From positions 310,001-374,000 of the forward strand of contig CALUXD010000001.1 in the NCBI GenBank assembly GCA_944324665.1: 64,000 nt of DNA, given 5' to 3'. This DNA comes from Candidatus Proelusimicrobium volucris (lineage in GTDB: Bacteria; Elusimicrobiota; Elusimicrobia; Elusimicrobiales; Elusimicrobiaceae). Of this stretch, positions 1-64,000 are shown piece by piece; within the stretch, counting starts at the first letter, position 1, and each line of letters begins with the position of its first letter. Below the pieces are notes generated by a model that saw nothing but the letters and a program-made list of their open reading frames with translations, did no database searches and had not been told where the DNA came from. A program made the translations under genes and the position numbers.

Positions 1-297
1 TTCAAATTTGGGCTTGCCGTGCAGCATACGGAACCCTATCGTCATAATAAGTATTCCCCCCGCTATTCTGAATGCGGGTATACTTATACCGAACAAGCTC
101 AAAAACGGCTGCCCTATAAAAAAGAAAAACACGCAGATGATAAATATCGACAAAGCCAAAAGTTTGGCGATATTCTTCTGTACGTCCGTGGAATCTTGGT
201 TTACGTGTTCAAGATATATCGGCACATTGCCGATGGGGTTCAATATGGCCAGCACAGCTATAAAGAAGTTTAATATTAAAGGAAAATCTATTGACAT
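1..297 (-). CDS. MarC family integral membrane protein (partial, C-terminus off the window)
   Basis: The minus strand reads from ATG at 295-297 without a stop to base 1, giving the first 99 residues. They are strongly hydrophobic and start MSIDFPLILNFFIAVLAILN, with NPIGNVPIYLE near residues 20-30, which is the typical opening of the MarC/UPF0056 family of inner-membrane proteins. Three membrane segments are visible (about 5-25, 42-62 and 70-92). The family was once linked to multiple antibiotic resistance, but its real substrate is unknown. An AAGG-like ribosome site lies 9 bases before the ATG. Small plus-strand reading frames over the same bases are shadows. The family call is from recognition; the rest of the gene cannot be seen. 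Confidence 0.85.
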   Translation of the reverse strand, partial: MSIDFPLILNFFIAVLAILNPIGNVPIYLEHVNQDSTDVQKNIAKLLALSIFIICVFFFFIGQPFLSLFGISIPAFRIAGGILIMTIGFRMLHGKPKFE

Positions 298-316
298 TTT
301 TTTGCCTTTTATAATA

Positions 317-388
317 TGGGCAGTACAGGGTTCGAACCTGTGACCTTCCGCGTGTGAGGCGGACGCGCTACCACTGCGCCAACTGCCC
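317..388 (-). tRNA. tRNA-Val (anticodon CAC)
   Basis: The minus strand folds into a full cloverleaf: 7-bp acceptor stem GGGCAGT/ACTGCCC, D arm GGCGCAGTGGTAGCGC, 5-bp anticodon stem TCCGC/GCGGA with loop CTCACAC (anticodon CAC, codon GUG), and T arm ACAGG-TTCGAAC-CCTGT. The discriminator is A. CCA is not encoded, since ATT follows, so CCA must be added by an enzyme, unlike the tRNA-Gly at 16.9 kb. Confidence 0.95.
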
Positions 389-524
389 TTACTTACTTTA
401 AAAGCTGTAAGTTATTAAATATATTTTACCATAAATATAAAGCCCTTTCCATATTCCGCTTTTTGCAAAAAGCCCCTTTTTCCCGCATATTATTATACGC
501 TCGGCGCAGTACTTTTTTTATTTA

Positions 525-530
525 TATAAT
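525..530 (+). promoter_or_regulatory. -10 hexamer of uvrB, leaderless spacing
   Basis: TATAAT ends exactly six bases before the uvrB ATG (537), so transcription would start at or next to the A of the start codon. No Shine-Dalgarno precedes the ATG and no good -35 is visible. This is one of eight such sites in the window. Confidence 0.5.
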
Positions 531-536
531 TATGTT

Positions 537-2555
537 ATGGGTATATTCAAATTAAGTTCGCCATTCCGCCCTTCGGGCGACCAGCCTAAAGCCATAGAGC
601 GGCTTACCGATAATATAAAAAAGGGCGTATCCCGCCAGACTTTGCTCGGCGTTACCGGTTCCGGCAAAACTTTTACCATGGCAAACGTAATCGAGAAAAT
701 GGAAAGGCCGGTATTGATAATGTCGCCCAACAAAGTGCTGGCCGCGCAGCTTTACAGCGAATTTAAACAGTTTTTCCCGGAAAACGCCGTGGAATATTTT
801 ATTTCCTACTACGACTACTATCAGCCCGAAGCTTATATCCCCCAAACCGATCTTTACATAGAAAAGGACGCCGCCATAAACGACCATATAGAAAAATTGC
901 GCCTTAAGGCGACGAATTCCCTCCTAAGCAGAAAAGACACTATCGTAGTAGCTTCGGTATCTTCCATTTATAATATAGGCTCGCCGGAAAGTTTCCAAAA
1001 ACTTAGGATACATCTTAAAATCGGGGAAAATCTTACCAGGACCGATTTCACCAAGCATCTTATCAAGATACAATACGAACGCAACGAAACGGAATTTATA
1101 CAGGGCAAATTCAGAATACGCGGCCCTTTTATAGACGTATTCCCGCCCTATTCGCAAAACGCTTTGCGGGTTAAGATAGAAGGCCCCATAATAAAATCCA
1201 TACAGGAAATACACCCTATTACCGGCGATGCGGTAAACGAAATTGAGGAAGTTTGGCTTTCGCCCGCAAAGCAGTTTGTATCCGAAGACGAAAAAATGGA
1301 AGAAGCCCTTAATTCCATAAGATTGGAATGCGCCGAGCGCGTAAAATTTTTCGAGCACACAAACAAACTTGTGGAAGCTCAGCGCATAAAACAGCGCACC
1401 GCTTACGATTTGGAAATGCTGGCACAGACCGGCTTCTGCCCCGGCATAGAAAACTACTCCCGCCAGCTGGAGCTGCGCGCACCCGGCAGCAGGCCGAACT
1501 GCCTGTTTGACTATTTCAAACGATATGACGATTTTATCGTATTTATAGACGAATCGCATGTGGCCGTCCCGCAAATCCGCGGCATGTACAACGGCGACAG
1601 AGCCAGGAAGCAAATGCTTATAGACTTCGGGTTCCGCCTGCCCAGCGCCTTGGATAACAGGCCGCTGCGCTTTGACGAATTTGAAAGCCTGCTGCCTTCC
1701 ACCGTTTTCGTGTCCGCCACGCCCGGGCCCTATGAGTTAAGCATAAGCGGCAATAATATAGTGGAACAAATAATCCGCCCTACGGGGCTGGTGGATCCGC
1801 CCGTAAAACTTCTGCCCGCGGAAGGACAAATAAACGATTTGCTCTTGCGCATAGAAGACAAAACCCGAAAGAAACAAAGAACGCTTGTTCTTGCGCTAAC
1901 CAAAAAGACGGCGGAGGATCTTTCCGTTTTCCTTTTGGAAAAGGGAGTAAAGGCCCGATACTTGCACAGCGATATAGATTCCTTGGAAAGAATAGAAATT
2001 CTTAAAGATTTTTCGCGCGGAGTTTTTGACGTATTGGTCGGTATAAACCTCTTAAGGGAAGGCATCGACATTCCTCAAGTGGGTTTGGTGGCAATACTTG
2101 AAGCGGATAATGAAGGTTTTTTAAGGAATCAAACGACTTTAATACAAATCGCGGGGCGCGCGGCCAGGAACGTGGAAGGGGAAGTCTTACTGTACGCACA
2201 GAGGAAAACGCCCTCCATCAAATACGCCATGGACGAAATGGACCGCAGGCGCACCTTGCAGCAGGCTTACAACAAAGAGCATAATATCCAGCCTAAAACC
2301 ATACAGAAGGCGGAAGTGGAACTTAAGGAATTTGAACAGGAAAGCCAATCCAGCGCCTTATCTATGATACACACTTTAAGCGAAGTCGCGCCACAGGCAA
2401 AAAATCTGCCCGCTCTTATAAAAGAAACCGAACGGCAAATGCGCGATGCCGCCGACAATTTGAACTTCGAACTGGCCGCGCAGCTGCGCGACAGGCTGTT
2501 CGAACTTAAAGACATGGCGGTAAAAACTCCAAAAAAACCCGCCAAAAAAAAGTAA
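537..2555 (+). CDS. uvrB: Excinuclease ABC subunit B
   Basis: 672 residues, normal for UvrB, the damage-verifying helicase-like subunit of nucleotide excision repair that receives DNA from UvrA and recruits UvrC. Visible are Walker A GVTGSGKT (about 38-45), the tyrosine-rich beta-hairpin YYDYYQPEAYIP (91-102) that inserts between strands, a DESH Walker B near 340, helicase motifs in the C-terminal RecA domain (LREGIDIP and QIAGRAARN), and a C-terminal UVR motif (about 625-660) followed by a lysine-rich tail. The first ATG has no ribosome site and sits six bases after TATAAT, suggesting a leaderless message. birA follows 9 bases downstream. Identification is secure. Confidence 0.98.
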   Translation: MGIFKLSSPFRPSGDQPKAIERLTDNIKKGVSRQTLLGVTGSGKTFTMANVIEKMERPVLIMSPNKVLAAQLYSEFKQFFPENAVEYFISYYDYYQPEAYIPQTDLYIEKDAAINDHIEKLRLKATNSLLSRKDTIVVASVSSIYNIGSPESFQKLRIHLKIGENLTRTDFTKHLIKIQYERNETEFIQGKFRIRGPFIDVFPPYSQNALRVKIEGPIIKSIQEIHPITGDAVNEIEEVWLSPAKQFVSEDEKMEEALNSIRLECAERVKFFEHTNKLVEAQRIKQRTAYDLEMLAQTGFCPGIENYSRQLELRAPGSRPNCLFDYFKRYDDFIVFIDESHVAVPQIRGMYNGDRARKQMLIDFGFRLPSALDNRPLRFDEFESLLPSTVFVSATPGPYELSISGNNIVEQIIRPTGLVDPPVKLLPAEGQINDLLLRIEDKTRKKQRTLVLALTKKTAEDLSVFLLEKGVKARYLHSDIDSLERIEILKDFSRGVFDVLVGINLLREGIDIPQVGLVAILEADNEGFLRNQTTLIQIAGRAARNVEGEVLLYAQRKTPSIKYAMDEMDRRRTLQQAYNKEHNIQPKTIQKAEVELKEFEQESQSSALSMIHTLSEVAPQAKNLPALIKETERQMRDAADNLNFELAAQLRDRLFELKDMAVKTPKKPAKKK

Positions 2556-2558
2556 AAT
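2553..2558 (+). promoter_or_regulatory. -10-like hexamer six bases before birA
   Basis: TAAAAT overlaps the uvrB stop codon and ends six bases before the birA ATG, with no Shine-Dalgarno. It could give birA its own leaderless transcript, or birA may simply be read from uvrB mRNA. Confidence 0.35.
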
Positions 2559-2564
2559 TTATAT

Positions 2565-3128
2565 ATGGATTTTAAATTTACCGTAAACAGAACAATACAG
2601 CTTGAAGAAACTTCTTCCACCCAAGACGTGGCAAAAGAGCTTGCGCCTCTCTGCAAAGAGGACGGCATTTTAATAATCACAAAAAAGCAAACCGCGGGAC
2701 GCGGCCGCTTTGAAAGAGTTTGGGAGTCTAAAGAAGGCGGCTTGTATTTTAGCCTTATACTGCGCCCCAACGCCAAAACCATGCCGCTTGATCTGCTAAG
2801 CATAAAAGCGGGCAGGGCCGTGGCCCAAACGCTTAAAGACCTTTACAATATCAAAAGCAAAATAAAACTGCCCAACGACGTTTTGGCTTTCGACGGGAAG
2901 GAATACAAAAAAATATCCGGCATTTTGATAGAAACTTCCGCCCAGGCCGACGGTGGCCTTGATTGGATAGCACTGGGAATAGGCATCGACACCAACAATA
3001 CCCCGTCAAAGAAACTTAATGCCGCAAGCGTAAAACAACTGACAAAAAAGCAGGCGGACAATCAAGAACTGCTGCAAAAATTTCTGCAGAATTTCGCCAA
3101 AGAATACGTCAGCTGGAATATCGCTTAA
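2565..3128 (+). CDS. birA: Biotin--[acetyl-CoA-carboxylase] ligase, catalytic-domain-only
   Basis: 187 residues. The enzyme makes biotinyl-AMP and transfers biotin to a lysine of carboxylase/decarboxylase carrier proteins. The biotinyl-AMP loop GRGR (residues 45-48, followed by RVW) and the KISGILIET segment are present. The family's usual KWPND motif reads KLPND here (Trp to Leu). There is no N-terminal winged helix, so it is not the DNA-binding biotin-operon repressor. The C-terminal SH3-like domain is also reduced or absent, making it shorter than the usual 240 or so residues. It follows uvrB by 9 bases and ends just before a bidirectional terminator. Confidence 0.88.
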   Translation: MDFKFTVNRTIQLEETSSTQDVAKELAPLCKEDGILIITKKQTAGRGRFERVWESKEGGLYFSLILRPNAKTMPLDLLSIKAGRAVAQTLKDLYNIKSKIKLPNDVLAFDGKEYKKISGILIETSAQADGGLDWIALGIGIDTNNTPSKKLNAASVKQLTKKQADNQELLQKFLQNFAKEYVSWNIA

Positions 3129-3162
3129 TTTCCCGTACGATAATTTAAATGATATGACAAAC

Positions 3163-3189
3163 AAAAAGCCGCCCCTAAGGCGGCTTTTT
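3163..3189. terminator. Bidirectional terminator between birA and the receiver gene
   Basis: An 11-bp perfect stem (AAAAAGCCGCC/GGCGGCTTTTT, 3163-3173 and 3179-3189) with a 5-base loop has a T-run on both strands. It lies between the convergent ends of birA and the response-regulator gene. Confidence 0.9.
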
Positions 3190-3209
3190 ATCATTTAATT
3201 AATAAGAGA

Positions 3210-3587
3210 TTAAGCATCGCCCATAATGCGTTTCACTTTCTCCACGAGAACGCTGGTCCTGAAAGGTTTAAGGCAGAAGTCTTTTACCTGCGGATTGCCT
3301 GTAAACATCTTCTCCGATTCTTCCAACGCGGAAACTATCATTATGGAAGCGCCCTGCAAATCTTCGTCTTTTGACATCGCCGAAGCTATCGCCTTACCGT
3401 CATAGCCGGGCAACATTACATCCAGCAAGACCAAATGCGGCCTTACCTTCCTTATTAAATCAAGGGCGTTGCGGCCATTGTCGCAGAGATAAACTTCATA
3501 TCCGCTGCGGCTTAATATCATATTTAACAATTCAAGGATATCTCTTTCATCTTCGATAATAACTATTCTCTTCTTTAACTGTGTCAT
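3210..3587 (-). CDS. Single-domain response regulator (CheY-like receiver)
   Basis: 125 residues forming one receiver domain with no output domain. The acidic pair E12-D13, the phospho-acceptor D56 in LLDVMLPGYDG, the switch Ser85 (IVSALEE) and K107 in the LKPF motif are all in place, so it should be phosphorylated by a histidine kinase. No kinase or chemotaxis gene is nearby, so the partner is unknown. A good ribosome site (GGGGGA) precedes the ATG, and it ends before the shared terminator at 3163-3189. It could act as a phosphate shuttle or bind a protein target. Confidence 0.9.
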   Translation of the reverse strand: MTQLKKRIVIIEDERDILELLNMILSRSGYEVYLCDNGRNALDLIRKVRPHLVLLDVMLPGYDGKAIASAMSKDEDLQGASIMIVSALEESEKMFTGNPQVKDFCLKPFRTSVLVEKVKRIMGDA

Positions 3588-3653
3588 ATTTCCCCCATGT
3601 TGTTAAATTTATATAATTATTAAATCAATTATACTTTTTTTGGAATAAATTTT

Positions 3654-4397
3654 ATGGATAAAACCAATTTCCAAGCGACAACCTGGCAAACGCTGATTAA
3701 ATTTGAGAAGCAAAACGCTTTCTTTAAACCGAAAATCGGCGTACTCATAGGGCTTTCGGGCGGGGCAGATTCCGTAGCTTTGGCACATTTCGTCAAACAG
3801 CTCGGCTTAAAAAGGCAATTCCCCGTCTATGCCTGCCACGTTCACCACGGCCTTAGAGAAGCGGCCGATAAAGACGCCGCTTTCGCCAAAGATCTGGCTA
3901 AAAAATTAAATATCCCTTTCATTCTAAAAAAAGTAAACGTTAAGGCTTTGGCGAAAAAAGAAAACTTGAGCGTGGAGCACGCCGCCAGGAAAGCCCGCTA
4001 CGAGGCTCTTGTCCAAGCGGCTCAAAAATGCGGATGCAAGCAAATCGCTCTCGCGCATCATCTTGACGACAATGCCGAAACCTTCCTCTTAAATATTCTG
4101 CGCGGCACCAAAGCCAAAGGCCTGCTGGGCATTCCCATAAGAAGGCCGCTAGGCAAGCTGGAAATAGTAAGGCCTTTTTTATGCATTACCCGCGAGGAAG
4201 TAAACTCTTACATAAAAGAGCATAAACTTTCTTTCATTAACGATGAAACCAACTCCGACCAGGCTTATACCCGCAACTGGGTGCGCGGCACGCTGCTGCC
4301 CCTGTTGGAACAGAAACAGCCCCAAATCCGCAAACACATTAACGATATTTCGCAGGATTTATATAAGTATATAAGCCCTAAAACAGCAGATAAATAA
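3654..4397 (+). CDS. tilS: tRNA(Ile)-lysidine synthetase, minimal form
   Basis: 247 residues. TilS uses ATP and lysine to convert C34 of the CAU-anticodon tRNA-Ile to lysidine so that it reads AUA. The PP-loop SGGADS is at 35-40, and the characteristic HHLDDNAET and LLGIP segments follow. The protein stops soon after the TRNWVRGTLLPLL helix, so the substrate-recognition domains of the longer E. coli type (about 430 residues) are missing; short forms are known in other bacteria. A weak GGA precedes the ATG. The 3' end overlaps the convergent membrane-protein gene by 20 bases and no terminator is seen between them. Confidence 0.93.
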   Translation: MDKTNFQATTWQTLIKFEKQNAFFKPKIGVLIGLSGGADSVALAHFVKQLGLKRQFPVYACHVHHGLREAADKDAAFAKDLAKKLNIPFILKKVNVKALAKKENLSVEHAARKARYEALVQAAQKCGCKQIALAHHLDDNAETFLLNILRGTKAKGLLGIPIRRPLGKLEIVRPFLCITREEVNSYIKEHKLSFINDETNSDQAYTRNWVRGTLLPLLEQKQPQIRKHINDISQDLYKYISPKTADK

Positions 4398-4941
4398 TCA
4401 GCGCTAAAGCCGCACCGCCGGCCATAAACATACTTAATACCGCAGGCGCCAGCGAAAGCACAAGCGTAAAAAATGTCCTTACCTTGGAAAGGCCGTAAGC
4501 CTTGTTCATCATATACAAGATAAAACAAAGCTGCAAAACCGCCACTATCACTACAACAAAGCCTTTAAGAGCGGCCAATGCCGGCAAGGCCGCCTGCACT
4601 AAAGCGAAGCTGACCAAAAGCGTCAAAGAAAACTGCGAAAGCCCGATAAGCGTAAACAAACCCGCCGCACTGCCTTTGCCCGTAGAAAGCTCCAACAGCA
4701 AATGCGCGCTTGAAGCTACAAAAAAACCTATACATATATCGGCAAGCAATACCCCGAAAAACGCAAATGTAAAACCGAAATTACTCATTCCGCCCGCGCC
4801 TAAAGCCAGCATTATCATTATGCTTAAAGAGCCAGTAACATACCCCAAAAACGCCATAAACAGCGAGCGCGTTTTTATTATATCGTCAACGGCCTTTGAA
4901 GGCTCCGTAACAAAATCGTAAACCGTATTGATAAAATTCAT
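4378..4941 (-). CDS. Yip1-like multispan membrane protein, function unknown
   Basis: 187 residues. A short cytosolic N-terminus (MNFINTVYDFVTEPSKAV) is followed by five hydrophobic helices, an arrangement like Yip1-domain proteins. I cannot give a substrate or role. A ribosome site AAGGCGG precedes the ATG and the gene lies 9 bases after sppA on the same strand, so the two are probably cotranscribed, which hints at a membrane-proteostasis connection. Its stop lies inside the 3' end of tilS on the opposite strand. Confidence 0.7.
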   Translation of the reverse strand: MNFINTVYDFVTEPSKAVDDIIKTRSLFMAFLGYVTGSLSIMIMLALGAGGMSNFGFTFAFFGVLLADICIGFFVASSAHLLLELSTGKGSAAGLFTLIGLSQFSLTLLVSFALVQAALPALAALKGFVVVIVAVLQLCFILYMMNKAYGLSKVRTFFTLVLSLAPAVLSMFMAGGAALALIIYLLF

Positions 4942-4950
4942 AGAACCGCC

Positions 4951-6021
4951 TTAATACGTCCACAGATACGAAACTTTCGGCGTAGTAAAATCATCTATCT
5001 TGGAAGAAAGCCCCAATTTGTTTTCCATAGACGCGCCGCTCATATAAATCAAATCCATAAAATTATTAGGGCGTCCGGACAATAATTTAATGTCTTTTAT
5101 TCCCGTCAGCTCCGACAACAACGCTTGAGCCGTCTCTTCCCCGCCCAAAGCGTCTATCATACCGATTTCCTTGGCGCGGGCGCCGGTAAAAACACGCCCG
5201 TCGGCGTATATCGGCAGCATTTGGTTGTCTACGTTCGGTCTGCCCTGCTTAACCGCTTGGTAAAATTGCTGATAAGTTTCGTTTATCATTTCCTGCAGGA
5301 GAGCGGCCTCCTCTTCCGTCATCGGGCGGTAGGCTGAGCCTATGTCCTTATGCTTGCCCGATTTGACGGGCGTAACTTTTATGCCCAATTTATCGAATAA
5401 ACCCTCTATATTGTTGGCCTGCATAATGACGCCGATGGAACCCGTCATCGTACCGGGCTGGGCGACTATTTTGTCCGCCGCCATCGCCACGTAGAAGCCG
5501 CCGCTTGCCGCGACGTCCCTAAACAAAGCGACTACGGGTTTATTCTTGGACTTAAAAAATAAAATCGAATTGTAAATATCCTGCACCGCGGCCACCGTTC
5601 CGCCGGGCGAATTTATATCCAGCAAGAGCGCTTTTACTTCCTTTTTATCGGCAAGCTCCCTTATCCTCTTGGATATGGCCGAAGCGCTGTTTTGTTTGGA
5701 GAAAAATCCATTGTCGCCGCCTTCTTGTATAATACCCCTTATTTTTACCACCGCGGCGCCTTCTTCCGCAGAGAGTTTTTTAAACAAAGATTCCCCTTTG
5801 CCTGCAGCCGCCGCGCCTTCCTCTTTGCCGGAATCGGCCAAACGCACCGTTTTTCCCGGCGTAAGCGCCAAGTACAAGCCACTGATCATAGACAAAGTAA
5901 AAACCGCGGTCAAAACGGTCAGCCAAATCTTTATGGCGCGGCCTTCTTTTTTAGTTTTCGTTTCTTTAGGCTGTTCTTCCGCCAGCAAGGCCTGAATTGG
6001 ATTTTCTTTATTTTCTTCCAT
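4951..6021 (-). CDS. sppA: Signal peptide peptidase SppA, 36K type
   Basis: 356 residues from ATG 6021; a TTG one codon upstream is the alternative start. SppA is a membrane-anchored serine protease that degrades signal peptides left in the membrane after secretion. A charged N-terminus is followed by one membrane helix (31-53) and then the S49 protease fold. Catalytic Ser173 lies in VAASGGFYVAMAADKI and the likely general base is Lys220 in KSGKHKDIG, the short single-domain arrangement also found in Bacillus. CGGGAG is the ribosome site. It is first in a two-gene unit with the Yip1-like protein and diverges from dapA. Confidence 0.95.
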   Translation of the reverse strand: MEENKENPIQALLAEEQPKETKTKKEGRAIKIWLTVLTAVFTLSMISGLYLALTPGKTVRLADSGKEEGAAAAGKGESLFKKLSAEEGAAVVKIRGIIQEGGDNGFFSKQNSASAISKRIRELADKKEVKALLLDINSPGGTVAAVQDIYNSILFFKSKNKPVVALFRDVAASGGFYVAMAADKIVAQPGTMTGSIGVIMQANNIEGLFDKLGIKVTPVKSGKHKDIGSAYRPMTEEEAALLQEMINETYQQFYQAVKQGRPNVDNQMLPIYADGRVFTGARAKEIGMIDALGGEETAQALLSELTGIKDIKLLSGRPNNFMDLIYMSGASMENKLGLSSKIDDFTTPKVSYLWTY

Positions 6022-6040
6022 CAAAAATACTCCCGATTAA

Positions 6041-6068
6041 AGGTTAACTGAAATTAAATTGTCGTCAA
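6041..6068 (-). promoter_or_regulatory. Possible promoter for sppA
   Basis: On the minus strand TTGACG (6063-6068) is followed by a 16-base spacer and TAACCT (6041-6046), about 20 bases before the ribosome site of sppA. The -35 is good and the -10 is weak. Confidence 0.4.
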
Positions 6069-6121
6069 CTTTAATTATATCAATAAAATGATACAATTTA
6101 CTTAAGCAAAAGGGAGGGCTT

Positions 6122-7006
6122 ATGTTTGAGGGGATTTATACGGCGCTGATAACGCCTTTTAAAAATTCGAAAATAGATTTTGACGCCCTTGGCGCGATAA
6201 TAGAACGCCAAATCAAAGGCGGGGTAAAAGGCTTCGTGCTTTTGGGCACTACGGCGGAAACACCCGCCTTGTCCTTTGAAGAAAAGAAACAGATTTTGGA
6301 TTTCGCCTGCCCAATAATAGCGGGCCGCGCCAAAGTTATAATAGGTGCGGGTTCCAACAATACGCAGACAACGTTAAAGAACGTCGAACTCGCCTCCGCT
6401 TACAATCCCGACGCGCTTTTAATCGTAACGCCTTATTACAATAAGCCCAACTTAAGCGGAATGATACAACATTTTTCCTTGGCCGCACAGGCGGGCAAGC
6501 CGATAGTTTTATACCATATACCCGGCAGAACGGGGCAGAAATTAAGCCAAGATTTCTTGGGAGCCCTGCTTGAGGCCGTACCGCAGATAAAGGCTATAAA
6601 AGAATCTGACTACGACATAACGCATATCGTAAAAACGGCGGTATCCTTTGCCGCAAAGCGGATAGAATACATCTGCGGCAACGACGACCTTTGGCCCGTA
6701 TTCTTGGGCCTGGGCGCACGCAGTTTGATAACGGCGGCGGGCAACTCGATGGCGCCTGCCATGGTCAAGATTTACGATCTGTTCGAACAAGGCAAAACCA
6801 AGGAGGCTATGGAGGTTTTCAGGGCGGCGTGGCCGATAATAAGCGGCAGTTTCCTCGAGGTTAACCCCACCTGTTCCAAGTATCTGCTTTCCAAACTGGG
6901 GCTTTGCTCGCAAGAGGTGCGCCTGCCCTTGGGGGAACTCTCTCCAAAAACGAAAGACGCGCTGGATTTAATGTTCGAAAATTATCCTAAGGAATTTTTT
7001 ATATGA
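6122..7006 (+). CDS. dapA: 4-hydroxy-tetrahydrodipicolinate synthase
   Basis: 294 residues, standard length. It condenses pyruvate with aspartate semialdehyde, the first committed step to meso-DAP and lysine. The Schiff-base Lys160 (AIKESDYD), Tyr131 (YHIPGRT), Arg136 and the GTTAETP motif with Thr44 are present. A strong ribosome site (GGGAGGG) precedes the ATG and a -10-like TACAAT lies at 6092-6097. It is the first gene of a tight operon dapA-lysC-asd-dapB-mur in which neighbours overlap by 4 bases or abut, so enzymes supplying aspartate semialdehyde are made together with DapA. No lysine riboswitch is evident in the short leader. Confidence 0.97.
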   Translation: MFEGIYTALITPFKNSKIDFDALGAIIERQIKGGVKGFVLLGTTAETPALSFEEKKQILDFACPIIAGRAKVIIGAGSNNTQTTLKNVELASAYNPDALLIVTPYYNKPNLSGMIQHFSLAAQAGKPIVLYHIPGRTGQKLSQDFLGALLEAVPQIKAIKESDYDITHIVKTAVSFAAKRIEYICGNDDLWPVFLGLGARSLITAAGNSMAPAMVKIYDLFEQGKTKEAMEVFRAAWPIISGSFLEVNPTCSKYLLSKLGLCSQEVRLPLGELSPKTKDALDLMFENYPKEFFI

Positions 7007-7731
7007 AAAAGATTTCCATATTGAAGTTCGGCGGGAATACCCTCGCCAACAAAGAAAAAATACTTCTTGCCGTCAATTTGATAAAGCAAAGAGTGGAACA
7101 AGGTATTCTGCCTGTGGTGGTAGCTTCCGCCAACGGCAATATGACCGATATTTTGCTGGATAATGCCTATTCCTTAAGCAAGAACCCCAACAAACGCGAA
7201 CTTGATATGCTGATAACCACGGGCGAAAGGATAAGCGTGGCATTATTATCGATAGCTTTAAACGACATAAATCTGCCGGCGGTGTCTTTGACGGGCTCGC
7301 AAATAGGGCTTACTACTACGCCAGAACACGCGGGTGCGGACATCAAATGCATAACCAGCGACCGCCTGCAAAAGGAGCTCGACAAAGGCCATATCCCGAT
7401 AATAGCGGGGTTTCAGGGCATAGGCGAGAATAAGGAAATCACCACTCTTAAAAGGGGCGGCAGCGACGTCTCGGCGGTATTTATAGCCAGCCAGCTCGGA
7501 GCGGACCACGTTGAAATGATAAAAGACGTAGACGGCGTATATACCAAAGACCCAAACAAAAACAAAGACGCCGAAAAGCTTAACCTTATGGATTTTGACG
7601 TTATGTACAAACTTGCTCTTGAAGGTGCCAATGTTCTGCACCCGGACGCCATCAAACTGGCAAAAGAAAAGAACGTGGAAATCAGGATAATATACTATAA
7701 AACGGGAGAAGTGGGGACGATTATAAGATGA
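7003..7731 (+). CDS. lysC: Aspartate kinase, catalytic domain only (no ACT domains)
   Basis: 242 residues of amino-acid-kinase fold, overlapping dapA by 4 bases (ATGA). The N-terminal KFGGNTLAN loop, TTGERIS, and the GGSDVSAVFIA and KDVDGVYTKDP motifs mark it as an aspartokinase rather than a glutamate or acetylglutamate kinase; its place between dapA and asd agrees. Usual aspartokinases are 400 or more residues and carry two C-terminal ACT domains that bind lysine or threonine. Here the protein ends right after the kinase fold, so lysine feedback through ACT domains seems impossible. No frameshifted ACT remnant follows, because asd starts 4 bases before the stop. Confidence 0.88.
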   Translation: MKKISILKFGGNTLANKEKILLAVNLIKQRVEQGILPVVVASANGNMTDILLDNAYSLSKNPNKRELDMLITTGERISVALLSIALNDINLPAVSLTGSQIGLTTTPEHAGADIKCITSDRLQKELDKGHIPIIAGFQGIGENKEITTLKRGGSDVSAVFIASQLGADHVEMIKDVDGVYTKDPNKNKDAEKLNLMDFDVMYKLALEGANVLHPDAIKLAKEKNVEIRIIYYKTGEVGTIIR

Positions 7732-8603
7732 AAACCATAGCTGTTTTGGGAGCGGCCGGGAAAGTCGGCCAACTGATGCTCAAAGAGCTTGCGCGCATGG
7801 ACGCAAAAGCGGAAATACAAGCCTACGGCAGGGACGAGAAACCCTCGCACTGCGATATCGCCATTCTGTGTACAGACGATCCGGTAAGCGAAGTCTTGGC
7901 CAAAGAACTTAAAGACAAAGCGGGTTTTATAATAGATATGTCGGCCAAATTCAGGAATGATCCTTCAGTGCCGCTTGTCATACCGGAAATCAACGCCGAC
8001 ACCATCACCAAAGACACCCGCCTGATAGCCAGCCCCAACTGCACGACTACGGGCCTTGTGATGGCTTTAAACCCTTTAAAAAAGAAATACACCCTAAAGG
8101 AAGTTTTCTTCTGTTCCTATCAGGCGATAAGCGGCGGCGGCAAAAAGCTAATAGAGGATTTTAATACCGAAGGTTCTTTATATCAGGCCAACTGCGTGCC
8201 TTTAATAGGGTCTATTCAGCCTAGCGGTTTTACTTCCGAGGAGCTTAAAGGCATAAACGAGACGCGCAAAATACTGCGCCTGCCCGATATAAAAGTGCGC
8301 CCGCACACCGTGCGTGTGCCGGTTATGGTCAGCCATAGTCTGGGCGTTACGCTTAGGGCCGAGGAAGATTTTGATATGGGTGGCATACAGGATTTGTTTG
8401 CCTCGCAAAGAGGCATAATATGCGACGGCAAAATATACACCCCCAAAGAAGTCGCCGGCAAAGACGAAGTATTCATAAGCAGAATAAGACGTGACTATGA
8501 GGACAAAAATATTCTGCATTTCTGGATAACCTTTGACAATCTTCTCAAAGGCGCCGCGCTTAACGGCAGACAGATAGCGCAGTATCTGCTGGAGAATTTT
8601 TAA
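7728..8603 (+). CDS. asd: Aspartate-semialdehyde dehydrogenase
   Basis: 291 residues, somewhat shorter than the common 330-370. It reduces aspartyl phosphate to aspartate semialdehyde with NADPH. The Rossmann motif GAAGKVG (8-14), the active-site Cys105 in SPNCTTT, the SYQAISGGGK segment and the catalytic His203 (VMVSHS) are visible. The SYQAISG signature separates it from the related ArgC enzymes. It overlaps lysC by 4 bases and abuts dapB. Some surface loops of the longer versions seem missing, but no key residue is lost. Confidence 0.93.
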   Translation: MKTIAVLGAAGKVGQLMLKELARMDAKAEIQAYGRDEKPSHCDIAILCTDDPVSEVLAKELKDKAGFIIDMSAKFRNDPSVPLVIPEINADTITKDTRLIASPNCTTTGLVMALNPLKKKYTLKEVFFCSYQAISGGGKKLIEDFNTEGSLYQANCVPLIGSIQPSGFTSEELKGINETRKILRLPDIKVRPHTVRVPVMVSHSLGVTLRAEEDFDMGGIQDLFASQRGIICDGKIYTPKEVAGKDEVFISRIRRDYEDKNILHFWITFDNLLKGAALNGRQIAQYLLENF

Positions 8604-9272
8604 ATGACGGATATTATAATTAACGGCGCGCAAGGCAAAATGGGCCTCTTAATAAAACAAATTATCGAGGAGCAATACCAAGATAAAGCCCGCATAGTAC
8701 AGCTTAGGGATAAAGATACCGCACAACCCGCGCCAAAAGCGGACGTGATTATCGATTTTTCTCTGCCTTCGGGCGCTTTGGCTGCTTATCAGACGGCGAA
8801 AGAGATAAAGGCCGCGCTTCTCTGCGGTACCACTAATTTGGATGAAGCTTTTCTTTCCAACCTTAAAGAGGAGAAAGAAATCCCCGTATTTTACAGCGCC
8901 AATGTAAGCATAGGCGTATTTTTGTTCGGCAAGCTGCTGCAAGAGGCGTGCGCTCTCTTTAAAGACTACGAACCGCAAATGCACGAAGCGCACCACGCGC
9001 AAAAAAAAGACGCGCCCAGCGGCACCGCAAAAGCTTTGGCCAAGCTGATAAACTTCCCGCAGGAGGAAATTACCTTTGAGCGTATAGGGACAGTTCCCGG
9101 TACGCATATATTGGATTTACACTCGCATAACGGCGACGAAACTATAACCATAACCCACAAAGCCCTGGACAGGCGGCTGTTCGCCGCGTCCGCCGTAAAA
9201 ATAGCTTTATGGCTGGCGGGCAAAAAGCCGGGCTTTTACGATATGAAAGATTTTACGGAGAACTTATTATGA
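8604..9272 (+). CDS. dapB: 4-hydroxy-tetrahydrodipicolinate reductase
   Basis: 222 residues, at the short end for DapB. It reduces the DapA product with NAD(P)H. The dinucleotide loop INGAQGKMG lies at the N-terminus, CGTTN near 74-78, and the catalytic motif EAHHAQKKDAPSGTA has His130/His131 and the conserved lysines. The start abuts the asd stop and the stop overlaps the next ATG (TTATGA). Later DAP steps (dapD/dapL and so on) are not in this window, so the downstream branch cannot be told. Confidence 0.95.
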   Translation: MTDIIINGAQGKMGLLIKQIIEEQYQDKARIVQLRDKDTAQPAPKADVIIDFSLPSGALAAYQTAKEIKAALLCGTTNLDEAFLSNLKEEKEIPVFYSANVSIGVFLFGKLLQEACALFKDYEPQMHEAHHAQKKDAPSGTAKALAKLINFPQEEITFERIGTVPGTHILDLHSHNGDETITITHKALDRRLFAASAVKIALWLAGKKPGFYDMKDFTENLL

Positions 9273-10675
9273 AAATTCATTTTGTAGGAATAGGCGGAAT
9301 CGGAATGAGCGCCCTGGCACAGCTGCATGCTATGGCGGGCGACGAAGTTACCGGCTCCGACAGGTTAATCAACAAAGGCTTTACCGATTTGCCCGTTTGG
9401 AAAGAACTTAAAAAACTGGGCGTTAAATTATATCCTCAAGACGGCAGCGGCATAGACGAAAACACCAATGCCGTCATCTTGACTTCCGCCATAGAGCCAG
9501 ACAATATAGAAATACAGGCGGCGAAAAAATATTCCATACCGATATTGCACCGCTCCGACCTTTTGGCCAAACACGTAAAAGAATCCTATACGATAGCCAT
9601 TTCGGGCACCAGCGGCAAAAGCACCACCACCGCCATGTTGTTTGAAATTTTAAGAAAAGCGGGCAAAGAACCCTCTTTAATCACGGGCGGCGTTTTGCTC
9701 TCTTTGCAGGCGGAAGGATATTTTGGCAACGTTTATAAAGGCAAAAGCGATATTTTGGTTATCGAGGCCGACGAATCAGACGGCACTTTGGTAAACTACC
9801 ACCCCAAAATAGGCGTAATGTTGAACTTGGCCAAAGACCATAAAGAACTTAATATCCTTAAAGGATACTTCCAAAAATTCAGCATAAACTGCGGACAATT
9901 TATAATCAACGCCGAAGAAGACAATTTAAAGGAAATCGGCGGCAAATGTAAAACTTTTGGCCTTAAAACGGGCGACTTGACCGCCGACGATTTACGCCTT
10001 GACGGGTTCGGCTCCGATTTTACCGTACGCGGCCAAAAATTCCGCATCAATCTGCCCGGCGAGCATTACGTAAAAGACGCGCTGGGCGCCATATCGGCGG
10101 CTTTGGAAATGGGCGTGTCTTTGCAGGAATGCTCCAAAGCCTTGGAAGAATTTAAGGGCGTTTACAGACGCTTTAACACCATAGGCAAGGTAAACGGGAT
10201 AGAGGTTATTGACGACTTCGCCCACAACCCTCACAAATTGGCCGCCACTTTAAAAGCGGCACATTTAAGAGGCAAAAGGGTATTGGCGTTTTTCCAGCCG
10301 CACGCTTTTACTTCCGTACAGCTGCTGCTTAAAGAGTTTATAGAAGAATTTACCAGACAGATAAAAAAGGAGGATACTCTCTGGCTAAGCGAAATATATT
10401 ACGCCGGCGGCACCATCCCCGAGCATATATCCAGCAAATTGATATACGAAGGCTTAAAGCATAACGGCGTGCCGGTAAAATTCCTCCCCTGCAGGAACGA
10501 AACCGCAGCCGACATAGCCGCAAGCGCGAAACCTGGCGACGTCGTATTGGTAATGGGCGCCAGGGATCCGACATTGACGGACTTCGCCAAACAAATATTT
10601 AAGGCGATAGAGGAAAAAGACTACTCAAAAAAACCGTGTAGACAATGTCTGATGAACGTAAGCAAGAACTTCTAA
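9269..10675 (+). CDS. Mur ligase, MurC/Mpl-like (UDP-N-acetylmuramate:L-alanine or murein-peptide ligase type)
   Basis: 468 residues from the ATG that overlaps the dapB stop; the frame is open further upstream but inside dapB. All three Mur-ligase regions are present: an N-terminal Rossmann region starting KIHFVGIGGIGMSALAQ as in MurC, an ATP loop GTSGKST (113-119), EADESDGT, and a C-terminal domain with VIDDFAHNPHKL. Several key motifs differ from textbook MurC and Mpl: GTSGKS instead of GTHGKT, LAKDHKE instead of the MurC NIEADHMD, and AHNP instead of HHP. A C-terminal CRQC pair is also unusual. Cotranscription with four DAP genes suggests a DAP-containing substrate such as recycled tripeptide (Mpl activity), but MurC activity is possible. 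Confidence 0.8.
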   Translation: MKIHFVGIGGIGMSALAQLHAMAGDEVTGSDRLINKGFTDLPVWKELKKLGVKLYPQDGSGIDENTNAVILTSAIEPDNIEIQAAKKYSIPILHRSDLLAKHVKESYTIAISGTSGKSTTTAMLFEILRKAGKEPSLITGGVLLSLQAEGYFGNVYKGKSDILVIEADESDGTLVNYHPKIGVMLNLAKDHKELNILKGYFQKFSINCGQFIINAEEDNLKEIGGKCKTFGLKTGDLTADDLRLDGFGSDFTVRGQKFRINLPGEHYVKDALGAISAALEMGVSLQECSKALEEFKGVYRRFNTIGKVNGIEVIDDFAHNPHKLAATLKAAHLRGKRVLAFFQPHAFTSVQLLLKEFIEEFTRQIKKEDTLWLSEIYYAGGTIPEHISSKLIYEGLKHNGVPVKFLPCRNETAADIAASAKPGDVVLVMGARDPTLTDFAKQIFKAIEEKDYSKKPCRQCLMNVSKNF

Positions 10676-10681
10676 CGAAAG

Positions 10682-10707
10682 CCGGCTTTTTAAAAAGCCG
10701 GTTTTTT
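10682..10707 (+). terminator. Terminator of the DAP operon
   Basis: A perfect palindrome CCGGCTTTTT/AAAAAGCCGG (10682-10701) is followed by six T, just after the Mur ligase stop. The central A/T bases make the loop. Confidence 0.85.
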
Positions 10708-10762
10708 GAGTGTGATATTTTATCTTGCCAAGTGTAGTATTAATGAAGGCGGTTAAGTTATT

Positions 10763-11266
10763 ATGGATTTTGACGCTGTTTACAAAGAAATGTTCAAGCC
10801 CGTTTACGCTTATGTATTGTTGCGCGCGCAAGACGAGAATCTGGCGCAAGATTTGGCGTCAAAGACTTGGCAGAAAGTATTTGACAGACAAGATTCTTAC
10901 GACCCGCGCAAAGGAAATTTGCGTCAATGGCTTTTTACGATAGCCAGAAACGAGGTAAACAGCTATTTCCGCCTATATTACGTCAGGAAGGTTCTTTCGC
11001 TTTCCGCTTTTGAAGAGGACTTTAAAAACACCGACGATAACCCGGAAACAACGGCGGAACAAAAAGATTTAGAAGAAAAACTGAAGCTGGCGATGGGAAA
11101 ACTGAAAAGCAATTACCGCGATATTTTGGCTTTAAAGTTCTATTCCGGAATGTCAAACGAAGAAATCGCCCAAATGCTTAATATCAGCGCAAGCAATGCA
11201 GGCACCATAATTAACAGAGCGGTAAACAAATTAAGGATTTTATTGGAGGCGGAACATGTCGCCTGA
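10763..11266 (+). CDS. ECF-type RNA polymerase sigma factor
   Basis: 167 residues with sigma region 2 (YVLLRAQDENLAQDLASKTWQKVF, and GNLRQWLFTIARNEVNSYFR for -10 binding) and region 4 (about 105-160) containing the helix-turn-helix MSNEEIAQMLNISASNAGTI. There is no sigma 1.1 or region 3, so it belongs to the extracytoplasmic-function group. It overlaps by 11 bases a single-pass membrane protein and is followed by a thioredoxin-CcdA fusion, forming a three-gene unit. By analogy with ECF systems the second protein would hold it inactive and the third may be its target or stress output. A GGCGG ribosome site is about 15 bases before the ATG. Confidence 0.9.
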   Translation: MDFDAVYKEMFKPVYAYVLLRAQDENLAQDLASKTWQKVFDRQDSYDPRKGNLRQWLFTIARNEVNSYFRLYYVRKVLSLSAFEEDFKNTDDNPETTAEQKDLEEKLKLAMGKLKSNYRDILALKFYSGMSNEEIAQMLNISASNAGTIINRAVNKLRILLEAEHVA

Positions 11267-11741
11267 AGAAAAAATAGAACAGTTATATAAAAATGCGGAT
11301 TTCGATAAAAAAGGCTTTGCCCAAAATAAGGTTTACGCAAAGATCCATAAACGCAAAAGCGGGGCCCGCGCCTTATGGCTTATGGCCGGTGCGGCCGCCA
11401 TTTTTGCCGCGCTTGTGTTCTGGCCCAGAACGGCTGCTATCCAAAAGGGCAAAGCTCAACTCCCAGTCTATCAAGACACTGAAGTAACCCAAGAAGAGTG
11501 CATTGACCTTTCCACCAGATATTGGTTTGAACAGGCGGCCGAGCAAGGCAAACTGATAATGGCAAAATGCCCCAAAGAAGTATTGAACGAATATAACAAC
11601 AATTTAATTTACAGTTTAAACCAAAAGTTGGAGCAATCCAATCAAAAACTGACTCGGGCGGAAAAGAAAAAACTTGACGACTGCGGAGAAAAATTTAAAA
11701 TGAACGTACATCCCATAATGTCTTACGATGTGCGCTGTTAG
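11256..11741 (+). CDS. Single-pass membrane protein with four periplasmic cysteines, candidate anti-sigma factor
   Basis: 161 residues. A basic cytosolic segment of about 37 residues is followed by one membrane helix (38-56) and a roughly 100-residue outer part with four cysteines (82, 105, 143 and the final residue 161) and coiled-coil-like charge patterns at 118-145. I recognise no family and no zinc-binding HxxxCxxC motif. Its overlap with an ECF sigma gene and its cytosol-membrane-periplasm layout fit an anti-sigma factor, and the cysteines could report thiol redox state. The role is inferred from context; it may instead be a substrate or partner of the disulfide reductase encoded 10 bases downstream. 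Confidence 0.65.
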   Translation: MSPEEKIEQLYKNADFDKKGFAQNKVYAKIHKRKSGARALWLMAGAAAIFAALVFWPRTAAIQKGKAQLPVYQDTEVTQEECIDLSTRYWFEQAAEQGKLIMAKCPKEVLNEYNNNLIYSLNQKLEQSNQKLTRAEKKKLDDCGEKFKMNVHPIMSYDVRC

Positions 11742-11751
11742 GAGAAAAATA

Positions 11752-12999
11752 ATGTTAAAAAAAATCTTATTGCTTACGATATTCGCTTTAAGCGCTTTAA
11801 ATTTTTCGGCTTTTGCCGAACAAACCAAAACGCTTGAAGCCGCATTGTTTACCGCGCCTTGGTGCGGGCACTGCCAAAGACTTAAAAAAGAGTATCTAAA
11901 CGAGTTTAAGGAACAATACAAAGATACGGTAAAACTCGTGGAATATGATATAAGCCAAGCGGGCGTAAACATAATCTTTAATGATACCATTACGGAATAC
12001 GGAATTGACGTCAATTCCGCAGGCGTACCTTGTTTAGTCGTGGGAAAAAGCGTTTTAATGGGATATCCCTCCGACATTAAAACAGGCGTCGACGCCGCCA
12101 TAAAAAAAGCGCTCGCAAACAATGAGAGGACTTACTTTGGCACAAAAGCATATATAGAACAATGCAAGAATGAAGATCTTAACGCCGAAACGCAAAGCGC
12201 GGCCTCTTGCGAGAATGACGATATCGCGCCAAGCGTAAGCAAAGAAGATACTTTAAATATGTTTGAACAAATCACCTTCTGGGCCATAATAGCGGCGGGT
12301 TTGATAGACGGCGTTAACCCCTGCGCTTTTGCGGTAATAGTATTTTTCGTTTCCTTTCTGGCGGTATACAAATACGAAAGGAAAGAAGTCATTTTAGTAG
12401 GCTCGGCCTATTGTTTGGCGGTATTCCTGGCTTATATAGCCATAGGATTGGGTTTATTCAACTTCCTTTATGCGATGAGTTCTTTTTATTACGTAATGAT
12501 GATTTTTAAATGGCTGACAATAGCGCTGTGCGCACTGTTTTTACTGCTCAGTTTGTATGACTTTATAATTTATCAGAAAACGAAAGACCACAATAAAATA
12601 TTGCTCCAGCTGCCAAAGAGTTATAAAGAATATATCCACAAAGTTATGCGTTTCTTCTTGAGGGACAAGCAGAAAAGCACGATAAGGCTGGTATTGGCGG
12701 CCTTGGCCGTAGGCTTTGTGGTATCATTGGTGGAAGCCGTATGTACAGGGCAAGTATATTTGCCGACGATAGCGCTGATCCTAAAAGAAGCGGATGCCCA
12801 TTTTATCAGAGCTATGCTCTATCTAATAATATACAATCTGATGTTCATAGTACCGCTGATAGTGATTTTGGCTTTAAGCGTAATGGGCTATGAATCCAAA
12901 GGGTTTAATGATTTCCTAAAGAAGCACCTGGGCCTTACCAAGCTGGCTTTATGTTTACTGTTCTTGGGTCTGTTGATACTGCTTATAACAAATATGTAG
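11752..12999 (+). CDS. Thioredoxin-domain/CcdA-DsbD-type transmembrane thiol-disulfide reductase fusion
   Basis: 415 residues from the ATG behind the GGAG ribosome site; an upstream in-frame start would lie inside the previous gene. Order: signal peptide (1-22), thioredoxin fold with CGHC at 38-41 and the cis-proline loop GVPC (91-94), a linker with two further cysteines (138, 153), then a membrane domain of six or so helices. Cys191 in NPCAFAV and Cys331 in AVCTGQVY are placed like the redox pair of CcdA/DsbD, which carries electrons across the membrane. It therefore probably moves reducing power from cytosolic thioredoxin to its own outer thioredoxin domain. It ends with a terminator and closes the sigma-factor unit. 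Confidence 0.85.
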   Translation: MLKKILLLTIFALSALNFSAFAEQTKTLEAALFTAPWCGHCQRLKKEYLNEFKEQYKDTVKLVEYDISQAGVNIIFNDTITEYGIDVNSAGVPCLVVGKSVLMGYPSDIKTGVDAAIKKALANNERTYFGTKAYIEQCKNEDLNAETQSAASCENDDIAPSVSKEDTLNMFEQITFWAIIAAGLIDGVNPCAFAVIVFFVSFLAVYKYERKEVILVGSAYCLAVFLAYIAIGLGLFNFLYAMSSFYYVMMIFKWLTIALCALFLLLSLYDFIIYQKTKDHNKILLQLPKSYKEYIHKVMRFFLRDKQKSTIRLVLAALAVGFVVSLVEAVCTGQVYLPTIALILKEADAHFIRAMLYLIIYNLMFIVPLIVILALSVMGYESKGFNDFLKKHLGLTKLALCLLFLGLLILLITNM

Positions 13000-13018
13000 C
13001 ATTATTTCTGCTGATTAT

Positions 13019-13043
13019 CCCCCGACGCAAGTCGGGGGTTTTT
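13019..13043 (+). terminator. Terminator after the thioredoxin-CcdA gene
   Basis: Stem CCCCCGAC/GTCGGGGG (13019-13026, 13031-13038) with GCAA tetraloop and TTTTTG run. Confidence 0.9.
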
Positions 13044-13072
13044 GTTTTGGCAAATAAGAAATCGTTTAAGTT

Positions 13073-13843
13073 TTAAATGTTTTCCAAATCCTTTTCGCTC
13101 ATATCATCCCTAATGCCGAAGCGAGTCAGAGAAAAGTCGTATTTTATCGGATCTTCGGGGCAAAGCTTCGCGAAGGAAGCGGAAATTTCCAAAGCTGTTT
13201 TCATATCCGCCTGATTGCGCTTTGTAAGCCCCAGCATTTTTCCTACCCTGTGCATATGAACATCCAGCGGTACGATAAGAGCGGATGCAGGTATTTCGCG
13301 CCAGCAGCCCGGGTCCACTTCGTCTTTGCGTACGCACCAGCGCAAACACAAATTAAGTCTTTTTAAAGCGCTGTTCTTTGCAGGGTTGGGGATAAGAGTA
13401 TCCATTTTGCCGCAGCTTCTTAACTTTGCGGCAAAGGCGCGCTCCGCAAACAAAAAATCGCCCTTCTCCTTATAGAAAGAAAGGAACATCTTTTCCAAAC
13501 TGCCGTACGCCTTAAGCGCCGCCCTAACAGCCAAAAGCAGGTTTATAAGTTCTTCTTCAGTGGTAAAGCGGTATTTGAAACCTTTAAACAGTTTTTGCAA
13601 ATCCTCACGCGAAGTTTTTAAAATAAAATCTTTGGGCGAAGGCCCCAAAATTGATAAAATCTTATCAACGGTTTTTATTATCTGCTTTACATTGCCGTAA
13701 GCGAAACTGGCGGCAATTAAAGCGACTATTTCCTTATCCGCGTCGGATTTGTAATTATGAACAAACTGCAGCGGATCGGGCGATATGAGTTCAAATTTAT
13801 TATATTTATGATATATATTATCCAAACACTCGCGCGTTATCAT
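13073..13843 (-). CDS. TIGR02757 (DUF2400) family protein
   Basis: 256 residues. The sequence matches my memory of the TIGR02757 family: an N-terminal PLQFVHNYKSDADKEIVALIAASFAYGNVKQI segment, then RLNLCLRWCVRKDEVDPGCW, and a C-terminal PLDVHMHRVGKMLGLTKR block with conserved Asp and His, reminiscent of the helix-hairpin-helix DNA-glycosylase fold. The biochemical function is unknown to me. The ATG has no ribosome site but sits six bases after TAGAAT. It diverges from murE with only 35 bases between the two start codons. Confidence 0.8.
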   Translation of the reverse strand: MITRECLDNIYHKYNKFELISPDPLQFVHNYKSDADKEIVALIAASFAYGNVKQIIKTVDKILSILGPSPKDFILKTSREDLQKLFKGFKYRFTTEEELINLLLAVRAALKAYGSLEKMFLSFYKEKGDFLFAERAFAAKLRSCGKMDTLIPNPAKNSALKRLNLCLRWCVRKDEVDPGCWREIPASALIVPLDVHMHRVGKMLGLTKRNQADMKTALEISASFAKLCPEDPIKYDFSLTRFGIRDDMSEKDLENI

Positions 13844-13849
13844 AAATAA

Positions 13850-13855
13850 ATTCTA
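13850..13855 (-). promoter_or_regulatory. -10 hexamer, leaderless spacing (TIGR02757-family gene)
   Basis: On the minus strand TAGAAT is followed by exactly six bases and the ATG at 13843. There is no Shine-Dalgarno. Confidence 0.45.
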
Positions 13856-13878
13856 GCAATTTGTTACTATATAGATAT

Positions 13879-15351
13879 ATGACTCTTGAAGATTTGTTCG
13901 GGCAATACGACAAAAATTTGCCTAAAACCGAAGTGAAGGGGCTAAGCCAAAATTCCAAAGAAATAGGAAATGGCTGGGTATTCTTCGCGGTAAAAGGACA
14001 TACGGTTGACGGGCACGAATATATCCCCTCCGCTTTGGCAAAGGGCGCCTGCGCAATAGTAACGCAGGAAGAATTGGAAGAAGTCTATCCCGTACCCGTA
14101 ATTAAAGTAGAAAATATTGACCACGCCATGGCCGATGCCGCCTGTTCTTTTTACGGAAATCCTTCCCAAGATTTAAATATGATAGGCATTACGGGAACAA
14201 AGGGCAAAACGAGCATATCCTATTTGATAGAAAGCATACTCTTTGAGGCAAAACGCAAGCCCGCGGTTATGGGCACCATCAATTACCGCGTCAACGGTCA
14301 AAAGATAAGCAAAGCCCCCAATACCACGCCCGCGCCTCTGCTTTTGCAAAATATACTTTATCAGGCCAAAGAAGCGGGCTGCGGCGACGTCGTTATGGAA
14401 GTATCCTCCCACGCGCTGGAATATCAGCGGGTGCGCGGAATAGATTTTAATATAGCGATATTTACAAATTTACAAAGAGATCATTTGGATTTTCATTCCA
14501 CGTTCGACAATTACTTCGCCGCCAAGCGTAAACTCTTTGAAAATCTTATCTCACCCGCCAACACAAAACAAAAGAAAAGCGCCATAATCAATATAGACGA
14601 TCCCTATGGCGACAAGCTGGCCGAAATGTTAAAAAACAAAGTCAAGCTGGTAACTTACAGTCTTACAAAACCGGCGGACTTCACGGCAAGCGACATAAAA
14701 ACTTCTCTTGAAGGCGTAAGTTTTAAAATCAACGGCGAGCCCGCCAAAATAAATCTTTTGGGCGCACATAATGTTTACAATGCTTTGGCCGCGGTGGCCG
14801 CTGCAGCCAGAATGGGCATACACATAAAAACGGCCATAAAAGGCCTTAGCGCATTAAAAGGCGTACCTGGAAGAATGGAACGCGTGGATTTGGGGCAGAA
14901 TTTCTATCTGTTTGTGGATTTCGCCTACACCAACGAAGCCCTGCTAAGGGCCTACGACGCCGTCGCTCCGTTTAAAAAAGGGCGTATAATAACCGTTTTC
15001 GGCTGCGGCGGGCAGCGCGATACGACGAAAAGGCCTTTAATGGGCGAGAGCGCTTCAAAAAACAGCGATTTGGTGCTGATAACAAAAGATAATCCCCGCA
15101 AAGAAGACCCCAATACTATCTTCGCAGATATTTTAAGGGGTATGCCTTTTGCCGATAATTTCAACATAATACCGGACAGGCGCCAAGCCATCTTTGAGGC
15201 CGTAAAAACGGCAAAGAAGGACGATATCGTCATCATCGCGGGCAAAGGGCACGAGGACTATCAGATCCTGCCAAACGGCACTATACATTTTTCCGACAGG
15301 GAGGAAGCCGAAAAGGCTTTAAAAGAGTATGTTTTCGCCAAAGCGGTTTAA
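13879..15351 (+). CDS. murE: UDP-MurNAc-tripeptide synthetase (meso-DAP-adding)
   Basis: 490 residues from ATG 13879; a TTG at 13861 is in frame but would lie almost on the divergent promoter. It adds meso-DAP to UDP-MurNAc-L-Ala-D-Glu in the cytosol. The ATP loop TGTKGKT (105-111), NTTPAP, EVSSHAL with the carbamylated-lysine region beyond, and GKGHEDYQ are present. The specificity motif DNPR (404-407) is that of the DAP-adding enzymes, matching the dap operon at 6-10 kb. There is no ribosome site; TACTAT/TATATA just upstream suggests a very short or absent leader. murD overlaps its end by 23 bases. Confidence 0.96.
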   Translation: MTLEDLFGQYDKNLPKTEVKGLSQNSKEIGNGWVFFAVKGHTVDGHEYIPSALAKGACAIVTQEELEEVYPVPVIKVENIDHAMADAACSFYGNPSQDLNMIGITGTKGKTSISYLIESILFEAKRKPAVMGTINYRVNGQKISKAPNTTPAPLLLQNILYQAKEAGCGDVVMEVSSHALEYQRVRGIDFNIAIFTNLQRDHLDFHSTFDNYFAAKRKLFENLISPANTKQKKSAIINIDDPYGDKLAEMLKNKVKLVTYSLTKPADFTASDIKTSLEGVSFKINGEPAKINLLGAHNVYNALAAVAAAARMGIHIKTAIKGLSALKGVPGRMERVDLGQNFYLFVDFAYTNEALLRAYDAVAPFKKGRIITVFGCGGQRDTTKRPLMGESASKNSDLVLITKDNPRKEDPNTIFADILRGMPFADNFNIIPDRRQAIFEAVKTAKKDDIVIIAGKGHEDYQILPNGTIHFSDREEAEKALKEYVFAKAV

Positions 15352-16699
15352 AGGTAAAAAGGCCTGCGTACTAGGAATGGGCAAAAGCGGGATAAGCTGC
15401 GCAAGACTGCTAAAAAGGCAGGGCTTTCAAGTTCTGATAAGCGACAGCAGGGTTATTCCCGTACCCACCGGCCTTGAGGGTATAGAAACGGAAACGGGCG
15501 GCCATTCCGACGCCGTTTACAAATGTGATTTTATAATCAAAAGCCCCGGCATAATGCCCAATAATCCAGTGTTAAAGAAATTAAAAAAATTAAAGAAACC
15601 GATTTTCAGCGAACTTGAAACGGCCTGCGCATTTGTCCCCAAAAACTGCAAAATTTTCGCCATAACCGGTACAAACGGCAAAACGACCACCACCGTAATG
15701 TTAAGCGAAATTATGAAAGCCCATTGCCTTAACGAGAAGAAGAACCGCAAAGTTTATACCGTCGGCAATATCGGCAAGCCGTTTTCTTCCGTCGCGGATT
15801 CGATAGAGCCAGGCAGTATCATTGTTACGGAAGTATCCAGCTATCAACTTGAAGACAGCACCTGTTTTAAACCTTTCGTCAGCGCCTTACTCAATATCAC
15901 ACCGGACCACGAAGAACATCACGGCAGTCTTAAAAAATATATTGCGGCGAAGGGCAAAATTTTCGCTTGTCAAAAAGCGGGCGGATCTTTCATTACCAAC
16001 GGGGCGGACCCTGTCTGCGTAAAATTTATGAAAAGGGCAAAATGCAAAGTGTTCAGCTTTTCCTCCACCCCACATCACAGCGTAAGGGTGGACGCCTTTT
16101 TCGACGGTGACGAAATGATTTTTGCAAACGGATGTCATATCAAACCGCCAAAACTTCTTCTTGGCATACATAATATAGAAAATGCCATGGCCGCCTCTTT
16201 AATGGCTTTTGCCGCAAAAGTAAAACAAAAGGACGTGCAGGACGGCTTTAATACTTTTAACTGTCTTGAGCACCGTATAGAGCTTTTCTGCGAATATAAA
16301 GGCATTAAATGCTATAACGATTCAAAAGCGACAAATATAGATTCAACCGTAACCGCGCTCAAAGCCCTACAAAGCGAAAATAAAATATGGATTATTTTGG
16401 GCGGCCGCGGAAAAGGCGCGCCCTATAAGCCGCTTATACCCTTCCTAAATAAATTCTGCAAACACGCCGTATTGATAGGCGAAGATTCCGCAAATATAAA
16501 GCAACAGCTGTCGGGGCGTTTCCCCGCGACGGAAAAAGGTGATTTAAAAAACGCTGTTGATTATATCTTATCCAAAGCGCAGAAAGGCGATATTATGCTC
16601 CTTTCGCCGGCTTGCGCTTCTTTCGACCAATTTAAAGACTTTGAACACCGCGGGAAAGTTTTCAAGCAAATAGTAAAAGACTATATAAAAAAACACTAA
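15329..16699 (+). CDS. murD: UDP-N-acetylmuramoylalanine--D-glutamate ligase
   Basis: 456 residues, standard length. It adds D-glutamate to UDP-MurNAc-L-Ala. The N-terminal Rossmann-like VLGMGKSGISCARLL, the KSPGIMPNNP loop, ATP motif TGTNGKTTTT (113-122), VTEVSSYQLE and the C-terminal DSKATNIDST and LLSPACASFDQF blocks are all typical of MurD. It overlaps murE by 23 bases and so is probably translationally coupled to it. mraY, ftsW, murG and the rest of the usual cluster do not follow; a 180-base geneless stretch and tRNA-Gly come next. Confidence 0.96.
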   Translation: MFSPKRFKGKKACVLGMGKSGISCARLLKRQGFQVLISDSRVIPVPTGLEGIETETGGHSDAVYKCDFIIKSPGIMPNNPVLKKLKKLKKPIFSELETACAFVPKNCKIFAITGTNGKTTTTVMLSEIMKAHCLNEKKNRKVYTVGNIGKPFSSVADSIEPGSIIVTEVSSYQLEDSTCFKPFVSALLNITPDHEEHHGSLKKYIAAKGKIFACQKAGGSFITNGADPVCVKFMKRAKCKVFSFSSTPHHSVRVDAFFDGDEMIFANGCHIKPPKLLLGIHNIENAMAASLMAFAAKVKQKDVQDGFNTFNCLEHRIELFCEYKGIKCYNDSKATNIDSTVTALKALQSENKIWIILGGRGKGAPYKPLIPFLNKFCKHAVLIGEDSANIKQQLSGRFPATEKGDLKNAVDYILSKAQKGDIMLLSPACASFDQFKDFEHRGKVFKQIVKDYIKKH

Positions 16700-16889
16700 A
16701 GCTGCAGCCTCTTAATAAGAACCAAATCATCTTAAACAATAATACGGCAATTCAATTTAAACTGCTTGCAGGAACCTTCTTCGCGCCGTTACACAAAAGC
16801 ATAGTTCTTTCTCTTTTCCAAAAAACCTGCCAAAGATGCCTTTCCCGCCCGCAAATTTCCTAAGTATTCATTAAAATATAGCCATAAAA

Positions 16890-16915
16890 AAACGGCCTCT
16901 TAAAAGAGGCCGTTT
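16890..16915 (-). terminator. Terminator downstream of tRNA-Gly
   Basis: An 11-bp stem AAACGGCCTCT/AGAGGCCGTTT (16890-16900, 16905-16915) with a 4-base loop. On the minus strand a run of seven T follows, right after the 3' end of tRNA-Gly. It may also stop murD transcription. I see nothing else in 16700-16889. Confidence 0.85.
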
Positions 16916-16918
16916 AAA

Positions 16919-16992
16919 TGGAGCGGGCGAAGAGAATCGAACTCTCGTCTCAACCTTGGCAAGGTCGCGTTCTACCATTGAACCACGCCCGC
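16919..16992 (-). tRNA. tRNA-Gly (anticodon GCC)
   Basis: Minus-strand cloverleaf: acceptor GCGGGCG/CGCCCGC, D arm with GTTCAATGGTAGAAC, anticodon stem CGACC/GGTTG with loop TTGCCAA (anticodon GCC), T arm GAGAG-TTCGATT-CTCTT, discriminator T. The CCA end is encoded. Confidence 0.95.
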
Positions 16993-17041
16993 GTAAATCC
17001 GTATAAATATTATAGCATAAAGCAAATCCATTTTGCAAAAT

Positions 17042-17800
17042 TTAATCAAATATTTGCGCGGCCGCGGCTTGCGTAGCCGGTATTTCCGAGAGAATTTGCT
17101 TTAAAGTTTGATTCTTTAAATACGGGGCAAGCGTCGTATTGGACGCCAAAAGCTGCTTTGTCCTAGCTGGATTGCCAAGATAATATTTACCGGCGGGGCT
17201 GTTGAATATATACGTCATCAACTTGCTTTTAAGAAGGCTTCTTAAAAGCATTTCATTTCTTAAAACGCCCTGCACGGCAGGCCCGTTGACAAATTTATCT
17301 ATATCAAAACTCTGCGAAGAAATAAGATCGTACAACTTTAGATAATTGGAAGTCATTTCGTGCACATCCTTGCGGGAGGCAAAACCTCTAAGCACGTCTT
17401 CATTGTCGAAAACGACCTCTATAACCTGCGGAGTATTCAAATTCGTCATTACGGTATTGGACAGCGAAAAGGGCGTCGCGCCGACATTTTCCAAATCCTG
17501 CGGCGTCATCATTACAATATTGTTTATGTTTACCGACACTATCGCCGTACCTATATTGCTGAATTTACCGCGCATACCCTCGCCCGTTTGAGCGCCTTGC
17601 GCCAGCTCCTGATAGGAAATTTCGTCACGTTCCACAAATTCAAGATCGTCGGATTCAAAAGATTTCAGTTGCTCTTGCGTTATTGCGTCTTCCGGCGACT
17701 GCGCCTTCTTGGCGTACCACATTACCGGTACAAGCAACAAAAGGGCGAATACCGCCACCCCCGCTACTTGAAGAATATATGTCTGTTTTTCTTTATCCAT
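17042..17800 (-). CDS. Membrane-anchored protein of unknown function
   Basis: 252 residues. I do not recognise a family. One membrane helix (about 10-28) follows a short charged N-terminus, so the bulk is probably periplasmic. An acidic stretch (about 35-70) comes first, and then a long mostly helical part with many Asn and Leu, including IGTAIVSVNINNIVMMTPQD and LKSKLMTYIFNSPAGKYYLG. No cysteine is present in the outer part. The codon usage looks like its neighbours. It stands alone between tRNA-Gly and the divergent yjbQ, with a TAAAAT hexamer six bases before the ATG and no ribosome site. It may be lineage-specific. Confidence 0.75.
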   Translation of the reverse strand: MDKEKQTYILQVAGVAVFALLLLVPVMWYAKKAQSPEDAITQEQLKSFESDDLEFVERDEISYQELAQGAQTGEGMRGKFSNIGTAIVSVNINNIVMMTPQDLENVGATPFSLSNTVMTNLNTPQVIEVVFDNEDVLRGFASRKDVHEMTSNYLKLYDLISSQSFDIDKFVNGPAVQGVLRNEMLLRSLLKSKLMTYIFNSPAGKYYLGNPARTKQLLASNTTLAPYLKNQTLKQILSEIPATQAAAAQIFD

Positions 17801-17806
17801 AAGATT

Positions 17807-17812
17807 ATTTTA
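17807..17812 (-). promoter_or_regulatory. -10 hexamer, leaderless spacing (unknown membrane protein)
   Basis: On the minus strand TAAAAT is followed by exactly six bases and the ATG at 17800. No Shine-Dalgarno is seen. Confidence 0.45.
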
Positions 17813-17857
17813 ACATAAAATGATATTATTTTTTAAACCCCCAAAAGGAGCAATAAG

Positions 17858-18274
17858 ATGAAATCCCATACCGTATATATTACATTAAGAACGCCGGAAA
17901 GATATCAAATAGTAAACATAACCGATCAAGTGCAGGAAGCACTGTCAGACAGCGGCATAAAAGAAGGTTTATGTCTGGTAAATTCAATGCATATCACTTC
18001 CAGCGTGTTCATAAACGATAATGAGCGCGGCCTTCATCAAGATTTTATAAAATGGGTTGAGAAGCTCGCCCCTTACGACCCCAACGGCTATCAGCATAAT
18101 CTTACGGGCGAAGACAACGGCGACGCGCATTTAAAACGTACTATTATGGGGAGGGAAGTCGTCGTGGCGGTAACAAACGGCAGGCTTGACTTCGGCCCGT
18201 GGGAAGAAATCTTCTACGGCGAATTTGACGGGCAAAGAAACAAAAGAATCCTTATCAAAATCATAGGAGAATAA
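17858..18274 (+). CDS. YjbQ/UPF0047 family protein
   Basis: 138 residues, the family's usual size. The motifs [36 protein letters not shown] with conserved His, and [21 protein letters not shown] are characteristic. E. coli YjbQ has low thiamine-phosphate synthase activity, but the physiological role is not settled. A strong AGGAG ribosome site precedes the ATG. The GTG of the thioesterase gene follows one base after the stop and a lipoprotein follows that, so the three form one operon ending at 19175-19203. Confidence 0.92.
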
Positions 18275-18275
18275 A

Positions 18276-18686
18276 GTGAAAAGAAAAGTATATTATCACG
18301 ATACCGATTGCGGCGGAGTGGTCTATTACGCCAACTATTTAAAATTTTTTGAGGAAGGCCGCACCGACTTTATGGAACAAGCCGGCTTCAGCGTGCCCGA
18401 CCTTGCCCAAAAGAACTGCCTTATGATGGTGCATCATCAGGAAGTATGGTATAAACATCCCGCCAAATACGGCGATATTTTGGACGTGGAAACTTACGCC
18501 GTTGAACTTTCCCCCGTAAGGATAGTGTTTGAATGTTTCGTAAAGAAAGCCGATGGCACCCTGCTGGTGCAAGGCGTAACGGACGTTGTCTGCGTAAATC
18601 AGTCGGGGCAGCTTTCCAACTGGCCACAGGAAGTTATGAACGCAATTTCCATTTCGCCCAGAAAAATAAAAGTAAGGAGGTTCTGA
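18276..18686 (+). CDS. YbgC/FadM-type acyl-CoA thioesterase (hotdog fold)
   Basis: 136 residues beginning with GTG, preceded by AGGAG inside the end of yjbQ. The 4-hydroxybenzoyl-CoA thioesterase signature is clear: YYHDTDCGGVVYYANYLKFFEEGRTDFM, with the catalytic Asp of the HDTD segment. Homologues such as YbgC hydrolyse short acyl-CoA or acyl-ACP esters and associate with the Tol-Pal envelope system in proteobacteria; tol genes are not nearby here. The stop overlaps the ATG of the lipoprotein (TGATG), indicating coupling. Confidence 0.9.
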   Translation: MKRKVYYHDTDCGGVVYYANYLKFFEEGRTDFMEQAGFSVPDLAQKNCLMMVHHQEVWYKHPAKYGDILDVETYAVELSPVRIVFECFVKKADGTLLVQGVTDVVCVNQSGQLSNWPQEVMNAISISPRKIKVRRF

Positions 18687-19105
18687 TGAAATATTTTCTT
18701 TTAGTAGTTTTTACCGCTTTAACTTTAAGCGCCTGCTTTACACCTAACGGCAACAGGGTTTCTTTCAGCAGCTTAAATCCGCAGACGGATATTTCGCCGG
18801 CTAGGCCAGCAGCCTCTTATGAGATGTACTCCTGGTACAATGGGCAAGACTGGGCTTACGCCATATTTGAAAACGGAGTAAAAATATCTTCAACTTTCCA
18901 AGAAATAACACAGGATAACAACATCATAGTAGGATCGAGATACGCTCAGGAAAAGCTATTGGAAATGCCGCGCGGTACAAAAGTATATTGGAATTTAAAA
19001 AGAATTCAAGGCTTTCAAATGCCGGATCAAAACACCGTAGATGATATTGTCCGCTCAGCCAAGAAATCCGGCGTCACGGTAGAGGTTATTGCGTGGCCTA
19101 ATTAA
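18686..19105 (+). CDS. Small lipoprotein, function unknown
   Basis: 139 residues from ATG 18686, which overlaps the thioesterase stop and has AAGGAGG before it; the frame stays open upstream but only inside the previous gene. The signal peptide ends in the lipobox LSAC (Cys17), so the protein should be lipid-anchored. The rest contains YEMYSWYNGQDWAYAIFENG and a C-terminal PRGTKVYWNLKRIQGFQMPD segment followed by a helix and strand. I recognise no family. Its place in the yjbQ-thioesterase operon does not reveal its job. Confidence 0.75.
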   Translation: MKYFLLVVFTALTLSACFTPNGNRVSFSSLNPQTDISPARPAASYEMYSWYNGQDWAYAIFENGVKISSTFQEITQDNNIIVGSRYAQEKLLEMPRGTKVYWNLKRIQGFQMPDQNTVDDIVRSAKKSGVTVEVIAWPN

Positions 19106-19174
19106 AATCTGTCCGCAAATATCCTCTCACAAAACGAGGGGTTATTAAAACCTTGTTTAAAATTTACATTTCAA

Positions 19175-19203
19175 AAAACCCCCGCTTTTCAAGCGGGGGT
19201 TTT
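19175..19203. terminator. Bidirectional terminator between lipoprotein gene and atp operon
   Basis: A 13-bp stem AAAACCCCCGCTT/AAGCGGGGGTTTT (19175-19187, 19191-19203) with 3-base loop and T-runs on both sides separates convergent units. Confidence 0.92.
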
Positions 19204-19207
19204 GGTT

Positions 19208-19624
19208 TTAAAACTTAGGCGCTTTCTTTTTAACTTTCAACATCAGCAATGCTTTCTTTATTTCTATCTCCGCCAATTCCATATCTATATCGGCGTCGTG
19301 TTTAGTTAAAGAAGCCTTGGCCTGAGCCAATTTCTGCTTGGCTGCTTCCTCGTCGATTTCTTCTGCCAAGGCGGCGTCCTCGGCAAATACGCGGATATTA
19401 TCGTGTTCGATTTCAGCCAAGCCGCCCATCACCGCGAAGGTTTCTTCCGTCTCTCCTTCCTTATAACGCAGTACTCCGTAGTTCAGCTTCGCGACGTATT
19501 GTATATGGCCGGGCAATACGCCCATTTCGCCGTTAAAGGCGGGCAGGGCGACAAAGTCCACTTCCTTATCCAATACCGGCCGCTGAGGCGTTACAATTTG
19601 CAGTCTTAGTTTCTTTCCCGCCAT
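19208..19624 (-). CDS. atpC: F1Fo ATP synthase subunit epsilon
   Basis: 138 residues, last gene of the ATP synthase operon. The N-terminal beta-sandwich is marked by LRLQIVTPQRPVLDKEVDFVALPAFNGEMGVLPGHIQYVAKL, where the LPGH motif is typical. A C-terminal helical hairpin (about 88-138) includes AALAEEIDEEAAKQKLAQAKA. The subunit is part of the central stalk and can inhibit ATP hydrolysis. It begins 2 bases after the atpD stop. Confidence 0.95.
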   Translation of the reverse strand: MAGKKLRLQIVTPQRPVLDKEVDFVALPAFNGEMGVLPGHIQYVAKLNYGVLRYKEGETEETFAVMGGLAEIEHDNIRVFAEDAALAEEIDEEAAKQKLAQAKASLTKHDADIDMELAEIEIKKALLMLKVKKKAPKF

Positions 19625-19626
19625 AA

Positions 19627-21962
<2,336 letters not shown>

Positions 21963-21974
21963 ATTGCCTTTTCC

Positions 21975-22901
21975 TTATTTCGCGTTTCTGGCTTCCAATA
22001 CTTTTACGTAATCGGCTATGCCTTTCTCCAAGGTATAATCGGGAGTGTAGCCGATCTTCTCCGTAGTATAGCTGATGTCGGCCTGAGTCTTCATCTGATA
22101 GAAGCTGTACGGATTATCAATATAATCGGGCGCCAAGTTCAGCCTAAGCTCGTTGTTGAGGCATTTGACTATATCGTTAAAATTGCGCGGTATGCCCGTG
22201 CCTACGTTTACTACGCAGGATTCTTTGGCATTGTTCAAAGCGCACATATTGGCTTTTATTACGTCTTTGATGTAAACGAAATCGCGCTCCTGTTCGCCCA
22301 TCTTGAATATCTTCGGGCGGTAGCCCTGCTTCATCTGATTGTAAAGCTGATACATCATGCTCGCCGTCTTGCCTTTGTAATATTCGCCGGGCCCGTATAC
22401 GTTAAAATACCTAAGCCCCACTATTACCATATCTCTGTTCTCGGCGGCAAATTCCCTGGCGACATTATCCATTATCGCCTTGGAAAAGCCGTAAATGTTT
22501 TCCGGCTTAGGAGTCTGGCTTACTTTCATCGGGCATTCCCCGTTGCCGTATGTCGCCGCCGAAGAGGCATAGACAACCCTCTTAATATCGTTGGCGGCCG
22601 CATAGTAAAGGACATTCTTAAACGCTTCGACGTTCATCTCCATCATCAGCTTCTGATCATGAATATTGGTATCGGTTATCGCGGCTTCGTGGAAGATACC
22701 GTCAAAATACGCCTCGCCCGGCATTTCCTCAAATATATTCGCGGCGATTACGTCGCCTTTAAAACCCAATAAATTCTTAAAATGGCCCGACGAAAAATCA
22801 TCAACAACCGTTACGCTATGCCCTTGGTTTTGCAACTCAAAAGCCAAATTGCTGCCGATAAAACCGGCCCCGCCCGTTATTAAATATTTCTTCTGCGTCA
22901 T
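21975..22901 (-). CDS. hldD: ADP-L-glycero-D-manno-heptose 6-epimerase embedded in the atp operon
   Basis: 308 residues, short-chain dehydrogenase type. It interconverts ADP-D- and ADP-L-glycero-manno-heptose, the precursor of the LPS inner core. NAD motif GGAGFIGSNLAF (near 10-21), the YGFSK catalytic Tyr-Lys after SSAATYG, RYFNVYGPGEYYKGKTASM, RDFVYIKDV and the TQADISYT segment fit HldD rather than a UDP-glucose epimerase. The ATG follows the atpA stop with no intervening base (TAAATG) and its AAGGAG ribosome site lies inside atpA, so it is tightly coupled to ATP synthase genes. This location is odd; see findings. Confidence 0.88.
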   Translation of the reverse strand: MTQKKYLITGGAGFIGSNLAFELQNQGHSVTVVDDFSSGHFKNLLGFKGDVIAANIFEEMPGEAYFDGIFHEAAITDTNIHDQKLMMEMNVEAFKNVLYYAAANDIKRVVYASSAATYGNGECPMKVSQTPKPENIYGFSKAIMDNVAREFAAENRDMVIVGLRYFNVYGPGEYYKGKTASMMYQLYNQMKQGYRPKIFKMGEQERDFVYIKDVIKANMCALNNAKESCVVNVGTGIPRNFNDIVKCLNNELRLNLAPDYIDNPYSFYQMKTQADISYTTEKIGYTPDYTLEKGIADYVKVLEARNAK

Positions 22902-24428
22902 TTATTTGCTCTCCTTAAACAGAGGTTTAAATTCTTCCAGTACGGCTACCAATTTCTTTTCCAAATCCTCATTGATACCGATATTGCCGTTTTCGGAAAT
23001 CTCTTTCAAAATTTCCGGGTGCGACGCTTTTACAAACGCCAAAAGTTCGTTTTGATAATCCAAAACTTTATTTACCGCTATATTGTCTACATAGCCCCTA
23101 GTCCCCGCAAAAAGCGTAAGGACCTGCTCGGGCACCATCATCGGGCTGTACTGCGGCTGTTTTAAAAGTTCTTTCATTCTCTGCCCGCGGGCAAGCTGGA
23201 ACTGCGATTCCTTATCCAATTCCGAGCCGAACTGCGCGAAGGATTCCAACTCCTGATACTGCGCCAAATCGATCCTCAAAGTACCAGATACTTTGCGCAC
23301 TGTCTTCTTCTGCGCGCTGCCGCCCACACGCGAAACCGAAAACCCGACGTCTATCGCCGGCTTAACGCCGGAGCGGAACAAATTCGCGTCCAGATAAATC
23401 TGCCCGTCGGTAATGGATATTACGTTCGTGGGAATGTAAGCCGAAATATCGTTGGCTTGCGTTTCTATTATCGGCAAAGCGGTAAGAGATCCGCCGCCGT
23501 TTTCGTCGTTAAGTTTACACGCCCTTTCCAAAAGTCTGGAATGCAAATAGAAAACGTCGCCCGGGTAAGCCTCTCTGCCTGGCGGCCTTCTTAACAGCAA
23601 AGACATTTCCCTGTAAGCCTGAGCGTGCTTTGAAAGATCGTCATATACTATAAGGACGTCTTTGCCCTTCCACATAAAATATTCGCCCATCGCGCAGCCC
23701 GCGTAAGGCGCGGCGTAGAGCAAAGAGGCCGGATCAGAGGCATTGGCAGCAACAACTATCGTATAAGGCATCGCGCCGAAATCCGTCAGGGTTTGCACCA
23801 CCTGCGCTACCGTGCTTTGCTTCTGCCCGATAGCGACATATATACAGATTACACCTTCGTTTTGCTGTTTTTGGTTGATTATAGTATCTATCGCGATGGC
23901 AGTTTTGCCCGTCTGTCTGTCGCCGATGATAAGTTCCCTTTGGCCCTTTCCTATCGGCACCATTGAGTCAACCGCTTTTAAACCGGTCTGCAAAGGCTGT
24001 TTTACGGGCTGGCGTTCAACTACGCCCGGCGCCACTATTTCCATAGGGCGGGTTTCCGTCGTCTTTATCGGGCCCTTGCCGTCAAGCGGCTCGCCCAGCG
24101 GGTTTACCACTCTGCCCAAAAGCGCTTCGCCCACGGGTATGCTGATTACCTTTCCCGTGCGCTTGACCTGTTCCCCTTCTTTTACGGCCGTATCCGAGCC
24201 CATAAGCACGCAGCCGATATTGTCGTACTCAAGGTTCATTACCATTCCTTTTACGCCGCTTTGGAAATCCAACAACTCGCCCGACACCGCTTTGTTTAAA
24301 CCGCATATCCTCGCGATTCCGTCGCCCACGCTTATTACCGTGCCGACTTCGTCGGTCTGTGTTTGGGGTACAAAATTCTCTATTTTCTCTTTGATGATAG
24401 TCGTTATCTCATCAGGTCTTATACCCAT
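22902..24428 (-). CDS. atpA: F1Fo ATP synthase subunit alpha
   Basis: 508 residues, standard. Non-catalytic nucleotide-binding F1 subunit with P-loop GDRQTGKT, the KQSTVAQVV and [25 protein letters not shown] segments and the C-terminal Arg-finger region ISRVGGSAQ-like motif (here [18 protein letters not shown]). It starts 4 bases after atpH and is followed at zero spacing by hldD. Confidence 0.98.
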
Positions 24429-24432
24429 ATCT

Positions 24433-24963
24433 CTACCTTTCTGTTAAAATTTTTGCCATCTGTTTAAGCCGGCCCTGCGCGCTGCCGTCTATCAAGACGT
24501 CGCCGCAGCGTATCATTATTCCGCTTAAAAGATTGGCGTCCAATTTGTATTCCAGCGCCAAGGCGCTGTCGAAATATTCGCTAAGTGCAGCGCTAAGCCC
24601 GCTCTTTGCTTTTTCGTCAAGTTCGGCCGCGCTGATTACGCTTACTCTCTTTATGCCTAAGCGCGCATCAAGCAGAGCGGAAAGTTCTTTCTCTATCTCG
24701 CCCGCCAAATAATATCTGCCCGACGCTATCAATAATTTGACAAATGCACCCGCCACGTCCTGCTCCGGATAAGCCTTTGAAGCCACTTCCAGCTTGACGC
24801 GCGCGGGTATCGTCGGATTGTTTATGTAATATTCAACAGCCTTAAGCGCCGATAATGCTCCCTTAAAAAGCTCATAGTTATGCTGCGCCGCCGCATTGTC
24901 CTTGGCTACGCCGTCATAAGCCTTGGCATATCTTTGCGCCAATACCGTCGTGTTCGCTTTCAT
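24433..24963 (-). CDS. atpH: F1Fo ATP synthase subunit delta
   Basis: 176 residues. It links F1 to the peripheral b stalk. The N-terminal [16 protein letters not shown] segment and the C-terminal [29 protein letters not shown] motif are typical of the delta/OSCP family. It overlaps atpF by 4 bases (ATGA). Confidence 0.94.
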
Positions 24964-25454
24964 TTGACTTTTATATCCTTAAGCAAATCCTCTATCAGCT
25001 TCTCGTTTACAGCCTTGCCGGCTTCTTTGCCGATTACTTTCTGCGCGGCAAGCATAGTGGTGTCCACCAGCTCTTTTCTAACCGCGGCTATCGCTTTCTG
25101 CGTTTCCGCTTCGATTTCCGTCTTGGCTTGGCTGATAAGATTCTGCGCTTCGTCTTTGGCTTGCGCTATTATCGTCTGGCGCTGCTGCTCGCCCGCTTCA
25201 GACGCCTCTTTTATCCGCTTTGAGCTCTCTTTGGCGGTATCCGCCAAGGTCTGCTCCAACTGTTTCTTGATGGTTTCAGCGTCTTCTTTGGCTTTGCGCG
25301 CGCCGGAAATATCTTCCGCTATTTGCTTCTCCCTATCGTCCAAAGCCTTCATCAGCGGCTTCCACGCGAATTTGGCCAGCAAAAAAGCAAGCAGAAGAAA
25401 ATTCACTATCGTCCAAAACATTAACCCTATATCGGGTTTGATTAACGCGTCCAT
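24960..25454 (-). CDS. atpF: F1Fo ATP synthase subunit b
   Basis: 164 residues. One N-terminal membrane helix (about 10-28, GLMFWTIVNFLLLAFLLAKFAW) is followed by a long charged coiled coil (about 30-140), as expected for the dimeric peripheral stalk. Only one b-type gene is present in the operon. Confidence 0.95.
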   Translation of the reverse strand: MDALIKPDIGLMFWTIVNFLLLAFLLAKFAWKPLMKALDDREKQIAEDISGARKAKEDAETIKKQLEQTLADTAKESSKRIKEASEAGEQQRQTIIAQAKDEAQNLISQAKTEIEAETQKAIAAVRKELVDTTMLAAQKVIGKEAGKAVNEKLIEDLLKDIKVK

Positions 25455-25466
25455 ACTTCCCTTTTA

Positions 25467-25691
25467 TTATAAGACCATCATCAAGCAGATTACCAACGCG
25501 AAAAACGTCGCGCCTTCCACCAAAGCTGCCGCGATAATCATCGTGATCCTGGCTACCGCCGCGATCTCGGGCTGCCTGCCGGAGGCTTCCAATGCCGCCG
25601 CACCTATCTTGCCGATACCAAAGCCTGCGCCTATTACCGCCAAGCCAGCGCCAAATCCTGCTCCGATGTATTTAAGTACTTCAAGTTCCAT
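25467..25691 (-). CDS. atpE: F1Fo ATP synthase subunit c
   Basis: 74 residues, two membrane helices joined by the polar loop GRQPE. The ion-binding Glu lies in ALVEGATFFALV in helix 2. The residues that build the sodium site of Ilyobacter/Propionigenium-type rings (Gln in helix 1, and Ser-Thr right after the Glu) are replaced by Ile and Gly-Ala, so the ring is probably proton-coupled. That last step is inference from alignment by eye. Confidence 0.95.
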   Translation of the reverse strand: MELEVLKYIGAGFGAGLAVIGAGFGIGKIGAAALEASGRQPEIAAVARITMIIAAALVEGATFFALVICLMMVL

Positions 25692-25712
25692 TTTTAACTC
25701 CTCCGTATTTCC

Positions 25713-26462
25713 TTAATGTGAATGCATTTGCAAGCCCGCAAATATAGCCGTAAGCAATGTAAATACATACGCCTGTATCGCCGCGACCAGCAATTCAAGT
25801 ATACTTACAAAAAGCGTCATTCCCAATACGGGCCCGGCCGTGCCGTATCCCGCAGCTATACTCCTTTCGCCCATAATAAATATAAACGAAAACAAGCCTA
25901 TCAATACTATATGGCCCGCCGTCATATTCGCAAAAAGACGGACGGCCAATACAAATACCTTTATTATTAAACTTAAAATCTCCAGCGGGAACAAAAGCGG
26001 CACCAGCCAACCCGGAACACCGCCCGGGATAAAAGTTTTAAGACAGCCTATCGGGCCGTTCTCCTTTATGCTCAAGCCCATTATCAGCACCAAACTCAAC
26101 AGCGCCATTCCGCCTGTTACGGAAATGTTGGACGTTATCGTTCTGGAGCCCGGCAGCATTCCTATATAGTTCGCCGTCAAAAGAAAAATCAGCAGCGTGC
26201 AGAAAAACGGTGTCAGCTTGCGGCCTTCTTTCTCGCCAAGGTTAGGAATGGCTATTTCGTCGCGGACAAATGTGACGAACATCTCCAAAGCCGTTTTCAC
26301 GCGGCCGCTCTGCTTCCTGACGAATACCGCCAAAAAAATCAACAAAAACACGCTGATGAAAAACATATATACGGAATGCTGAGTGATTGGTAATTGTATA
26401 CCGAAAAGGCTTATGCCAAAACTGTGGTCTAATATATGATGTGCCAGAAGTTCTTCTATCAT
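25713..26462 (-). CDS. atpB: F1Fo ATP synthase subunit a
   Basis: 249 residues with about six membrane helices. The essential Arg is in FVLAVRLFANMTAGHIVL, and the C-terminal LVAAIQAYVFTLLTAIFAGLQMHSH is characteristic. It forms the ion channel against the c ring. Its start overlaps atpZ/atpI by 4 bases. Confidence 0.95.
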   Translation of the reverse strand: MIEELLAHHILDHSFGISLFGIQLPITQHSVYMFFISVFLLIFLAVFVRKQSGRVKTALEMFVTFVRDEIAIPNLGEKEGRKLTPFFCTLLIFLLTANYIGMLPGSRTITSNISVTGGMALLSLVLIMGLSIKENGPIGCLKTFIPGGVPGWLVPLLFPLEILSLIIKVFVLAVRLFANMTAGHIVLIGLFSFIFIMGERSIAAGYGTAGPVLGMTLFVSILELLVAAIQAYVFTLLTAIFAGLQMHSH

Positions 26463-26674
26463 TTTTTCGTCCCTTTATATACGTACGCCTTCGCCGATCG
26501 TACCATTATATATATTGCCAAAGCGAAGGCCGCTACGCTGCCGCCCAATATGAATATGGGCATTGTGCCAAACTTCTTATCCAAATAATATCCGCCAAAA
26601 GCCCCTATACACATTATAACGGCGAATTGTATGCCCAAGCCGGCTATTAAAATATGGTCCTCTTTTTTTATCAT
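26459..26674 (-). CDS. AtpZ/AtpI-like small membrane protein
   Basis: 71 residues with two membrane helices (about 8-28 and 38-58) and a GGYYLDKKFGT loop that is typical of the AtpZ/AtpI proteins at the head of bacterial atp operons, which assist c-ring assembly or transport magnesium. It is the first gene of this operon. Upstream lies a 36-base leader with a GGCTC/GAGCC hairpin and a TATAAT box at 26711-26716. Confidence 0.85.
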   Translation of the reverse strand: MIKKEDHILIAGLGIQFAVIMCIGAFGGYYLDKKFGTMPIFILGGSVAAFALAIYIMVRSAKAYVYKGTKK

Positions 26675-26710
26675 ACTATGCCCGGCTCGGCGAAACGGAG
26701 CCTTATTTCC

Positions 26711-26716
26711 ATTATA
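26711..26716 (-). promoter_or_regulatory. -10 box of the atp operon promoter
   Basis: TATAAT on the minus strand, about 36 bases before the first atp gene and touching the stop codon of the upstream glycosyltransferase gene. The -35 would lie within that gene and is poor. A small GGCTC/GAGCC hairpin follows in the leader. Confidence 0.45.
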
Positions 26717-27890
26717 CTATCTTTTTAAAAACTTCGGCATGGTTTTTAAGTTCGCGCGTAATTATGAAATGTTCCTTCACATATTCATGCCCTGTAGCCG
26801 CCAACCTTAAAGACAAAGCCCTATCCGTCAACAGCCGTTTTATGTTTAGAACAAAACTTTCTTTGTCCCCGCAAAGCAAACCCGTTTTATTGTTTATTAT
26901 CTGATATTTTATTCCGCCTACGTCGCTGGCCGCGACGGGCCGCTTCTTCCACAGCGCTTCCGTTATGGAAAGGCCGAAACTTTCGCTGAAACTCTTTTGC
27001 ACTACGACGTCCGCCGCGCTTTGAAGAGCCGCTATTTCATAATCGTGCCTATTTATCGAGAGCAGAATTATATCTTTGTGCCCGCCGGCATAATCCTTCA
27101 ACTCCTGGTATAAAGCCGCGGCGTTTATATCGTCGGGCGCGAAACCGCCCGCATACACCAATGTCGAAGGGATTTCCTCAGACACTTCTTTGAAAACGTC
27201 TATCAGCCCGAAGGGATCTTTTACCCTGTCAAAACGCGATACCTGTAAAATTATGGGTTTATCGCAGGGGATATTATAATTCTTCAAAACCGATAGCTGA
27301 CCTTCCCTCTCTACAAAAGTATTCTTCACCGAACAGGGATCTATGGAAGGCAATATATAGTCGACACCCCTATTTAAAGGACGATGGCTTTGCGCCGAAG
27401 GGAAAATAACCTCATCGCAATCCTCAATATATGGCCTTAAAAACTCCCAAACGTCTTTGTTCGCGCGCGAAATATCAAAATGACATCGATATATCTTTTT
27501 TATTCCCTTTATCTTAGACGCCGCTATTAAAGCGTGAAAATCGTGCAGATATAAAACGTCACAATCCAAAGGAAGGGCCAAACTAGAGGCCGCAGCGGCA
27601 AAACTATCCAGCTCCGCCCTGCTTACGCAGTTCATGCTAAGGGAAAGCGCGTCGGTAATCTTTTTGCCGAGAACGAAAAAGTCTTTTTCGGCCTCTATCG
27701 CACGCCAAAAGCAGTCAAGCCCCAACTCTCGGAAATAGCCCTCCAGCGTGCAAGCCAGTTCGCTTACCCCGCTGCCGTAAAGCGCAGGCGTAAGCATGGC
27801 AAGGCGAAAATCCGGAAGTTTTTTGTACTGTTCCTTAAGATCCGCTACCGCTATGCCGTATTTGCTGTCCAGTATCGAAAGTTTGTCCAT
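26712..27890 (-). CDS. GT4 glycosyltransferase, trehalose synthase (TreT)-like
   Basis: 392 residues with a GT-B fold. The N-terminal YGSGVSELACTLEGYFRELGLDCFWRAIEAEKDFF aligns with the TreT pattern of glycine-rich loop, then W-x-x-I-x-x-E/D-x-x-FF. The C-terminal half has LQVSRFDRVKDPFGLIDVF, ADVVVQKSFSESFGLSITEALWKKRPV and DVGGIKYQI, all close to archaeal and bacterial TreT, which makes trehalose from NDP-glucose and glucose. The precise donor and acceptor are not certain. TACAAT six bases before the ATG suggests a leaderless start. It diverges from a GH13 enzyme 89 bases away, suggesting joint alpha-glucan or trehalose metabolism. Confidence 0.8.
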   Translation of the reverse strand: MDKLSILDSKYGIAVADLKEQYKKLPDFRLAMLTPALYGSGVSELACTLEGYFRELGLDCFWRAIEAEKDFFVLGKKITDALSLSMNCVSRAELDSFAAAASSLALPLDCDVLYLHDFHALIAASKIKGIKKIYRCHFDISRANKDVWEFLRPYIEDCDEVIFPSAQSHRPLNRGVDYILPSIDPCSVKNTFVEREGQLSVLKNYNIPCDKPIILQVSRFDRVKDPFGLIDVFKEVSEEIPSTLVYAGGFAPDDINAAALYQELKDYAGGHKDIILLSINRHDYEIAALQSAADVVVQKSFSESFGLSITEALWKKRPVAASDVGGIKYQIINNKTGLLCGDKESFVLNIKRLLTDRALSLRLAATGHEYVKEHFIITRELKNHAEVFKKIV

Positions 27891-27896
27891 AAGACA

Positions 27897-27902
27897 ATTG
27901 TA
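27897..27902 (-). promoter_or_regulatory. -10 hexamer, leaderless spacing (TreT-like gene)
   Basis: On the minus strand TACAAT is followed by exactly six bases and the ATG at 27890. There is no Shine-Dalgarno. Confidence 0.45.
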
Positions 27903-27979
27903 GAAATTTTTATCTTATTTTGCTTAATTTATGGACTTTTTTTTCATAAAGTGATATAACATAGATAACCGAGGTTTTT

Positions 27980-29446
27980 ATGCGTACAAATCCCCATATT
28001 TTAGAAATTAACGCTCATAATTGGCTCAAACAGCTTAGAGAGAGCCTTGGGCGAGACAGCCTTACTCTGGCCGACGTGCCGGAGGAGGATCTTTTTGAAA
28101 TAAAAGCCCACGGCTTCGACGCTGTTTGGCTTATGGGTGTTTGGCAGGAAAGCCCAGCCTCCCGCGCCATAGCAAGAGAGGATAAGGCCATTAACGAATA
28201 TCTATCCCACACTGTACCGGGCTACGACAGGCAAGATATCGTCGGCTCGCAATACGCAATTTACGATTACAGCGTAAATAAAGACTTCGGCGGGAATGAG
28301 GCTTTATTAACCCTTAGAAAAAGATTAAACGATTTCGGCATAAAACTTATTTTGGATTTTGCGGGCAATCATTTGGCAAAGGACAATCCACTTACTTTGA
28401 CAGATAAGGAAATTTTCGTACACTGCGACGAAGAACCCAAAGCAAAAGAATTATTTTTCCAAACGACTAAAGGCTATTGGATTGCCCACGGCAAGGATCC
28501 CTATTTCCCTTCGTGGACAGATACCGCCCAAATAAATCAATTTAATCCGAAGGCCAGAGCATTTCTTAAAGAGACACTTCTAAAAATAGTACCACTCTGC
28601 GACGGCTTGCGCTGCGATATGGTAATGCTGATGATTAATAAGGTTTTCCGCGATACTTGGGGGAATTTCGTCAAAGAGGAAATGCCGTCGGAAGAGTTCT
28701 GGCCGCAGATAATAAATGAAGTAAAGAATTTATATCCCTCATTTACCTTCCTGGCGGAAGTATATTGGGGGCTGGAATGGGAAGTGCAAGAGTTGGGCTT
28801 CGATTATACCTATGACAAAATCCTCTATGACAGGCTCCGCCTTTCCACCGCGCAGGATATTCAAGGTCATCTAAACGCGGAACATTTATATCAAAAGAGG
28901 TCCTTGCGCTTTATCGCTAATCACGACGAGGAAGCGCCTCTTACCGCTTTCGGGAGAGAAAAATCCAAAGCGGCGGCGGTAGCCGCATATACCTTAATCG
29001 GGGCAAGACTCTTTACCATATCGCAACTCTATGGAGAGGAAAAACGTCTCCCTATACAATACACGCGCGGTTTGAGAACAAAAGACGAAGATATGCTGAG
29101 TTTTTATAAACAATTTCTGGAGATTATCAATAACCCCTGCTTCCACGGTGGGCAGTGGACGATAAAAAATCCTAAAGCCGCCGATGAGGAAGATGCCTCT
29201 TTCAAGAATATTCTCTGCTGGGCGTGGACGCAGCAAACGACTCAAAAGATTATCGTCATAAATTACAGCGAGGTACCCTCAAAATGCATTATGCCTCTGG
29301 ACAAGGTTCCCTCTGACGAGAACCTGATCCTAAAAGAACATTTTAAAAGGAATGAAACTATTCTTCCAAGTGCACAGGCAAAAAAAGAAGGGCTGCTCTT
29401 AGAGTTGCAGCCTTTTGAAACAAAAATATTCTCCGTGGATTTTTAA
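27980..29446 (+). CDS. GH13 alpha-amylase-family glycoside hydrolase
   Basis: 488 residues. The catalytic triad of the alpha-amylase barrel is visible: nucleophile Asp213 (GLRCDMVML), acid/base Glu260 (FLAEVYWGL) and Asp316 (FIANHDEEAP); region I is DFAGNH near 126-131. There is no signal peptide, so it acts in the cytosol on internal glucans or malto-oligosaccharides, or as a transglycosylase. The subfamily cannot be fixed by eye. A GAGG ribosome site precedes the ATG. It is followed 3 bases later by a GT8-like gene and then lepB, and it diverges from the TreT-like gene. Confidence 0.88.
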   Translation: MRTNPHILEINAHNWLKQLRESLGRDSLTLADVPEEDLFEIKAHGFDAVWLMGVWQESPASRAIAREDKAINEYLSHTVPGYDRQDIVGSQYAIYDYSVNKDFGGNEALLTLRKRLNDFGIKLILDFAGNHLAKDNPLTLTDKEIFVHCDEEPKAKELFFQTTKGYWIAHGKDPYFPSWTDTAQINQFNPKARAFLKETLLKIVPLCDGLRCDMVMLMINKVFRDTWGNFVKEEMPSEEFWPQIINEVKNLYPSFTFLAEVYWGLEWEVQELGFDYTYDKILYDRLRLSTAQDIQGHLNAEHLYQKRSLRFIANHDEEAPLTAFGREKSKAAAVAAYTLIGARLFTISQLYGEEKRLPIQYTRGLRTKDEDMLSFYKQFLEIINNPCFHGGQWTIKNPKAADEEDASFKNILCWAWTQQTTQKIIVINYSEVPSKCIMPLDKVPSDENLILKEHFKRNETILPSAQAKKEGLLLELQPFETKIFSVDF

Positions 29447-29449
29447 CCG

Positions 29450-30397
29450 ATGCAAGACCAGCAGCAGAAAAAACCTTTCGCAATAGTAATGGCTACCGAC
29501 GATAAAGCCGCTTTCGCGGCGGGCTGTGCATTGTTAAGCCTGAAAGAAAACTCCCCCCGCCTGTTTAAAAAAGCAGATATTATCATTTACTATCAAAATT
29601 TATCCCAGCAGAACAGAAAAGCGCTTCGCTCTATCGGAAGAGTCTTTTTTAAAGATTATCGTCTGAATTTTTCAACCTCCGCAATACGCACCATACGCAG
29701 ATACAGCCAGCTAACTTTGGCCAGATACGAATGTTTTTTCCTGCTTAAAGAGTACCGTCAAATCCTGTGGCTGGACAGCGATATTCTGGTAAAAAAAGAA
29801 CTTATAAACATCCTTAAATTCAAGAAAGCCGGTTTCGCCATAGCCCACGACGATAATATCATCGCTTGCAACTTCGCTAAGCCCGTACGCGGCTTTGATA
29901 TGTTAAGGCGCAATTTTAATGCCGGGGTGCTCCTTTTCAGCGAAAATATGGCAAACCCGATAAAAATAGGAGCCTGGTGCTACCAACAAACAAAAATGTT
30001 GGCGCCGATTCTCATCTGGGCAGACCAAGGCGTTTTAAATTTGGCACTGCAAAAGTTTGCGATAAAGCCCGCCATACTGCCAAGAAAATTCAATTCTCAT
30101 CCTGTACTCTCCCCAATAAAAACGGGAAATACCCTTATACTGCATGCAATGGGCGACTATAAATTTTGGGATAATTACCCCCTACCCGAATGGGATAAAT
30201 TCTATAATCAGTGGCTGGGCTTGGGCGGTGCGGAAGTAACGATCCAAAACTATAATAAAAAGTACCTTTTAATGTTCAAATTTAAGCTCTTTTTGGAAAA
30301 AGTACCGTTTATATGGTGGTTTTTCCAAAAGGTGCTTAAGATTAAATTCGCCTTGTCAAACAAAAAAATCATAAAAAAACAAAGGCTAAGAAGGTAA
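29450..30397 (+). CDS. GT8-like glycosyltransferase
   Basis: 315 residues. The N-terminus reads FAIVMATDDKAAFAAGCALLSLKENSP, the usual opening of GT-A retaining transferases of family 8, and the metal-binding DxD motif is DSD (109-111) in ILWLDSDILV. NFNAGVLLFS and WADQGVLNLAL, and a late ILHAMGDYKFW motif with His, fit the LPS-glucosyl/galactosyltransferase group. The basic C-terminus (FALSNKKIIKKQRLRR) may sit on the membrane. It may act in LPS or glycogen priming. It lies in the GH13-GT8-lepB string with gaps of 3-4 bases. Confidence 0.82.
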   Translation: MQDQQQKKPFAIVMATDDKAAFAAGCALLSLKENSPRLFKKADIIIYYQNLSQQNRKALRSIGRVFFKDYRLNFSTSAIRTIRRYSQLTLARYECFFLLKEYRQILWLDSDILVKKELINILKFKKAGFAIAHDDNIIACNFAKPVRGFDMLRRNFNAGVLLFSENMANPIKIGAWCYQQTKMLAPILIWADQGVLNLALQKFAIKPAILPRKFNSHPVLSPIKTGNTLILHAMGDYKFWDNYPLPEWDKFYNQWLGLGGAEVTIQNYNKKYLLMFKFKLFLEKVPFIWWFFQKVLKIKFALSNKKIIKKQRLRR

Positions 30398-30401
30398 TGA
30401 T

Positions 30402-31373
30402 ATGGAACTCACTCTACTGATAACAGGCATAATAGCCTTCATTTTCGCGAAAGTTTCAAAAGTCCTGAAAAAGAAAAGTATTTGGAGCAACAAAATCTTT
30501 TTCGGAATTTGGAACGCGCTTTTTGCTTTAATAGGCGGAGGCCTAATCATATATATTTTCAATTTTATGGCAAAGAACGGGATACAAGGAGGGCTTTCCC
30601 CCAGAACTTTCGCCCTGATTACCACTATAACCCTAGCTTGCGCCGTATATAATTTTACCGTCGCGGGAAAAGCAGACAAAAAAAAGGAAGAGAAAATATT
30701 TTCCTTTAATATGGAATGGGCGGAAACGGTTTACTTCGCGGCATTCTTCGCTGCGGTGGTAATGTTCCTGTTCCTGCAAGCATTTAAAATACCGTCCGCA
30801 TCAATGAGAAACACCTTGCTGGAAGGCGATAATCTTTTCGTCAACAAAATAACTTACGGCGTAAGATTGCCTTTTATGAAAGACCGCCTTATAAAATTTA
30901 ACGATATTAAAAGAGGCGATATTATCGTATTTCGCTTCCCAGCGGAAAGCAAAGAACAAATCAACTGCGGCGAATCCCAATACGGCAGAGATTTTGTCAA
31001 AAGAGTAATCGGTATGCCTGGCGATGTGGTAGAAATAAAAAATAAACAGGTTTTCATTAACGGGGAACTTATGCCGCAACAACCCTATGAAATTTATCAA
31101 GACGTGGAAAGACTAGCTGAAGAGCAGCTCCCTTATTCCCCAGAAGAATACCAAAAGCTTTGGGAAGACCGCAAACTCGAAAAAGCCCTAGGCATATATC
31201 TTAGAGATTATTTCGGCCCCGTAACTGTCCCGGAAGGCACTTATTTGGGTATAGGCGATAATAGGGATTTTTCCTGCGATTCGCGTTTTTGGGGCCCCAT
31301 TCCGGAAGAAAACATCAAAGGAAAAGCCTGGTTTATCCATTGGCCGCCAAGCAGAATAGGTTTGGTTAAATAG
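30402..31373 (+). CDS. lepB: Signal peptidase I with extended membrane N-terminus
   Basis: 323 residues. It cuts signal peptides from exported proteins. The catalytic Ser134 lies in PSASMRNTLLEGD and Lys200 in DFVKRVIGMPGD. The LGDNRDFSCDSRFWG block (here IGDNRDFSCDSRFWG) follows near the end. Instead of the usual one or two anchors there are three hydrophobic helices before the protease (about 3-18, 33-55 and 68-88) and a fourth at 108-128, with a basic KADKKKEEK loop. The gene follows the GT8-like gene by 4 bases, an unusual place for lepB. A terminator lies 6 bases after the stop. Confidence 0.94.
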   Translation: MELTLLITGIIAFIFAKVSKVLKKKSIWSNKIFFGIWNALFALIGGGLIIYIFNFMAKNGIQGGLSPRTFALITTITLACAVYNFTVAGKADKKKEEKIFSFNMEWAETVYFAAFFAAVVMFLFLQAFKIPSASMRNTLLEGDNLFVNKITYGVRLPFMKDRLIKFNDIKRGDIIVFRFPAESKEQINCGESQYGRDFVKRVIGMPGDVVEIKNKQVFINGELMPQQPYEIYQDVERLAEEQLPYSPEEYQKLWEDRKLEKALGIYLRDYFGPVTVPEGTYLGIGDNRDFSCDSRFWGPIPEENIKGKAWFIHWPPSRIGLVK

Positions 31374-31379
31374 CATTTT

Positions 31380-31405
31380 AAAACCCTCGCTTTCACGAGG
31401 GTTTT
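31380..31405 (+). terminator. Terminator after lepB
   Basis: Stem AAAACCCTCG/CGAGGGTTTT (31380-31389, 31396-31405) with a 6-base loop and a T-run. From here to 31626 I see no gene, only AT-rich sequence. Confidence 0.85.
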
Positions 31406-31626
31406 TATTGACACAAAAAGCAAATGGTATACACTGGATATCTTATCTTATTACTTAACTCCACAAAGATTATCCCTTCTAAAACATAAAGTATAACCTT
31501 GGGGTAAAACTTCTTTGTGCATTATACTTCTATAATAGATAACAAAATTATTATTCTTTTATTAAGACAATAGTAAATAATTTTTTTGAAAGATATAGAG
31601 TTTAGTTCTATTTTAAAGAAGACGGA

Positions 31627-31642
31627 GTTTTCACATGAAAAC
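31627..31642. promoter_or_regulatory. parS-like site 1
   Basis: GTTTTCACATGAAAAC. Its core TTTCACATGAAA differs at one base from the bacterial parS core TTTCACGTGAAA. It is one of five copies around parA-parB, and lies just past the 3' end of the GrpB-family gene. Confidence 0.8.
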
Positions 31643-31644
31643 CT

Positions 31645-32175
31645 TTAGATATTCCCTATGGAGTACTTATTTATATACCAAGATATCGCTTTTTCTTCTA
31701 TACTATTGATATAAGCCGCTTTGCCTATGGAGTAACCTTCCATATCGCTTGCAAAACACTTTGCTAAAGAAATTTTTAAAGAAGCGTAAAAAATGGCATC
31801 TTTCGAATGAGCCCTTAAATAATCCCTAAAAGCCAAATGCCTTATTATATCCCTTTCGCTAAAAACATCAAAAATATTAAGATGATAGGATAAATCCCCT
31901 TGCTTTCTAAAATAGCGGCGCCTTGTTATGCCAAACTCCCCCATACTCTCATATCCCAAACTCTCAAAAGAATCTTCTATTTCATCAACCGCGGCAATAT
32001 CCCGGACAACAGCCATCATATCAATATCGGGCCTCGAACAGAGCCCTTCCACTGCTGTACTACCTATATGATATATATCTATTAAAAGTCCCTTTAATAT
32101 ATCTTTTATAGGCTTGGACTCTTCTTCAAAAGCTTTATGCCAGTAAGAATCATAAGGAATTAGTTTTACTTTCAT
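31645..32175 (-). CDS. GrpB/UPF0157 family protein (nucleotidyltransferase fold)
   Basis: 176 residues. The conserved IYHIGSTAVEGLCSRPDIDMMAVV block, with the GS(T)xxx and DxD arrangement of nucleotidyltransferases, and FRKQGDLSYHLNIFDVFSERDIIRHLAFRDYLR identify the GrpB family, found alone or fused to dephospho-CoA kinase. Its function is unknown. A clear AAGGAGA ribosome site and a TATAAT box precede the ATG. The gene is flanked by parS-like sites (1 on one side, 2-4 on the other), so ParB spreading from them would cover it. Confidence 0.88.
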   Translation of the reverse strand: MKVKLIPYDSYWHKAFEEESKPIKDILKGLLIDIYHIGSTAVEGLCSRPDIDMMAVVRDIAAVDEIEDSFESLGYESMGEFGITRRRYFRKQGDLSYHLNIFDVFSERDIIRHLAFRDYLRAHSKDAIFYASLKISLAKCFASDMEGYSIGKAAYINSIEEKAISWYINKYSIGNI

Positions 32176-32211
32176 TGCTATCTCCTTAAAATATTATATC
32201 ACAAAAGGGAA

Positions 32212-32227
32212 GTTTTCATGTGAAAAC
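32212..32227. promoter_or_regulatory. parS-like site 2
   Basis: GTTTTCATGTGAAAAC, the reverse complement of site 1. It lies upstream of the GrpB-family gene, within the 346-base intergenic stretch before parA that also holds sites 3 and 4 and the parA promoter. Confidence 0.8.
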
Positions 32228-32291
32228 ACTTGGATATATTTCCAAAAGAAGATAAAAAAGAGATGTAAACAAACGACATATTGGGCAAGCA

Positions 32292-32307
32292 GTTTCCATG
32301 TGAAAAC
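32292..32307. promoter_or_regulatory. parS-like site 3 (one mismatch)
   Basis: GTTTCCATGTGAAAAC; one base differs from sites 2, 4 and 5. Confidence 0.7.
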
Positions 32308-32445
32308 TGTTTAAATAAAAATCTTACTTCAAGCTATTTTATATAAGAAAATTTAAAAACGTTAACAGATGCCATAAAACCAACATAGCATAAATGTACC
32401 TTATCAGTTTATTATTTTTTCAAAAAAGCACTGTTTACAAAAGAT

Positions 32446-32461
32446 GTTTTCATGTGAAAAC
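32446..32461. promoter_or_regulatory. parS-like site 4
   Basis: GTTTTCATGTGAAAAC, 11 bases upstream of the parA -35 box, so ParB bound here could repress parAB. Confidence 0.8.
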
Positions 32462-32472
32462 TTTAAAAAAGA

Positions 32473-32501
32473 TTGACTTAATTTTAAATTTTATATTAAA
32501 T
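32473..32501 (+). promoter_or_regulatory. parAB promoter
   Basis: TTGACT (32473-32478), a 17-base spacer and TTAAAT (32496-32501), about 20 bases before the parA ATG, whose ribosome site is AGGAG. Confidence 0.6.
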
Positions 32502-32521
32502 ATTCTTAATAGGAGATTATA

Positions 32522-33358
32522 ATGGGTGAAATAGTTTGTATTGCCAACCAAAAAGGCGGCGTGGGCAAAACCACCACCGCCGTAAACTTGTCTTATGCTC
32601 TTGCCTGTTTGGGGCAGGAAGTGCTCCTAGTGGATTTTGATCCTCAGGGAAATGCTACTTCCGGTTTGGGAATAGAAGTCAAAGACGACGATAAAACCGT
32701 TTACAACTTCTTGACCAAAACAGCCTCTTTTAAAGAAGTTGTGCGCCAAACGAGCAATGAAATGCTCGACATCCTCCCCTCCAATAAAGATTTGGCGGGC
32801 GCGGAAGTTGAGCTTGTAAATATAAACGGGCGCGAAAAATTCTTAAAAGAGCAGCTTTCCACTATAAAGAAGATGTATAACTTTATTATTATCGATTGCC
32901 CCCCTTCTTTAAGCCTGCTTACAATAAATGCTTTGGTAGCAGCGGATAATGTTCTTACGGCTATACAGTGCGAATATTACGCTATGGAAGGGTTGGCTCG
33001 CTTCATAAACACTACGACAAAGGTAAAACAATTTTTAAGCCCCCAGCTTAAAATAGACGGAGGCATACTGACTATGTATGACGGCCGTATGAATTTGGCA
33101 AACCAAGTAAAAGAAGAAGTTTCCAAATTCTATGGAGATAAAGTCTACAAAACTCCCATTCCCCGCAATATCAGGCTGGCGGAAGCCCCCGGTTTCGGAC
33201 AGAGCATCTTTGAGTACGAGCCCTCTTGCAAAGGGACTAAAGCCTATATGGATTTGGCAATAGAGTTCTTGATAAGAAGGGGCGCAAAAGCGGAAGACTT
33301 TGAAAATATGCAATATTTAAGTTCTTCCAAAAATTCCGATTTTGATTTTGGAGGGTAA
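32522..33358 (+). CDS. parA: Chromosome-partition ATPase ParA
   Basis: 278 residues. Deviant Walker A KGGVGKTTT (11-19) with the signature lysine, DFDPQGNATSGLG and DCPPSLSLLTINAL mark the ParA/Soj family, which forms an ATP-dependent gradient on the nucleoid that moves ParB-bound origins. No N-terminal DNA-binding domain is present, as expected for the chromosomal type. The C-terminus has a roughly 20-residue extra tail ending in SDFDFGG. parB follows 8 bases later. Location about 10 kb from dnaA is typical. Confidence 0.96.
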   Translation: MGEIVCIANQKGGVGKTTTAVNLSYALACLGQEVLLVDFDPQGNATSGLGIEVKDDDKTVYNFLTKTASFKEVVRQTSNEMLDILPSNKDLAGAEVELVNINGREKFLKEQLSTIKKMYNFIIIDCPPSLSLLTINALVAADNVLTAIQCEYYAMEGLARFINTTTKVKQFLSPQLKIDGGILTMYDGRMNLANQVKEEVSKFYGDKVYKTPIPRNIRLAEAPGFGQSIFEYEPSCKGTKAYMDLAIEFLIRRGAKAEDFENMQYLSSSKNSDFDFGG

Positions 33359-33366
33359 TTAACCAT

Positions 33367-34236
33367 ATGAGAAAAGCTTTAGGCAAAGGATTAGACGCAT
33401 TATTAAGCGGAGCCATCGATGAAAGCAATGAAACTTCTGGAATGGGGGGCGTTCAAAAAATACCGCTTGATAAAATTATCCCCAACAGATACCAGCCCCG
33501 CAAAACTTTCAACGAGGAATCTTTGCAAGGTCTTGCCGATTCCATTAAACAACACGGCCTCACCCAGCCTGTAGTCGTGGTATATGACGCCGGTATGGAC
33601 AAATATGAGTTGGTAGTAGGGGAAAGACGTTTCCGCGCTTCTCAGCTTGCCGGCTTTACGGAGATAGATTGCATAGTACACGCCAAACTCGACGACAAGC
33701 AAATGTGCGCCCTCGCACTTATAGAAAATATCCAAAGGGAAGATCTAAACCCCATAGAAACCGCTTTAGGTTATAAGAGCCTTATGCAAAAGTTTATGAT
33801 TTCCCAAACCGAATTGGGCGAATACTGCGGAAAATCAAAAGCTGCGGTATCCAATTCATTAAGGCTGCTCAATTTGGAGCCTGAAATCCAAGAAGCTATA
33901 AAAAACGGGGAAATAAGCGAAGGGCACGGCAGAGCCTTGCTTATGGTCGCGGATAACAACAAGAGAGAAACCCTGTTTAAAAAAATACTCTCTTCTAAGA
34001 TGTCCGTCCGCCAAGCGGAAGAGGCCGCCAAAAATGCTTCTTCAGAAACTGTTAAAACCAACCCGCAAAAGACGCCCGACACCTTAGCTTTTGAAGCGTC
34101 TTTACAGGAAGCCCTGGGCACGAAAGTAGAACTTAAATACGGTTCAAAACCCAGCAAAGGCAAATTGATATTGCATTACAATTCTTTAGAAGAATTGGAG
34201 CAAATATCCCAAAGACTTAAAAATAAAATGTTATAA
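33367..34236 (+). CDS. parB: Chromosome-partition protein ParB
   Basis: 289 residues. The N-terminal KALGKGLDALL peptide that contacts ParA, the CTP-binding region with GERRFRAS (85-92) and ALIENIQREDLNPIE, a helix-turn-helix near 135-160 (ISQTELGEYCGKSKAAVSNSLRLL) for parS recognition, and a C-terminal dimerisation domain (about 225-289) are all in order. It should bind the five palindromes nearby and load condensin. A terminator follows. Confidence 0.96.
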   Translation: MRKALGKGLDALLSGAIDESNETSGMGGVQKIPLDKIIPNRYQPRKTFNEESLQGLADSIKQHGLTQPVVVVYDAGMDKYELVVGERRFRASQLAGFTEIDCIVHAKLDDKQMCALALIENIQREDLNPIETALGYKSLMQKFMISQTELGEYCGKSKAAVSNSLRLLNLEPEIQEAIKNGEISEGHGRALLMVADNNKRETLFKKILSSKMSVRQAEEAAKNASSETVKTNPQKTPDTLAFEASLQEALGTKVELKYGSKPSKGKLILHYNSLEELEQISQRLKNKML

Positions 34237-34253
34237 ACGTAATACTCCTCCAT

Positions 34254-34282
34254 AAACACGGCCTTTAAAAAAGGCCGTGTTT
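34254..34282 (+). terminator. Terminator after parB
   Basis: A 13-bp stem AAACACGGCCTTT/AAAGGCCGTGTTT (34254-34266, 34270-34282) with a T-run. Confidence 0.9.
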
Positions 34283-34453
34283 TTCATAGTCAATAAAACT
34301 CCCCCTATTTATGCAAAAGCATAAAAGATCCAAACTTCTAAATGGCCCTTTGACAAGTAAAGAGGAGTTCTCTTTAATGACTTCTTAAATTCTATTTTTA
34401 AAAGCGGGGGAGATTTAAAAATTACTTTTTGAAAAAGAAAAAAACTATCCTTT

Positions 34454-34469
34454 GTTTTCATGTGAAAAC
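34454..34469. promoter_or_regulatory. parS-like site 5
   Basis: GTTTTCATGTGAAAAC, downstream of parB, identical to sites 2 and 4. Confidence 0.8.
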
Positions 34470-34606
34470 GTGCTTTTATGAAAGATTTTATTCTTTTTCA
34501 TCATTTTTTCATTTTCTCCGACGGAGAATATCAAAAACCCTTAAATTTGCATCCAGCTTGTTTTTTTATAACAGCAACGATTCAGTATGGCCGACTCACT
34601 AAAAAA

Positions 34607-34645
34607 CGATTTTTAGGGGCAATATCGCTCAAAATCGCCTTTTTT
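34607..34645 (+). terminator. Orphan terminator-like hairpin
   Basis: CGATTTT (34607-34613) pairs with AAAATCG (34631-34637), with an inner GGGC/GCTC helix, followed by CCTTTTTT. No annotated gene ends just before it; six A precede it, so it could also act on the minus strand. Confidence 0.4.
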
Positions 34646-34789
34646 AAGACGTTTTACCTTATTTAAGTGAAAAATATCCGCCTATTTTAATAAATATGTT
34701 AGGGACACTAACTTTTAAAAAAAGTAAACATCAATTAAATAATAAACAAAAATTTATCGAAAAGCGAAACCAGTCTTTTCATTAAAACA

Positions 34790-34817
34790 AAAAAGAGGAT
34801 GCCTTTCGGCACCCTCT
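34790..34817 (-). terminator. Terminator after speB
   Basis: On the minus strand AGAGGGTGCC-GAAA-GGCATCCTCT is followed by TTTTGTTTT; the stem has one G-T pair. It lies about 45 bases past the speB stop. Confidence 0.8.
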
Positions 34818-34861
34818 CTTAATTAAAAACATTAAGAAAACAATTTTCTTAATTTTTAAAA

Positions 34862-35746
34862 CTATTTGTTTTTCTTGCTTACCGTCAAATAGCCCATAAG
34901 ACGGTAAATCATTTTTGCTACATTAAACTCCGATATATGGCTGCCTTTCATCGGGGCCGTTTCTACTACGTCGATGGCGACTATTTTTTTATTCATACAT
35001 ACCGCTTTGAACAAAGACATAGCCTCATACCACATAAAACCGCCCGGCTGCGGAGTGCCCGTACCCGGCACGACGGAAGGATCAAAACCGTCTACGTCTA
35101 TCGTGATATAAACCAAATCGCTAAGGCTTTTTAAAACCTTCGGCGTCAGTTTTTTTATATCAAGATTTTCGTGCATAAAGTACGTCGTCACATTTCCGCT
35201 GTTGACGTTGTCCTTCTCCTCGCTGCCGACGGAGCGTATTCCCACCTGCACAACTTTGACTTCCTTTGACGCAGGGTACAAAGCACAAGCGTGCGAGCGT
35301 TCATCGCCGAAGTAGGATTCCCTTAAATCGGCATGAGCGTCGAAGTGCAGAACCGAAAGCTTTTTGCCGTATTTTCTTATATACGGCGCTATCAAAGCCT
35401 GGGAAATAGAATGCTCACCGCCCAGATAAAACGGGAATGCTTTATGTTTGGAGATATAATTCTCCACATATTTTTCTATACGGTCAAAGACTGCTTTCTC
35501 GCTTCCCTTACAATTTATCGGGGGCAAGGTATGAATACCTTGTTTGTAAGTTTCTATACCTAGTTCCTCATCCCAAAACTCTATTTGGGGAGAAGCCTCA
35601 ATAATAGCGGCGGGGCCCAACTTCGTCCCGCCGCCATAAGAAACCGTACGCTCATAAGGTACCGATATTACTGCAAAGCGGCTCTCTTCTAGGGAAGGCT
35701 GTCCGTCTTCCACCGCAAGAAAATGCGTCGCGTGTTCAGGATGCAT
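34862..35746 (-). CDS. speB: Agmatinase/ureohydrolase
   Basis: 294 residues from the ATG at 35746, which lies 2 bases after the pdaD stop; the frame extends further but inside pdaD. The manganese-binding motifs of the ureohydrolase family are present: LGGEHSIS, FDAHADLR and ITIDVDGFDPSVVPGTGTPQPGG. In this operon it most likely hydrolyses agmatine to putrescine and urea, using the product of the arginine decarboxylase encoded just upstream. Arginase or guanidinobutyrase activity is less likely given the partner. Confidence 0.93.
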   Translation of the reverse strand: MHPEHATHFLAVEDGQPSLEESRFAVISVPYERTVSYGGGTKLGPAAIIEASPQIEFWDEELGIETYKQGIHTLPPINCKGSEKAVFDRIEKYVENYISKHKAFPFYLGGEHSISQALIAPYIRKYGKKLSVLHFDAHADLRESYFGDERSHACALYPASKEVKVVQVGIRSVGSEEKDNVNSGNVTTYFMHENLDIKKLTPKVLKSLSDLVYITIDVDGFDPSVVPGTGTPQPGGFMWYEAMSLFKAVCMNKKIVAIDVVETAPMKGSHISEFNVAKMIYRLMGYLTVSKKNK

Positions 35747-35748
35747 AA

Positions 35749-36300
35749 TTACCTTACGAATACCGCCGCCGCTACTACAGTCGTCCATAAACCGTCGACG
35801 CAAATCGCCGATTGGGTTATGTTCGTACTCTTTACGATTTTACCGCTCATCTTCCAGATTTCTTCTTTCTGGTTCCAAGTGGTGTTATTGTCAAACTCTA
35901 TGCCTAAGGTCGTCGAAAGCATCATCGCGGCCAAGTCCTCGGCGTAATCGCCGGCTTTTTGGTCGGCCTCACCGAAGCTGTGATGCTCGGATATATATCC
36001 GTGCGTGTTCTTGTCTTTAGGAATAGCCAAACCTACCGAAGCGGATATCAAGCGCCTGTTTTCGTTGCTGGTGTTTCTGCTGATTACGCAGTGAAGTATC
36101 TGCCCGGCGTGTAAATGTTCCAGCCCTTTGCTGACTGAAACCACTTTACATTTCGGCGGGAAAATACTTGATACCGGCACCAAGTTGAATTTAGCTATTT
36201 TCGCATCTCTAAGAGCTTCTTCAAAGCTCGCGAGTTTTTCTTTATGTCTGCCTACACCTTTAGTAAGGAATATCTCCCTTGGAACAAATGGTTCGTACAT
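35749..36300 (-). CDS. pdaD: Pyruvoyl-dependent arginine decarboxylase
   Basis: 183 residues. Converts arginine to agmatine. The proenzyme cuts itself in the motif NLVPVSSIFPP between Ser44 and Ser45, creating the pyruvoyl cofactor on the new alpha chain. Further family signatures are GQILHCVISRNTSNENRRLISASVGLAIP and GYISEHHSFGE. This cofactor type is common in archaea and scattered in bacteria such as Chlamydia and Bacteroidetes, while E. coli-type SpeA uses PLP. It forms a two-gene polyamine operon with speB, 2 bases downstream. Purine-rich GAGAG before the ATG is the probable ribosome site. Confidence 0.93.
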   Translation of the reverse strand: MYEPFVPREIFLTKGVGRHKEKLASFEEALRDAKIAKFNLVPVSSIFPPKCKVVSVSKGLEHLHAGQILHCVISRNTSNENRRLISASVGLAIPKDKNTHGYISEHHSFGEADQKAGDYAEDLAAMMLSTTLGIEFDNNTTWNQKEEIWKMSGKIVKSTNITQSAICVDGLWTTVVAAAVFVR

Positions 36301-36400
36301 TTTTTATTCTCTCTGTTAAGTGATATTACCCTGAAAACAGGGGCATTATTTTATAAAATAAATTATAACAAAAAATATACTGTAAGTGTAAAGGATTATT

Positions 36401-38449
36401 ATGAACAAAATTTTGTTTCTTACCGCTTTGCTTTTTACGACGGTGAATTTACACGCTGCGGAGGGTGATATGCCTTATAATATGTTCAATGAAAACGGAG
36501 TTTTGCATTTCGATTATAAAGCGGAGGATTTGGCGCCGCGCGAAAAAGCCGCCAGAGCCCAGCTGGAAAAAGATTTGCAAGCCATTATAAATATCGACAA
36601 AAAAGACAGAACTTTCGAGAATACTTATCTCGCCTACGACAAAGCCTTTGACGCTTATTCCGATTCGCTCGGCCAGGCCGGTTTCTTGGCTTATGTATCG
36701 CAGGACGAAAAACTCAGAAACGCGGCCCTCGCCCTCGAGCAGGAAGTAAGCAACTATCTTATAGAAGTCGCCACGCGCCGCGATATTTATCAGGCGTTTA
36801 AAGATTACGCCGACACCAATCCCCAACTTGGGCCCGTCGAAGCGAAAATGCTTAAAGACACTATGATAGGCTTTAAGAAAAGCGGTCTTACCCTTAACGA
36901 TAAAGATTTGGAAACCTTCAAAGAATTAAACAAACAAAAAGCAAAAAACTCCATAGAATTTTCAAAAAATATCCGCGAGTATAAAGACAGCCTTGAGGTA
37001 ACAAAAGAACAGCTTGACGGCATGGGCGAAGATTATATCAATAAATTAAACAAAACGCCCGAAGGGAAATACATCGTCACGCTGGATTATCCGGACTATG
37101 TCCCCTTTATGCTAAACGCAAAAGACGAAGACGCCCGCAAAGCCTTGGAATTTAAATATTCCCGCCGCGGCGGCAAAGAGAATATAAAACTGTTCGAAGA
37201 TACTTTGACTCTAAGATACCAAACGGCGAAATTGCTCGGCTACAAAAACCACGCCGAGAACCGCCTCGACACCAGAATGGCGAAAACGCCCGAAAACGTC
37301 GAGAAATTCCTAAAAGATTTGGAAAAGAAATTAAGGAAACTCGCCAAAGAGGAAGAAAAAGAACTCCTTAAATTCAAAGAGGAAAAAACCGGCGTAAAGG
37401 CCGAAGGCTTCCACGCCTGGGACACCGGCTATTGGACCAATCTGCACAAAAAAGAATACTATGACGTAGATCAAGAGAAAATAAAAGAATACTTCCAAAC
37501 AGATATAGTGATAGCCAATATGTTTGAAATTTTCGGCAATCTCTTCGGCGTTAAATTTGAAGCGGCCGACATCCCCACTTGGCATAAAGACGTAAAAAGC
37601 TATAAAGTGATTGACAGCCAAGACGGCCATACCATCGGTTACATCTATATGGATTTATATCCCAGAGACGGCAAATACAAACACGCCGCCTGCTTTGACT
37701 TGGTCGACGGAGAATTAAAAGACGACGGCACCTATCAACAGCCTTTTACCGCCATTGTCGCCAATTTAAACCCGCCGAGCAAAGACGCACCATCCCTGCT
37801 CAAACACGACGAGGTGGAAACTCTATTCCACGAGTTCGGGCATGTCCTGCATAATGTTTTGACCAAGGCCAAATACTCCTCCATTTCTGGGACTTCCGTA
37901 AGCAGGGATTTTGTGGAGGTGCCTTCCCAAATCCTTGAAAATTGGGCTTGGGATCCTTCCGTAATAAAAAAGATGTCAAAGCATTACAAAACGGGCCAAC
38001 CGCTCGACGACGAAACAATAAACAAAATGATAGCGGCGAAAAATCATTTCTCGGGCAGTTTCTATATAAGGCAGAACTTCCTCGCGCAAATCGATATGCT
38101 TTACCATACCGCGACAAAACCCGTAGACTCCACCAAAATGTGGGAGAAATATTCAAAGAAAATCAGAATGATCCCGATGACCAAAGATACTTATCCGCAG
38201 GCCAGCTTTGACCATCTTATGGGCGGCTATGACGCGGGCTATTACGGTTATTTGTGGGCGGAAGTCATCGCTTTGGATTTCTTCTCCGAGTTCCAAAAAT
38301 ACGGTTTGTTCAATCCGGAAATAGGTAAAAAATTCCGTAAAGAAATTTTGGAGCCGGGCGGCAGTTATGAGGAAGAAACACTCGTCAAGAACTTCCTCGG
38401 CAGAGAAGTTTCCAACGAGCCTTTCCTAAAAAATATAGGCTTAAAATAA
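36401..38449 (+). CDS. Exported M3 family zinc metallopeptidase (Dcp/oligopeptidase A type)
   Basis: 682 residues. A signal peptide (1-20, ending LHAAEG) is followed by the long helical M3 fold. The zinc motif HEFGH is at 477-481 in ETLFHEFGHVLHNVL, and the downstream SRDFVEVPSQILENWAWDP and LMGGYDAGYYGYLWAEV blocks match peptidyl-dipeptidase Dcp and oligopeptidase A. It should trim short peptides in the periplasm, useful for a peptide-fermenting organism. An AAGGA ribosome site precedes the ATG and a TATACT box lies about 20 bases further up. It is a single-gene unit closed by a terminator. Confidence 0.93.
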   Translation: MNKILFLTALLFTTVNLHAAEGDMPYNMFNENGVLHFDYKAEDLAPREKAARAQLEKDLQAIINIDKKDRTFENTYLAYDKAFDAYSDSLGQAGFLAYVSQDEKLRNAALALEQEVSNYLIEVATRRDIYQAFKDYADTNPQLGPVEAKMLKDTMIGFKKSGLTLNDKDLETFKELNKQKAKNSIEFSKNIREYKDSLEVTKEQLDGMGEDYINKLNKTPEGKYIVTLDYPDYVPFMLNAKDEDARKALEFKYSRRGGKENIKLFEDTLTLRYQTAKLLGYKNHAENRLDTRMAKTPENVEKFLKDLEKKLRKLAKEEEKELLKFKEEKTGVKAEGFHAWDTGYWTNLHKKEYYDVDQEKIKEYFQTDIVIANMFEIFGNLFGVKFEAADIPTWHKDVKSYKVIDSQDGHTIGYIYMDLYPRDGKYKHAACFDLVDGELKDDGTYQQPFTAIVANLNPPSKDAPSLLKHDEVETLFHEFGHVLHNVLTKAKYSSISGTSVSRDFVEVPSQILENWAWDPSVIKKMSKHYKTGQPLDDETINKMIAAKNHFSGSFYIRQNFLAQIDMLYHTATKPVDSTKMWEKYSKKIRMIPMTKDTYPQASFDHLMGGYDAGYYGYLWAEVIALDFFSEFQKYGLFNPEIGKKFRKEILEPGGSYEEETLVKNFLGREVSNEPFLKNIGLK

Positions 38450-38461
38450 AAGTTTTAAAAC

Positions 38462-38493
38462 AAAAAAGGGGGGATAAATATCCTCCCTTTTTT
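38462..38493 (+). terminator. Terminator after the M3 peptidase
   Basis: AAAAAAGGGGGGAT pairs with ATCCTCCCTTTTTT (one G-T pair), ending in a T-run. Between it and 38642 I see no gene. Confidence 0.85.
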
Positions 38494-38641
38494 TACAGCC
38501 TATACAATTTGACGGGCGAAAAGGCCCTCGTGCACAATATTAAATTTTTTACAATTTCCGATATACCCCGCCTTTACCGTCCGCGCCGAAGCCTGTATCC
38601 TTTCAAATTTCACTCGCGAAAACAAATCCTTTCCGCCAGAT

Positions 38642-38665
38642 AAAAAACCCCCGCTTTGACGGGGG
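38642..38665 (-). terminator. Terminator of the oxygen-defence operon
   Basis: On the minus strand CCCCCG/CGGGGG (38648-38653, 38660-38665) with a 6-base loop is followed by six T. It lies about 30 bases after the rubredoxin stop. Confidence 0.85.
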
Positions 38666-38692
38666 CTTAATATTGATTGTACAACCGTTAAA

Positions 38693-38848
38693 TTACTGAG
38701 CCGAGAATTGATCCTTCCCGACACCGCATACCGGGCAAACCCAAGTTTCCGGTACGTCGGACCATTTTGTTCCGGCAGCTATTCCGTTTGCGGGATCGCC
38801 GACTTCCTCATCGTATACATATCCACACACATTGCACACGTATTTCAT
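38693..38848 (-). CDS. Rubredoxin
   Basis: 51 residues starting [18 protein letters not shown]. Four cysteines in two CxxC pairs (5/8 and 38/41; the second reads [11 protein letters not shown]) hold one iron, the classic rubredoxin arrangement. It is an electron carrier that would feed the flavodiiron protein, desulfoferrodoxin and rubrerythrin of the same operon. Its ATG overlaps the stop of the flavin reductase gene (ATGA), with AAGGAGGAG as ribosome site. It is easily missed because of its size. Confidence 0.96.
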
Positions 38849-39372
38849 TTTACTCCTCCTTGATATTCTTTAAAAGTAGTGGCGCCTTTTGGCGTTTTGC
38901 CTTTAAGCACCGTTTGATAATAATCGTAAGTCAAAGGTTTGCAGGCATCGCACAGGACTTCCGCTTCTTGTATCGGGCCGATAAACATAGTATGCGTACC
39001 CAAATCTATGCTCTGTCTTACCTCAACCGACAAAACCGCCAAAGTATTTTCCGTAACGACGGGCAAACCTTCCCCGTTTACTTTATATTGCACTTTGGAG
39101 AATTTATCGAAATCACGCCCGCTTCTAAAACCGAAAATGCCTATAAACGGCATTTGTGCAGTTTCCATAAGCGGCTGAACGCAAAACTTCTTAGACGACA
39201 TTATATAGTCGTGAGTAAGAGAATTTTTGTTTAAAGCTATCGCCAGCTGCGCGGGCTGCGCCGTTACCTGAAAAACGGAATTGGCTATTAAACCGTTAAA
39301 TTTACCGTCTTTTTCACTACTGACGATAAATAATCCGTAAGATAAATCAGACAAGGCTTTAACGTCTATCAT
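38845..39372 (-). CDS. Flavin reductase-like FMN-binding protein
   Basis: 175 residues with the split-barrel FMN fold: [46 protein letters not shown] is the typical N-terminal half, and [13 protein letters not shown] with the following [12 protein letters not shown] the C-terminal one. Such proteins are common partners of flavodiiron proteins and rubredoxins (NAD(P)H:rubredoxin reductase or High-molecular-weight rubredoxin modules). It overlaps fdp by one base (TAATG) and rubredoxin by 4, so the three are coupled; it is the likely reductase step. Confidence 0.88.
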
Positions 39373-40568
39373 TATTTATTTTTCTCCAATACTTTTTTGC
39401 CTACGGCCAAACCAAGCTCAAAACATTCCTTCAGCTTGTCTTCCGTCGGGACGAATCTGCTCTTTACGCACGGCGCCGCTATTTCGATATTGAGTTTTTC
39501 TTTCATAATCGTTTCTAGCTCGTTTAGAGCGCCGTCGCTCCAGCCATACGAACCGAATGCCGCGCCGACAAGGTTCTGCTTCTTCAAACCTTTGAAATAG
39601 GTTATCAAATCGCCCAAAGAAGGATACAGCTCCTGATTTAATACCGGCGAACCCAGCACCAACCCGGCGCTGTCCAACAGTTCCGTGGCGGCGTCGCTTC
39701 TGTGCGCGGCGTGCAAAGACATTTGCTTTACTTCCACGCCTGCGGCTATCAAGCCGTCGGTAACGGAAGCGGCCATTTTCTCCGTGCTGCCCCACATTGT
39801 ATCGTATATAACCAATACTTTGTTTTTGTTCTTTTGCGCCGCAAATTCCGCGTAAAGATTTATAATTTTTGAAGGATCTTTACGCCATATCGGCCCATGG
39901 TCCGGGCAGATTATGCTCGGTTTTATGCCCAATTTTGTCACCTGTCCCAAAAAGGCGGTAACTATCTTGGAATAGGGCAATATGATATTGGCATAATATT
40001 TTTTGGCTTCGTAAATCCAGTCCTTTTCGCAGACTTCGTCGTCAAAACGTTTGCAGCTGGCGTAATGCATACCAAAAATATCATTGCAGAAAAGAACATT
40101 CTCTTTCTTTAAAAGGCATATCATACTGTCGGGCCAGTGGAGCATTCTGGATTCTATAAAAGTCAAACTATCGCCGCCAAGGTCTATACTGCCGCCGTTG
40201 GCTATCGCTTCCACAGGCAAATCATCACCCAAATGCGCCTTTAAGTTCGCCGTACCCATTACTGAGGCATAAACGTGTTCAGGCTCCATATCGGCTATCG
40301 CCATTTTTAAAGAACCGCTGTGGTCCAACTCCGCGTGATTGGATATGATGATGTCCACCTTTTTGGGATCTATCACGCTTTTTATTCTTGAAAGCATCTC
40401 TTGATAAAACTCTTTCTTGACGGTGTCTATAAGCGTTATTTTATCGTCCAATATCAAAAAAGCGTTATATGTAGTGCCTTTGTTTGTAGAATAACCGTGA
40501 AAATCCCTCACGTTCCAATCTATCGCGCCTACCCAATATATCTTTTCCGTAACTTTTATTGCCTGCAT
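39372..40568 (-). CDS. Flavodiiron protein (A-type; oxygen/NO reductase)
   Basis: 398 residues. An N-terminal beta-lactamase-like domain carries the diiron ligands HAELDH (His78, Glu80, Asp82, His83), then MLHWPDSM, the NDIFGMH segment and CPDHGPIWR. A C-terminal flavodoxin domain begins near 253 (VLVIYDTMWGSTEKMA). There is no fused rubredoxin or reductase; these are encoded separately downstream. The enzyme reduces oxygen to water or NO to N2O in anaerobes. A short gap separates it from dfx upstream. Confidence 0.95.
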   Translation of the reverse strand: MQAIKVTEKIYWVGAIDWNVRDFHGYSTNKGTTYNAFLILDDKITLIDTVKKEFYQEMLSRIKSVIDPKKVDIIISNHAELDHSGSLKMAIADMEPEHVYASVMGTANLKAHLGDDLPVEAIANGGSIDLGGDSLTFIESRMLHWPDSMICLLKKENVLFCNDIFGMHYASCKRFDDEVCEKDWIYEAKKYYANIILPYSKIVTAFLGQVTKLGIKPSIICPDHGPIWRKDPSKIINLYAEFAAQKNKNKVLVIYDTMWGSTEKMAASVTDGLIAAGVEVKQMSLHAAHRSDAATELLDSAGLVLGSPVLNQELYPSLGDLITYFKGLKKQNLVGAAFGSYGWSDGALNELETIMKEKLNIEIAAPCVKSRFVPTEDKLKECFELGLAVGKKVLEKNK

Positions 40569-40587
40569 ATTACTATCCCTTAGTGTT

Positions 40588-40971
40588 TTATTTTTTCTCC
40601 GCAGACCACAATCCGTGCAGATTGCAGTATTCTCTGGCTTTTATAACGCGGCCGTTAAAGCTGAATTTTGCTTCAGGCTTGTCGCCCGGTTTTAAATATT
40701 TGCGCCCGATTTTACCATCGTCGGTAAGCACTTCTATAAATTCTATATAATGCTCCGCCAGCATTGGATGTGCAACCGATCCAACTTTAACCAAAATACC
40801 GTCATCGGTATATTCTATTACGGGAACGTGTTTTTCCAAAGCGCCGTCGCTGCTGCCTTCTTTCATTTTAATCATAGGCTTGCCGCAGCATACCAGTTCT
40901 CCGCCGCCGACATGAACCACTTCCACCATATTGCCGCATATCGGGCATTTATATACATCATTCAATTCCAT
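40588..40971 (-). CDS. dfx: Desulfoferrodoxin (two-centre superoxide reductase)
   Basis: 127 residues. The N-terminal desulforedoxin-type centre I has Cys9, Cys12, Cys28 and Cys29 binding Fe. Centre II, where superoxide is reduced to peroxide, has His48, His68, His74, Cys116 and His119 ([25 protein letters not shown]). Both centres are complete. Electrons would come from the rubredoxin of the same operon. Peroxide formed can be removed by rubrerythrin and Tpx encoded just upstream. Confidence 0.96.
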
Positions 40972-40980
40972 ATTATCCCC

Positions 40981-41487
40981 CTATATAAGTTCTTTAATAT
41001 TGTCCAAAATTGATTTATAATCAGGTTCGTTTGATACTTCCTCTACAAACTGAATATATCTTATTATACCTTGAGCGTCTATTATAAACACCGCTCTTGC
41101 AAGCAGACATAATCCTTCCATAAAAACGCCGTAATCTTTGGAAAAAGAGGTGTTCTTATAATCAGAAAGTGTTTGAACATTTTCAATTCCCTGCGCGGCG
41201 CACCATCTGCTTTGCGCGAAAGGCAAATCCCTGCTTACGGTAAGAACTTTAACTTTATCGCCGAGTTTCCCGGCCTCTTGGTTAAAGCGCGCCGTTTCAA
41301 CAGAGCAAGTGGGCGTATCAAGAGAAGGAACCGTAGACAAAATAACGATGCGCCCCTTAAAATCTTTAAGGGACACATCGCTTAAATCATTGGCGCTGAG
41401 AGTAAAATCCGGCGCAGCCGCACCGATTTTAAGCTCCTCGCCCAATAAAGAGAATTTATTCCCGTTAAGGGTTACTTCTTTCGCCAT
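40981..41487 (-). CDS. tpx: Thiol peroxidase (Tpx)
   Basis: 168 residues from the ATG at 41487, 4 bases after the rbr stop; starting at the earlier frame opening would run into rbr. It is an atypical two-cysteine peroxiredoxin: peroxidatic Cys61 in VPSLDTPTCSVETARFN and resolving Cys96 in SRWCAAQG, in the positions usual for Tpx. It reduces peroxides with thioredoxin in the periplasm or cytosol; no signal peptide is seen. Confidence 0.95.
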   Translation of the reverse strand: MAKEVTLNGNKFSLLGEELKIGAAAPDFTLSANDLSDVSLKDFKGRIVILSTVPSLDTPTCSVETARFNQEAGKLGDKVKVLTVSRDLPFAQSRWCAAQGIENVQTLSDYKNTSFSKDYGVFMEGLCLLARAVFIIDAQGIIRYIQFVEEVSNEPDYKSILDNIKELI

Positions 41488-41491
41488 AGTA

Positions 41492-42064
41492 TTACCAATT
41501 CTCGCAGAGAAGCTCAAAATAAGCCTGAGCGTGAGCGCAAGCCGGGCATTTTTCCGGCGCTTCTTTACCTTCGTGTAAATATCCGCAGTTCATACATCTC
41601 CATACAACGGGAGCGGATTTCTTGAATACTGTTCCTTCAAGAATATTCTTCCTGAGGCCTTTATACCTGTTGGAATGTTGCTTTTCCGCTATGGCTATAT
41701 TTTCCATAACGACGGCGATTTCCTCAAAACCTTCTTCCCTGGCGACTTTTGCAAAATCCGGATACATATGCTGCCATTCATGGTCTTCTCCGGCGGCGGC
41801 TTCTTTAAGATTGTCCTCCGTGCTGCCGATCACGCCAGCGGGGAAAGAAGCCGTTATTTCAACTTCTCCTCCCTCCAAAAATTTGAAGAGCCTTTCCGCA
41901 TGCTCTTTTTCTTGAGCGGCGGTTTCCTCAAAAATCTTGCTTATTTGTACATATCCGTCTTTCTTGGCTTTGCTAGCAAAGAAAGTATATCTGTTTCTGG
42001 CCTGAGATTCCCCGGCGAAAGCCGTAAGAATGTTTTTTTCTGTTTTTGTTCCTTTTAAGTTCAT
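41492..42064 (-). CDS. rbr: Rubrerythrin
   Basis: 190 residues, first gene of the oxygen-defence operon. The N-terminal four-helix diiron domain carries the ferritin-like Glu/His ligands (FAGESQARNRY, EETAAQEKEHAERL, then MENIAIAEKQH). The C-terminal rubredoxin-like domain has two CxxC pairs (CMNCGY and CPACAHAQAYF). It acts as a peroxidase that takes electrons from rubredoxin. A strong GGAGG ribosome site and a promoter at 42114-42141 precede it. The gene diverges from dnaA. Confidence 0.96.
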   Translation of the reverse strand: MNLKGTKTEKNILTAFAGESQARNRYTFFASKAKKDGYVQISKIFEETAAQEKEHAERLFKFLEGGEVEITASFPAGVIGSTEDNLKEAAAGEDHEWQHMYPDFAKVAREEGFEEIAVVMENIAIAEKQHSNRYKGLRKNILEGTVFKKSAPVVWRCMNCGYLHEGKEAPEKCPACAHAQAYFELLCENW

Positions 42065-42113
42065 AGTTTGTAATTTCCTCCGTACAAAGAGTATATAAAA
42101 TTAACCGTTATTA

Positions 42114-42141
42114 AGTATACAGCTGTAAAACCTTTTTACAA
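42114..42141 (-). promoter_or_regulatory. Promoter of the rbr operon
   Basis: On the minus strand TTGTAA (42136-42141), a 16-base spacer and TATACT (42114-42119), about 45 bases before the rbr ATG. I see no clear PerR-type operator. Confidence 0.6.
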
Positions 42142-42187
42142 GTATTTTTTTATCAGTTTTATACTTTATTTTTAAATTACCCTTTTA

Positions 42188-42217
42188 TTGACTAATTTTA
42201 CACAAAACTGCTAAAAT
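42188..42217 (+). promoter_or_regulatory. dnaA promoter
   Basis: TTGACT (42188-42193), an 18-base spacer and TAAAAT (42212-42217), about 45 bases before the dnaA start. Confidence 0.65.
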
Positions 42218-42265
42218 CTAACCGTATTGCGTTTTTAATATTTTATAGGGTGTTTGGTATTTACG

Positions 42266-43624
42266 GTGGAAAATCTTAATATAAACGAAATTTGGGCCGA
42301 TCTTTTAAAAAAGCTGGAAAACAGTCTTGGTAAAGATATCTGCGAAATGTGGATAAAACCAATGAAAATAATCTCTTTTAAAGGGGGTATTTTAAAAATT
42401 GAACTGCCAAGCGAAGTTTGGCTTAAAACCATTAAAGACAGGTATGAAAATAATCTGTTAGAGGCTTTGACCGAAATTTTAAACTCCACCTTTTCCATAG
42501 AATACTCAATAACCTCAAAGGAAGATTATTCCCAGCAGCAATATCAATCACTGCAGGAACCTGCTTCTTATCAAAACAGAAATCCTTTTATAAATAAACT
42601 TAACTCTTATTTTACTTTTGAGGGTTTTATAGAAGGCCCGTCAAACAGATTTGCATATAAGGCTTCAGAAGCCGTCGTAAAGAAGATGGGGGAAAGATCA
42701 AATAATCCTTTTGTTATCTTCAGTGCGCCCGGTTTAGGGAAAACGCATCTTCTTCACGCAATAGGAAACCAAATTTTAAAGGAAAATCCTTTCGCCAAAG
42801 TATTATATATGTCCGGGGAAGGTTTTGTATCGGAATATATAGAGTCTTTACAAAAATCCACACAGGATTCTTTTAGAAAAAAATACCGTTCTTTGGACTG
42901 TTTGTTGATAGATGATATACAATTCGTAGTGGGAAAAGAACGCTGCGAAGAAGAATTCTTTTATACCTTCAACAGTCTTTTTGACAATAGAAAACAAATA
43001 GTTTTAACTTCGGACAGAACACCAAACCAACTTGGTCTGAGCGAGAGATTATCTTCTAGGCTCCTTTCTGGCATAGTGGCGGAGATAAAACGCCCCGACC
43101 TTGAAACCAGAATAGCTATTTTAAGGCAGAAAAGGGATTCAAACCAGTTTGATATTACCGATGACGTTTTAGCCTTTATAGCGGAAGGAGTGCAAGGCAG
43201 TATAAGGGAATTGGAAGGTTGTCTTTTCCGTTTATCCACTTACTGTAATATTCATGGTGTAAATGCGACAATTTCCATCGCCAAGGAAGTACTGGCCGAT
43301 ATTTTAACGCTTGAAAGGGAAAAATATTCCATAAGCGTAAATCAGATAAAAAAGGTTGTATGCAAATATTTCAAAGTAAGTATAGAGGACTTAAACTCCA
43401 AGAAAAAGAATAATTCCATAGCGTGGCCTAGGCAGGTTTCCATGTATTTGGCTACGGAGCTTACTTCTCTTTCCCTGCCGGAAATAGGAAGAGAATTTAA
43501 CAGGGATCACTCAACGGTAATACATGCCAAGGAAAAGGTAAAGGAAGAAATAGACAATAATCTTCTTTTTGCCCCTATTATCAATGATTTGATAACTAAG
43601 GTAAAAGCTGTTGATAACAATTAA
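42266..43624 (+). CDS. dnaA: Chromosomal replication initiator DnaA
   Basis: 452 residues from GTG 42266, which makes the N-terminus line up with other DnaA proteins ([13 protein letters not shown]); a TTG at 42254 is an alternative start, close behind an AGGG. Domain I (about 1-80), a short linker, the AAA+ domain with Walker A PGLGKTH and LLIDDIQF, sensor RLSSRLLSG, and the C-terminal DNA-binding domain with the signature [15 protein letters not shown] are all present. It binds DnaA boxes and melts oriC. It heads the rightward block dnaA-dnaN-dciA-gyrB-gyrA. Confidence 0.97.
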
Positions 43625-43760
43625 CATAACCGTTTTTTGATAATTGATGTTTATAATGTTGACAAAAAGTGATAACCATCAACAAATCAAACAGAGTATT
43701 TGTATAGTGCTATAAACATTATCAACACAATTAACAGGATATAATAATAAGGATAATAAT
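43600..43760. other. oriC: Candidate replication origin (DnaA-box-like cluster between dnaA and dnaN)
   Basis: The 136-base AT-rich gap between dnaA and dnaN and the dnaA end hold TTATCAACA at 43609-43617 (minus) and 43719-43727 (plus), and TTGTCAACA at 43658-43666 (minus). Each is one or two bases from the consensus box TTATCCACA. Runs such as ATAATAATAAGGATAATAAT could be the unwinding part. It is a short cluster, so a larger origin on the other side of dnaA is possible. Confidence 0.45.
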
Positions 43761-44870
43761 ATGAAGATAAATATTACTAAAGAAAATTTTTTGGAAGGCA
43801 TACAAATTATTCAATCGGGATTGTCAGGCAGAACGACTTTGCCGATTCTTTATAATTTTCTTATGGAAGCGCAGGACGGTAATGTTAAATTAACCAGAAC
43901 GGATATGGAAATGGCGACCATACACAATATAAAAGCCGAAGTATTGGAAAACGGTTCTATAACCGTACCTTTAAAGGAATTTGCCGATATACTTAAGAAC
44001 TTGCCTTCCAATCAAGAGATAAATTTGGAAACGGACGAAAACAATAAACTTCATATTAAAAGCGGCAAGTCTAAATTTTGGGTAATAGGCACGCCCAAGA
44101 GCGAATATCCCATAGTACCGGAAATAGAAAGGAACGAAAATTTCAGCATAAAAGCAAAAGAAATAAAAGAAATGATAGAAAATACGATATTTTCTTCTTC
44201 CACTCAGGAAACTAGATATGTCCTAAACGGTCTTTTATGGGTAAATACGGCCGAGAAATTCGAACTTGTCGCCACCGACGGCAGGAGATTGGCTTTGGCT
44301 ACGGCTCCCGCCTTACAAAACTCCAAGGAATTTAAAATAATAGTGCCCAGCAAAATTTTAAACGAACTGTTGAAACTTTTGACGATAAGCAAACCGTCCG
44401 ACGAGGATTTTATAGACGTAACTGTAAGCACCAATCAGATAAGTTTCAATATGAAAGACACTACTTTTATATCCAGACTTATAGAAGGCAATTTTCCCAA
44501 TTACGAGCAAGTTATTCCCAATAAAAAGAACGTTGTTCTTAAAGCTAATGCCAAGGATTTATTATCCTCTACCAAACGCGCGGCCTTGTGCGCGGGCGAT
44601 TTGGGCGGTACGGTAAAATACGCTTTGAGCAATAATTTACTTGGTATATCTGCCAGTTCTTCCAAGATGGATTTTTCCGACGAGCTTAAAGTGGAGTGTG
44701 AATGCGAAGATTTCAACACTTCTTTTAATCCTCAGTATTTGATAGACGTTCTTAAGATAATAGGCAGCGATAATGTTATATTTTCTTTTGTGAACGGATC
44801 CAATCCCGTACTGGTAGAGCCGGAAGGCAAGGAACAATATAAATACGTGATAATGCCCGTAAAGGCCTAA
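43761..44870 (+). CDS. dnaN: DNA polymerase III sliding clamp (beta subunit)
   Basis: 369 residues, standard. Three clamp repeats are recognisable (MKINITKENFLEGIQIIQSGLSGRTTLPIL at the start, and the C-terminal VEPEGKEQYKYVIMPVKA ending in the usual IMP(V/M)). It forms the ring that tethers polymerase to DNA. AAGGA is the ribosome site. The next gene, a DciA-like protein, begins 4 bases after the stop. Confidence 0.97.
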   Translation: MKINITKENFLEGIQIIQSGLSGRTTLPILYNFLMEAQDGNVKLTRTDMEMATIHNIKAEVLENGSITVPLKEFADILKNLPSNQEINLETDENNKLHIKSGKSKFWVIGTPKSEYPIVPEIERNENFSIKAKEIKEMIENTIFSSSTQETRYVLNGLLWVNTAEKFELVATDGRRLALATAPALQNSKEFKIIVPSKILNELLKLLTISKPSDEDFIDVTVSTNQISFNMKDTTFISRLIEGNFPNYEQVIPNKKNVVLKANAKDLLSSTKRAALCAGDLGGTVKYALSNNLLGISASSSKMDFSDELKVECECEDFNTSFNPQYLIDVLKIIGSDNVIFSFVNGSNPVLVEPEGKEQYKYVIMPVKA

Positions 44871-44874
44871 ACCG

Positions 44875-45165
44875 ATGGAAATAAAAAAGAAGGAAATTTG
44901 GCATGAGTCAAAAGAGGTTTTAAACTCTTTTTCCAAGCTAAACGGAACTCTTAACCGTTTGATAATATTGGAAAATATATGGGAAAAATCTTTAGGCACA
45001 AACGCCAAATATTGGGCTATTGACGCGGTACAGGGCGGTACGATATACGTAAAAGTTAAAGTAATGGCTGCCCGGCACGAACTTAAACTTAAAGAGAAGG
45101 AAATAATAAGGGAATTAAATAAAAATTTTGACAGAGCTTGGATAAAACGGATTTTGATAATTTAA
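44875..45165 (+). CDS. DciA/DUF721 family protein
   Basis: 96 residues. The central LENIWEKSLGTNAKYWAIDAVQGGTIYVKVKVMAARHELKLKEKEIIRELN is the KH-like DUF721 core. DciA proteins load or activate the replicative helicase in bacteria that lack DnaC/DnaI. The position between dnaN and gyrB is where recF is often found, and DUF721 genes next to recF are common; recF itself is absent here. It is only the core domain with no long disordered tail. Confidence 0.85.
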   Translation: MEIKKKEIWHESKEVLNSFSKLNGTLNRLIILENIWEKSLGTNAKYWAIDAVQGGTIYVKVKVMAARHELKLKEKEIIRELNKNFDRAWIKRILII

Positions 45166-45173
45166 AGGAGTAA

Positions 45174-47648
<2,475 letters not shown>

Positions 47649-47659
47649 GGAGTATTTAA

Positions 47660-50179
47660 ATGGCAGAGAATTTAAACAATAATTCGCAGGAACAGGAAGT
47701 AAAAAGCGTCGATTTATTTGGCAGCATAAAGCAGCGCGACGTCGGCGAGGAGATGAAGAAATCCTTCATAGATTACGCCATGAGCGTAATCGTCAGCCGC
47801 GCTCTGCCCGACGTTAGGGACGGCTTAAAGCCCGTACACAGACGTATTTTATACGCGATGCAGGAGATGGGCTTAAAATACAATAAACCGTTTAAGAAAT
47901 CTGCCCGTGTGGTGGGTGATGTATTGGGTAAATACCACCCGCACGGCGATACGGCGGTATACGACGCTTTGGTGCGTATGGCGCAGGATTTTTCTATGAG
48001 GAAAATGCTGGTAAACGGGCAGGGCAACTTCGGTTCGGTTGACGGCGACAGCGCCGCGGCCATGAGGTATACCGAAGTCCGCCTTCAGGCGATAGCCGAC
48101 GAGCTTTTGGAAGACATCGATAAAGATACGGTAAAATTTGTACCGAACTATGACGGCTCCTTGCAGGAGCCTTCGGTATTGCCGGGGAAAATGCCTCAGC
48201 TTTTGGTAAACGGTTCCAACGGCATCGCGGTAGGTATGGCGACGAATATCCCCACCCACAATTTGGGCGAAATATGCGACGGTATCATCGCTTTGATAAA
48301 GAACCCGGCTATAACCACCAAGGAAATGATGCAAATAGTAAAGGGGCCGGATTTCCCTACGGGCGGCATATTGCGCGGCACCAAGGGTGTATTTGATTAT
48401 TTTGAAACGGGCAAAGGCTCTTTGAAGATACAGGCCAAAGCGGAAATTGAGGAAATGAAAGGCGGGCGCGAAGCTATAATCGTAACCGAAATACCGTATC
48501 AAGTCAACAAGACTAACCTTATCGAAACGATAGCGGGCTTGGTCAAAGACAAGAAGATAATGGAAATATCCGATATCCGCGACGAATCCGACCGCAGGGG
48601 CATGCGCCTGGTGATAGAATTAAAGAGGGACGGCAACGGGCAGGTAGTATTGAATCAGCTCTATAAGCACACGCAGCTGCAGAGCTCTTTCAGCGTGAAT
48701 ATGCTGGCGATAGTCGACGGCAAACCGCGCGTATTGGGTATGAAGGAAGCTATGCGCCAATATATCAAGCACCGCCAGGAAGTCATCACCAACCGTACCC
48801 GCTTTGACTTAAACAAGGCTTTAAAACGCGAACATATTTTGGAAGGCTTGTTGGTCGCCATAGCGCATATGGACGAAGTGGTAAGCATAATCCGCAAATC
48901 CAAAGATGCGGCCGAAGCTAAACTTAACTTGATGACCCGCTTTAAACTGAGCGAAGCTCAAACGCAGGCCATTTTGGATATGAGGCTGCACCAGTTGACG
49001 CAGCTCTCTTCCATAGCGATAGAGCAGGAGCAGAAAGACCTTGTAGCCCTGATAAAGGAATTGCAGGATATTTTGGGTTCTACGCAGAGGATATTGGATA
49101 TTATCGTTACGGAACTTGGCGAGATGAAGAAGAACTACGGCGACGCCCGCAGGACGGAAATATCCAACGAGGTTTCGGACTTCTCCATAGAGGATCTTAT
49201 CGAGGAGGAGGAAGTTGTAATCACTTTATCCAATGACGGCTACGCCAAGAGAATCCCCTTAGACACCTATAAATCTCAGAACCGCGGCGGCAAAGGGATA
49301 ATAGGCGGCAAGACGAAAGAGGAAGATTTTATAGAACATCTTTTCGTTACGTCGAGCCACTCCACGATACTTATGTTTACAAACAGGGGCAGAGTATTCG
49401 CCTTAAAGGCTTTTGAGATACCGGAAGGCAACAGGCAGTCCAAAGGCAAGGCGATAGTGAACCTATTGCAGATAAGCGGGGAAGAGAAAGTAACCTCCGC
49501 CATAGCGTTTAAGGATTTCGATCCCAAGAACTGCGGCGAAACTTACCTTACGATGTGCACGCGAATGGGCACCATCAAGAGGGTGGAACTCAGCGAGTTC
49601 GCCAATATCAGGCGCACGGGCATAATAGCGATCGGTCTTGAAGAAGGCGACGTCTTGGTATCGGTGCAGGAAACGCACGGCAAGAGCGACATTATAATCG
49701 CCACCAAGAACGGCAAATCGATCAGGTTTGACGAGAACCAAGTCAGAGCCATGGGCAGAACGGCCAAAGGCGTAAGAGGCATAAAACTTGCGCAGGGCGA
49801 CAGCGTAATCGGTATGGAACAGGCCGAGCGCGACGGAGAGCAGCCGGACGTTCTGTCCGTATGCGAAAACGGTTACGGCAAACGCACGGAGTTCAGCGAA
49901 TACAGAACGCAGAACCGCGGCGGCAGCGGCGTTATCACGATAAAGACTACCCAGCGCAACGGTTGCGTGGCAGGCATCAAGCTGGTGGACGAAAGCAAGG
50001 ACCTTATGGTCATAACGGAAAAGGGCATGGCGATAAGGATCCGCTGCGAGGAAATCCGCTCCGTCGGCAGGAATGCGCAGGGCGTAAGATTGGTCAGGCT
50101 CGAGGATAACGACAAAATCTCGCGCGTGGCGCCGGTGGTGAAAGAGGAAGAAGAAAAACCGGAAGAAAACGCCAAATAA
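47660..50179 (+). CDS. gyrA: DNA gyrase subunit A
   Basis: 839 residues. The catalytic Tyr137 in [11 protein letters not shown] and the quinolone-determining segment [10 protein letters not shown] (94-103) are present; the position equal to E. coli Ser83 is Thr98. The C-terminal beta-pinwheel contains a GyrA-box of form QNRGGKG and several repeated blades such as QNRGGSG, so it wraps DNA and introduces negative supercoils. It ends in a lysine/glutamate-rich tail and a terminator. Confidence 0.98.
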
Positions 50180-50202
50180 AATTTAACCTAGCTGGTTAAA
50201 GT

Positions 50203-50236
50203 AAAAGCCCCGCTTTTTTAAGAGCGGGGCTTTTTT
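50203..50236 (+). terminator. Terminator after gyrA
   Basis: AAAAGCCCCGCT pairs with AGCGGGGCTTTT around an 8-base loop, ending in six T. It closes the dnaA-gyrA block. Confidence 0.92.
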
Positions 50237-50361
50237 GCGCGCCGCTATTGCTTTTGACGGTGAAATAAAATATATTAAACTAACAAGCGAGTGCTTTAAT
50301 TTGCCATATTTGATAAAATCTAACTAATAGACGTGAAATTTAACACTTTTCGGGATAATTT

Positions 50362-50778
50362 ATGAGCAAAAGACGCCTAGCCAGAGAATACGCTTTACAA
50401 AGTTTATACTATACCGATACGGGTAAATTTTCCAAAGACGAAGCTGCGATGTTCGTCAACGGTTTTTACGAAAATTTGGACGAAGATACTTTTTCCTTCT
50501 GTAAGGATTTGGTGCAAGGCACTATAAATAATTTGCCGCAGATAGACAAAATTTTATCCGCCCGCGCCAAGAACTGGTCGGTAGAGAGAATGTCGGCGGT
50601 GGACAGATCTATACTTAGAATGGCGACTTATGAAATAGCTTTCAGCGCGGACAAGGCGCCTATCCCGGCCATTATCGACGAAGCGATAGAACTAGCCAAG
50701 AAGTACTCTACGGAAAACTCCGGCAAATTCATCAACGGTTTGCTGGATCAAATCAAAACGGAACGCAATGGACATTAA
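50362..50778 (+). CDS. nusB: Transcription antitermination factor NusB
   Basis: 138 residues, all-helical. RRLAREYALQSLYYTDTG at the start, SVERMSAVDRSILRMATYEIAF in the middle and IDEAIELAKKYSTENSGKFINGLLD near the end are the family's conserved blocks. It binds boxA RNA with NusE to prevent early termination in rRNA operons. It overlaps ligA by 11 bases. No strong ribosome site precedes its ATG. Confidence 0.96.
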   Translation: MSKRRLAREYALQSLYYTDTGKFSKDEAAMFVNGFYENLDEDTFSFCKDLVQGTINNLPQIDKILSARAKNWSVERMSAVDRSILRMATYEIAFSADKAPIPAIIDEAIELAKKYSTENSGKFINGLLDQIKTERNGH

Positions 50779-52771
50779 AGCGGAGATAGAGCGTTTAAAA
50801 GCTCTTATATCATACCATAACGAGCGTTACTACAATTTAGACGCGCCGGAAATCGGCGATTACGAATACGATCAATTATACGCGCGCCTCAAGGAACTTG
50901 AGGCGGCCAATCCCCAATATATAACCGCTGACAGCCCTACCCGCAAAATAGGGGGGGCGGCTTCTTCCTCTTTTGCGCCGTACAAGCATTTGGCGCCGAT
51001 GTTTTCCTTGGACAATACCTATAACGCCGAGGAAATTCGGCAGTGGTATGAAAGGACGAGCTCTTCCCTTAAAAGTACGGAATTTGAAATGGTTGTCGAA
51101 ACAAAGATAGACGGCGTTTCCTGTTCTTTGACTTACGAGAACGGCCTCTTGACCAAAGCCGCCACGCGCGGCGACGGCAAGATAGGGGAAGACGTTACGG
51201 CCAATATAAAAACGATAAAAGACGTTCCTCACAAATTACTCTGCCCGGTTAAAGGGATATTGGAAATCAGGGGCGAAGTATTTATAAAGAAATCCGACTT
51301 AATAAAAATGAACGAACGCCAGCAGGAGGATGGCCTTGTCCCTTTTGCCAATGCGCGCAACGCGGCTGCGGGCTCAATAAGGCAAAAGAACTCGGCGGTA
51401 ACGGCGGGCAGGCCTTTAAGTTTTTACGCGCACAGCTACGGCTGGGGCGATATGGGCGTTGATAGTTTTACGGGATTCATAGACAAATGCAAAGCCTGCG
51501 GCATACCGGTATCGCCTGTGAGGAAGGTTTTTACCGATATAGAGGAAGTTATAAAATTTTATGAGGACTTCGGGAAGGATCTTCACAATCTTGAATATGA
51601 CGCCGATGGGTTGGTGATAAAGGTAAATTCTTTTGCTTTGCAGAAGGAACTTGGCGAAACGGCAAAAAGCCCGCGCTGGGCGGAGGCTTTTAAATACCCC
51701 GCAGAACAATGCCAAACTAAGGTAAAGAATGTTAATTTTTCGGTAGGGCGCACGGGCGTGGTTACGCCGGTGGCGGAATTGGAGCCGGTAAAATGCGGCG
51801 GCGTTATAATATCTTCGGCGACGCTCCACAATTTTGACGAAATCGCCCGCCTTGGCATCAAGATAGGCGATACGGTCGCCGTGGAAAGGGCGGGCGAAGT
51901 TATCCCCAAAGTAGTAAAAGTGGTAAGCGGCGCGCAAGGCGCTCTGAGGATAGCGGAACCGAAGGCTTGCCCGATATGCGGGGGGATATTGGTTCGGGAA
52001 GAGGGGGAAGTGGCGATAAGGTGTATAAACCCCAATTGCCCCGCCCAGATAAAAGCGCGGGTGCAGCATTTTGCGGGGCGCGACGCTATGGATATAGACG
52101 GACTTGGCGAAGCCGCCGTGGAACAGCTGGTGGATAAAGGCTCCATAAAAAAACTTTCCGATATTTACAATTTGACTTTATTTGACATAATGGCGCTCAA
52201 TGCTTACGGCGATAAAAAGGCGGATAATTTGCTTAACGCGATAGAAAGCTCCAAAAAGAGGCCGCTTGGCAAATTTATATACGCTTTAGGCATCAGGCAT
52301 ATAGGCGCGAAGACGGCCCAGCTTTTGGCCGAGGAGTTTGGCAGTATTGAGAATTTGGCCCAAGCCTCTTTGCCCGAATTGGAAAGGATAGAGGAAATCG
52401 GCCCGGTAATAGCCAAAAGCATATACGATTTCTTTGCGGAAGACGAGATAAAAAAAGAACTGGAAAGGTTTAAGCTGAGCGGTGTTGAGCCGATAAATAC
52501 GCCGCGCCGCAAAGAGGGCGGTATTTTAAGCGGCAAGACCTTTGTGTTCACCGGTGAATTAAAAACAATGCCCCGCGCCCAAGCCGAGGCTTTAGCCAAG
52601 GAGAACGGAGCGAAGACCTCTAGTTCGGTATCTTCCAAGACATTTGCGGTGGTCGCGGGCGAGGCGGCCGGCGGAAAACTAAAAAAAGCGCAGGAACTAG
52701 GCATAAAAATAATGACGGAAGAGGAGTTCCTGGCGCTTATAAAATATCAAAGCGAAGATTTGTTCGGATAA
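50768..52771 (+). CDS. ligA: NAD-dependent DNA ligase
   Basis: 667 residues, standard. The adenylation Lys113 is in ETKIDGVSCS. OB fold, a zinc finger with four Cys (CPICGG and CINPNC), helix-hairpin-helix repeats and a C-terminal BRCT domain (about 590-667) follow in the usual order. It seals nicks in replication and repair. It is coupled to nusB by overlap. glmU starts 90 bases later after a -10-like TATAAT. Confidence 0.98.
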   Translation: MDIKAEIERLKALISYHNERYYNLDAPEIGDYEYDQLYARLKELEAANPQYITADSPTRKIGGAASSSFAPYKHLAPMFSLDNTYNAEEIRQWYERTSSSLKSTEFEMVVETKIDGVSCSLTYENGLLTKAATRGDGKIGEDVTANIKTIKDVPHKLLCPVKGILEIRGEVFIKKSDLIKMNERQQEDGLVPFANARNAAAGSIRQKNSAVTAGRPLSFYAHSYGWGDMGVDSFTGFIDKCKACGIPVSPVRKVFTDIEEVIKFYEDFGKDLHNLEYDADGLVIKVNSFALQKELGETAKSPRWAEAFKYPAEQCQTKVKNVNFSVGRTGVVTPVAELEPVKCGGVIISSATLHNFDEIARLGIKIGDTVAVERAGEVIPKVVKVVSGAQGALRIAEPKACPICGGILVREEGEVAIRCINPNCPAQIKARVQHFAGRDAMDIDGLGEAAVEQLVDKGSIKKLSDIYNLTLFDIMALNAYGDKKADNLLNAIESSKKRPLGKFIYALGIRHIGAKTAQLLAEEFGSIENLAQASLPELERIEEIGPVIAKSIYDFFAEDEIKKELERFKLSGVEPINTPRRKEGGILSGKTFVFTGELKTMPRAQAEALAKENGAKTSSSVSSKTFAVVAGEAAGGKLKKAQELGIKIMTEEEFLALIKYQSEDLFG

Positions 52772-52861
52772 ACAGGGGGGAAGGGCCTTGTTTGGAAAAG
52801 CCTCTTTTTTTGGTATAATATATACAGTAGTAAAGATTCTACGGCAAGAGTAAAGGAAATT

Positions 52862-54259
52862 ATGGTAGCCAAAAAAAATCTGTGCGTGCTTATTCTCGCA
52901 GGTGGGAAAGGCACGAGAATGAAGTCTTCAACACCAAAACCATTGCATGAAATCTGCGGCGGGCCTATACTTTCGCACATACTTAAAACGGCCCAAAAAT
53001 TAAAGCCTTCGGCCATAGGCGTGCTTACTGGCCATCAGGCCGACCTTTTAAAGCAAACGGTAAAAGACAATTTAGCCAAATGGGGCATAAAAATCCCGGT
53101 GGAGTTTTTATTGCAGAAAAATCTTACCGGCAGCGGAACGGCGGTAAAGGATTCTTTGCCGTTCATCAAAAAATACGATAATGTTCTGATTTTGGCGGGT
53201 GACGCTCCTTTGGTGCGCGCGGAAACTTTAAAACAGTTGATTAAGCGCCACAACGACAAAAAAGCGTCGTGTACGGTATTTACCGTAAATATAGAAAACC
53301 CTTACGGTTACGGGCGAATAGTTAAGGAAGAGGACGGCTCTTTCAAGAAGATAGTCGAACAGAGCGAAGCGGACGAGAAAACGGCATTGATAAAGGAAGT
53401 CAATTCCGGAATGTACATTTTCGATACGCCTCTTTTGATAAAGATGTTGGCTTTTTTGAAACCGCAGGGCGCGAAAAAAGAATACTATCTTACCGACACT
53501 TTAGGCTTGCTTAAGGAAAACGGCAAGAAGGTGGAAGTATATAAGGCGGAGGATTTTACTGAAGCTATGGGAATAAACTCCAAGAAGCAGCTTGCGCAAG
53601 CGGCCGCTATAATGAGGGCTAAAACCAACGATGATTTTATGGCCGCGGGCGTAACGATAATCCACCCCGAGGTTACCTATATAGACGCTACGGTCAAAAT
53701 AGGGGCCGACAGCGTAATATACCCCAACAGCCACATACAAGGCGCGACGGTAATCGGCAAGAATTGCGTAATCGGGCCGGACTGCTGGATAGAAAACAGC
53801 AAGATAGAAGACGGCGCGGTAATAAAGAGCGGCAGTTATATAACCGATTCGACAGTCGGCAAAAAGTGCCAAGTGGGGCCTTATGCTCATTTAAGGCCGA
53901 GCGCTGTTTTAAAAGAGGGCGCGAAAGTCGGCAATTATGTAGAGATAAAAAAAGCGGTTATAGGCAAAGGGTCAAAGGTATCGCATTTGACTTATATAGG
54001 CGATACGGAAATGGGCTCCGGCGTCAATGTGGGCGCGGGTACGATAACCTGCAATTATGACGGGGTAAACAAGTATAAGACGGTAATAGGCGATGATGTT
54101 TTTGTAGGATCCAACACGAATTTTGTTGCACCGGTAAAGATAGGGCGCGGCGCTAAAATAGGCGCAGGCTCTACCGTAACGGAAGATATACCTGCGGGCG
54201 AATTGGCGATAGCCAGGGCGCGGCAGGTAAATTTAAACAGGAAAAAAGGGAATAAATAA
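52862..54259 (+). CDS. glmU: Bifunctional GlmU (GlcN-1-P acetyltransferase / GlcNAc-1-P uridyltransferase)
   Basis: 465 residues. The N-terminal nucleotidyltransferase starts LILAGGKGTRMKS with the usual Lys and the UDP-binding segments. The C-terminal half (from about 255) is a left-handed beta-helix of hexapeptide repeats ending VKIGRGAKIGAGSTVTEDIP. Conserved His and other acetyltransferase residues (near YVEIKKAVIGKGSKVSHLTYIGD) are present, so both activities should be intact. It supplies UDP-GlcNAc for peptidoglycan and LPS. prs follows 2 bases later. Confidence 0.96.
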   Translation: MVAKKNLCVLILAGGKGTRMKSSTPKPLHEICGGPILSHILKTAQKLKPSAIGVLTGHQADLLKQTVKDNLAKWGIKIPVEFLLQKNLTGSGTAVKDSLPFIKKYDNVLILAGDAPLVRAETLKQLIKRHNDKKASCTVFTVNIENPYGYGRIVKEEDGSFKKIVEQSEADEKTALIKEVNSGMYIFDTPLLIKMLAFLKPQGAKKEYYLTDTLGLLKENGKKVEVYKAEDFTEAMGINSKKQLAQAAAIMRAKTNDDFMAAGVTIIHPEVTYIDATVKIGADSVIYPNSHIQGATVIGKNCVIGPDCWIENSKIEDGAVIKSGSYITDSTVGKKCQVGPYAHLRPSAVLKEGAKVGNYVEIKKAVIGKGSKVSHLTYIGDTEMGSGVNVGAGTITCNYDGVNKYKTVIGDDVFVGSNTNFVAPVKIGRGAKIGAGSTVTEDIPAGELAIARARQVNLNRKKGNK

Positions 54260-54261
54260 AA

Positions 54262-55212
54262 ATGATACGTTGCCAATGTACCAGAGATTTAAAAGTCTTT
54301 ACCTGTAACGCGAACAGGGCCTTGGCGGAAAAGATAGCCAAGCATTTAGGCAAAGAGTTGGGCGCTTTGCGCGTGGATCGTTTCGCCGACGGCGAAGTGG
54401 ACGTGCAAATATTGGAAAGCGTGCGCGGCGCAGATTGTTATATAATCCAGCCGACATGTTCGCCCGCCAACGAAAATCTTATGGAACTGCTGGTGGCCAT
54501 AGACGCCATGCGCCGCGCTAGCGCGGGCCGCATAACGGCGGTAATACCGTATTTCGGATATGCCCGGGCCGACAGAAAGAGCAACCCCCGCGTACCGATA
54601 ACCGCCAAATTGGTGTCTAACTTAATAGCTATGGCCGGTGCAGACAGGGTAATGGCTATGGATTTGCACGCCGGGCAAATACAAGGTTTTTTTGATATAC
54701 CGGTGGACCACTTAAGAGCCAGAGGCGTATTCTTGGAGTATTTCCTTAAGAACAAGCCGAAAGATTTGGTAATAGTATCGCCCGACGTAGGCGGAGTGGA
54801 ACGCGCCAGAAAATTCGCCGCGAAGATGGAGGCGGGCTTGGTCATCATAGACAAACGCCGCCCCAAGAAAAACGAGGCTGTGGTATACAATGTTATCGGC
54901 GACGTTAAGGACAAGACGGTAATCATCGTAGATGATATAGTTGATACGGCGGGTACTTTGTCGGCGGTTGCCAATAAGGTAAAAGAGAACGGCGCGAAAA
55001 AGATTTACGCGGTTTGCACGCACGGCGTCCTTTCAAGGGACGGGGTGGACAAGGTAGACCATTCCGCGATAGAAAAATTGTTTATTACCGACACTTTGCC
55101 TGAAAAACGCAAAGCGAGCGATAAAATACAAGTGTTAAGCATAGCGCATATATTTGCCGACGCGATAAAGAGAAATCATGACGGCACATCAATAAGCGAG
55201 ATGTTCAAATAA
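54262..55212 (+). CDS. prs: Ribose-phosphate pyrophosphokinase
   Basis: 316 residues. It makes PRPP from ribose 5-phosphate and ATP. The flexible loop PYFGYARADRKSNPRVP, the metal/PRPP sites DLHAGQIQGFFDIP and the IIVDDIVDTAGTL PRPP loop are complete. The N-terminus reads KVFTCNANRALAEKIAKHLG, and the DGEVDVQI pattern follows. It lies between glmU and the L25 gene, a common order in bacteria. Confidence 0.97.
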   Translation: MIRCQCTRDLKVFTCNANRALAEKIAKHLGKELGALRVDRFADGEVDVQILESVRGADCYIIQPTCSPANENLMELLVAIDAMRRASAGRITAVIPYFGYARADRKSNPRVPITAKLVSNLIAMAGADRVMAMDLHAGQIQGFFDIPVDHLRARGVFLEYFLKNKPKDLVIVSPDVGGVERARKFAAKMEAGLVIIDKRRPKKNEAVVYNVIGDVKDKTVIIVDDIVDTAGTLSAVANKVKENGAKKIYAVCTHGVLSRDGVDKVDHSAIEKLFITDTLPEKRKASDKIQVLSIAHIFADAIKRNHDGTSISEMFK

Positions 55213-55252
55213 AAATTTCAAATAAAAAACAGAAGTTGGAGGAAGCAGCACA

Positions 55253-55915
55253 ATGGAAAAGATAAAAGTAGAAGCCCAAGCCAGGCAGAAAGCCGGCGTC
55301 AGGGGTGAACTTTCTAAATTAAGAGCGATGAAACAAATTCCAGCCGTTATTTACGGTGCGGGCAAAGAGCCTGCCAGTATAACGGTATCGGAAAAAGATT
55401 TGATTGCGATACAGAAAGCAGGCGGAAACGTAATAGTAGAAATCAATTTGCCTACGGGTAAAGAGCAAGCCATTATTAAGGAAGTACAGTATCACGTAGT
55501 AAAAGATACGCCGATACATATAGATTTCCAGAGAGTCTCCATGGACCACGCCATTGAAACGGTAGTGCCCGTGGTACTTACCGGCGAATGCGCTTTTGCC
55601 AAGGCTAACGGCGCCATCGTCGACCACGTATTGCGCGAGGTAACGATAAAATGCTTGCCTGCCGATATCCCGCACCACATCGAAGTTGACGTTACTAATG
55701 TAACGCTTGAAAATCATATAACGGTAGCGGATATCAAAACGCCTAAGGGCGTAACGATACTGGGCGAAGGCGACAGAACGGTAGTACACGTACTTATGCC
55801 TAAGGACGAGCCCGCTCCCACGCCTGCGGCTCCCGCCGCGGATGCGGCAACTCAGCCTGAGCTTTCCGCCACCAAAGGCAAGAAAGAGGAAGAAGGCGAA
55901 GCCGCAAAGAAATAA
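55253..55915 (+). CDS. rplY: Ribosomal protein L25/TL5/CTC
   Basis: 220 residues, the long CTC-type form with an N-terminal 5S rRNA-binding barrel (about 1-95: QARQKAGVRGELSKLRAMKQIPAVIYG) and a C-terminal beta domain (about 100-185), ending in an Ala/Pro- and Lys/Glu-rich tail. GGAGG precedes the ATG. It follows prs by 40 bases and precedes pth, the classic prs-rplY-pth order. Confidence 0.95.
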   Translation: MEKIKVEAQARQKAGVRGELSKLRAMKQIPAVIYGAGKEPASITVSEKDLIAIQKAGGNVIVEINLPTGKEQAIIKEVQYHVVKDTPIHIDFQRVSMDHAIETVVPVVLTGECAFAKANGAIVDHVLREVTIKCLPADIPHHIEVDVTNVTLENHITVADIKTPKGVTILGEGDRTVVHVLMPKDEPAPTPAAPAADAATQPELSATKGKKEEEGEAAKK

Positions 55916-55926
55916 TCTTGCATGTG

Positions 55927-55957
55927 AAGGGGCGCATTTTGTGCGCCCCTTTCTTTT
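55927..55957 (+). terminator. Terminator between rplY and pth
   Basis: AAGGGGCGCA/TGCGCCCCTT (55927-55936, 55942-55951) with a 5-base loop and TCTTTT after it; pth follows 42 bases on. Confidence 0.85.
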
Positions 55958-55998
55958 GGAAATACGGCCTGCTTAAAGCAGGTATTTTTTAGGATTTT

Positions 55999-56574
55999 AT
56001 GGGCGAAATTTATTTAATAGCTGGTTTGGGCAATCCCGGCCGTCAATATGAGCATACGCGCCATAACGCTGGTTTTATGGCTTTGGATGTCTTTGCCGAA
56101 CGGTTTAATCCCTCGTGGGAGAAATGGCAGAACGACAAAGGCCTGCTTGCTAAAGCGGAGCTTGGCGCCAATACCATTTATTTGCTTAAACCGATGACTT
56201 ATATGAATTTATCCGGCCATGCGGTAAGGGGGGTAACTTCTTTTTATAAAATAAAGCCCAAGAATATTCTGATAATTTTTGACGATATGAACCTTCCTTT
56301 GGGTGCCGTACGCCTAAGAGCCAAGGGCAGCGCCGGCGGGCAAAACGGAATGCGCCATATTATAGAACAGCTGGGTACCCAGGATATAGCGCGCCTTAGA
56401 ATCGGCATAGGCCCGAGGCCGGAATATTTTGAGGGGAAGGATTTTGTCTTATCAAAATTTGGAGAAGAGCAGAAGCCTCTTTTAAAGGAGGCATTACTCA
56501 AGGCCGATGCCGCACTTTACGATTTTATCGTCGGCGGGATTGACGCCGCTATGACTAAAGCCAATGCCAAATAA
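55999..56574 (+). CDS. pth: Peptidyl-tRNA hydrolase
   Basis: 191 residues. It recycles peptidyl-tRNA that dropped off ribosomes. Catalytic His22 in YEHTRHNAGF, Asn12, MTYMNLSG and the FDDMNLPLGAVRLRAKGSAGGQNGMRHI segment with its conserved Asp are present. The ribosome site AGGA is only 4 bases before the ATG. Terminators lie on both sides. Confidence 0.97.
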   Translation: MGEIYLIAGLGNPGRQYEHTRHNAGFMALDVFAERFNPSWEKWQNDKGLLAKAELGANTIYLLKPMTYMNLSGHAVRGVTSFYKIKPKNILIIFDDMNLPLGAVRLRAKGSAGGQNGMRHIIEQLGTQDIARLRIGIGPRPEYFEGKDFVLSKFGEEQKPLLKEALLKADAALYDFIVGGIDAAMTKANAK

Positions 56575-56601
56575 ACTTTTAACGGCAAGCTAATTTCGCT
56601 A

Positions 56602-56632
56602 AAGGCCCCGCTTATCTTAAGCGGGGCCTTTT
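56602..56632 (+). terminator. Terminator after pth
   Basis: AAGGCCCCGCTT/AAGCGGGGCCTT (56602-56613, 56619-56630) with a 5-base loop and TTGTT downstream. Confidence 0.88.
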
Positions 56633-56740
56633 GTTAAAAGCCTTTTGTGCCGTGAAGAACGAAATTGGCAATTATTTCGGGAATAAAATAATTTAATTCC
56701 TTTTTGCAAAAAGCTAAGCAAAGCAAAAATATTTAAAATA

Positions 56741-56768
56741 ACCCCCCCCTGTTTAAGCAGGGGGGGGT
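56741..56768 (-). terminator. Hairpin with eight-base G/C runs after the aminotransferase gene
   Basis: ACCCCCCCCTG/CAGGGGGGGGT (56741-56751, 56758-56768) around a 6-base loop. On the minus strand it is followed by TTATTTTAAATATTTTT, a weak T-run. It lies just past the DegT-family gene and is its probable terminator. Confidence 0.6.
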
Positions 56769-56783
56769 GTCTTAAAAGAATTA

Positions 56784-57911
56784 TTATTTGTTATAAAATT
56801 CTTTTATTTTGCCGCAGACTATATCGATTTGTTCTTCCGTAATTTCCGGGAACATAGGAATAGAAAGAACTTCCTGCGCCGCGGCTTCTGTGTGGGGGTA
56901 ATCCTGCGCTTTGCAGTTTAAGTGAGCGTAGCAGGGCTGCTTATAGAGCGGTACTGGATAGTAAACGGCATTGCCGATATTATTCTCTTTCAAGAAAGCG
57001 CTTAGAGCGTCGCGGTCTTTTACGCGAATTGTAAAGACATAATAACTTTGGCTCCAGCCTTCGGGCGCCTGAGGCGGGAGAGTTATCCCCTTTACGGAGC
57101 TTAATTTCTTGCGGTAGAGTTCTGCCGCTTTTGCGCGGTTTTCCGTCCATTTTGCGAGATGTTTAAGTTTTACGTCCAATATGGCGGCCTGGATTTCGTC
57201 CATTCTTAAGGTGGAGCCTTCCCTATCGTACTCATAGGCTTTACCCAAGGAGCGTCCGCTGTGTCTTATGCTGGCGCAGGCGTCGGCTATTCCCTTATTG
57301 TTGGATACTACCGCGCCGGCATCGCCGCAGGCGCCGAGGTTCTTGCTGGGATAAAAGCTAAATGCTCCGGCATCGCCCCAAGTGCCGGTATATTTGCCCG
57401 CGCATAAGGCCAAGTGGCTTTGGGCGCAGTCTTCTATAACTTTAAGATTGTGTTTCTTGGCGATGGCCATAATTTCCGGCATATTAGCTGGATAGCCGTA
57501 TAGGTGTACGGGAACGATGGCTTTTGTTTTAGAAGTGATTTTGCGCTCTATGTCTTTTGGGTCAAGATTATAGGTTAGGGGGTCAATATCGGCAAAGACG
57601 AAATCCGCACCCGTAAGAGTTATTGACGTGGTCGTAGCAACAAAGGTAAAGGGAGTGGTGATAACTTCGTCGCCTTTGCCTATGCCCGCGGCCATAAGCG
57701 CTATTTGTATTGCGCTTGCACCAGAAGAGCAGGTAATACAATGCTCGGCATTAAGAGCTTTGGCGAAATCCGCTTCAAATTGCTGTGTCTTGGGTCCCAA
57801 AAGCCATTTCATCGAGTTTAAGGCGTCCAAGGCGGCTTTGTTAATTTCTTCTTTTAAACTTTCGTGCTGTTTTTGCAAATTAAATAAGGGTACTGCAGTA
57901 TTGTTTGTCAT
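56784..57911 (-). CDS. DegT/DnrJ/EryC1/StrS-family sugar aminotransferase
   Basis: 375 residues. PLP-dependent fold; Lys190 in FSFYPSKNLGACGDAG forms the internal aldimine. SSGASAIQIALMAAGIGKGDEV, TTPFTFVATTTSI, the VHLYGYPANM and EDCAQSH blocks are typical. Family members aminate keto sugars for LPS, capsule or surface glycans. The exact sugar cannot be told. Start codon is 2 bases after the MgtC-family gene, so it is the last gene of a three-gene unit with DUF1646 and MgtC, an odd pairing with transport-like membrane proteins. Confidence 0.92.
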   Translation of the reverse strand: MTNNTAVPLFNLQKQHESLKEEINKAALDALNSMKWLLGPKTQQFEADFAKALNAEHCITCSSGASAIQIALMAAGIGKGDEVITTPFTFVATTTSITLTGADFVFADIDPLTYNLDPKDIERKITSKTKAIVPVHLYGYPANMPEIMAIAKKHNLKVIEDCAQSHLALCAGKYTGTWGDAGAFSFYPSKNLGACGDAGAVVSNNKGIADACASIRHSGRSLGKAYEYDREGSTLRMDEIQAAILDVKLKHLAKWTENRAKAAELYRKKLSSVKGITLPPQAPEGWSQSYYVFTIRVKDRDALSAFLKENNIGNAVYYPVPLYKQPCYAHLNCKAQDYPHTEAAAQEVLSIPMFPEITEEQIDIVCGKIKEFYNK

Positions 57912-57913
57912 AA

Positions 57914-58555
57914 TTATTTATCCAATGATTTTATTTCTTTTAACATTATAAGTTCTTTAAAGCTTTCGGTGAAAGCTTTCTTGGACATATTTATTATCAT
58001 TTTGATAACGAACAGTCCGTCTTCCTTAAACAAATCCTCTTTTATTATTTCCGCTTTATGTTTTTTAAGAGTGTCGTTTATTTTTTGCACTATATCGGGT
58101 GAAGGCTCGCACTTTATGGTGAGAGAATCGTATAATCTTACATAATCAAAGCTGTTCATAAGCTTGCGGATAAACAGCTGCAGTATCAAGACGAATATCG
58201 TGGCGGAACCAGCTATAATAAACTCGCCGTATCCCGCGGCCATGCCCACCGCCGCGACCAGCCATATCCCCGCCGCCGTAGTTAGGCCCGATATTTTGTT
58301 GCCGTCCCTGAGTATGGAACCCGCACCCAAAAAGCCGACGCCCGCCACTATTTGGGCCGCTATTCTCGCGGGATCGCCCCCGTAGTTAAAAGCCGAGGTT
58401 ATAGAAAGCAGCGTAAATACCGCCGAGCCCGCGCAAATTAAAGTGTTTGTCGCAAAGCCTGCGGGCTTATCGTGATATTGCCTCTCAAGGCCGATTACTC
58501 CGCCTAAGATTAAGGCGGCTAAAATTCTTATAATAATTTCTTCCGTTGTTATCAT
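57914..58555 (-). CDS. MgtC/SapB family membrane protein
   Basis: 213 residues. The N-terminal half has four membrane helices with IRILAALILGGVIGLERQYHDKPAGFATNTLICAGSAVFTLLS and the GAGSILRDGNKISGLTTAAGIW block that define MgtC/SapB. A cytosolic C-terminal part (about 140-213) resembles an ACT-like domain. MgtC proteins affect magnesium adaptation and inhibit F1Fo ATP synthase in pathogens; here the role is unknown. It follows DUF1646 with a one-base gap and precedes the DegT gene by 2. Confidence 0.9.
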   Translation of the reverse strand: MITTEEIIIRILAALILGGVIGLERQYHDKPAGFATNTLICAGSAVFTLLSITSAFNYGGDPARIAAQIVAGVGFLGAGSILRDGNKISGLTTAAGIWLVAAVGMAAGYGEFIIAGSATIFVLILQLFIRKLMNSFDYVRLYDSLTIKCEPSPDIVQKINDTLKKHKAEIIKEDLFKEDGLFVIKMIINMSKKAFTESFKELIMLKEIKSLDK

Positions 58556-58556
58556 A

Positions 58557-59606
58557 TCAATATTTGGACGCGACCGGCACTAGGTTTAGTATTACGAAAT
58601 AAACAAGCATTACCGCTATGCCTATGGGCAAAGCGTCTTTCGCCCACTCCTTGCTTTTTATTTTAAATTTGGACGCGCAGATAATATTGGGGATATTGCC
58701 CGGTATCAGAAAACCGCCCGATATTATTAAGGCCATAAGCAAAAATTCTATCTGTTTGTTTGTCATGCTTGGTACGATTTCCGCTGCGGCCAATGTGGCA
58801 TTATCCAAGATCGCCGAGATGGAGTTCGCCCAATAAAGCGCCCATTCCGGCAGTTTTAATATGCTTATTTCCGCCAAGGGCGTCAAACCTTGCCCGAAAA
58901 ACACCAAAGCCATTACAAACAGGAACACTTTAGCCGCTCTTACTAAAATATCTTTTTTGCTTTCGTGATCTACGCTTTGTTTGGTGAGGTTCTGGGGATC
59001 TTTTGTCCTGGCGGCCAACAACGAAAAAAGCAGTACGCCCGGCAATATAAACTCCCACAGCAAATTAAACAGATAGAAAAACCCCGCATTATGGGGTTCT
59101 TCCGCCAGTTTGCTGGTAACTATCGTGGAAAGCGGCTCGCCCAAAGGCGTGAGTACCGCGCCCATACCTATCGCGAAACAGCCCATAACTATTACGTGCA
59201 CGGTATCCCTTTTTGAGAGGCGCAAAGTCGCCGCTATTTCGCACAGTATCAAGGCGGCTATTATAGCCGTAATTACGCTTGATAAAAGCGATAAGACGAA
59301 AACGAATAAGACAATAGTGGGCTTTAGTCCGATTTTATCTTCAACCACTTCTATAAATTTTGTTATAGCTTTTCTGAACTGTCGGAACAGCAATCCCGTA
59401 ATGAGGACCGCCAAAGATATTGCTATCGGCTCTTTAAGAGCATGGGTTACAAGTTTCCAGCTCCACAATCCCGTAATGCTTACGGCCAATATGCCGAGCA
59501 CGAATAAAAAGGCTTCCAATTCCTTTTCCACCGCATGTATGGTGAAAGGGAGGAACAAAGCCAAGCATATTATAATGCTTAACAGAATGATTACCGTTAT
59601 CGTCAT
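58557..59606 (-). CDS. DUF1646 family membrane transporter-like protein
   Basis: 349 residues with about ten hydrophobic helices. It resembles the DUF1646 proteins of the ion-transporter superfamily (SVITAIIAALILCEIAATLRLSKRD, GMGAVLTPLGEPLSTIV, LISGGFLIPGNIPNIICA-like turns with Gly-Pro loops as in NhaD/arsenite-type permeases). A cation or anion exchange function is likely but the substrate is unknown. TATAAT six bases before the ATG with no ribosome site suggests a leaderless start. It leads the DUF1646-mgtC-degT operon. Confidence 0.8.
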   Translation of the reverse strand: MTITVIILLSIIICLALFLPFTIHAVEKELEAFLFVLGILAVSITGLWSWKLVTHALKEPIAISLAVLITGLLFRQFRKAITKFIEVVEDKIGLKPTIVLFVFVLSLLSSVITAIIAALILCEIAATLRLSKRDTVHVIVMGCFAIGMGAVLTPLGEPLSTIVTSKLAEEPHNAGFFYLFNLLWEFILPGVLLFSLLAARTKDPQNLTKQSVDHESKKDILVRAAKVFLFVMALVFFGQGLTPLAEISILKLPEWALYWANSISAILDNATLAAAEIVPSMTNKQIEFLLMALIISGGFLIPGNIPNIICASKFKIKSKEWAKDALPIGIAVMLVYFVILNLVPVASKY

Positions 59607-59612
59607 AAGTTT

Positions 59613-59618
59613 ATTATA
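59613..59618 (-). promoter_or_regulatory. -10 hexamer, leaderless spacing (DUF1646 gene)
   Basis: On the minus strand TATAAT is followed by exactly six bases and the ATG at 59606. There is no Shine-Dalgarno. Confidence 0.5.
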
Positions 59619-59640
59619 TCAAAAACATTTAGGCGCAAAT

Positions 59641-59673
59641 AAAAAAGCCCGCCTTTTTTGGCGGGCTTTTTTT
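59641..59673. terminator. Terminator after the outer-membrane protein gene
   Basis: AAAAAAGCCCGCC/GGCGGGCTTTTTT (59641-59653, 59660-59672) with T-runs on both strands. On the minus strand it follows the OMP stop by about 15 bases. Confidence 0.9.
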
Positions 59674-59686
59674 GTGTCGCGTCAAA

Positions 59687-60340
59687 TTATAACTTTACGC
59701 CTACTTTCAAAAGAAGCGAAATATCGGAGAGGTAACTCGTATCGGCAAATTTATTATCGTCCATCCACCAGTGGTTGTATCTGGCTTCCAAACCCCAAAT
59801 AAAGATGTCGTTTAAGTCGCTTTCAACGCCCAATCCTACGTATAAAGCGGGTTTGGTGGCGGATTGTTCTTCTTCTCCAAAAACATCGGATTCCATTTTC
59901 CCTTTATATTTTGCGAAACCAACTCCCACGGGTATATAAAGCCTGGTTTTGGCATCGGGCGCGAAGTTGAACTTACCGGCCAGAAACATTGCATATTTAT
60001 CGGCGGAAGTTTTTATCGTTTCCGAAAAACCCATAGCGGAGAGAGAGTATTCTGCGGCATCATAATTTGTCGCGTTAAATTCCAATCCCAAACCGATATT
60101 TTGGGTAAGGTAATGCATAATTTGCAGACCGTAGGTCGGGCCGACGTCGCCATAGTCAAAATTTTCATCGCCAAAAGAGGCGCCGACATTCGTTGGGGAA
60201 AACCCGTATTCCATGGTGGGAACGGCGAAACCGCCCAAAACTGAAATATGGGTCATACCCTTGTCTATACCTTGGTCTATACCCGCGAAAGCCGGGGTGA
60301 AAAGGACTAATAATACTGCGCTGATGAGCAATTTTTTCAT
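59687..60340 (-). CDS. Outer-membrane beta-barrel protein
   Basis: 217 residues. A signal peptide (1-19, ending TPAFAG) is followed by alternating hydrophobic/polar strands rich in Tyr, Gly and Asn. LGVESDLNDIFIWGLEARYNHWWM and the final residues SLLLKVGVKL, which end in a hydrophobic residue after a strand, fit an OmpA/OmpW-type eight-stranded porin-like barrel. An AAGGAG ribosome site precedes the ATG. No substrate can be assigned. It supports a diderm envelope. Confidence 0.82.
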   Translation of the reverse strand: MKKLLISAVLLVLFTPAFAGIDQGIDKGMTHISVLGGFAVPTMEYGFSPTNVGASFGDENFDYGDVGPTYGLQIMHYLTQNIGLGLEFNATNYDAAEYSLSAMGFSETIKTSADKYAMFLAGKFNFAPDAKTRLYIPVGVGFAKYKGKMESDVFGEEEQSATKPALYVGLGVESDLNDIFIWGLEARYNHWWMDDNKFADTSYLSDISLLLKVGVKL

Positions 60341-60395
60341 TGATAATCTCCTTAATTTGCAACTTGTCCAAAATATTTTAGCAAAAACGGATTAG

Positions 60396-61019
60396 TTAAA
60401 ATACTCCGCTGTAAGAAGGATCCCAAGATTTGTAATCTATTACCGTAGTTTGCTTTTTCTTGCTTTTGCCTATTGCGCCTTGCTGTGCGTTAAGCATAGT
60501 TTGAGGCCAAAAACCTTGCGCTTTTAACACTTGTTCGGCTACCTCTCTAAAGGCGCCCCTGCCGCCGGGTGTTTGGGTTATGTAGAGGCAGCAGTCTTTT
60601 ACTTCTTGGCGGCTGTTAGCCACGGCACAGGGCAGGCCGACTTCTTTTAGGGCGGGTATATCGATAAAATCGTCGCCTATAAAGATTATTTCCTCCGCTT
60701 TAAGCCCGCTTCGCTTGATGAAATCCTGCAAAGGCGGCAGTTTGGAGAGGAAATTATAATACAAAAAATCCATACCCAAGGAGGCGGCCCTTCTTTCCGT
60801 AGCGGGTGCGTTGCCGCCGGTAATAATACCGGTTATAATGCCGCAGTCCCTGAGCATATGGAAGGCTATGCCGTCATAGGCGCTGAATTTCTTTATTTCT
60901 ACCGTTTTGCCTTCCGGCGTTACGAAGAAGTTCATCGTGGAATCCGTCAAAACTCCGTCGACATCGGTAAGAACGGCTTTGATTTTTTTGAATTTATCTG
61001 AAAGATCTTTTTCTGTCAT
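60396..61019 (-). CDS. kdsC: 3-deoxy-D-manno-octulosonate 8-phosphate phosphatase (KdsC-like HAD hydrolase)
   Basis: 207 residues. The HAD motif DVDGVLTD (Asp19 nucleophile, Asp21 acid/base), the IITGGNAPATERRA motif, Lys in the third motif region, and IGDDFIDIPALKEVGLPCAVANS are those of the tetrameric C0-type KdsC, which makes Kdo for the LPS inner core. About 40 residues at the C-terminus (including KKKQTTVIDYKSWDPSYSGVF) exceed the usual length and have no known role. TAAGAT lies six bases before the ATG. It diverges from a CsgG-like lipoprotein gene with 53 bases between starts. Confidence 0.9.
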   Translation of the reverse strand: MTEKDLSDKFKKIKAVLTDVDGVLTDSTMNFFVTPEGKTVEIKKFSAYDGIAFHMLRDCGIITGIITGGNAPATERRAASLGMDFLYYNFLSKLPPLQDFIKRSGLKAEEIIFIGDDFIDIPALKEVGLPCAVANSRQEVKDCCLYITQTPGGRGAFREVAEQVLKAQGFWPQTMLNAQQGAIGKSKKKQTTVIDYKSWDPSYSGVF

Positions 61020-61025
61020 AGCTAT

Positions 61026-61031
61026 ATCTTA
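61026..61031 (-). promoter_or_regulatory. -10-like hexamer, leaderless spacing (kdsC)
   Basis: On the minus strand TAAGAT is followed by exactly six bases and the kdsC ATG (61019). There is no Shine-Dalgarno. Confidence 0.4.
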
Positions 61032-61060
61032 TTAAATTTAGGCGTAAAGGTAAAAAATTA

Positions 61061-61066
61061 TATAAT
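61061..61066 (+). promoter_or_regulatory. -10 hexamer, leaderless spacing (CsgG-like lipoprotein)
   Basis: TATAAT followed by exactly six bases and ATG 61073; no Shine-Dalgarno. Confidence 0.5.
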
Positions 61067-61072
61067 GATATT

Positions 61073-61768
61073 ATGAGAAATATAATCATATTGATCCTTT
61101 GTTTTTTCGTTTCGGCCTGCGCGCCAAAGACTTATATAAGCAAAAGTTATAACTTTAATAACTTGAAGAGGATAGGCGTCTTGGCTTTCGCCTCCCCCGA
61201 TGATACTTTTAGCGGTGCCGAAAACCTTTTTACCAAAAGCCTTATAAAATACGGATATACCGTAGTTGAAAGAGCACAAATAGAGGAAGTGTTGCAAGAG
61301 CATAATTTATCTACTACGTCCTATCTTTCGCCGGCGGTAACGCGCCAATTGGGCAAAGTGTTGGGAGTAGATGTTCTTTTGACTGGCGAAATCACGTCCT
61401 ATATGCCCGAGCAGAAACAGCTTGTGTATAATGTCAGCAGACGGACTTCGAGCGAGCCGGTATTTTCCAAAGAAGTGGTAAAGAATTCTGACGGCAATGT
61501 CCAAATAAGAAGCACTTACGCGGGCCAGCAACACACCAGCAGCAAAGATATTTATCCCGTAGAATACACGATTTACGCACAAGTGGGCGTGGTGGCCAAG
61601 ATGATAGACGTCGATACCGCCGAAATTATTTGGGTGGGCGACGATACGAAAGAGGGCGTCAGCGGGTTGGATGCGCTCTCTTCAAGCGCGAACGCGCTGA
61701 TAAAAAGTTTTGACAAGAAAGTTCGTAAAGCAAAGCAGGAATATCAGAAAGACCAGGAAAAGCTATGA
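61073..61768 (+). CDS. CsgG-like outer-membrane lipoprotein
   Basis: 231 residues. A signal peptide with lipobox VSAC (Cys16) gives a lipid anchor. The body reads LKRIGVLAFASPDDTFSGAENLFTKSLIKYGYTVVERAQIEEVLQEHNL and later LGKVLGVDVLLTGEITSY, which is the layout of the CsgG/curli-secretion and related lipoprotein fold. There is no curli cluster, so secretion is not implied; similar proteins of unknown function are widespread. It overlaps by 4 bases the small membrane protein that links it to serS. A leaderless start is likely (TATAAT six bases before ATG). Confidence 0.78.
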   Translation: MRNIIILILCFFVSACAPKTYISKSYNFNNLKRIGVLAFASPDDTFSGAENLFTKSLIKYGYTVVERAQIEEVLQEHNLSTTSYLSPAVTRQLGKVLGVDVLLTGEITSYMPEQKQLVYNVSRRTSSEPVFSKEVVKNSDGNVQIRSTYAGQQHTSSKDIYPVEYTIYAQVGVVAKMIDVDTAEIIWVGDDTKEGVSGLDALSSSANALIKSFDKKVRKAKQEYQKDQEKL

Positions 61769-62016
61769 GGATAGGCGGGGAAGAAGAATTTGAATTTCAC
61801 GGCGCAAGCCCCGCTTTTTGGCTTATTCTGTGCGCCGTATTGATACCGTTGGCTTTGTTTTTTGTAAGACAGATGATATATGTGCCCGTTGACACCGGGG
61901 TGGTAAAGGATTTTGTATTGGACGAAAGCAAGGAAAAGGCAAGCCCGATAAAGAAATACTTTCCCAAACCATATTCCGTCAACGATTTGGCGAGAGGAGA
62001 TTATGATAGACATTAA
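61765..62016 (+). CDS. Small single-pass membrane protein, function unknown
   Basis: 83 residues. One membrane helix (about 17-35) follows an acidic start, then a 45-residue tail with PIKKYFPKPYSVNDLARGDYDRH. I recognise no family. It overlaps the lipoprotein gene by 4 bases and the serS start by 14, and so is coupled to both. Confidence 0.7.
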   Translation: MRIGGEEEFEFHGASPAFWLILCAVLIPLALFFVRQMIYVPVDTGVVKDFVLDESKEKASPIKKYFPKPYSVNDLARGDYDRH

Positions 62017-63295
62017 AATTTTAAACGCCGATACTGAAGGGACGAAAAAGAAACTCGCCTCCAGAAACCCAAATTTGACGCAGCTTGCCGATAGAGTACT
62101 GGAAGAAGAAAAGGAATATAAGGCAGCGCTTTTGGAAGTGGAAAATTTAAGAGCTAAGAGAAACGATATTTCCAAAAAAATAGGCATAGTGCGCGCCAAA
62201 GAAGGCCCCGATGCCGCCAAAGCCGTAATGGAAGAAGCCAATAAACTTAAAGAGAGTATGCAGGGCAAGGAAAGCGAAGTTTCGGCGCTTAAAGAAAAAA
62301 TACGTCAAACTCTTTTGACGATTCCCAATTTGCCTGCGGACGATGTCCCCGTAGGGCCGGACGAAACGGCCAATGTCGTGGTGAAGGAAAATACTTTGCC
62401 TATCCCGCAATTTGATTTTAAGGTAAAGGACCATCACGAAATAGGGGAAAGTTTGGGCATACTGGATTTTGCCACCGCGGCGAAACTTTCCGGCAGCAGG
62501 TTTGTCTTGTTAAAAGGCGACGGCGCCCGCTTGGAGAGGAGCTTAATAGCCTTTATGATAGATTTGCACGTCAAAAACGGCTATACGGAATTTATGCCCC
62601 CAGCCATAGTAAATGCGGAAGTGCTTTACGGCACTGGCCAGCTGCCCAAATTTAAGGAAGATATGTATCACGTCGACGGGGAAGGTGATCAGTACTTGAT
62701 TTCCACCGCGGAAATACCTCTTACCAATATGTACAGGGGCGAAACTTTGCAGGACAGCGATTTGCCCAAAGCCTTTACGGCGTATACGCCCTGCTTTAGG
62801 AAGGAAGCCGGCTCTTACGGCAAGGATACCAGAGGCCTTATCAGACAGCATCAGTTTAATAAGGTCGAAATGGTGTGGCTTGCAAAGCCGGAAGAATCTA
62901 TGGATATACTCGAGAAGATGACGCAGGAAGCGGAACTCGTTTTAAAAACTTTAGGCCTTCCTTACAGAAGAGTTTTACTTTCCACGGGCGATATGGGATT
63001 CTCTTCCGCCAAGACTTTTGATTTGGAAGTCTGGTTCCCCAGCCAGAACACGTTTAGGGAAATTTCGTCTTGCTCCAACTGCACCGATTTCCAGGCCAGA
63101 CGCATGAATTTAAGGTTCAAACGCGGAGGCGAGAAAGGAACGGAATACGTCCACACCTTAAACGGCAGCGGCGTGGCGGTAGGCAGAACTTTCGCCGCCA
63201 TATTGGAAAACTATCAGCAGGCTGACGGAAGCGTAATCATACCGGAGGCTTTACGCCCTTACTTCGGCAAAGACAGGATCACCCGCAATGATTAG
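62003..63295 (+). CDS. serS: Seryl-tRNA synthetase
   Basis: 430 residues, standard. An N-terminal two-helix coiled-coil arm (about 28-100, RVLEEEKEYKAALLEVENLRAKRNDISKKIG) grips tRNA-Ser; the class II core has motif 2 (FRKEAGSYGKDTRGLIRQHQF) and motif 3 (GSGVAVGRTFAAILENYQ), plus TAEIPLTN. It overlaps the small membrane protein by 14 bases. A GAGAGGAG ribosome site lies in that gene's end. The next gene overlaps its stop by 8 bases. Confidence 0.97.
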   Translation: MIDIKILNADTEGTKKKLASRNPNLTQLADRVLEEEKEYKAALLEVENLRAKRNDISKKIGIVRAKEGPDAAKAVMEEANKLKESMQGKESEVSALKEKIRQTLLTIPNLPADDVPVGPDETANVVVKENTLPIPQFDFKVKDHHEIGESLGILDFATAAKLSGSRFVLLKGDGARLERSLIAFMIDLHVKNGYTEFMPPAIVNAEVLYGTGQLPKFKEDMYHVDGEGDQYLISTAEIPLTNMYRGETLQDSDLPKAFTAYTPCFRKEAGSYGKDTRGLIRQHQFNKVEMVWLAKPEESMDILEKMTQEAELVLKTLGLPYRRVLLSTGDMGFSSAKTFDLEVWFPSQNTFREISSCSNCTDFQARRMNLRFKRGGEKGTEYVHTLNGSGVAVGRTFAAILENYQQADGSVIIPEALRPYFGKDRITRND

Positions 63296-64000
63296 AAAGT
63301 TGTTTTTTGTCGCGGGTTTTGCTTTGTGTTGCAGTTTGGGTTGGGCTAATTCTTTAACGCCGGAAGTATTGTCTTTGGCCGATGCGGGTGTTCGGGCGGT
63401 TTACGCTTTGGATTTTGATACCGCGCGCCAAAATATCGATACGCTTCTAAAAAAATATCCCAATTATCCTTTAGCGTTGTTTGGCAGAACGATGATAGAG
63501 TGGTCCCGCTTTGAATACGAGTTTGAAAAAAGCAATCCCGCGCAGGCGGAAATATTCGAAGAGAGTATTTCAAGCTCGATAGAAGGTATAAAACAATGGC
63601 TTAAAGACAACGGCGACGAAGCCCAGGCTTATATGGCGCTGGGCGGTGTCTACGGAGTAAAAGCCCGTTTTGAACTTGCCAACAAAAGTTATATAAAGGC
63701 GTATTTTTCCGGCAGGAAGGGCCTTAAGTATATGAATAAGGCCACCAAGCTCGATCCCGAAATGTACGACGCGTATTTGGGGGAAGCGATTTATCAATAT
63801 TATGCCGGCACTTTGCCCGCCGTGGTAAAAGTGCTGGCGAAATTGGTTGTCAGCGGGGACGCCCAAAAAGGAATAGACTACCTTAATATGATAAAGGAAA
63901 AAGGGCGTTTCAGCGCGGATACGGCCAAATTGCTGTTGGTGGAAATATCTATAGAAAGCGATAAATATTACAATCCTCCTTTGGCCGACAAGTATATCCA
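63288..64000 (+). CDS. Exported TPR-like protein (partial, C-terminus off the window)
   Basis: The first 237 residues are visible from the ATG at 63288, which overlaps the serS stop by 8 bases. A signal peptide (about 1-20) precedes tetratricopeptide-like helices: VRAVYALDFDTARQNIDTLLKKYPNYPLALFGR, EAQAYMALGGVYGVKARFELANKSY and KGLKYMNKATKLDPEMYDAYLGEAIYQYYAG. The spacing is about 34-45 residues. A scaffold or envelope-assembly role is common for such proteins, but nothing specific can be said. The reading frame is open to the window's last base. Confidence 0.75.
   Translation, partial: MIRKLFFVAGFALCCSLGWANSLTPEVLSLADAGVRAVYALDFDTARQNIDTLLKKYPNYPLALFGRTMIEWSRFEYEFEKSNPAQAEIFEESISSSIEGIKQWLKDNGDEAQAYMALGGVYGVKARFELANKSYIKAYFSGRKGLKYMNKATKLDPEMYDAYLGEAIYQYYAGTLPAVVKVLAKLVVSGDAQKGIDYLNMIKEKGRFSADTAKLLLVEISIESDKYYNPPLADKYI

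Follow-up and report, generated by a model that had tools for sequence, protein, structure and literature searches.

The window considered here, a stretch of 64,000 nucleotides from Candidatus Proelusimicrobium volucris, a gut bacterium of the phylum Elusimicrobiota, raises the question of whether some of its genes are transcribed without any leader, because the initial annotation listed eight genes with a TANNNT hexamer exactly six bases before the ATG and no Shine-Dalgarno (SD) sequence, next to other genes with clear SD sequences. All eight hexamers are indeed present on direct reading, each separated from its ATG by exactly 6 bases, and none of the seven that precede leading genes has an SD core within positions -17 to -4 (leading genes are those whose upstream neighbour lies on the other strand or at least 60 nt away, operon-internal genes those with a distance of less than 25 nt). 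In the case of uvrB, the -10 hexamer TATAAT (525-530, plus strand, read directly) ends 6 nt before the ATG at 537 and abuts a T/A-rich element, TTATTTA (518-524, plus strand; -19 to -13), which partially matches the WAAWTTgn motif described below. The transcription start would coincide with the A of the ATG at 537, and the UvrB profile match begins at residue 4. The eighth site, TAAAAT (2553-2558, plus strand) 6 nt before the ATG of birA at 2565, is a doubtful member of the set, because the gene is operon-internal: uvrB terminates only 9 nt before birA begins, and its stop codon supplies the TAA of the hexamer; moreover, an AAAGGA-type SD precedes birA in more distant relatives. The hexamer claimed for birA is therefore real, but the gene is not a leading one and probably not an example of a leaderless start.

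The remaining sites precede leading genes on either strand. On the minus strand, TAGAAT (13850-13855) precedes the DUF2400/TIGR02757 gene (ATG 13843; promoter score 11.9) and is itself preceded by AAATTGC, TAAAAT (17807-17812) belongs to a gene for a 252-aa protein (ATG 17800; promoter score 9.5) with a divergent SD-led gene opposite it starting at 17858, TACAAT (27897-27902) to the gene for a TreT-like glycosyltransferase (ATG 27890; promoter score 11.0), and TATAAT (59613-59618) to that for a DUF1646 membrane protein (ATG 59606; promoter score 11.3), whose profile match begins at residue 7. Finally, kdsC with TAAGAT (61026-61031, minus strand; ATG 61019) and the gene for a CsgG-like lipoprotein with TATAAT (61061-61066, plus strand; ATG 61073; promoter score 13.8) are divergently oriented around a common intergenic space of 53 nt, and the lipoprotein gene has a leaderless ortholog in another genome of the set (G034). 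Within the window, TANNNT occurs at a gap of six bases in 7 of 27 leading ATG genes, compared to about 2 expected (background 0.072; P=0.0025). Taken alone, the window is suggestive, and the decision rests with genome-wide counts.

The whole genome comprises 1,496,100 bases (1.496 Mb) on 4 contigs, with the window at positions 310001-374000 of contig C1, and is assigned to the Elusimicrobiaceae by its UvrB relatives (96% identity to an uncultured Elusimicrobiales bacterium); its 1,229 genes were called with a home-made caller of start sites based on an in-frame hexamer coding model, which is blind to the upstream sequence and prefers ATG over GTG or TTG. Among the 575 leading ATG genes, gap 6 accounts for 51 occurrences of TAnAAT and gap 7 for 24, over a background with a mean of 6.0 and a maximum of 11 at gaps 15-44, corresponding to P=1e-30 at gap 6 and P=2e-8 at gap 7. 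The strict form TATAAT occurs 24 and 12 times at these two gaps vs a background of 2.9, and the relaxed form TANNNT 71 and 38 times vs 29.5. No comparable peak is seen in the 506 operon-internal genes, where TAnAAT is found 5 times at gap 6 and once at gap 7. The genome-wide peak at six bases on which the leaderless reading had been made to depend thus exists and leaves that reading unrefuted, and it also emerges when the raw DNA is scanned for patterns independently of gene calls, as TKNTANAAT followed by TATG occurs 45 times at gap 6 vs 1-13 times at other gaps. The identical spacing of six bases noted originally holds for the main class, but a smaller second class at seven bases exists genome-wide, of which the window happens to contain no member. 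Altogether, about 90 leaderless candidates were obtained, equivalent to roughly 15% of the leading genes; 88 of 90 start with ATG, as do 575 of all 621 leading genes anyway. An SD sequence is present in 2 of 93 leaderless candidates vs 300 of 482 other leading genes, a difference that is partly mechanical, since the hexamer occupies the SD position. The peak at gaps 6 and 7 and the frequent SD sequences of the other leading genes support the proposed coexistence of two classes of start, and it is very probable that about 90 leaderless transcription units with sigma-70-type promoters exist beside the SD-led genes.

A closer view on the sequences around the hexamers indicates what kind of signal they represent. 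When sites were picked solely by TAnAAT at gap 6 or 7, they turned out to be preceded by WAAWTTgn at positions -20 to -13, with frequencies of 0.75 for A-18, 0.79 for T-15, and 0.40 for G-14. The same element is found at leadered TAnAAT sites in a weaker form, as expected from a mixture with chance matches, and 441 control TAnAAT hexamers, which lie in intergenic DNA but not in a promoter orientation, do not show it. The -35 boxes had been described as weak, which turns out to be an understatement: none is detectable, as a search for TTGACA-like sequences at spacers of 8-39 did not yield any spacer that stands out, leaving only a faint T at -35, and the WAAWTTg element abutting the -10 hexamer is found instead. 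A position model of the promoter derived from the leaderless set was then scanned before the 575 leading genes, counting scores of 7 bits or more as matches (an unseeded EM motif discovery on positions -120 to -17 of SD genes was dropped, as it converged on coding sequence). This yielded 62 matches at gap 6 and 26 at gap 7, only 5 at gaps 11-14 vs 28 expected (P=1e-7), and about 7 per gap at gaps 15-40, within a broad mode of leadered genes extending to 45. The distance distribution is therefore bimodal, with a peak at 6-7, a nearly empty zone at 11-14 and a second mode at 15-45. The genome thus avoids leaders of about 5-8 nt, which are too long for a leaderless start and too short to accommodate an SD sequence. 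The base seven positions past the hexamer is an A in 59% of the leadered TAnAAT sites, where no ATG follows, which indicates that the preferred +1 of the polymerase corresponds to the position of the A of the ATG in leaderless genes; T is found at -1 in 83% of the leaderless set. The WAAWTTg element, the bimodal distances, the A at +1 of leadered sites, and the T at -1 identify the signal as a promoter and not as a site of ribosome binding, and leaderless and SD-led leadered genes share one common motif consisting of the -10 hexamer and WAAWTTg. The primary sigma factor has an ordinary region 4.2. The 5' ends of leaderless genes do not differ significantly from those of leadered SD genes in A-richness (P=0.13) or folding (P=0.09). 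With regard to a possible fusion of terminator T-runs to the promoter, an upstream terminator was observed for 10 of 28 tandem leaderless genes, compared to 29 of 162 SD genes, but its distance varies widely.

Comparison with relatives shows that the spacing is conserved for uvrB and kdsC. The uvrB gene retains TATAAT or TACAAT six bases before its ATG in about 11 relatives with 69-96% protein identity and unrelated flanks, while it is operon-internal or devoid of the motif in several others. For kdsC, TANNNT-N6-ATG is present in 12 of 12 loci from the same genus, even though the position of the start codon in the protein alignment varies between 6 codons upstream and 2 codons downstream; promoter and ATG move together. 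Co-aligned orthologs of less than 90% identity agree in their start class (18 and 109 concordant vs 15 and 4 discordant pairs, [[18,15],[4,109]]; P=1e-10), in a table dominated by uvrB copies. In several of the discordant pairs, one ortholog is leaderless and the other SD-led, a switch of the kind reported between related genomes by Zheng et al. (2011; PMC3160421).

The distribution of the trait was surveyed in 80 Elusimicrobiota genomes by counting the raw gap-6 pattern against the corresponding gap-11 and reversed patterns. The 26 genomes of Elusimicrobiaceae contain 1233 gap-6 patterns vs 128 (gap 11) and 110 (reversed), an approximately 10-fold excess, and the 5 genomes of a sister family in the same order 191 vs 42 and 25, which is about 6-fold. 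One family member represented by a single contig of 1,643,562 bases (G032), which we take to be E. minutum Pei191, shows a weaker signal (38 vs 12 and 13). No excess was found in a family of 23 genomes, apparently the Endomicrobiaceae (287 vs 274 and 216), in a further family of 8 genomes (134 vs 130 and 84), or in all 44 genomes outside the class taken together (574 vs 578 and 463). Each of the remaining five families of the class contributes a single genome, with counts of 0-8 that are too few to judge. A leaderless class is thus borne out by the census for the order Elusimicrobiales but not for the phylum as a whole, and the trait is best described as a feature of that order. Among further controls, 411 kb of loci mostly from other phyla contained TAnAAT at gap 6 or 7 in 0 of 125 leading genes, and 200 kb of E. 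coli K-12 contained none at these gaps, while 150 kb of a plasmid from D. radiodurans MP1 returned the known leaderless signal, with TAnnnT occurring 3 times at gap 6 and twice at gap 7 vs a background of 0.24. The promoter logo obtained outside Elusimicrobiales is based on 17 sites only and is uninformative.

Since AT-rich intergenic DNA often yields TANNNT, the eight sites might simply be matches picked from a large supply, and the background of 7% per position in the window, together with a window excess that reaches only P=0.0025 by itself, would agree with such a view. This reading is ruled out by the genome-wide TAnAAT counts (down to P=1e-30) and the census of 80 genomes, in which the 26 Elusimicrobiaceae and the sister family show the pattern again, unlike the equally AT-rich Endomicrobia, leaving this reading a practically negligible probability. 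A more specific proposal is that the hexamer acts in translation, as an A/U-rich ribosome-binding site of the S1 type or a non-SD site like that of Bacteroidetes, on transcripts that do carry leaders. It would account for the missing SD at the gap-6 and gap-7 genes and has precedents in the A/U-rich upstream signals of other phyla (PMC9581028), but operon-internal genes, which need a ribosome-binding site as well, lack the signal almost entirely and show SD sequences instead. The base-exact spacing, the recurrence of the same motif as a promoter 15-45 nt before SD genes, the preference for T at -1 and A at +1, and the near absence of leaders of 5-8 nt likewise speak against a role in translation, which we regard as very unlikely.

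The promoters might also be real but serve leadered mRNAs, if the called ATG were wrong and the true start codon lay downstream behind an SD sequence. Miscalled starts are a common annotation error, and the profile matches of birA, DUF2400, and KdsC begin 12-23 residues into the called proteins. However, twelve other profiles, namely those of UvrB, DUF1646, Ndk, GlyQ, FolD, SmpB, HisS, UvrA, Xth, RbfA, TatD, and PlsY, start no more than about 1-7 residues away from the Met that was called, which leaves no room for a downstream SD-led start in these genes, and the joint shift of promoter and ATG in kdsC is equally difficult to reconcile with this explanation, to which we assign a very low probability.

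We therefore return to leaderless transcription from an ordinary promoter as the best explanation. A sigma-70-type RNA polymerase would recognise WAAWTTgn-TANAAT without a clear -35 box and would start transcription seven bases past the -10 hexamer, at an A that also opens the ATG codon and follows a T at -1; this placement of the transcription start is predicted from sequence and may be 1-2 nt off the ATG. The resulting mRNA would contain neither leader nor SD, and ribosomes carrying fMet-tRNA would presumably initiate on the 5'-terminal AUG, as extrapolated from other bacteria, whereas the other genes would use the same promoter followed by a leader of about 10-40 nt with an SD sequence. On the side of the ribosome, no explanation was found: the 3' end of the 16S rRNA (CCUCCUUUA) contains the CCUCC anti-SD, IF3 and an S1-like protein are both encoded, and nothing in this normal SD machinery marks the organism as adapted to leaderless messages. 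The organism therefore appears to combine a normal SD system with a leaderless class.

Similar dual systems are known from other phyla. The TA-led leaderless genes described by Zheng et al. (2011; PMC3160421) carry TANNNT or TATAAT with its first T about 12 bp before the start codon, with TAtaaT in genomes of medium GC content, and resemble the present genes in the position of the hexamer, the lack of SD sequences, and the coexistence with SD-led genes. They differ from them in the WAAWTTg upstream element found here and, for Actinobacteria and Deinococcus-Thermus, in a leaderless share of 20-40% of all genes, as opposed to about 15% of leading genes here. In Deinococcus-Thermus, -10 elements adjacent to the ORF act as promoters that do not require a -35 box and have a specific spacing to the ORF, according to Zhong et al. 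(2025; PMC12340547), who tested transcription. The position next to the ORF, the fixed spacing, and the missing -35 box are shared by the elements described here, as far as sequence alone can tell, but the middle of the Deinococcus-Thermus hexamer is uninformative (TANNNT), whereas TAnAAT and an adjoining A/T element are found in the present case. A further resemblance exists to low-GC Firmicutes such as Lactococcus, for which Zheng et al. (2011) describe extended -10 promoters with TG before the hexamer and weak or missing -35 boxes. Unlike in these promoters, TG at -15/-14 occurs in only 33% of our sites, and the stronger part is WAAWTT at -20 to -15.

Elusimicrobia are not named among the leaderless groups listed by Zheng et al. 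(2011), which include "one unclassified" genome without further specification, nor in the text of Zhong et al. (2025), who scanned the bacterial domain, and another study treats Elusimicrobia and Endomicrobia for their anti-SD only (PMC10783764). A search of literature for leaderless or Shine-Dalgarno together with Elusimicrobi, of partial coverage and excluding supplements, returned no description, so that priority is uncertain; an Elusimicrobium genome may be listed in the GeneMarkS-2 classification of about 5000 genomes or in the table of Zheng et al. The leaderless dual start system is thus known in other phyla but apparently undescribed for Elusimicrobiales.

The findings would extend leaderless transcription to a deep-branching phylum, and the sharp gain or loss inside this one phylum may be useful for deciding whether leaderless starts are ancestral or were acquired repeatedly. 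We consider it an evenly balanced proposition that Elusimicrobiales evolved a leaderless class of their own, absent from the sister classes and built on the housekeeping promoter with WAAWTTg fused to the -10 hexamer in place of the -35 box, in which some 20 bp of promoter together with the ATG would form a self-sufficient expression unit movable relative to the coding sequence. The data also supply a promoter consensus for a nearly all-uncultured group and a rule for annotating start codons in Elusimicrobiales genomes, and Elusimicrobium minutum with its type strain Pei191 would offer direct experimental access to this type of gene start.

Several DNA-repair genes belong to the predicted leaderless class of the source genome, namely uvrA (C3:107119-109950), uvrB (C1:310537-312555), xth (C2:127242-128009) and ogt (C1:548492-548965). 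The divergent genes for KdsC and a CsgG-like lipoprotein (61019-61073 of the window) are likewise both predicted to be leaderless, and two promoters are predicted within the 53-nt intergenic space common to them. A similar pair on contig C1 is formed by the ogt-like gene and its divergent neighbour (548999-549682), which are separated by 33 nt.

Upstream of the kdsC homologs at four loci of related genomes (L231, L233, L236 and L243), the -10 hexamer directly continues a GC-rich hairpin or T-run (TTTTTGCTATAAT). At some of these loci, the terminator of the upstream gene and the promoter of the next one seem to be fused, with gaps between the -10 hexamer and the start codon of 7-9 bases rather than 6.

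As to the expression machinery, the S1 protein of the source genome may be shortened, because the S1-like protein (C2:142600-143613, open frame of 402 amino acids) matches the rpsA model, which has 516 positions, only from position 4 to position 347. All 80 RpoD proteins from this and 79 other Elusimicrobiota genomes match TIGR02393 strongly, although none reaches its curated cut-off of 354 bits (top score, 352.5).

The highest gap-6 count among all genomes is that of G028, a 2.1-Mb genome from the sister family (104, versus 23 at the control gap of 11); no other genome in the order may be as rich in leaderless genes.

What the first reader, a model, noticed from the sequence alone, without database searches (positions are those of the whole stretch)
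10763..12999. ECF sigma factor, a four-cysteine single-pass protein and a thioredoxin-CcdA fusion in one unit: possible periplasmic thiol-redox stress system
The sigma gene overlaps by 11 bases a gene for a cytosol-membrane-periplasm protein whose outer part has four Cys and no known anti-sigma motif. Ten bases later comes a fusion of a periplasmic thioredoxin domain (CGHC) with a CcdA/DsbD-type membrane domain (Cys191/Cys331). The layout suggests that oxidised outer cysteines release the sigma factor, which induces its own reductase. The individual families are known; this combination is not one I recognise.
Basis: inference. Interest (0 to 1): 0.6.

Follow-up and report, generated by a model that had tools for sequence, protein, structure and literature searches.

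The report
Self-contained bacterial thiol-stress gene switch
Three neighbouring genes in a gut bacterium of the little-studied phylum Elusimicrobiota look like a complete switch in which cysteines on a membrane protein, outside the membrane, sense oxidation or a similar insult, release a gene activator held inside, and so switch on the enzyme that repairs the damage; the principle is known from proteobacteria, but this sensor protein family is new.

Summary
An ECF sigma gene (10763-11266), a single-pass protein with four outer cysteines (11256-11741) and an N-terminal thioredoxin / C-terminal CcdA-like fusion (11752-12999) form one unit with its own promoter and flanking terminators. The order sigma - Cys-rich single-pass protein - Trx-CcdA is conserved in at least 34 Elusimicrobiaceae genomes of two genera. 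The four cysteines are invariant between the genera in the alignable type, although the proteins share only about 20-25% identity. The outer part always ends in Cys and is 7.6% Cys overall, against 0.7% inside. The N-terminal 37 residues are homologous to the N-termini of other membrane proteins (vWA type and others) that also directly follow sister sigma genes, so they are very probably the sigma-binding module of a short, unrecognised anti-sigma family. All 33 operons with upstream DNA carry a conserved ECF-type promoter (TGTGAY-N18-TART). In the window's genome it occurs once, so the operon is probably its own only target. I favour thiol/oxidative sensing with feedback by the operon's own reductase. 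Rivals are thiophilic-metal sensing and proteolytic release. A functional precedent exists (Bradyrhizobium EcfF-OsrA inducing CcdA plus thioredoxin), with an unrelated anti-sigma factor. New variant of a known kind.

The parts
10682..10701 (.). Terminator-like hairpin (could act in both directions) between the upstream Mur-ligase-like gene and the unit
   Evidence: Fold -17.2 kcal/mol, z -4.9, followed by a T run
10711..10740 (+). ECF-type promoter TGTGATAT-N16-TAGTAT, predicted target of the sigma factor itself
   Evidence: Motif TGTGAY-N18-TART upstream of sigma in 33 of 33 operons, shuffled expectation 0.02; the stricter pattern is unique in this genome; related element upstream of vWA-type sister sigma genes
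10763..11266 (+). ECF sigma factor, 167 aa
   Evidence: Pfam PF04542 and PF08281 above cut-off; nearest solved structures include CnrH 4cxf E 2.7e-8
11256..11741 (+). Predicted single-pass transmembrane anti-sigma factor with four outer cysteines, 161 aa
   Evidence: Counterpart present between sigma and Trx-CcdA in all 33 other operons read
11256..11366 (+). Predicted sigma-binding module, residues 1-37 (helix, DFD motif, helix)
   Evidence: Profile of these N-termini finds N-termini of proteins that follow sister sigma genes, E 4e-9 to 1e-3; best of 2000 shuffles 0.38
11370..11426 (+). Transmembrane segment, about residues 39-57
   Evidence: Mean hydropathy 1.9 over 19 residues
11427..11738 (+). 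Outer sensor part with Cys82, Cys105, Cys143 and C-terminal Cys161 (codons at 11499, 11568, 11682, 11736)
   Evidence: Four Cys invariant between two genera; outer part homologous to a secreted protein of a related sigma operon (E 3.5e-11)
11752..12999 (+). Signal/anchor + thioredoxin domain (CGHC at 11863-11874) + six-helix CcdA-like domain (Cys191 at 12322, Cys331 at 12742), 415 aa
   Evidence: C38, C41, P93, C191, C331 invariant in an alignment of 23 and one of 18; thioredoxin fold in model; DsbD_TM, DsbD and ArsG family matches in relatives
13019..13038 (+). Intrinsic terminator of the unit
   Evidence: 8-bp GC-rich stem plus TTTTTGTTTT, z -3.3

Best explanation
A self-contained ECF sigma / anti-sigma / effector circuit. 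At rest the short cytosolic N-terminus of the middle protein holds the sigma factor at the membrane. When the periplasm becomes thiol-oxidising (oxygen, peroxide, disulfide-forming compounds), the outer cysteines form disulfides, or change existing ones, and the sigma factor is let go, either by a conformational change or by regulated proteolysis of the anti-sigma factor. The sigma factor then transcribes its own operon from the promoter at 10711-10740, raising Trx-CcdA. CcdA carries electrons from cytosolic thioredoxin across the membrane to the outer thioredoxin domain, which reduces periplasmic disulfides. It may also reduce the sensor's own disulfides and so reset the switch. Shown by sequence comparison: the operon, its conservation, the conserved Cys, the shared sigma-adjacent module, the conserved and unique promoter. 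Inferred: sigma binding, redox chemistry of the sensor, direction of the switch, reset by Trx-CcdA.
For: Gene order in at least 34 genomes of two genera. Four Cys invariant between genera; the outer part always ends in Cys, with 7.6% Cys against 0.7% inside. The N-terminal module is shared with other sigma-adjacent membrane proteins. Promoter conserved in 33/33 operons and, in four genomes of the genus, found only at the operon apart from one chance-level hit. Trx-CcdA keeps all catalytic Cys. The window's genome has no DsbA or VKOR by Pfam search, so outer thiols are not obviously oxidised by default. Functional precedent: Bradyrhizobium EcfF-OsrA, where a periplasm-facing Cys is needed for the H2O2 response and a CcdA-like protein plus a membrane-anchored thioredoxin are among the strongest targets (PMC3420878).
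Against: No experiment on this system. The structure model of the middle protein is weak (pLDDT 65.5) and gives no information on disulfides. Outer parts differ greatly in number and spacing of Cys (4 to about 10), which also suits metal binding. Several relatives keep Trx-CcdA without sigma and sensor. The membrane domain scores nearer the ArsG permease model than DsbD_TM.
Confidence: 0.6

Rival explanations
1. Thiophilic metal or metalloid sensor: the outer cysteines bind a soft metal ion (Cu, Cd, Zn, As), which releases the sigma factor; the membrane fusion protects thiols against the metal or exports it.
For: High and variable Cys content with CxC and CxxC pairs in relatives. CcdA-like domain matches NCBIfam ArsG efflux permease in 17 of 18 relatives, though far below cut-off in the window protein. 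Caulobacter NrsF with two periplasmic Cys responds to Cr and Cd (PMC3511200).
Against: No metal transporter or chaperone of a known kind in the unit. The effector keeps a complete electron-transfer set (CxxC, cis-Pro, C191, C331), invariant in all relatives aligned. The window's version has only four single Cys without CxxC.
Confidence: 0.18
2. Redox-independent sensor: the anti-sigma factor is removed by regulated intramembrane proteolysis after a general envelope signal; the cysteines only make structural disulfides of the outer domain, and Trx-CcdA acts as their folding factor.
For: Single-pass topology and short cytosolic domain suit regulated proteolysis; an RseP-like site-2 protease is in the genome. 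Related sigma operons carry vWA or RYWA outer domains, mostly without Cys sets, so the ancestral signal need not be redox.
Against: Only the operons with Trx-CcdA have the Cys-rich outer domain, and the two stay together in all 33 other operons read.
Confidence: 0.15
3. The middle protein is not an anti-sigma factor but a thiol substrate or electron-transfer partner of Trx-CcdA, and the sigma factor is controlled otherwise.
For: No known anti-sigma domain is detected; the N-terminal profile finds nothing in the PDB.
Against: Its N-terminal module tracks the sigma genes, not Trx-CcdA: it recurs in front of vWA domains next to sister sigmas that have no Trx-CcdA. Its start codon overlaps or abuts the sigma stop codon in the operons read.
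Confidence: 0.07

Closest known systems
Bradyrhizobium EcfF-OsrA / Caulobacter SigF-NrsF (ECF group 16)
   Same: ECF sigma, membrane anti-sigma factor with functionally required conserved Cys, H2O2 or metal inducible; in Bradyrhizobium autoregulated, and a CcdA-like protein (Bll1027) and a membrane-anchored periplasmic thioredoxin (Bll1026) are top targets (PMC3420878, PMC3511200)
   Different: The anti-sigma factor is a six-TM DUF1109 protein with two Cys, not a single-pass protein with four; Trx and CcdA are separate genes; regulon includes Met-sulfoxide reductases; another promoter (GTAAC)
Mycobacterium SigK-RskA with dipZ in the regulon
   Same: ECF sigma with an anti-sigma factor and a CcdA-family gene (dipZ) under the sigma factor (stated in PMC9861118)
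   Different: dipZ is not in the sigma operon; DipZ has its Trx-like domain C-terminal and RskA a class I type anti-sigma domain (own knowledge)
Streptomyces SigR-RsrA
   Same: Sigma factor released on oxidation of the anti-sigma factor and controlling the thioredoxin system (PMC4960319 and its references)
   Different: Cytosolic zinc-binding anti-sigma factor; cytosolic thioredoxin; no membrane sensor
CnrH-CnrY (class II anti-sigma factor)
   Same: Very short two-helix cytosolic sigma-binding segment (described in PMC7406223); CnrH is among the nearest solved sigma structures
   Different: No detectable sequence similarity to any PDB chain, CnrY included; the sensor CnrX is a separate protein and the signal is a metal (own knowledge)

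Membership tests
ECF sigma factors | Regions 2 and 4 only, no region 3 | tested here: met
   PF04542 at 11-70 and PF08281 at 105-157 of 167 aa, both above cut-off
ECF sigma factors | Own promoter with ECF-type -35/-10 recognised by the sigma factor | tested here: inconclusive
   Conserved unique promoter found; recognition by this sigma not tested
ECF anti-sigma factors, class I (ASDI, including zinc type) | Class I anti-sigma domain (about 100 residues on average), often with a zinc motif | tested here: not met
   Cytosolic part is only about 37 residues; no Pfam or NCBIfam anti-sigma hit above cut-off
Class II anti-sigma factors (CnrY-like) | Short two-helix segment that wraps the sigma factor | tested here: inconclusive
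   Length and predicted helices fit but low confidence and no sequence match to CnrY
DUF1109 / NrsF-OsrA anti-sigma factors | Six TM helices, DUF1109 domain | tested here: not met
   One TM segment, no DUF1109 hit
CcdA/DsbD membrane electron carriers | Six-helix core with one redox Cys each in TM1 and TM4 | tested here: met
   C191 and C331 invariant, in predicted helices 190-204 and 310-345
CcdA/DsbD membrane electron carriers | Match to DsbD_TM / CcdA profile | tested here: inconclusive
   Window protein none; DsbD_TM in 3 of 18 relatives, best 0.0018; DsbD equivalog in one at 1e-6
Periplasmic thioredoxins | Thioredoxin fold, CxxC and cis-Pro loop, outside the membrane | tested here: met
   PF00085 E 4e-8; C38, C41, P93 invariant; fold matches thioredoxins. 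Location outside the membrane is inferred from the N-terminal hydrophobic helix, not tested
ArsG efflux permeases | NCBIfam NF040495 above 200 bits | tested here: not met
   24 bits

The most novel reading that the evidence does not exclude
A new family of single-pass redox-sensing anti-sigma factors in Elusimicrobiaceae: one constant 37-residue sigma-binding module with an exchangeable outer part that, in some lineages, became a fast-diversifying Cys-rich sensor coupled in one operon to its own transmembrane reductase. This would be a self-resetting periplasmic thiol gauge in anaerobes without DsbA and VKOR.
Probability: 0.5. Interest if true: 0.6.

Novelty: new variant of a known kind. Interest (0 to 1): 0.48.

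Why it matters
How strict anaerobes without a standard disulfide-forming system watch the redox state of their cell envelope is poorly known. This operon gives a testable minimal circuit (sensor, regulator, effector and promoter within 2.3 kb) in a phylum for which the paper search found no paper that also speaks of ECF and anti-sigma factors. It also shows a sigma-binding module re-used with different outer sensors, which could help annotate many orphan ECF sigma factors.

Tried and rejected
(1) Filing the middle protein under RsiV (NCBIfam E 0.04), RskA_C or DUF2624: all weak and far below cut-off. (2) A sigma-70 promoter for the unit: the scan finds no more sites than shuffles and none upstream of the sigma gene. 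(3) A wider regulon: strict and relaxed promoter patterns find only the operon itself in G000; the extra two-mismatch hit in G017 is at control level. (4) One single origin of the Trx-linked sigma genes: the best tree puts them in two groups (0 of 200 bootstraps with one clade), but the AU test does not reject one clade (p 0.18), so the origin is left open. (5) PDB fold and sequence search of the middle protein and its N-terminus: nothing. (6) A model of sigma bound to the N-terminus could not be made with the single-chain tool. (7) Omnitrophota carry the Trx-CcdA fusion but no sigma next to it in the loci read.

Full report
What is there. A strong hairpin with a T run separates the unit from the upstream Mur-ligase-like gene, and an intrinsic terminator follows it at 13019-13038. 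The unit is therefore self-contained.

Where it is. The genome is 1.5 Mb in 4 contigs, 99.7% complete. Named records with relatives of the fusion belong to Elusimicrobiota (Elusimicrobiaceae, uncultured Elusimicrobium, Candidatus Avelusimicrobium), many of them rumen or gut metagenome assemblies by their titles. One same-family genome is a single contig of 1,643,562 bp, which I take from memory to be Elusimicrobium minutum.

Conservation of the order. In a search of 341 genomes of the phylum, a close sigma and a Trx-CcdA lie within 3 kb on one strand in at least 34 genomes, all in two genera of the family (the lists were cut, so this is a lower bound). In all 33 other operons read, one ORF of 136-165 aa starts over or at the sigma stop codon and ends just before Trx-CcdA. 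In several relatives (for example G004, G003, G014, G001, G010) Trx-CcdA directly follows the same Mur-ligase-like gene with no sigma or sensor gene. The regulator pair is thus a cassette that is present or absent at an otherwise constant place.

The middle protein. It has a short basic N-terminus, one membrane segment and an outer part. Between the two genera the alignable proteins share about 20-25% identity, yet Cys82, Cys105, Cys143 and the very last residue Cys161 are all invariant. Over all 34 proteins the last residue is always Cys; the part after residue 60 has 7.6% Cys and the first 38 residues 0.7%. In the second genus the outer part falls into several sequence types with more Cys (up to 11 in the whole protein). 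When all types are aligned together only the last Cys stays invariant and Cys82 and Cys105 nearly so, so the exact four-Cys set belongs to the RYW/RYL type. The outer part of the window's protein is homologous to part of a secreted protein encoded in another sigma operon of the same order (E 3.5e-11).

Why it is probably the anti-sigma factor. Sister sigma genes in the same family are directly followed by other membrane proteins: mostly large proteins with vWF_A/VWA/YfbK domains, or a small membrane protein plus a secreted RYWA protein. A profile of the N-terminal 45 residues of the middle proteins recognises the N-termini of these other proteins at E 4e-9 to 1e-3, whereas the best of 2000 shuffled controls is 0.38. 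The common core is helix - (D/N)(F/Y/L)D - helix. A module that follows the sigma gene while everything else in the protein changes is what a sigma-binding domain should look like. It has no Pfam, NCBIfam or PDB match. [quoted passage not shown] this is a resemblance only.

The promoter. All 33 operons with upstream DNA have TGTGAY-N18-TART just before the sigma gene; shuffles give 0.02 per 33. The window's copy is 10711-10740. A closely similar element stands before most vWA-type sister sigma genes and before sigma genes of a distant family, so it is the promoter type of this sigma clade. In the four genomes of the window's genus that carry the operon, the pattern with up to two mismatches finds only the operon, plus one chance-level site in G017; in 20 genomes the strict pattern finds only sites in front of sigma genes. 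The simplest reading is a dedicated, autoregulated circuit.

The effector. The thioredoxin domain (CGHC, cis-Pro) and the two membrane cysteines are invariant in alignments of 23 and 18 proteins. The model shows a thioredoxin fold and long membrane helices with C191 in the first and C331 in the fourth, as in CcdA. Profile matches of the membrane part are weak: DsbD_TM in 3 of 18, ArsG permease in 17 of 18. The order Trx then CcdA is the reverse of DipZ (own knowledge).

Mechanism and its limits. The window's genome has no DsbA or VKOR by Pfam search, while the 14-genome controls show that the searches work. A default reduced outer domain is therefore plausible and oxidation is the likely trigger. 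An RseP-like protease is present, so release could be proteolytic. None of binding, redox chemistry, trigger direction or reset has been shown.

Known counterparts. Bradyrhizobium EcfF-OsrA is the closest in logic: autoregulated, H2O2-induced, a periplasm-facing Cys needed for the response, and a CcdA-like protein with a membrane-anchored thioredoxin among the top targets (PMC3420878). Caulobacter SigF-NrsF shows the same type of sensor for chromium and cadmium (PMC3511200). In both, the anti-sigma factor is a six-TM protein of another family. The present case is therefore a new variant of a known kind.

History. Sigma factors linked to Trx-CcdA fall in two groups on the tree; a single clade is not rejected (AU p 0.18). 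The linked Trx-CcdA proteins form, with some unlinked ones, one well-supported branch. Whether the cassette arose once or twice is open.

Noticed in passing
L019, L020, L024, L031, L032, L084, L085, L087, L093: Sister ECF sigma genes are directly followed by a membrane protein in which the same N-terminal sigma-binding-like module is fused to vWF_A/VWA/YfbK_C domains: an apparent transmembrane anti-sigma factor with a von Willebrand sensor.
   Followed up: partly
L083, L088, L094, L147, L152, L153: A family of secreted proteins with repeated RYWA...NW...LDE domains, no Pfam family, sits third in sigma / small TM protein operons of Elusimicrobiota; the Cys-bearing sensor of the window is related to it.
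   Followed up: partly
L086 / L126 (G010): The Trx-CcdA fusion appears split by a frame change between the thioredoxin and CcdA parts, directly after the Mur-ligase-like gene, with no sigma or sensor; sequencing error or real split not decided.
   Followed up: no
L213-L235: The same N-terminal Trx / C-terminal CcdA-like fusion is common in Omnitrophota without a recognisable sigma gene next to it.
   Followed up: no
upstream of sigma in second-genus loci such as L077, L103: The -10 element lies only about 8-12 bases before the ATG, so these sigma mRNAs may be leaderless.
   Followed up: no
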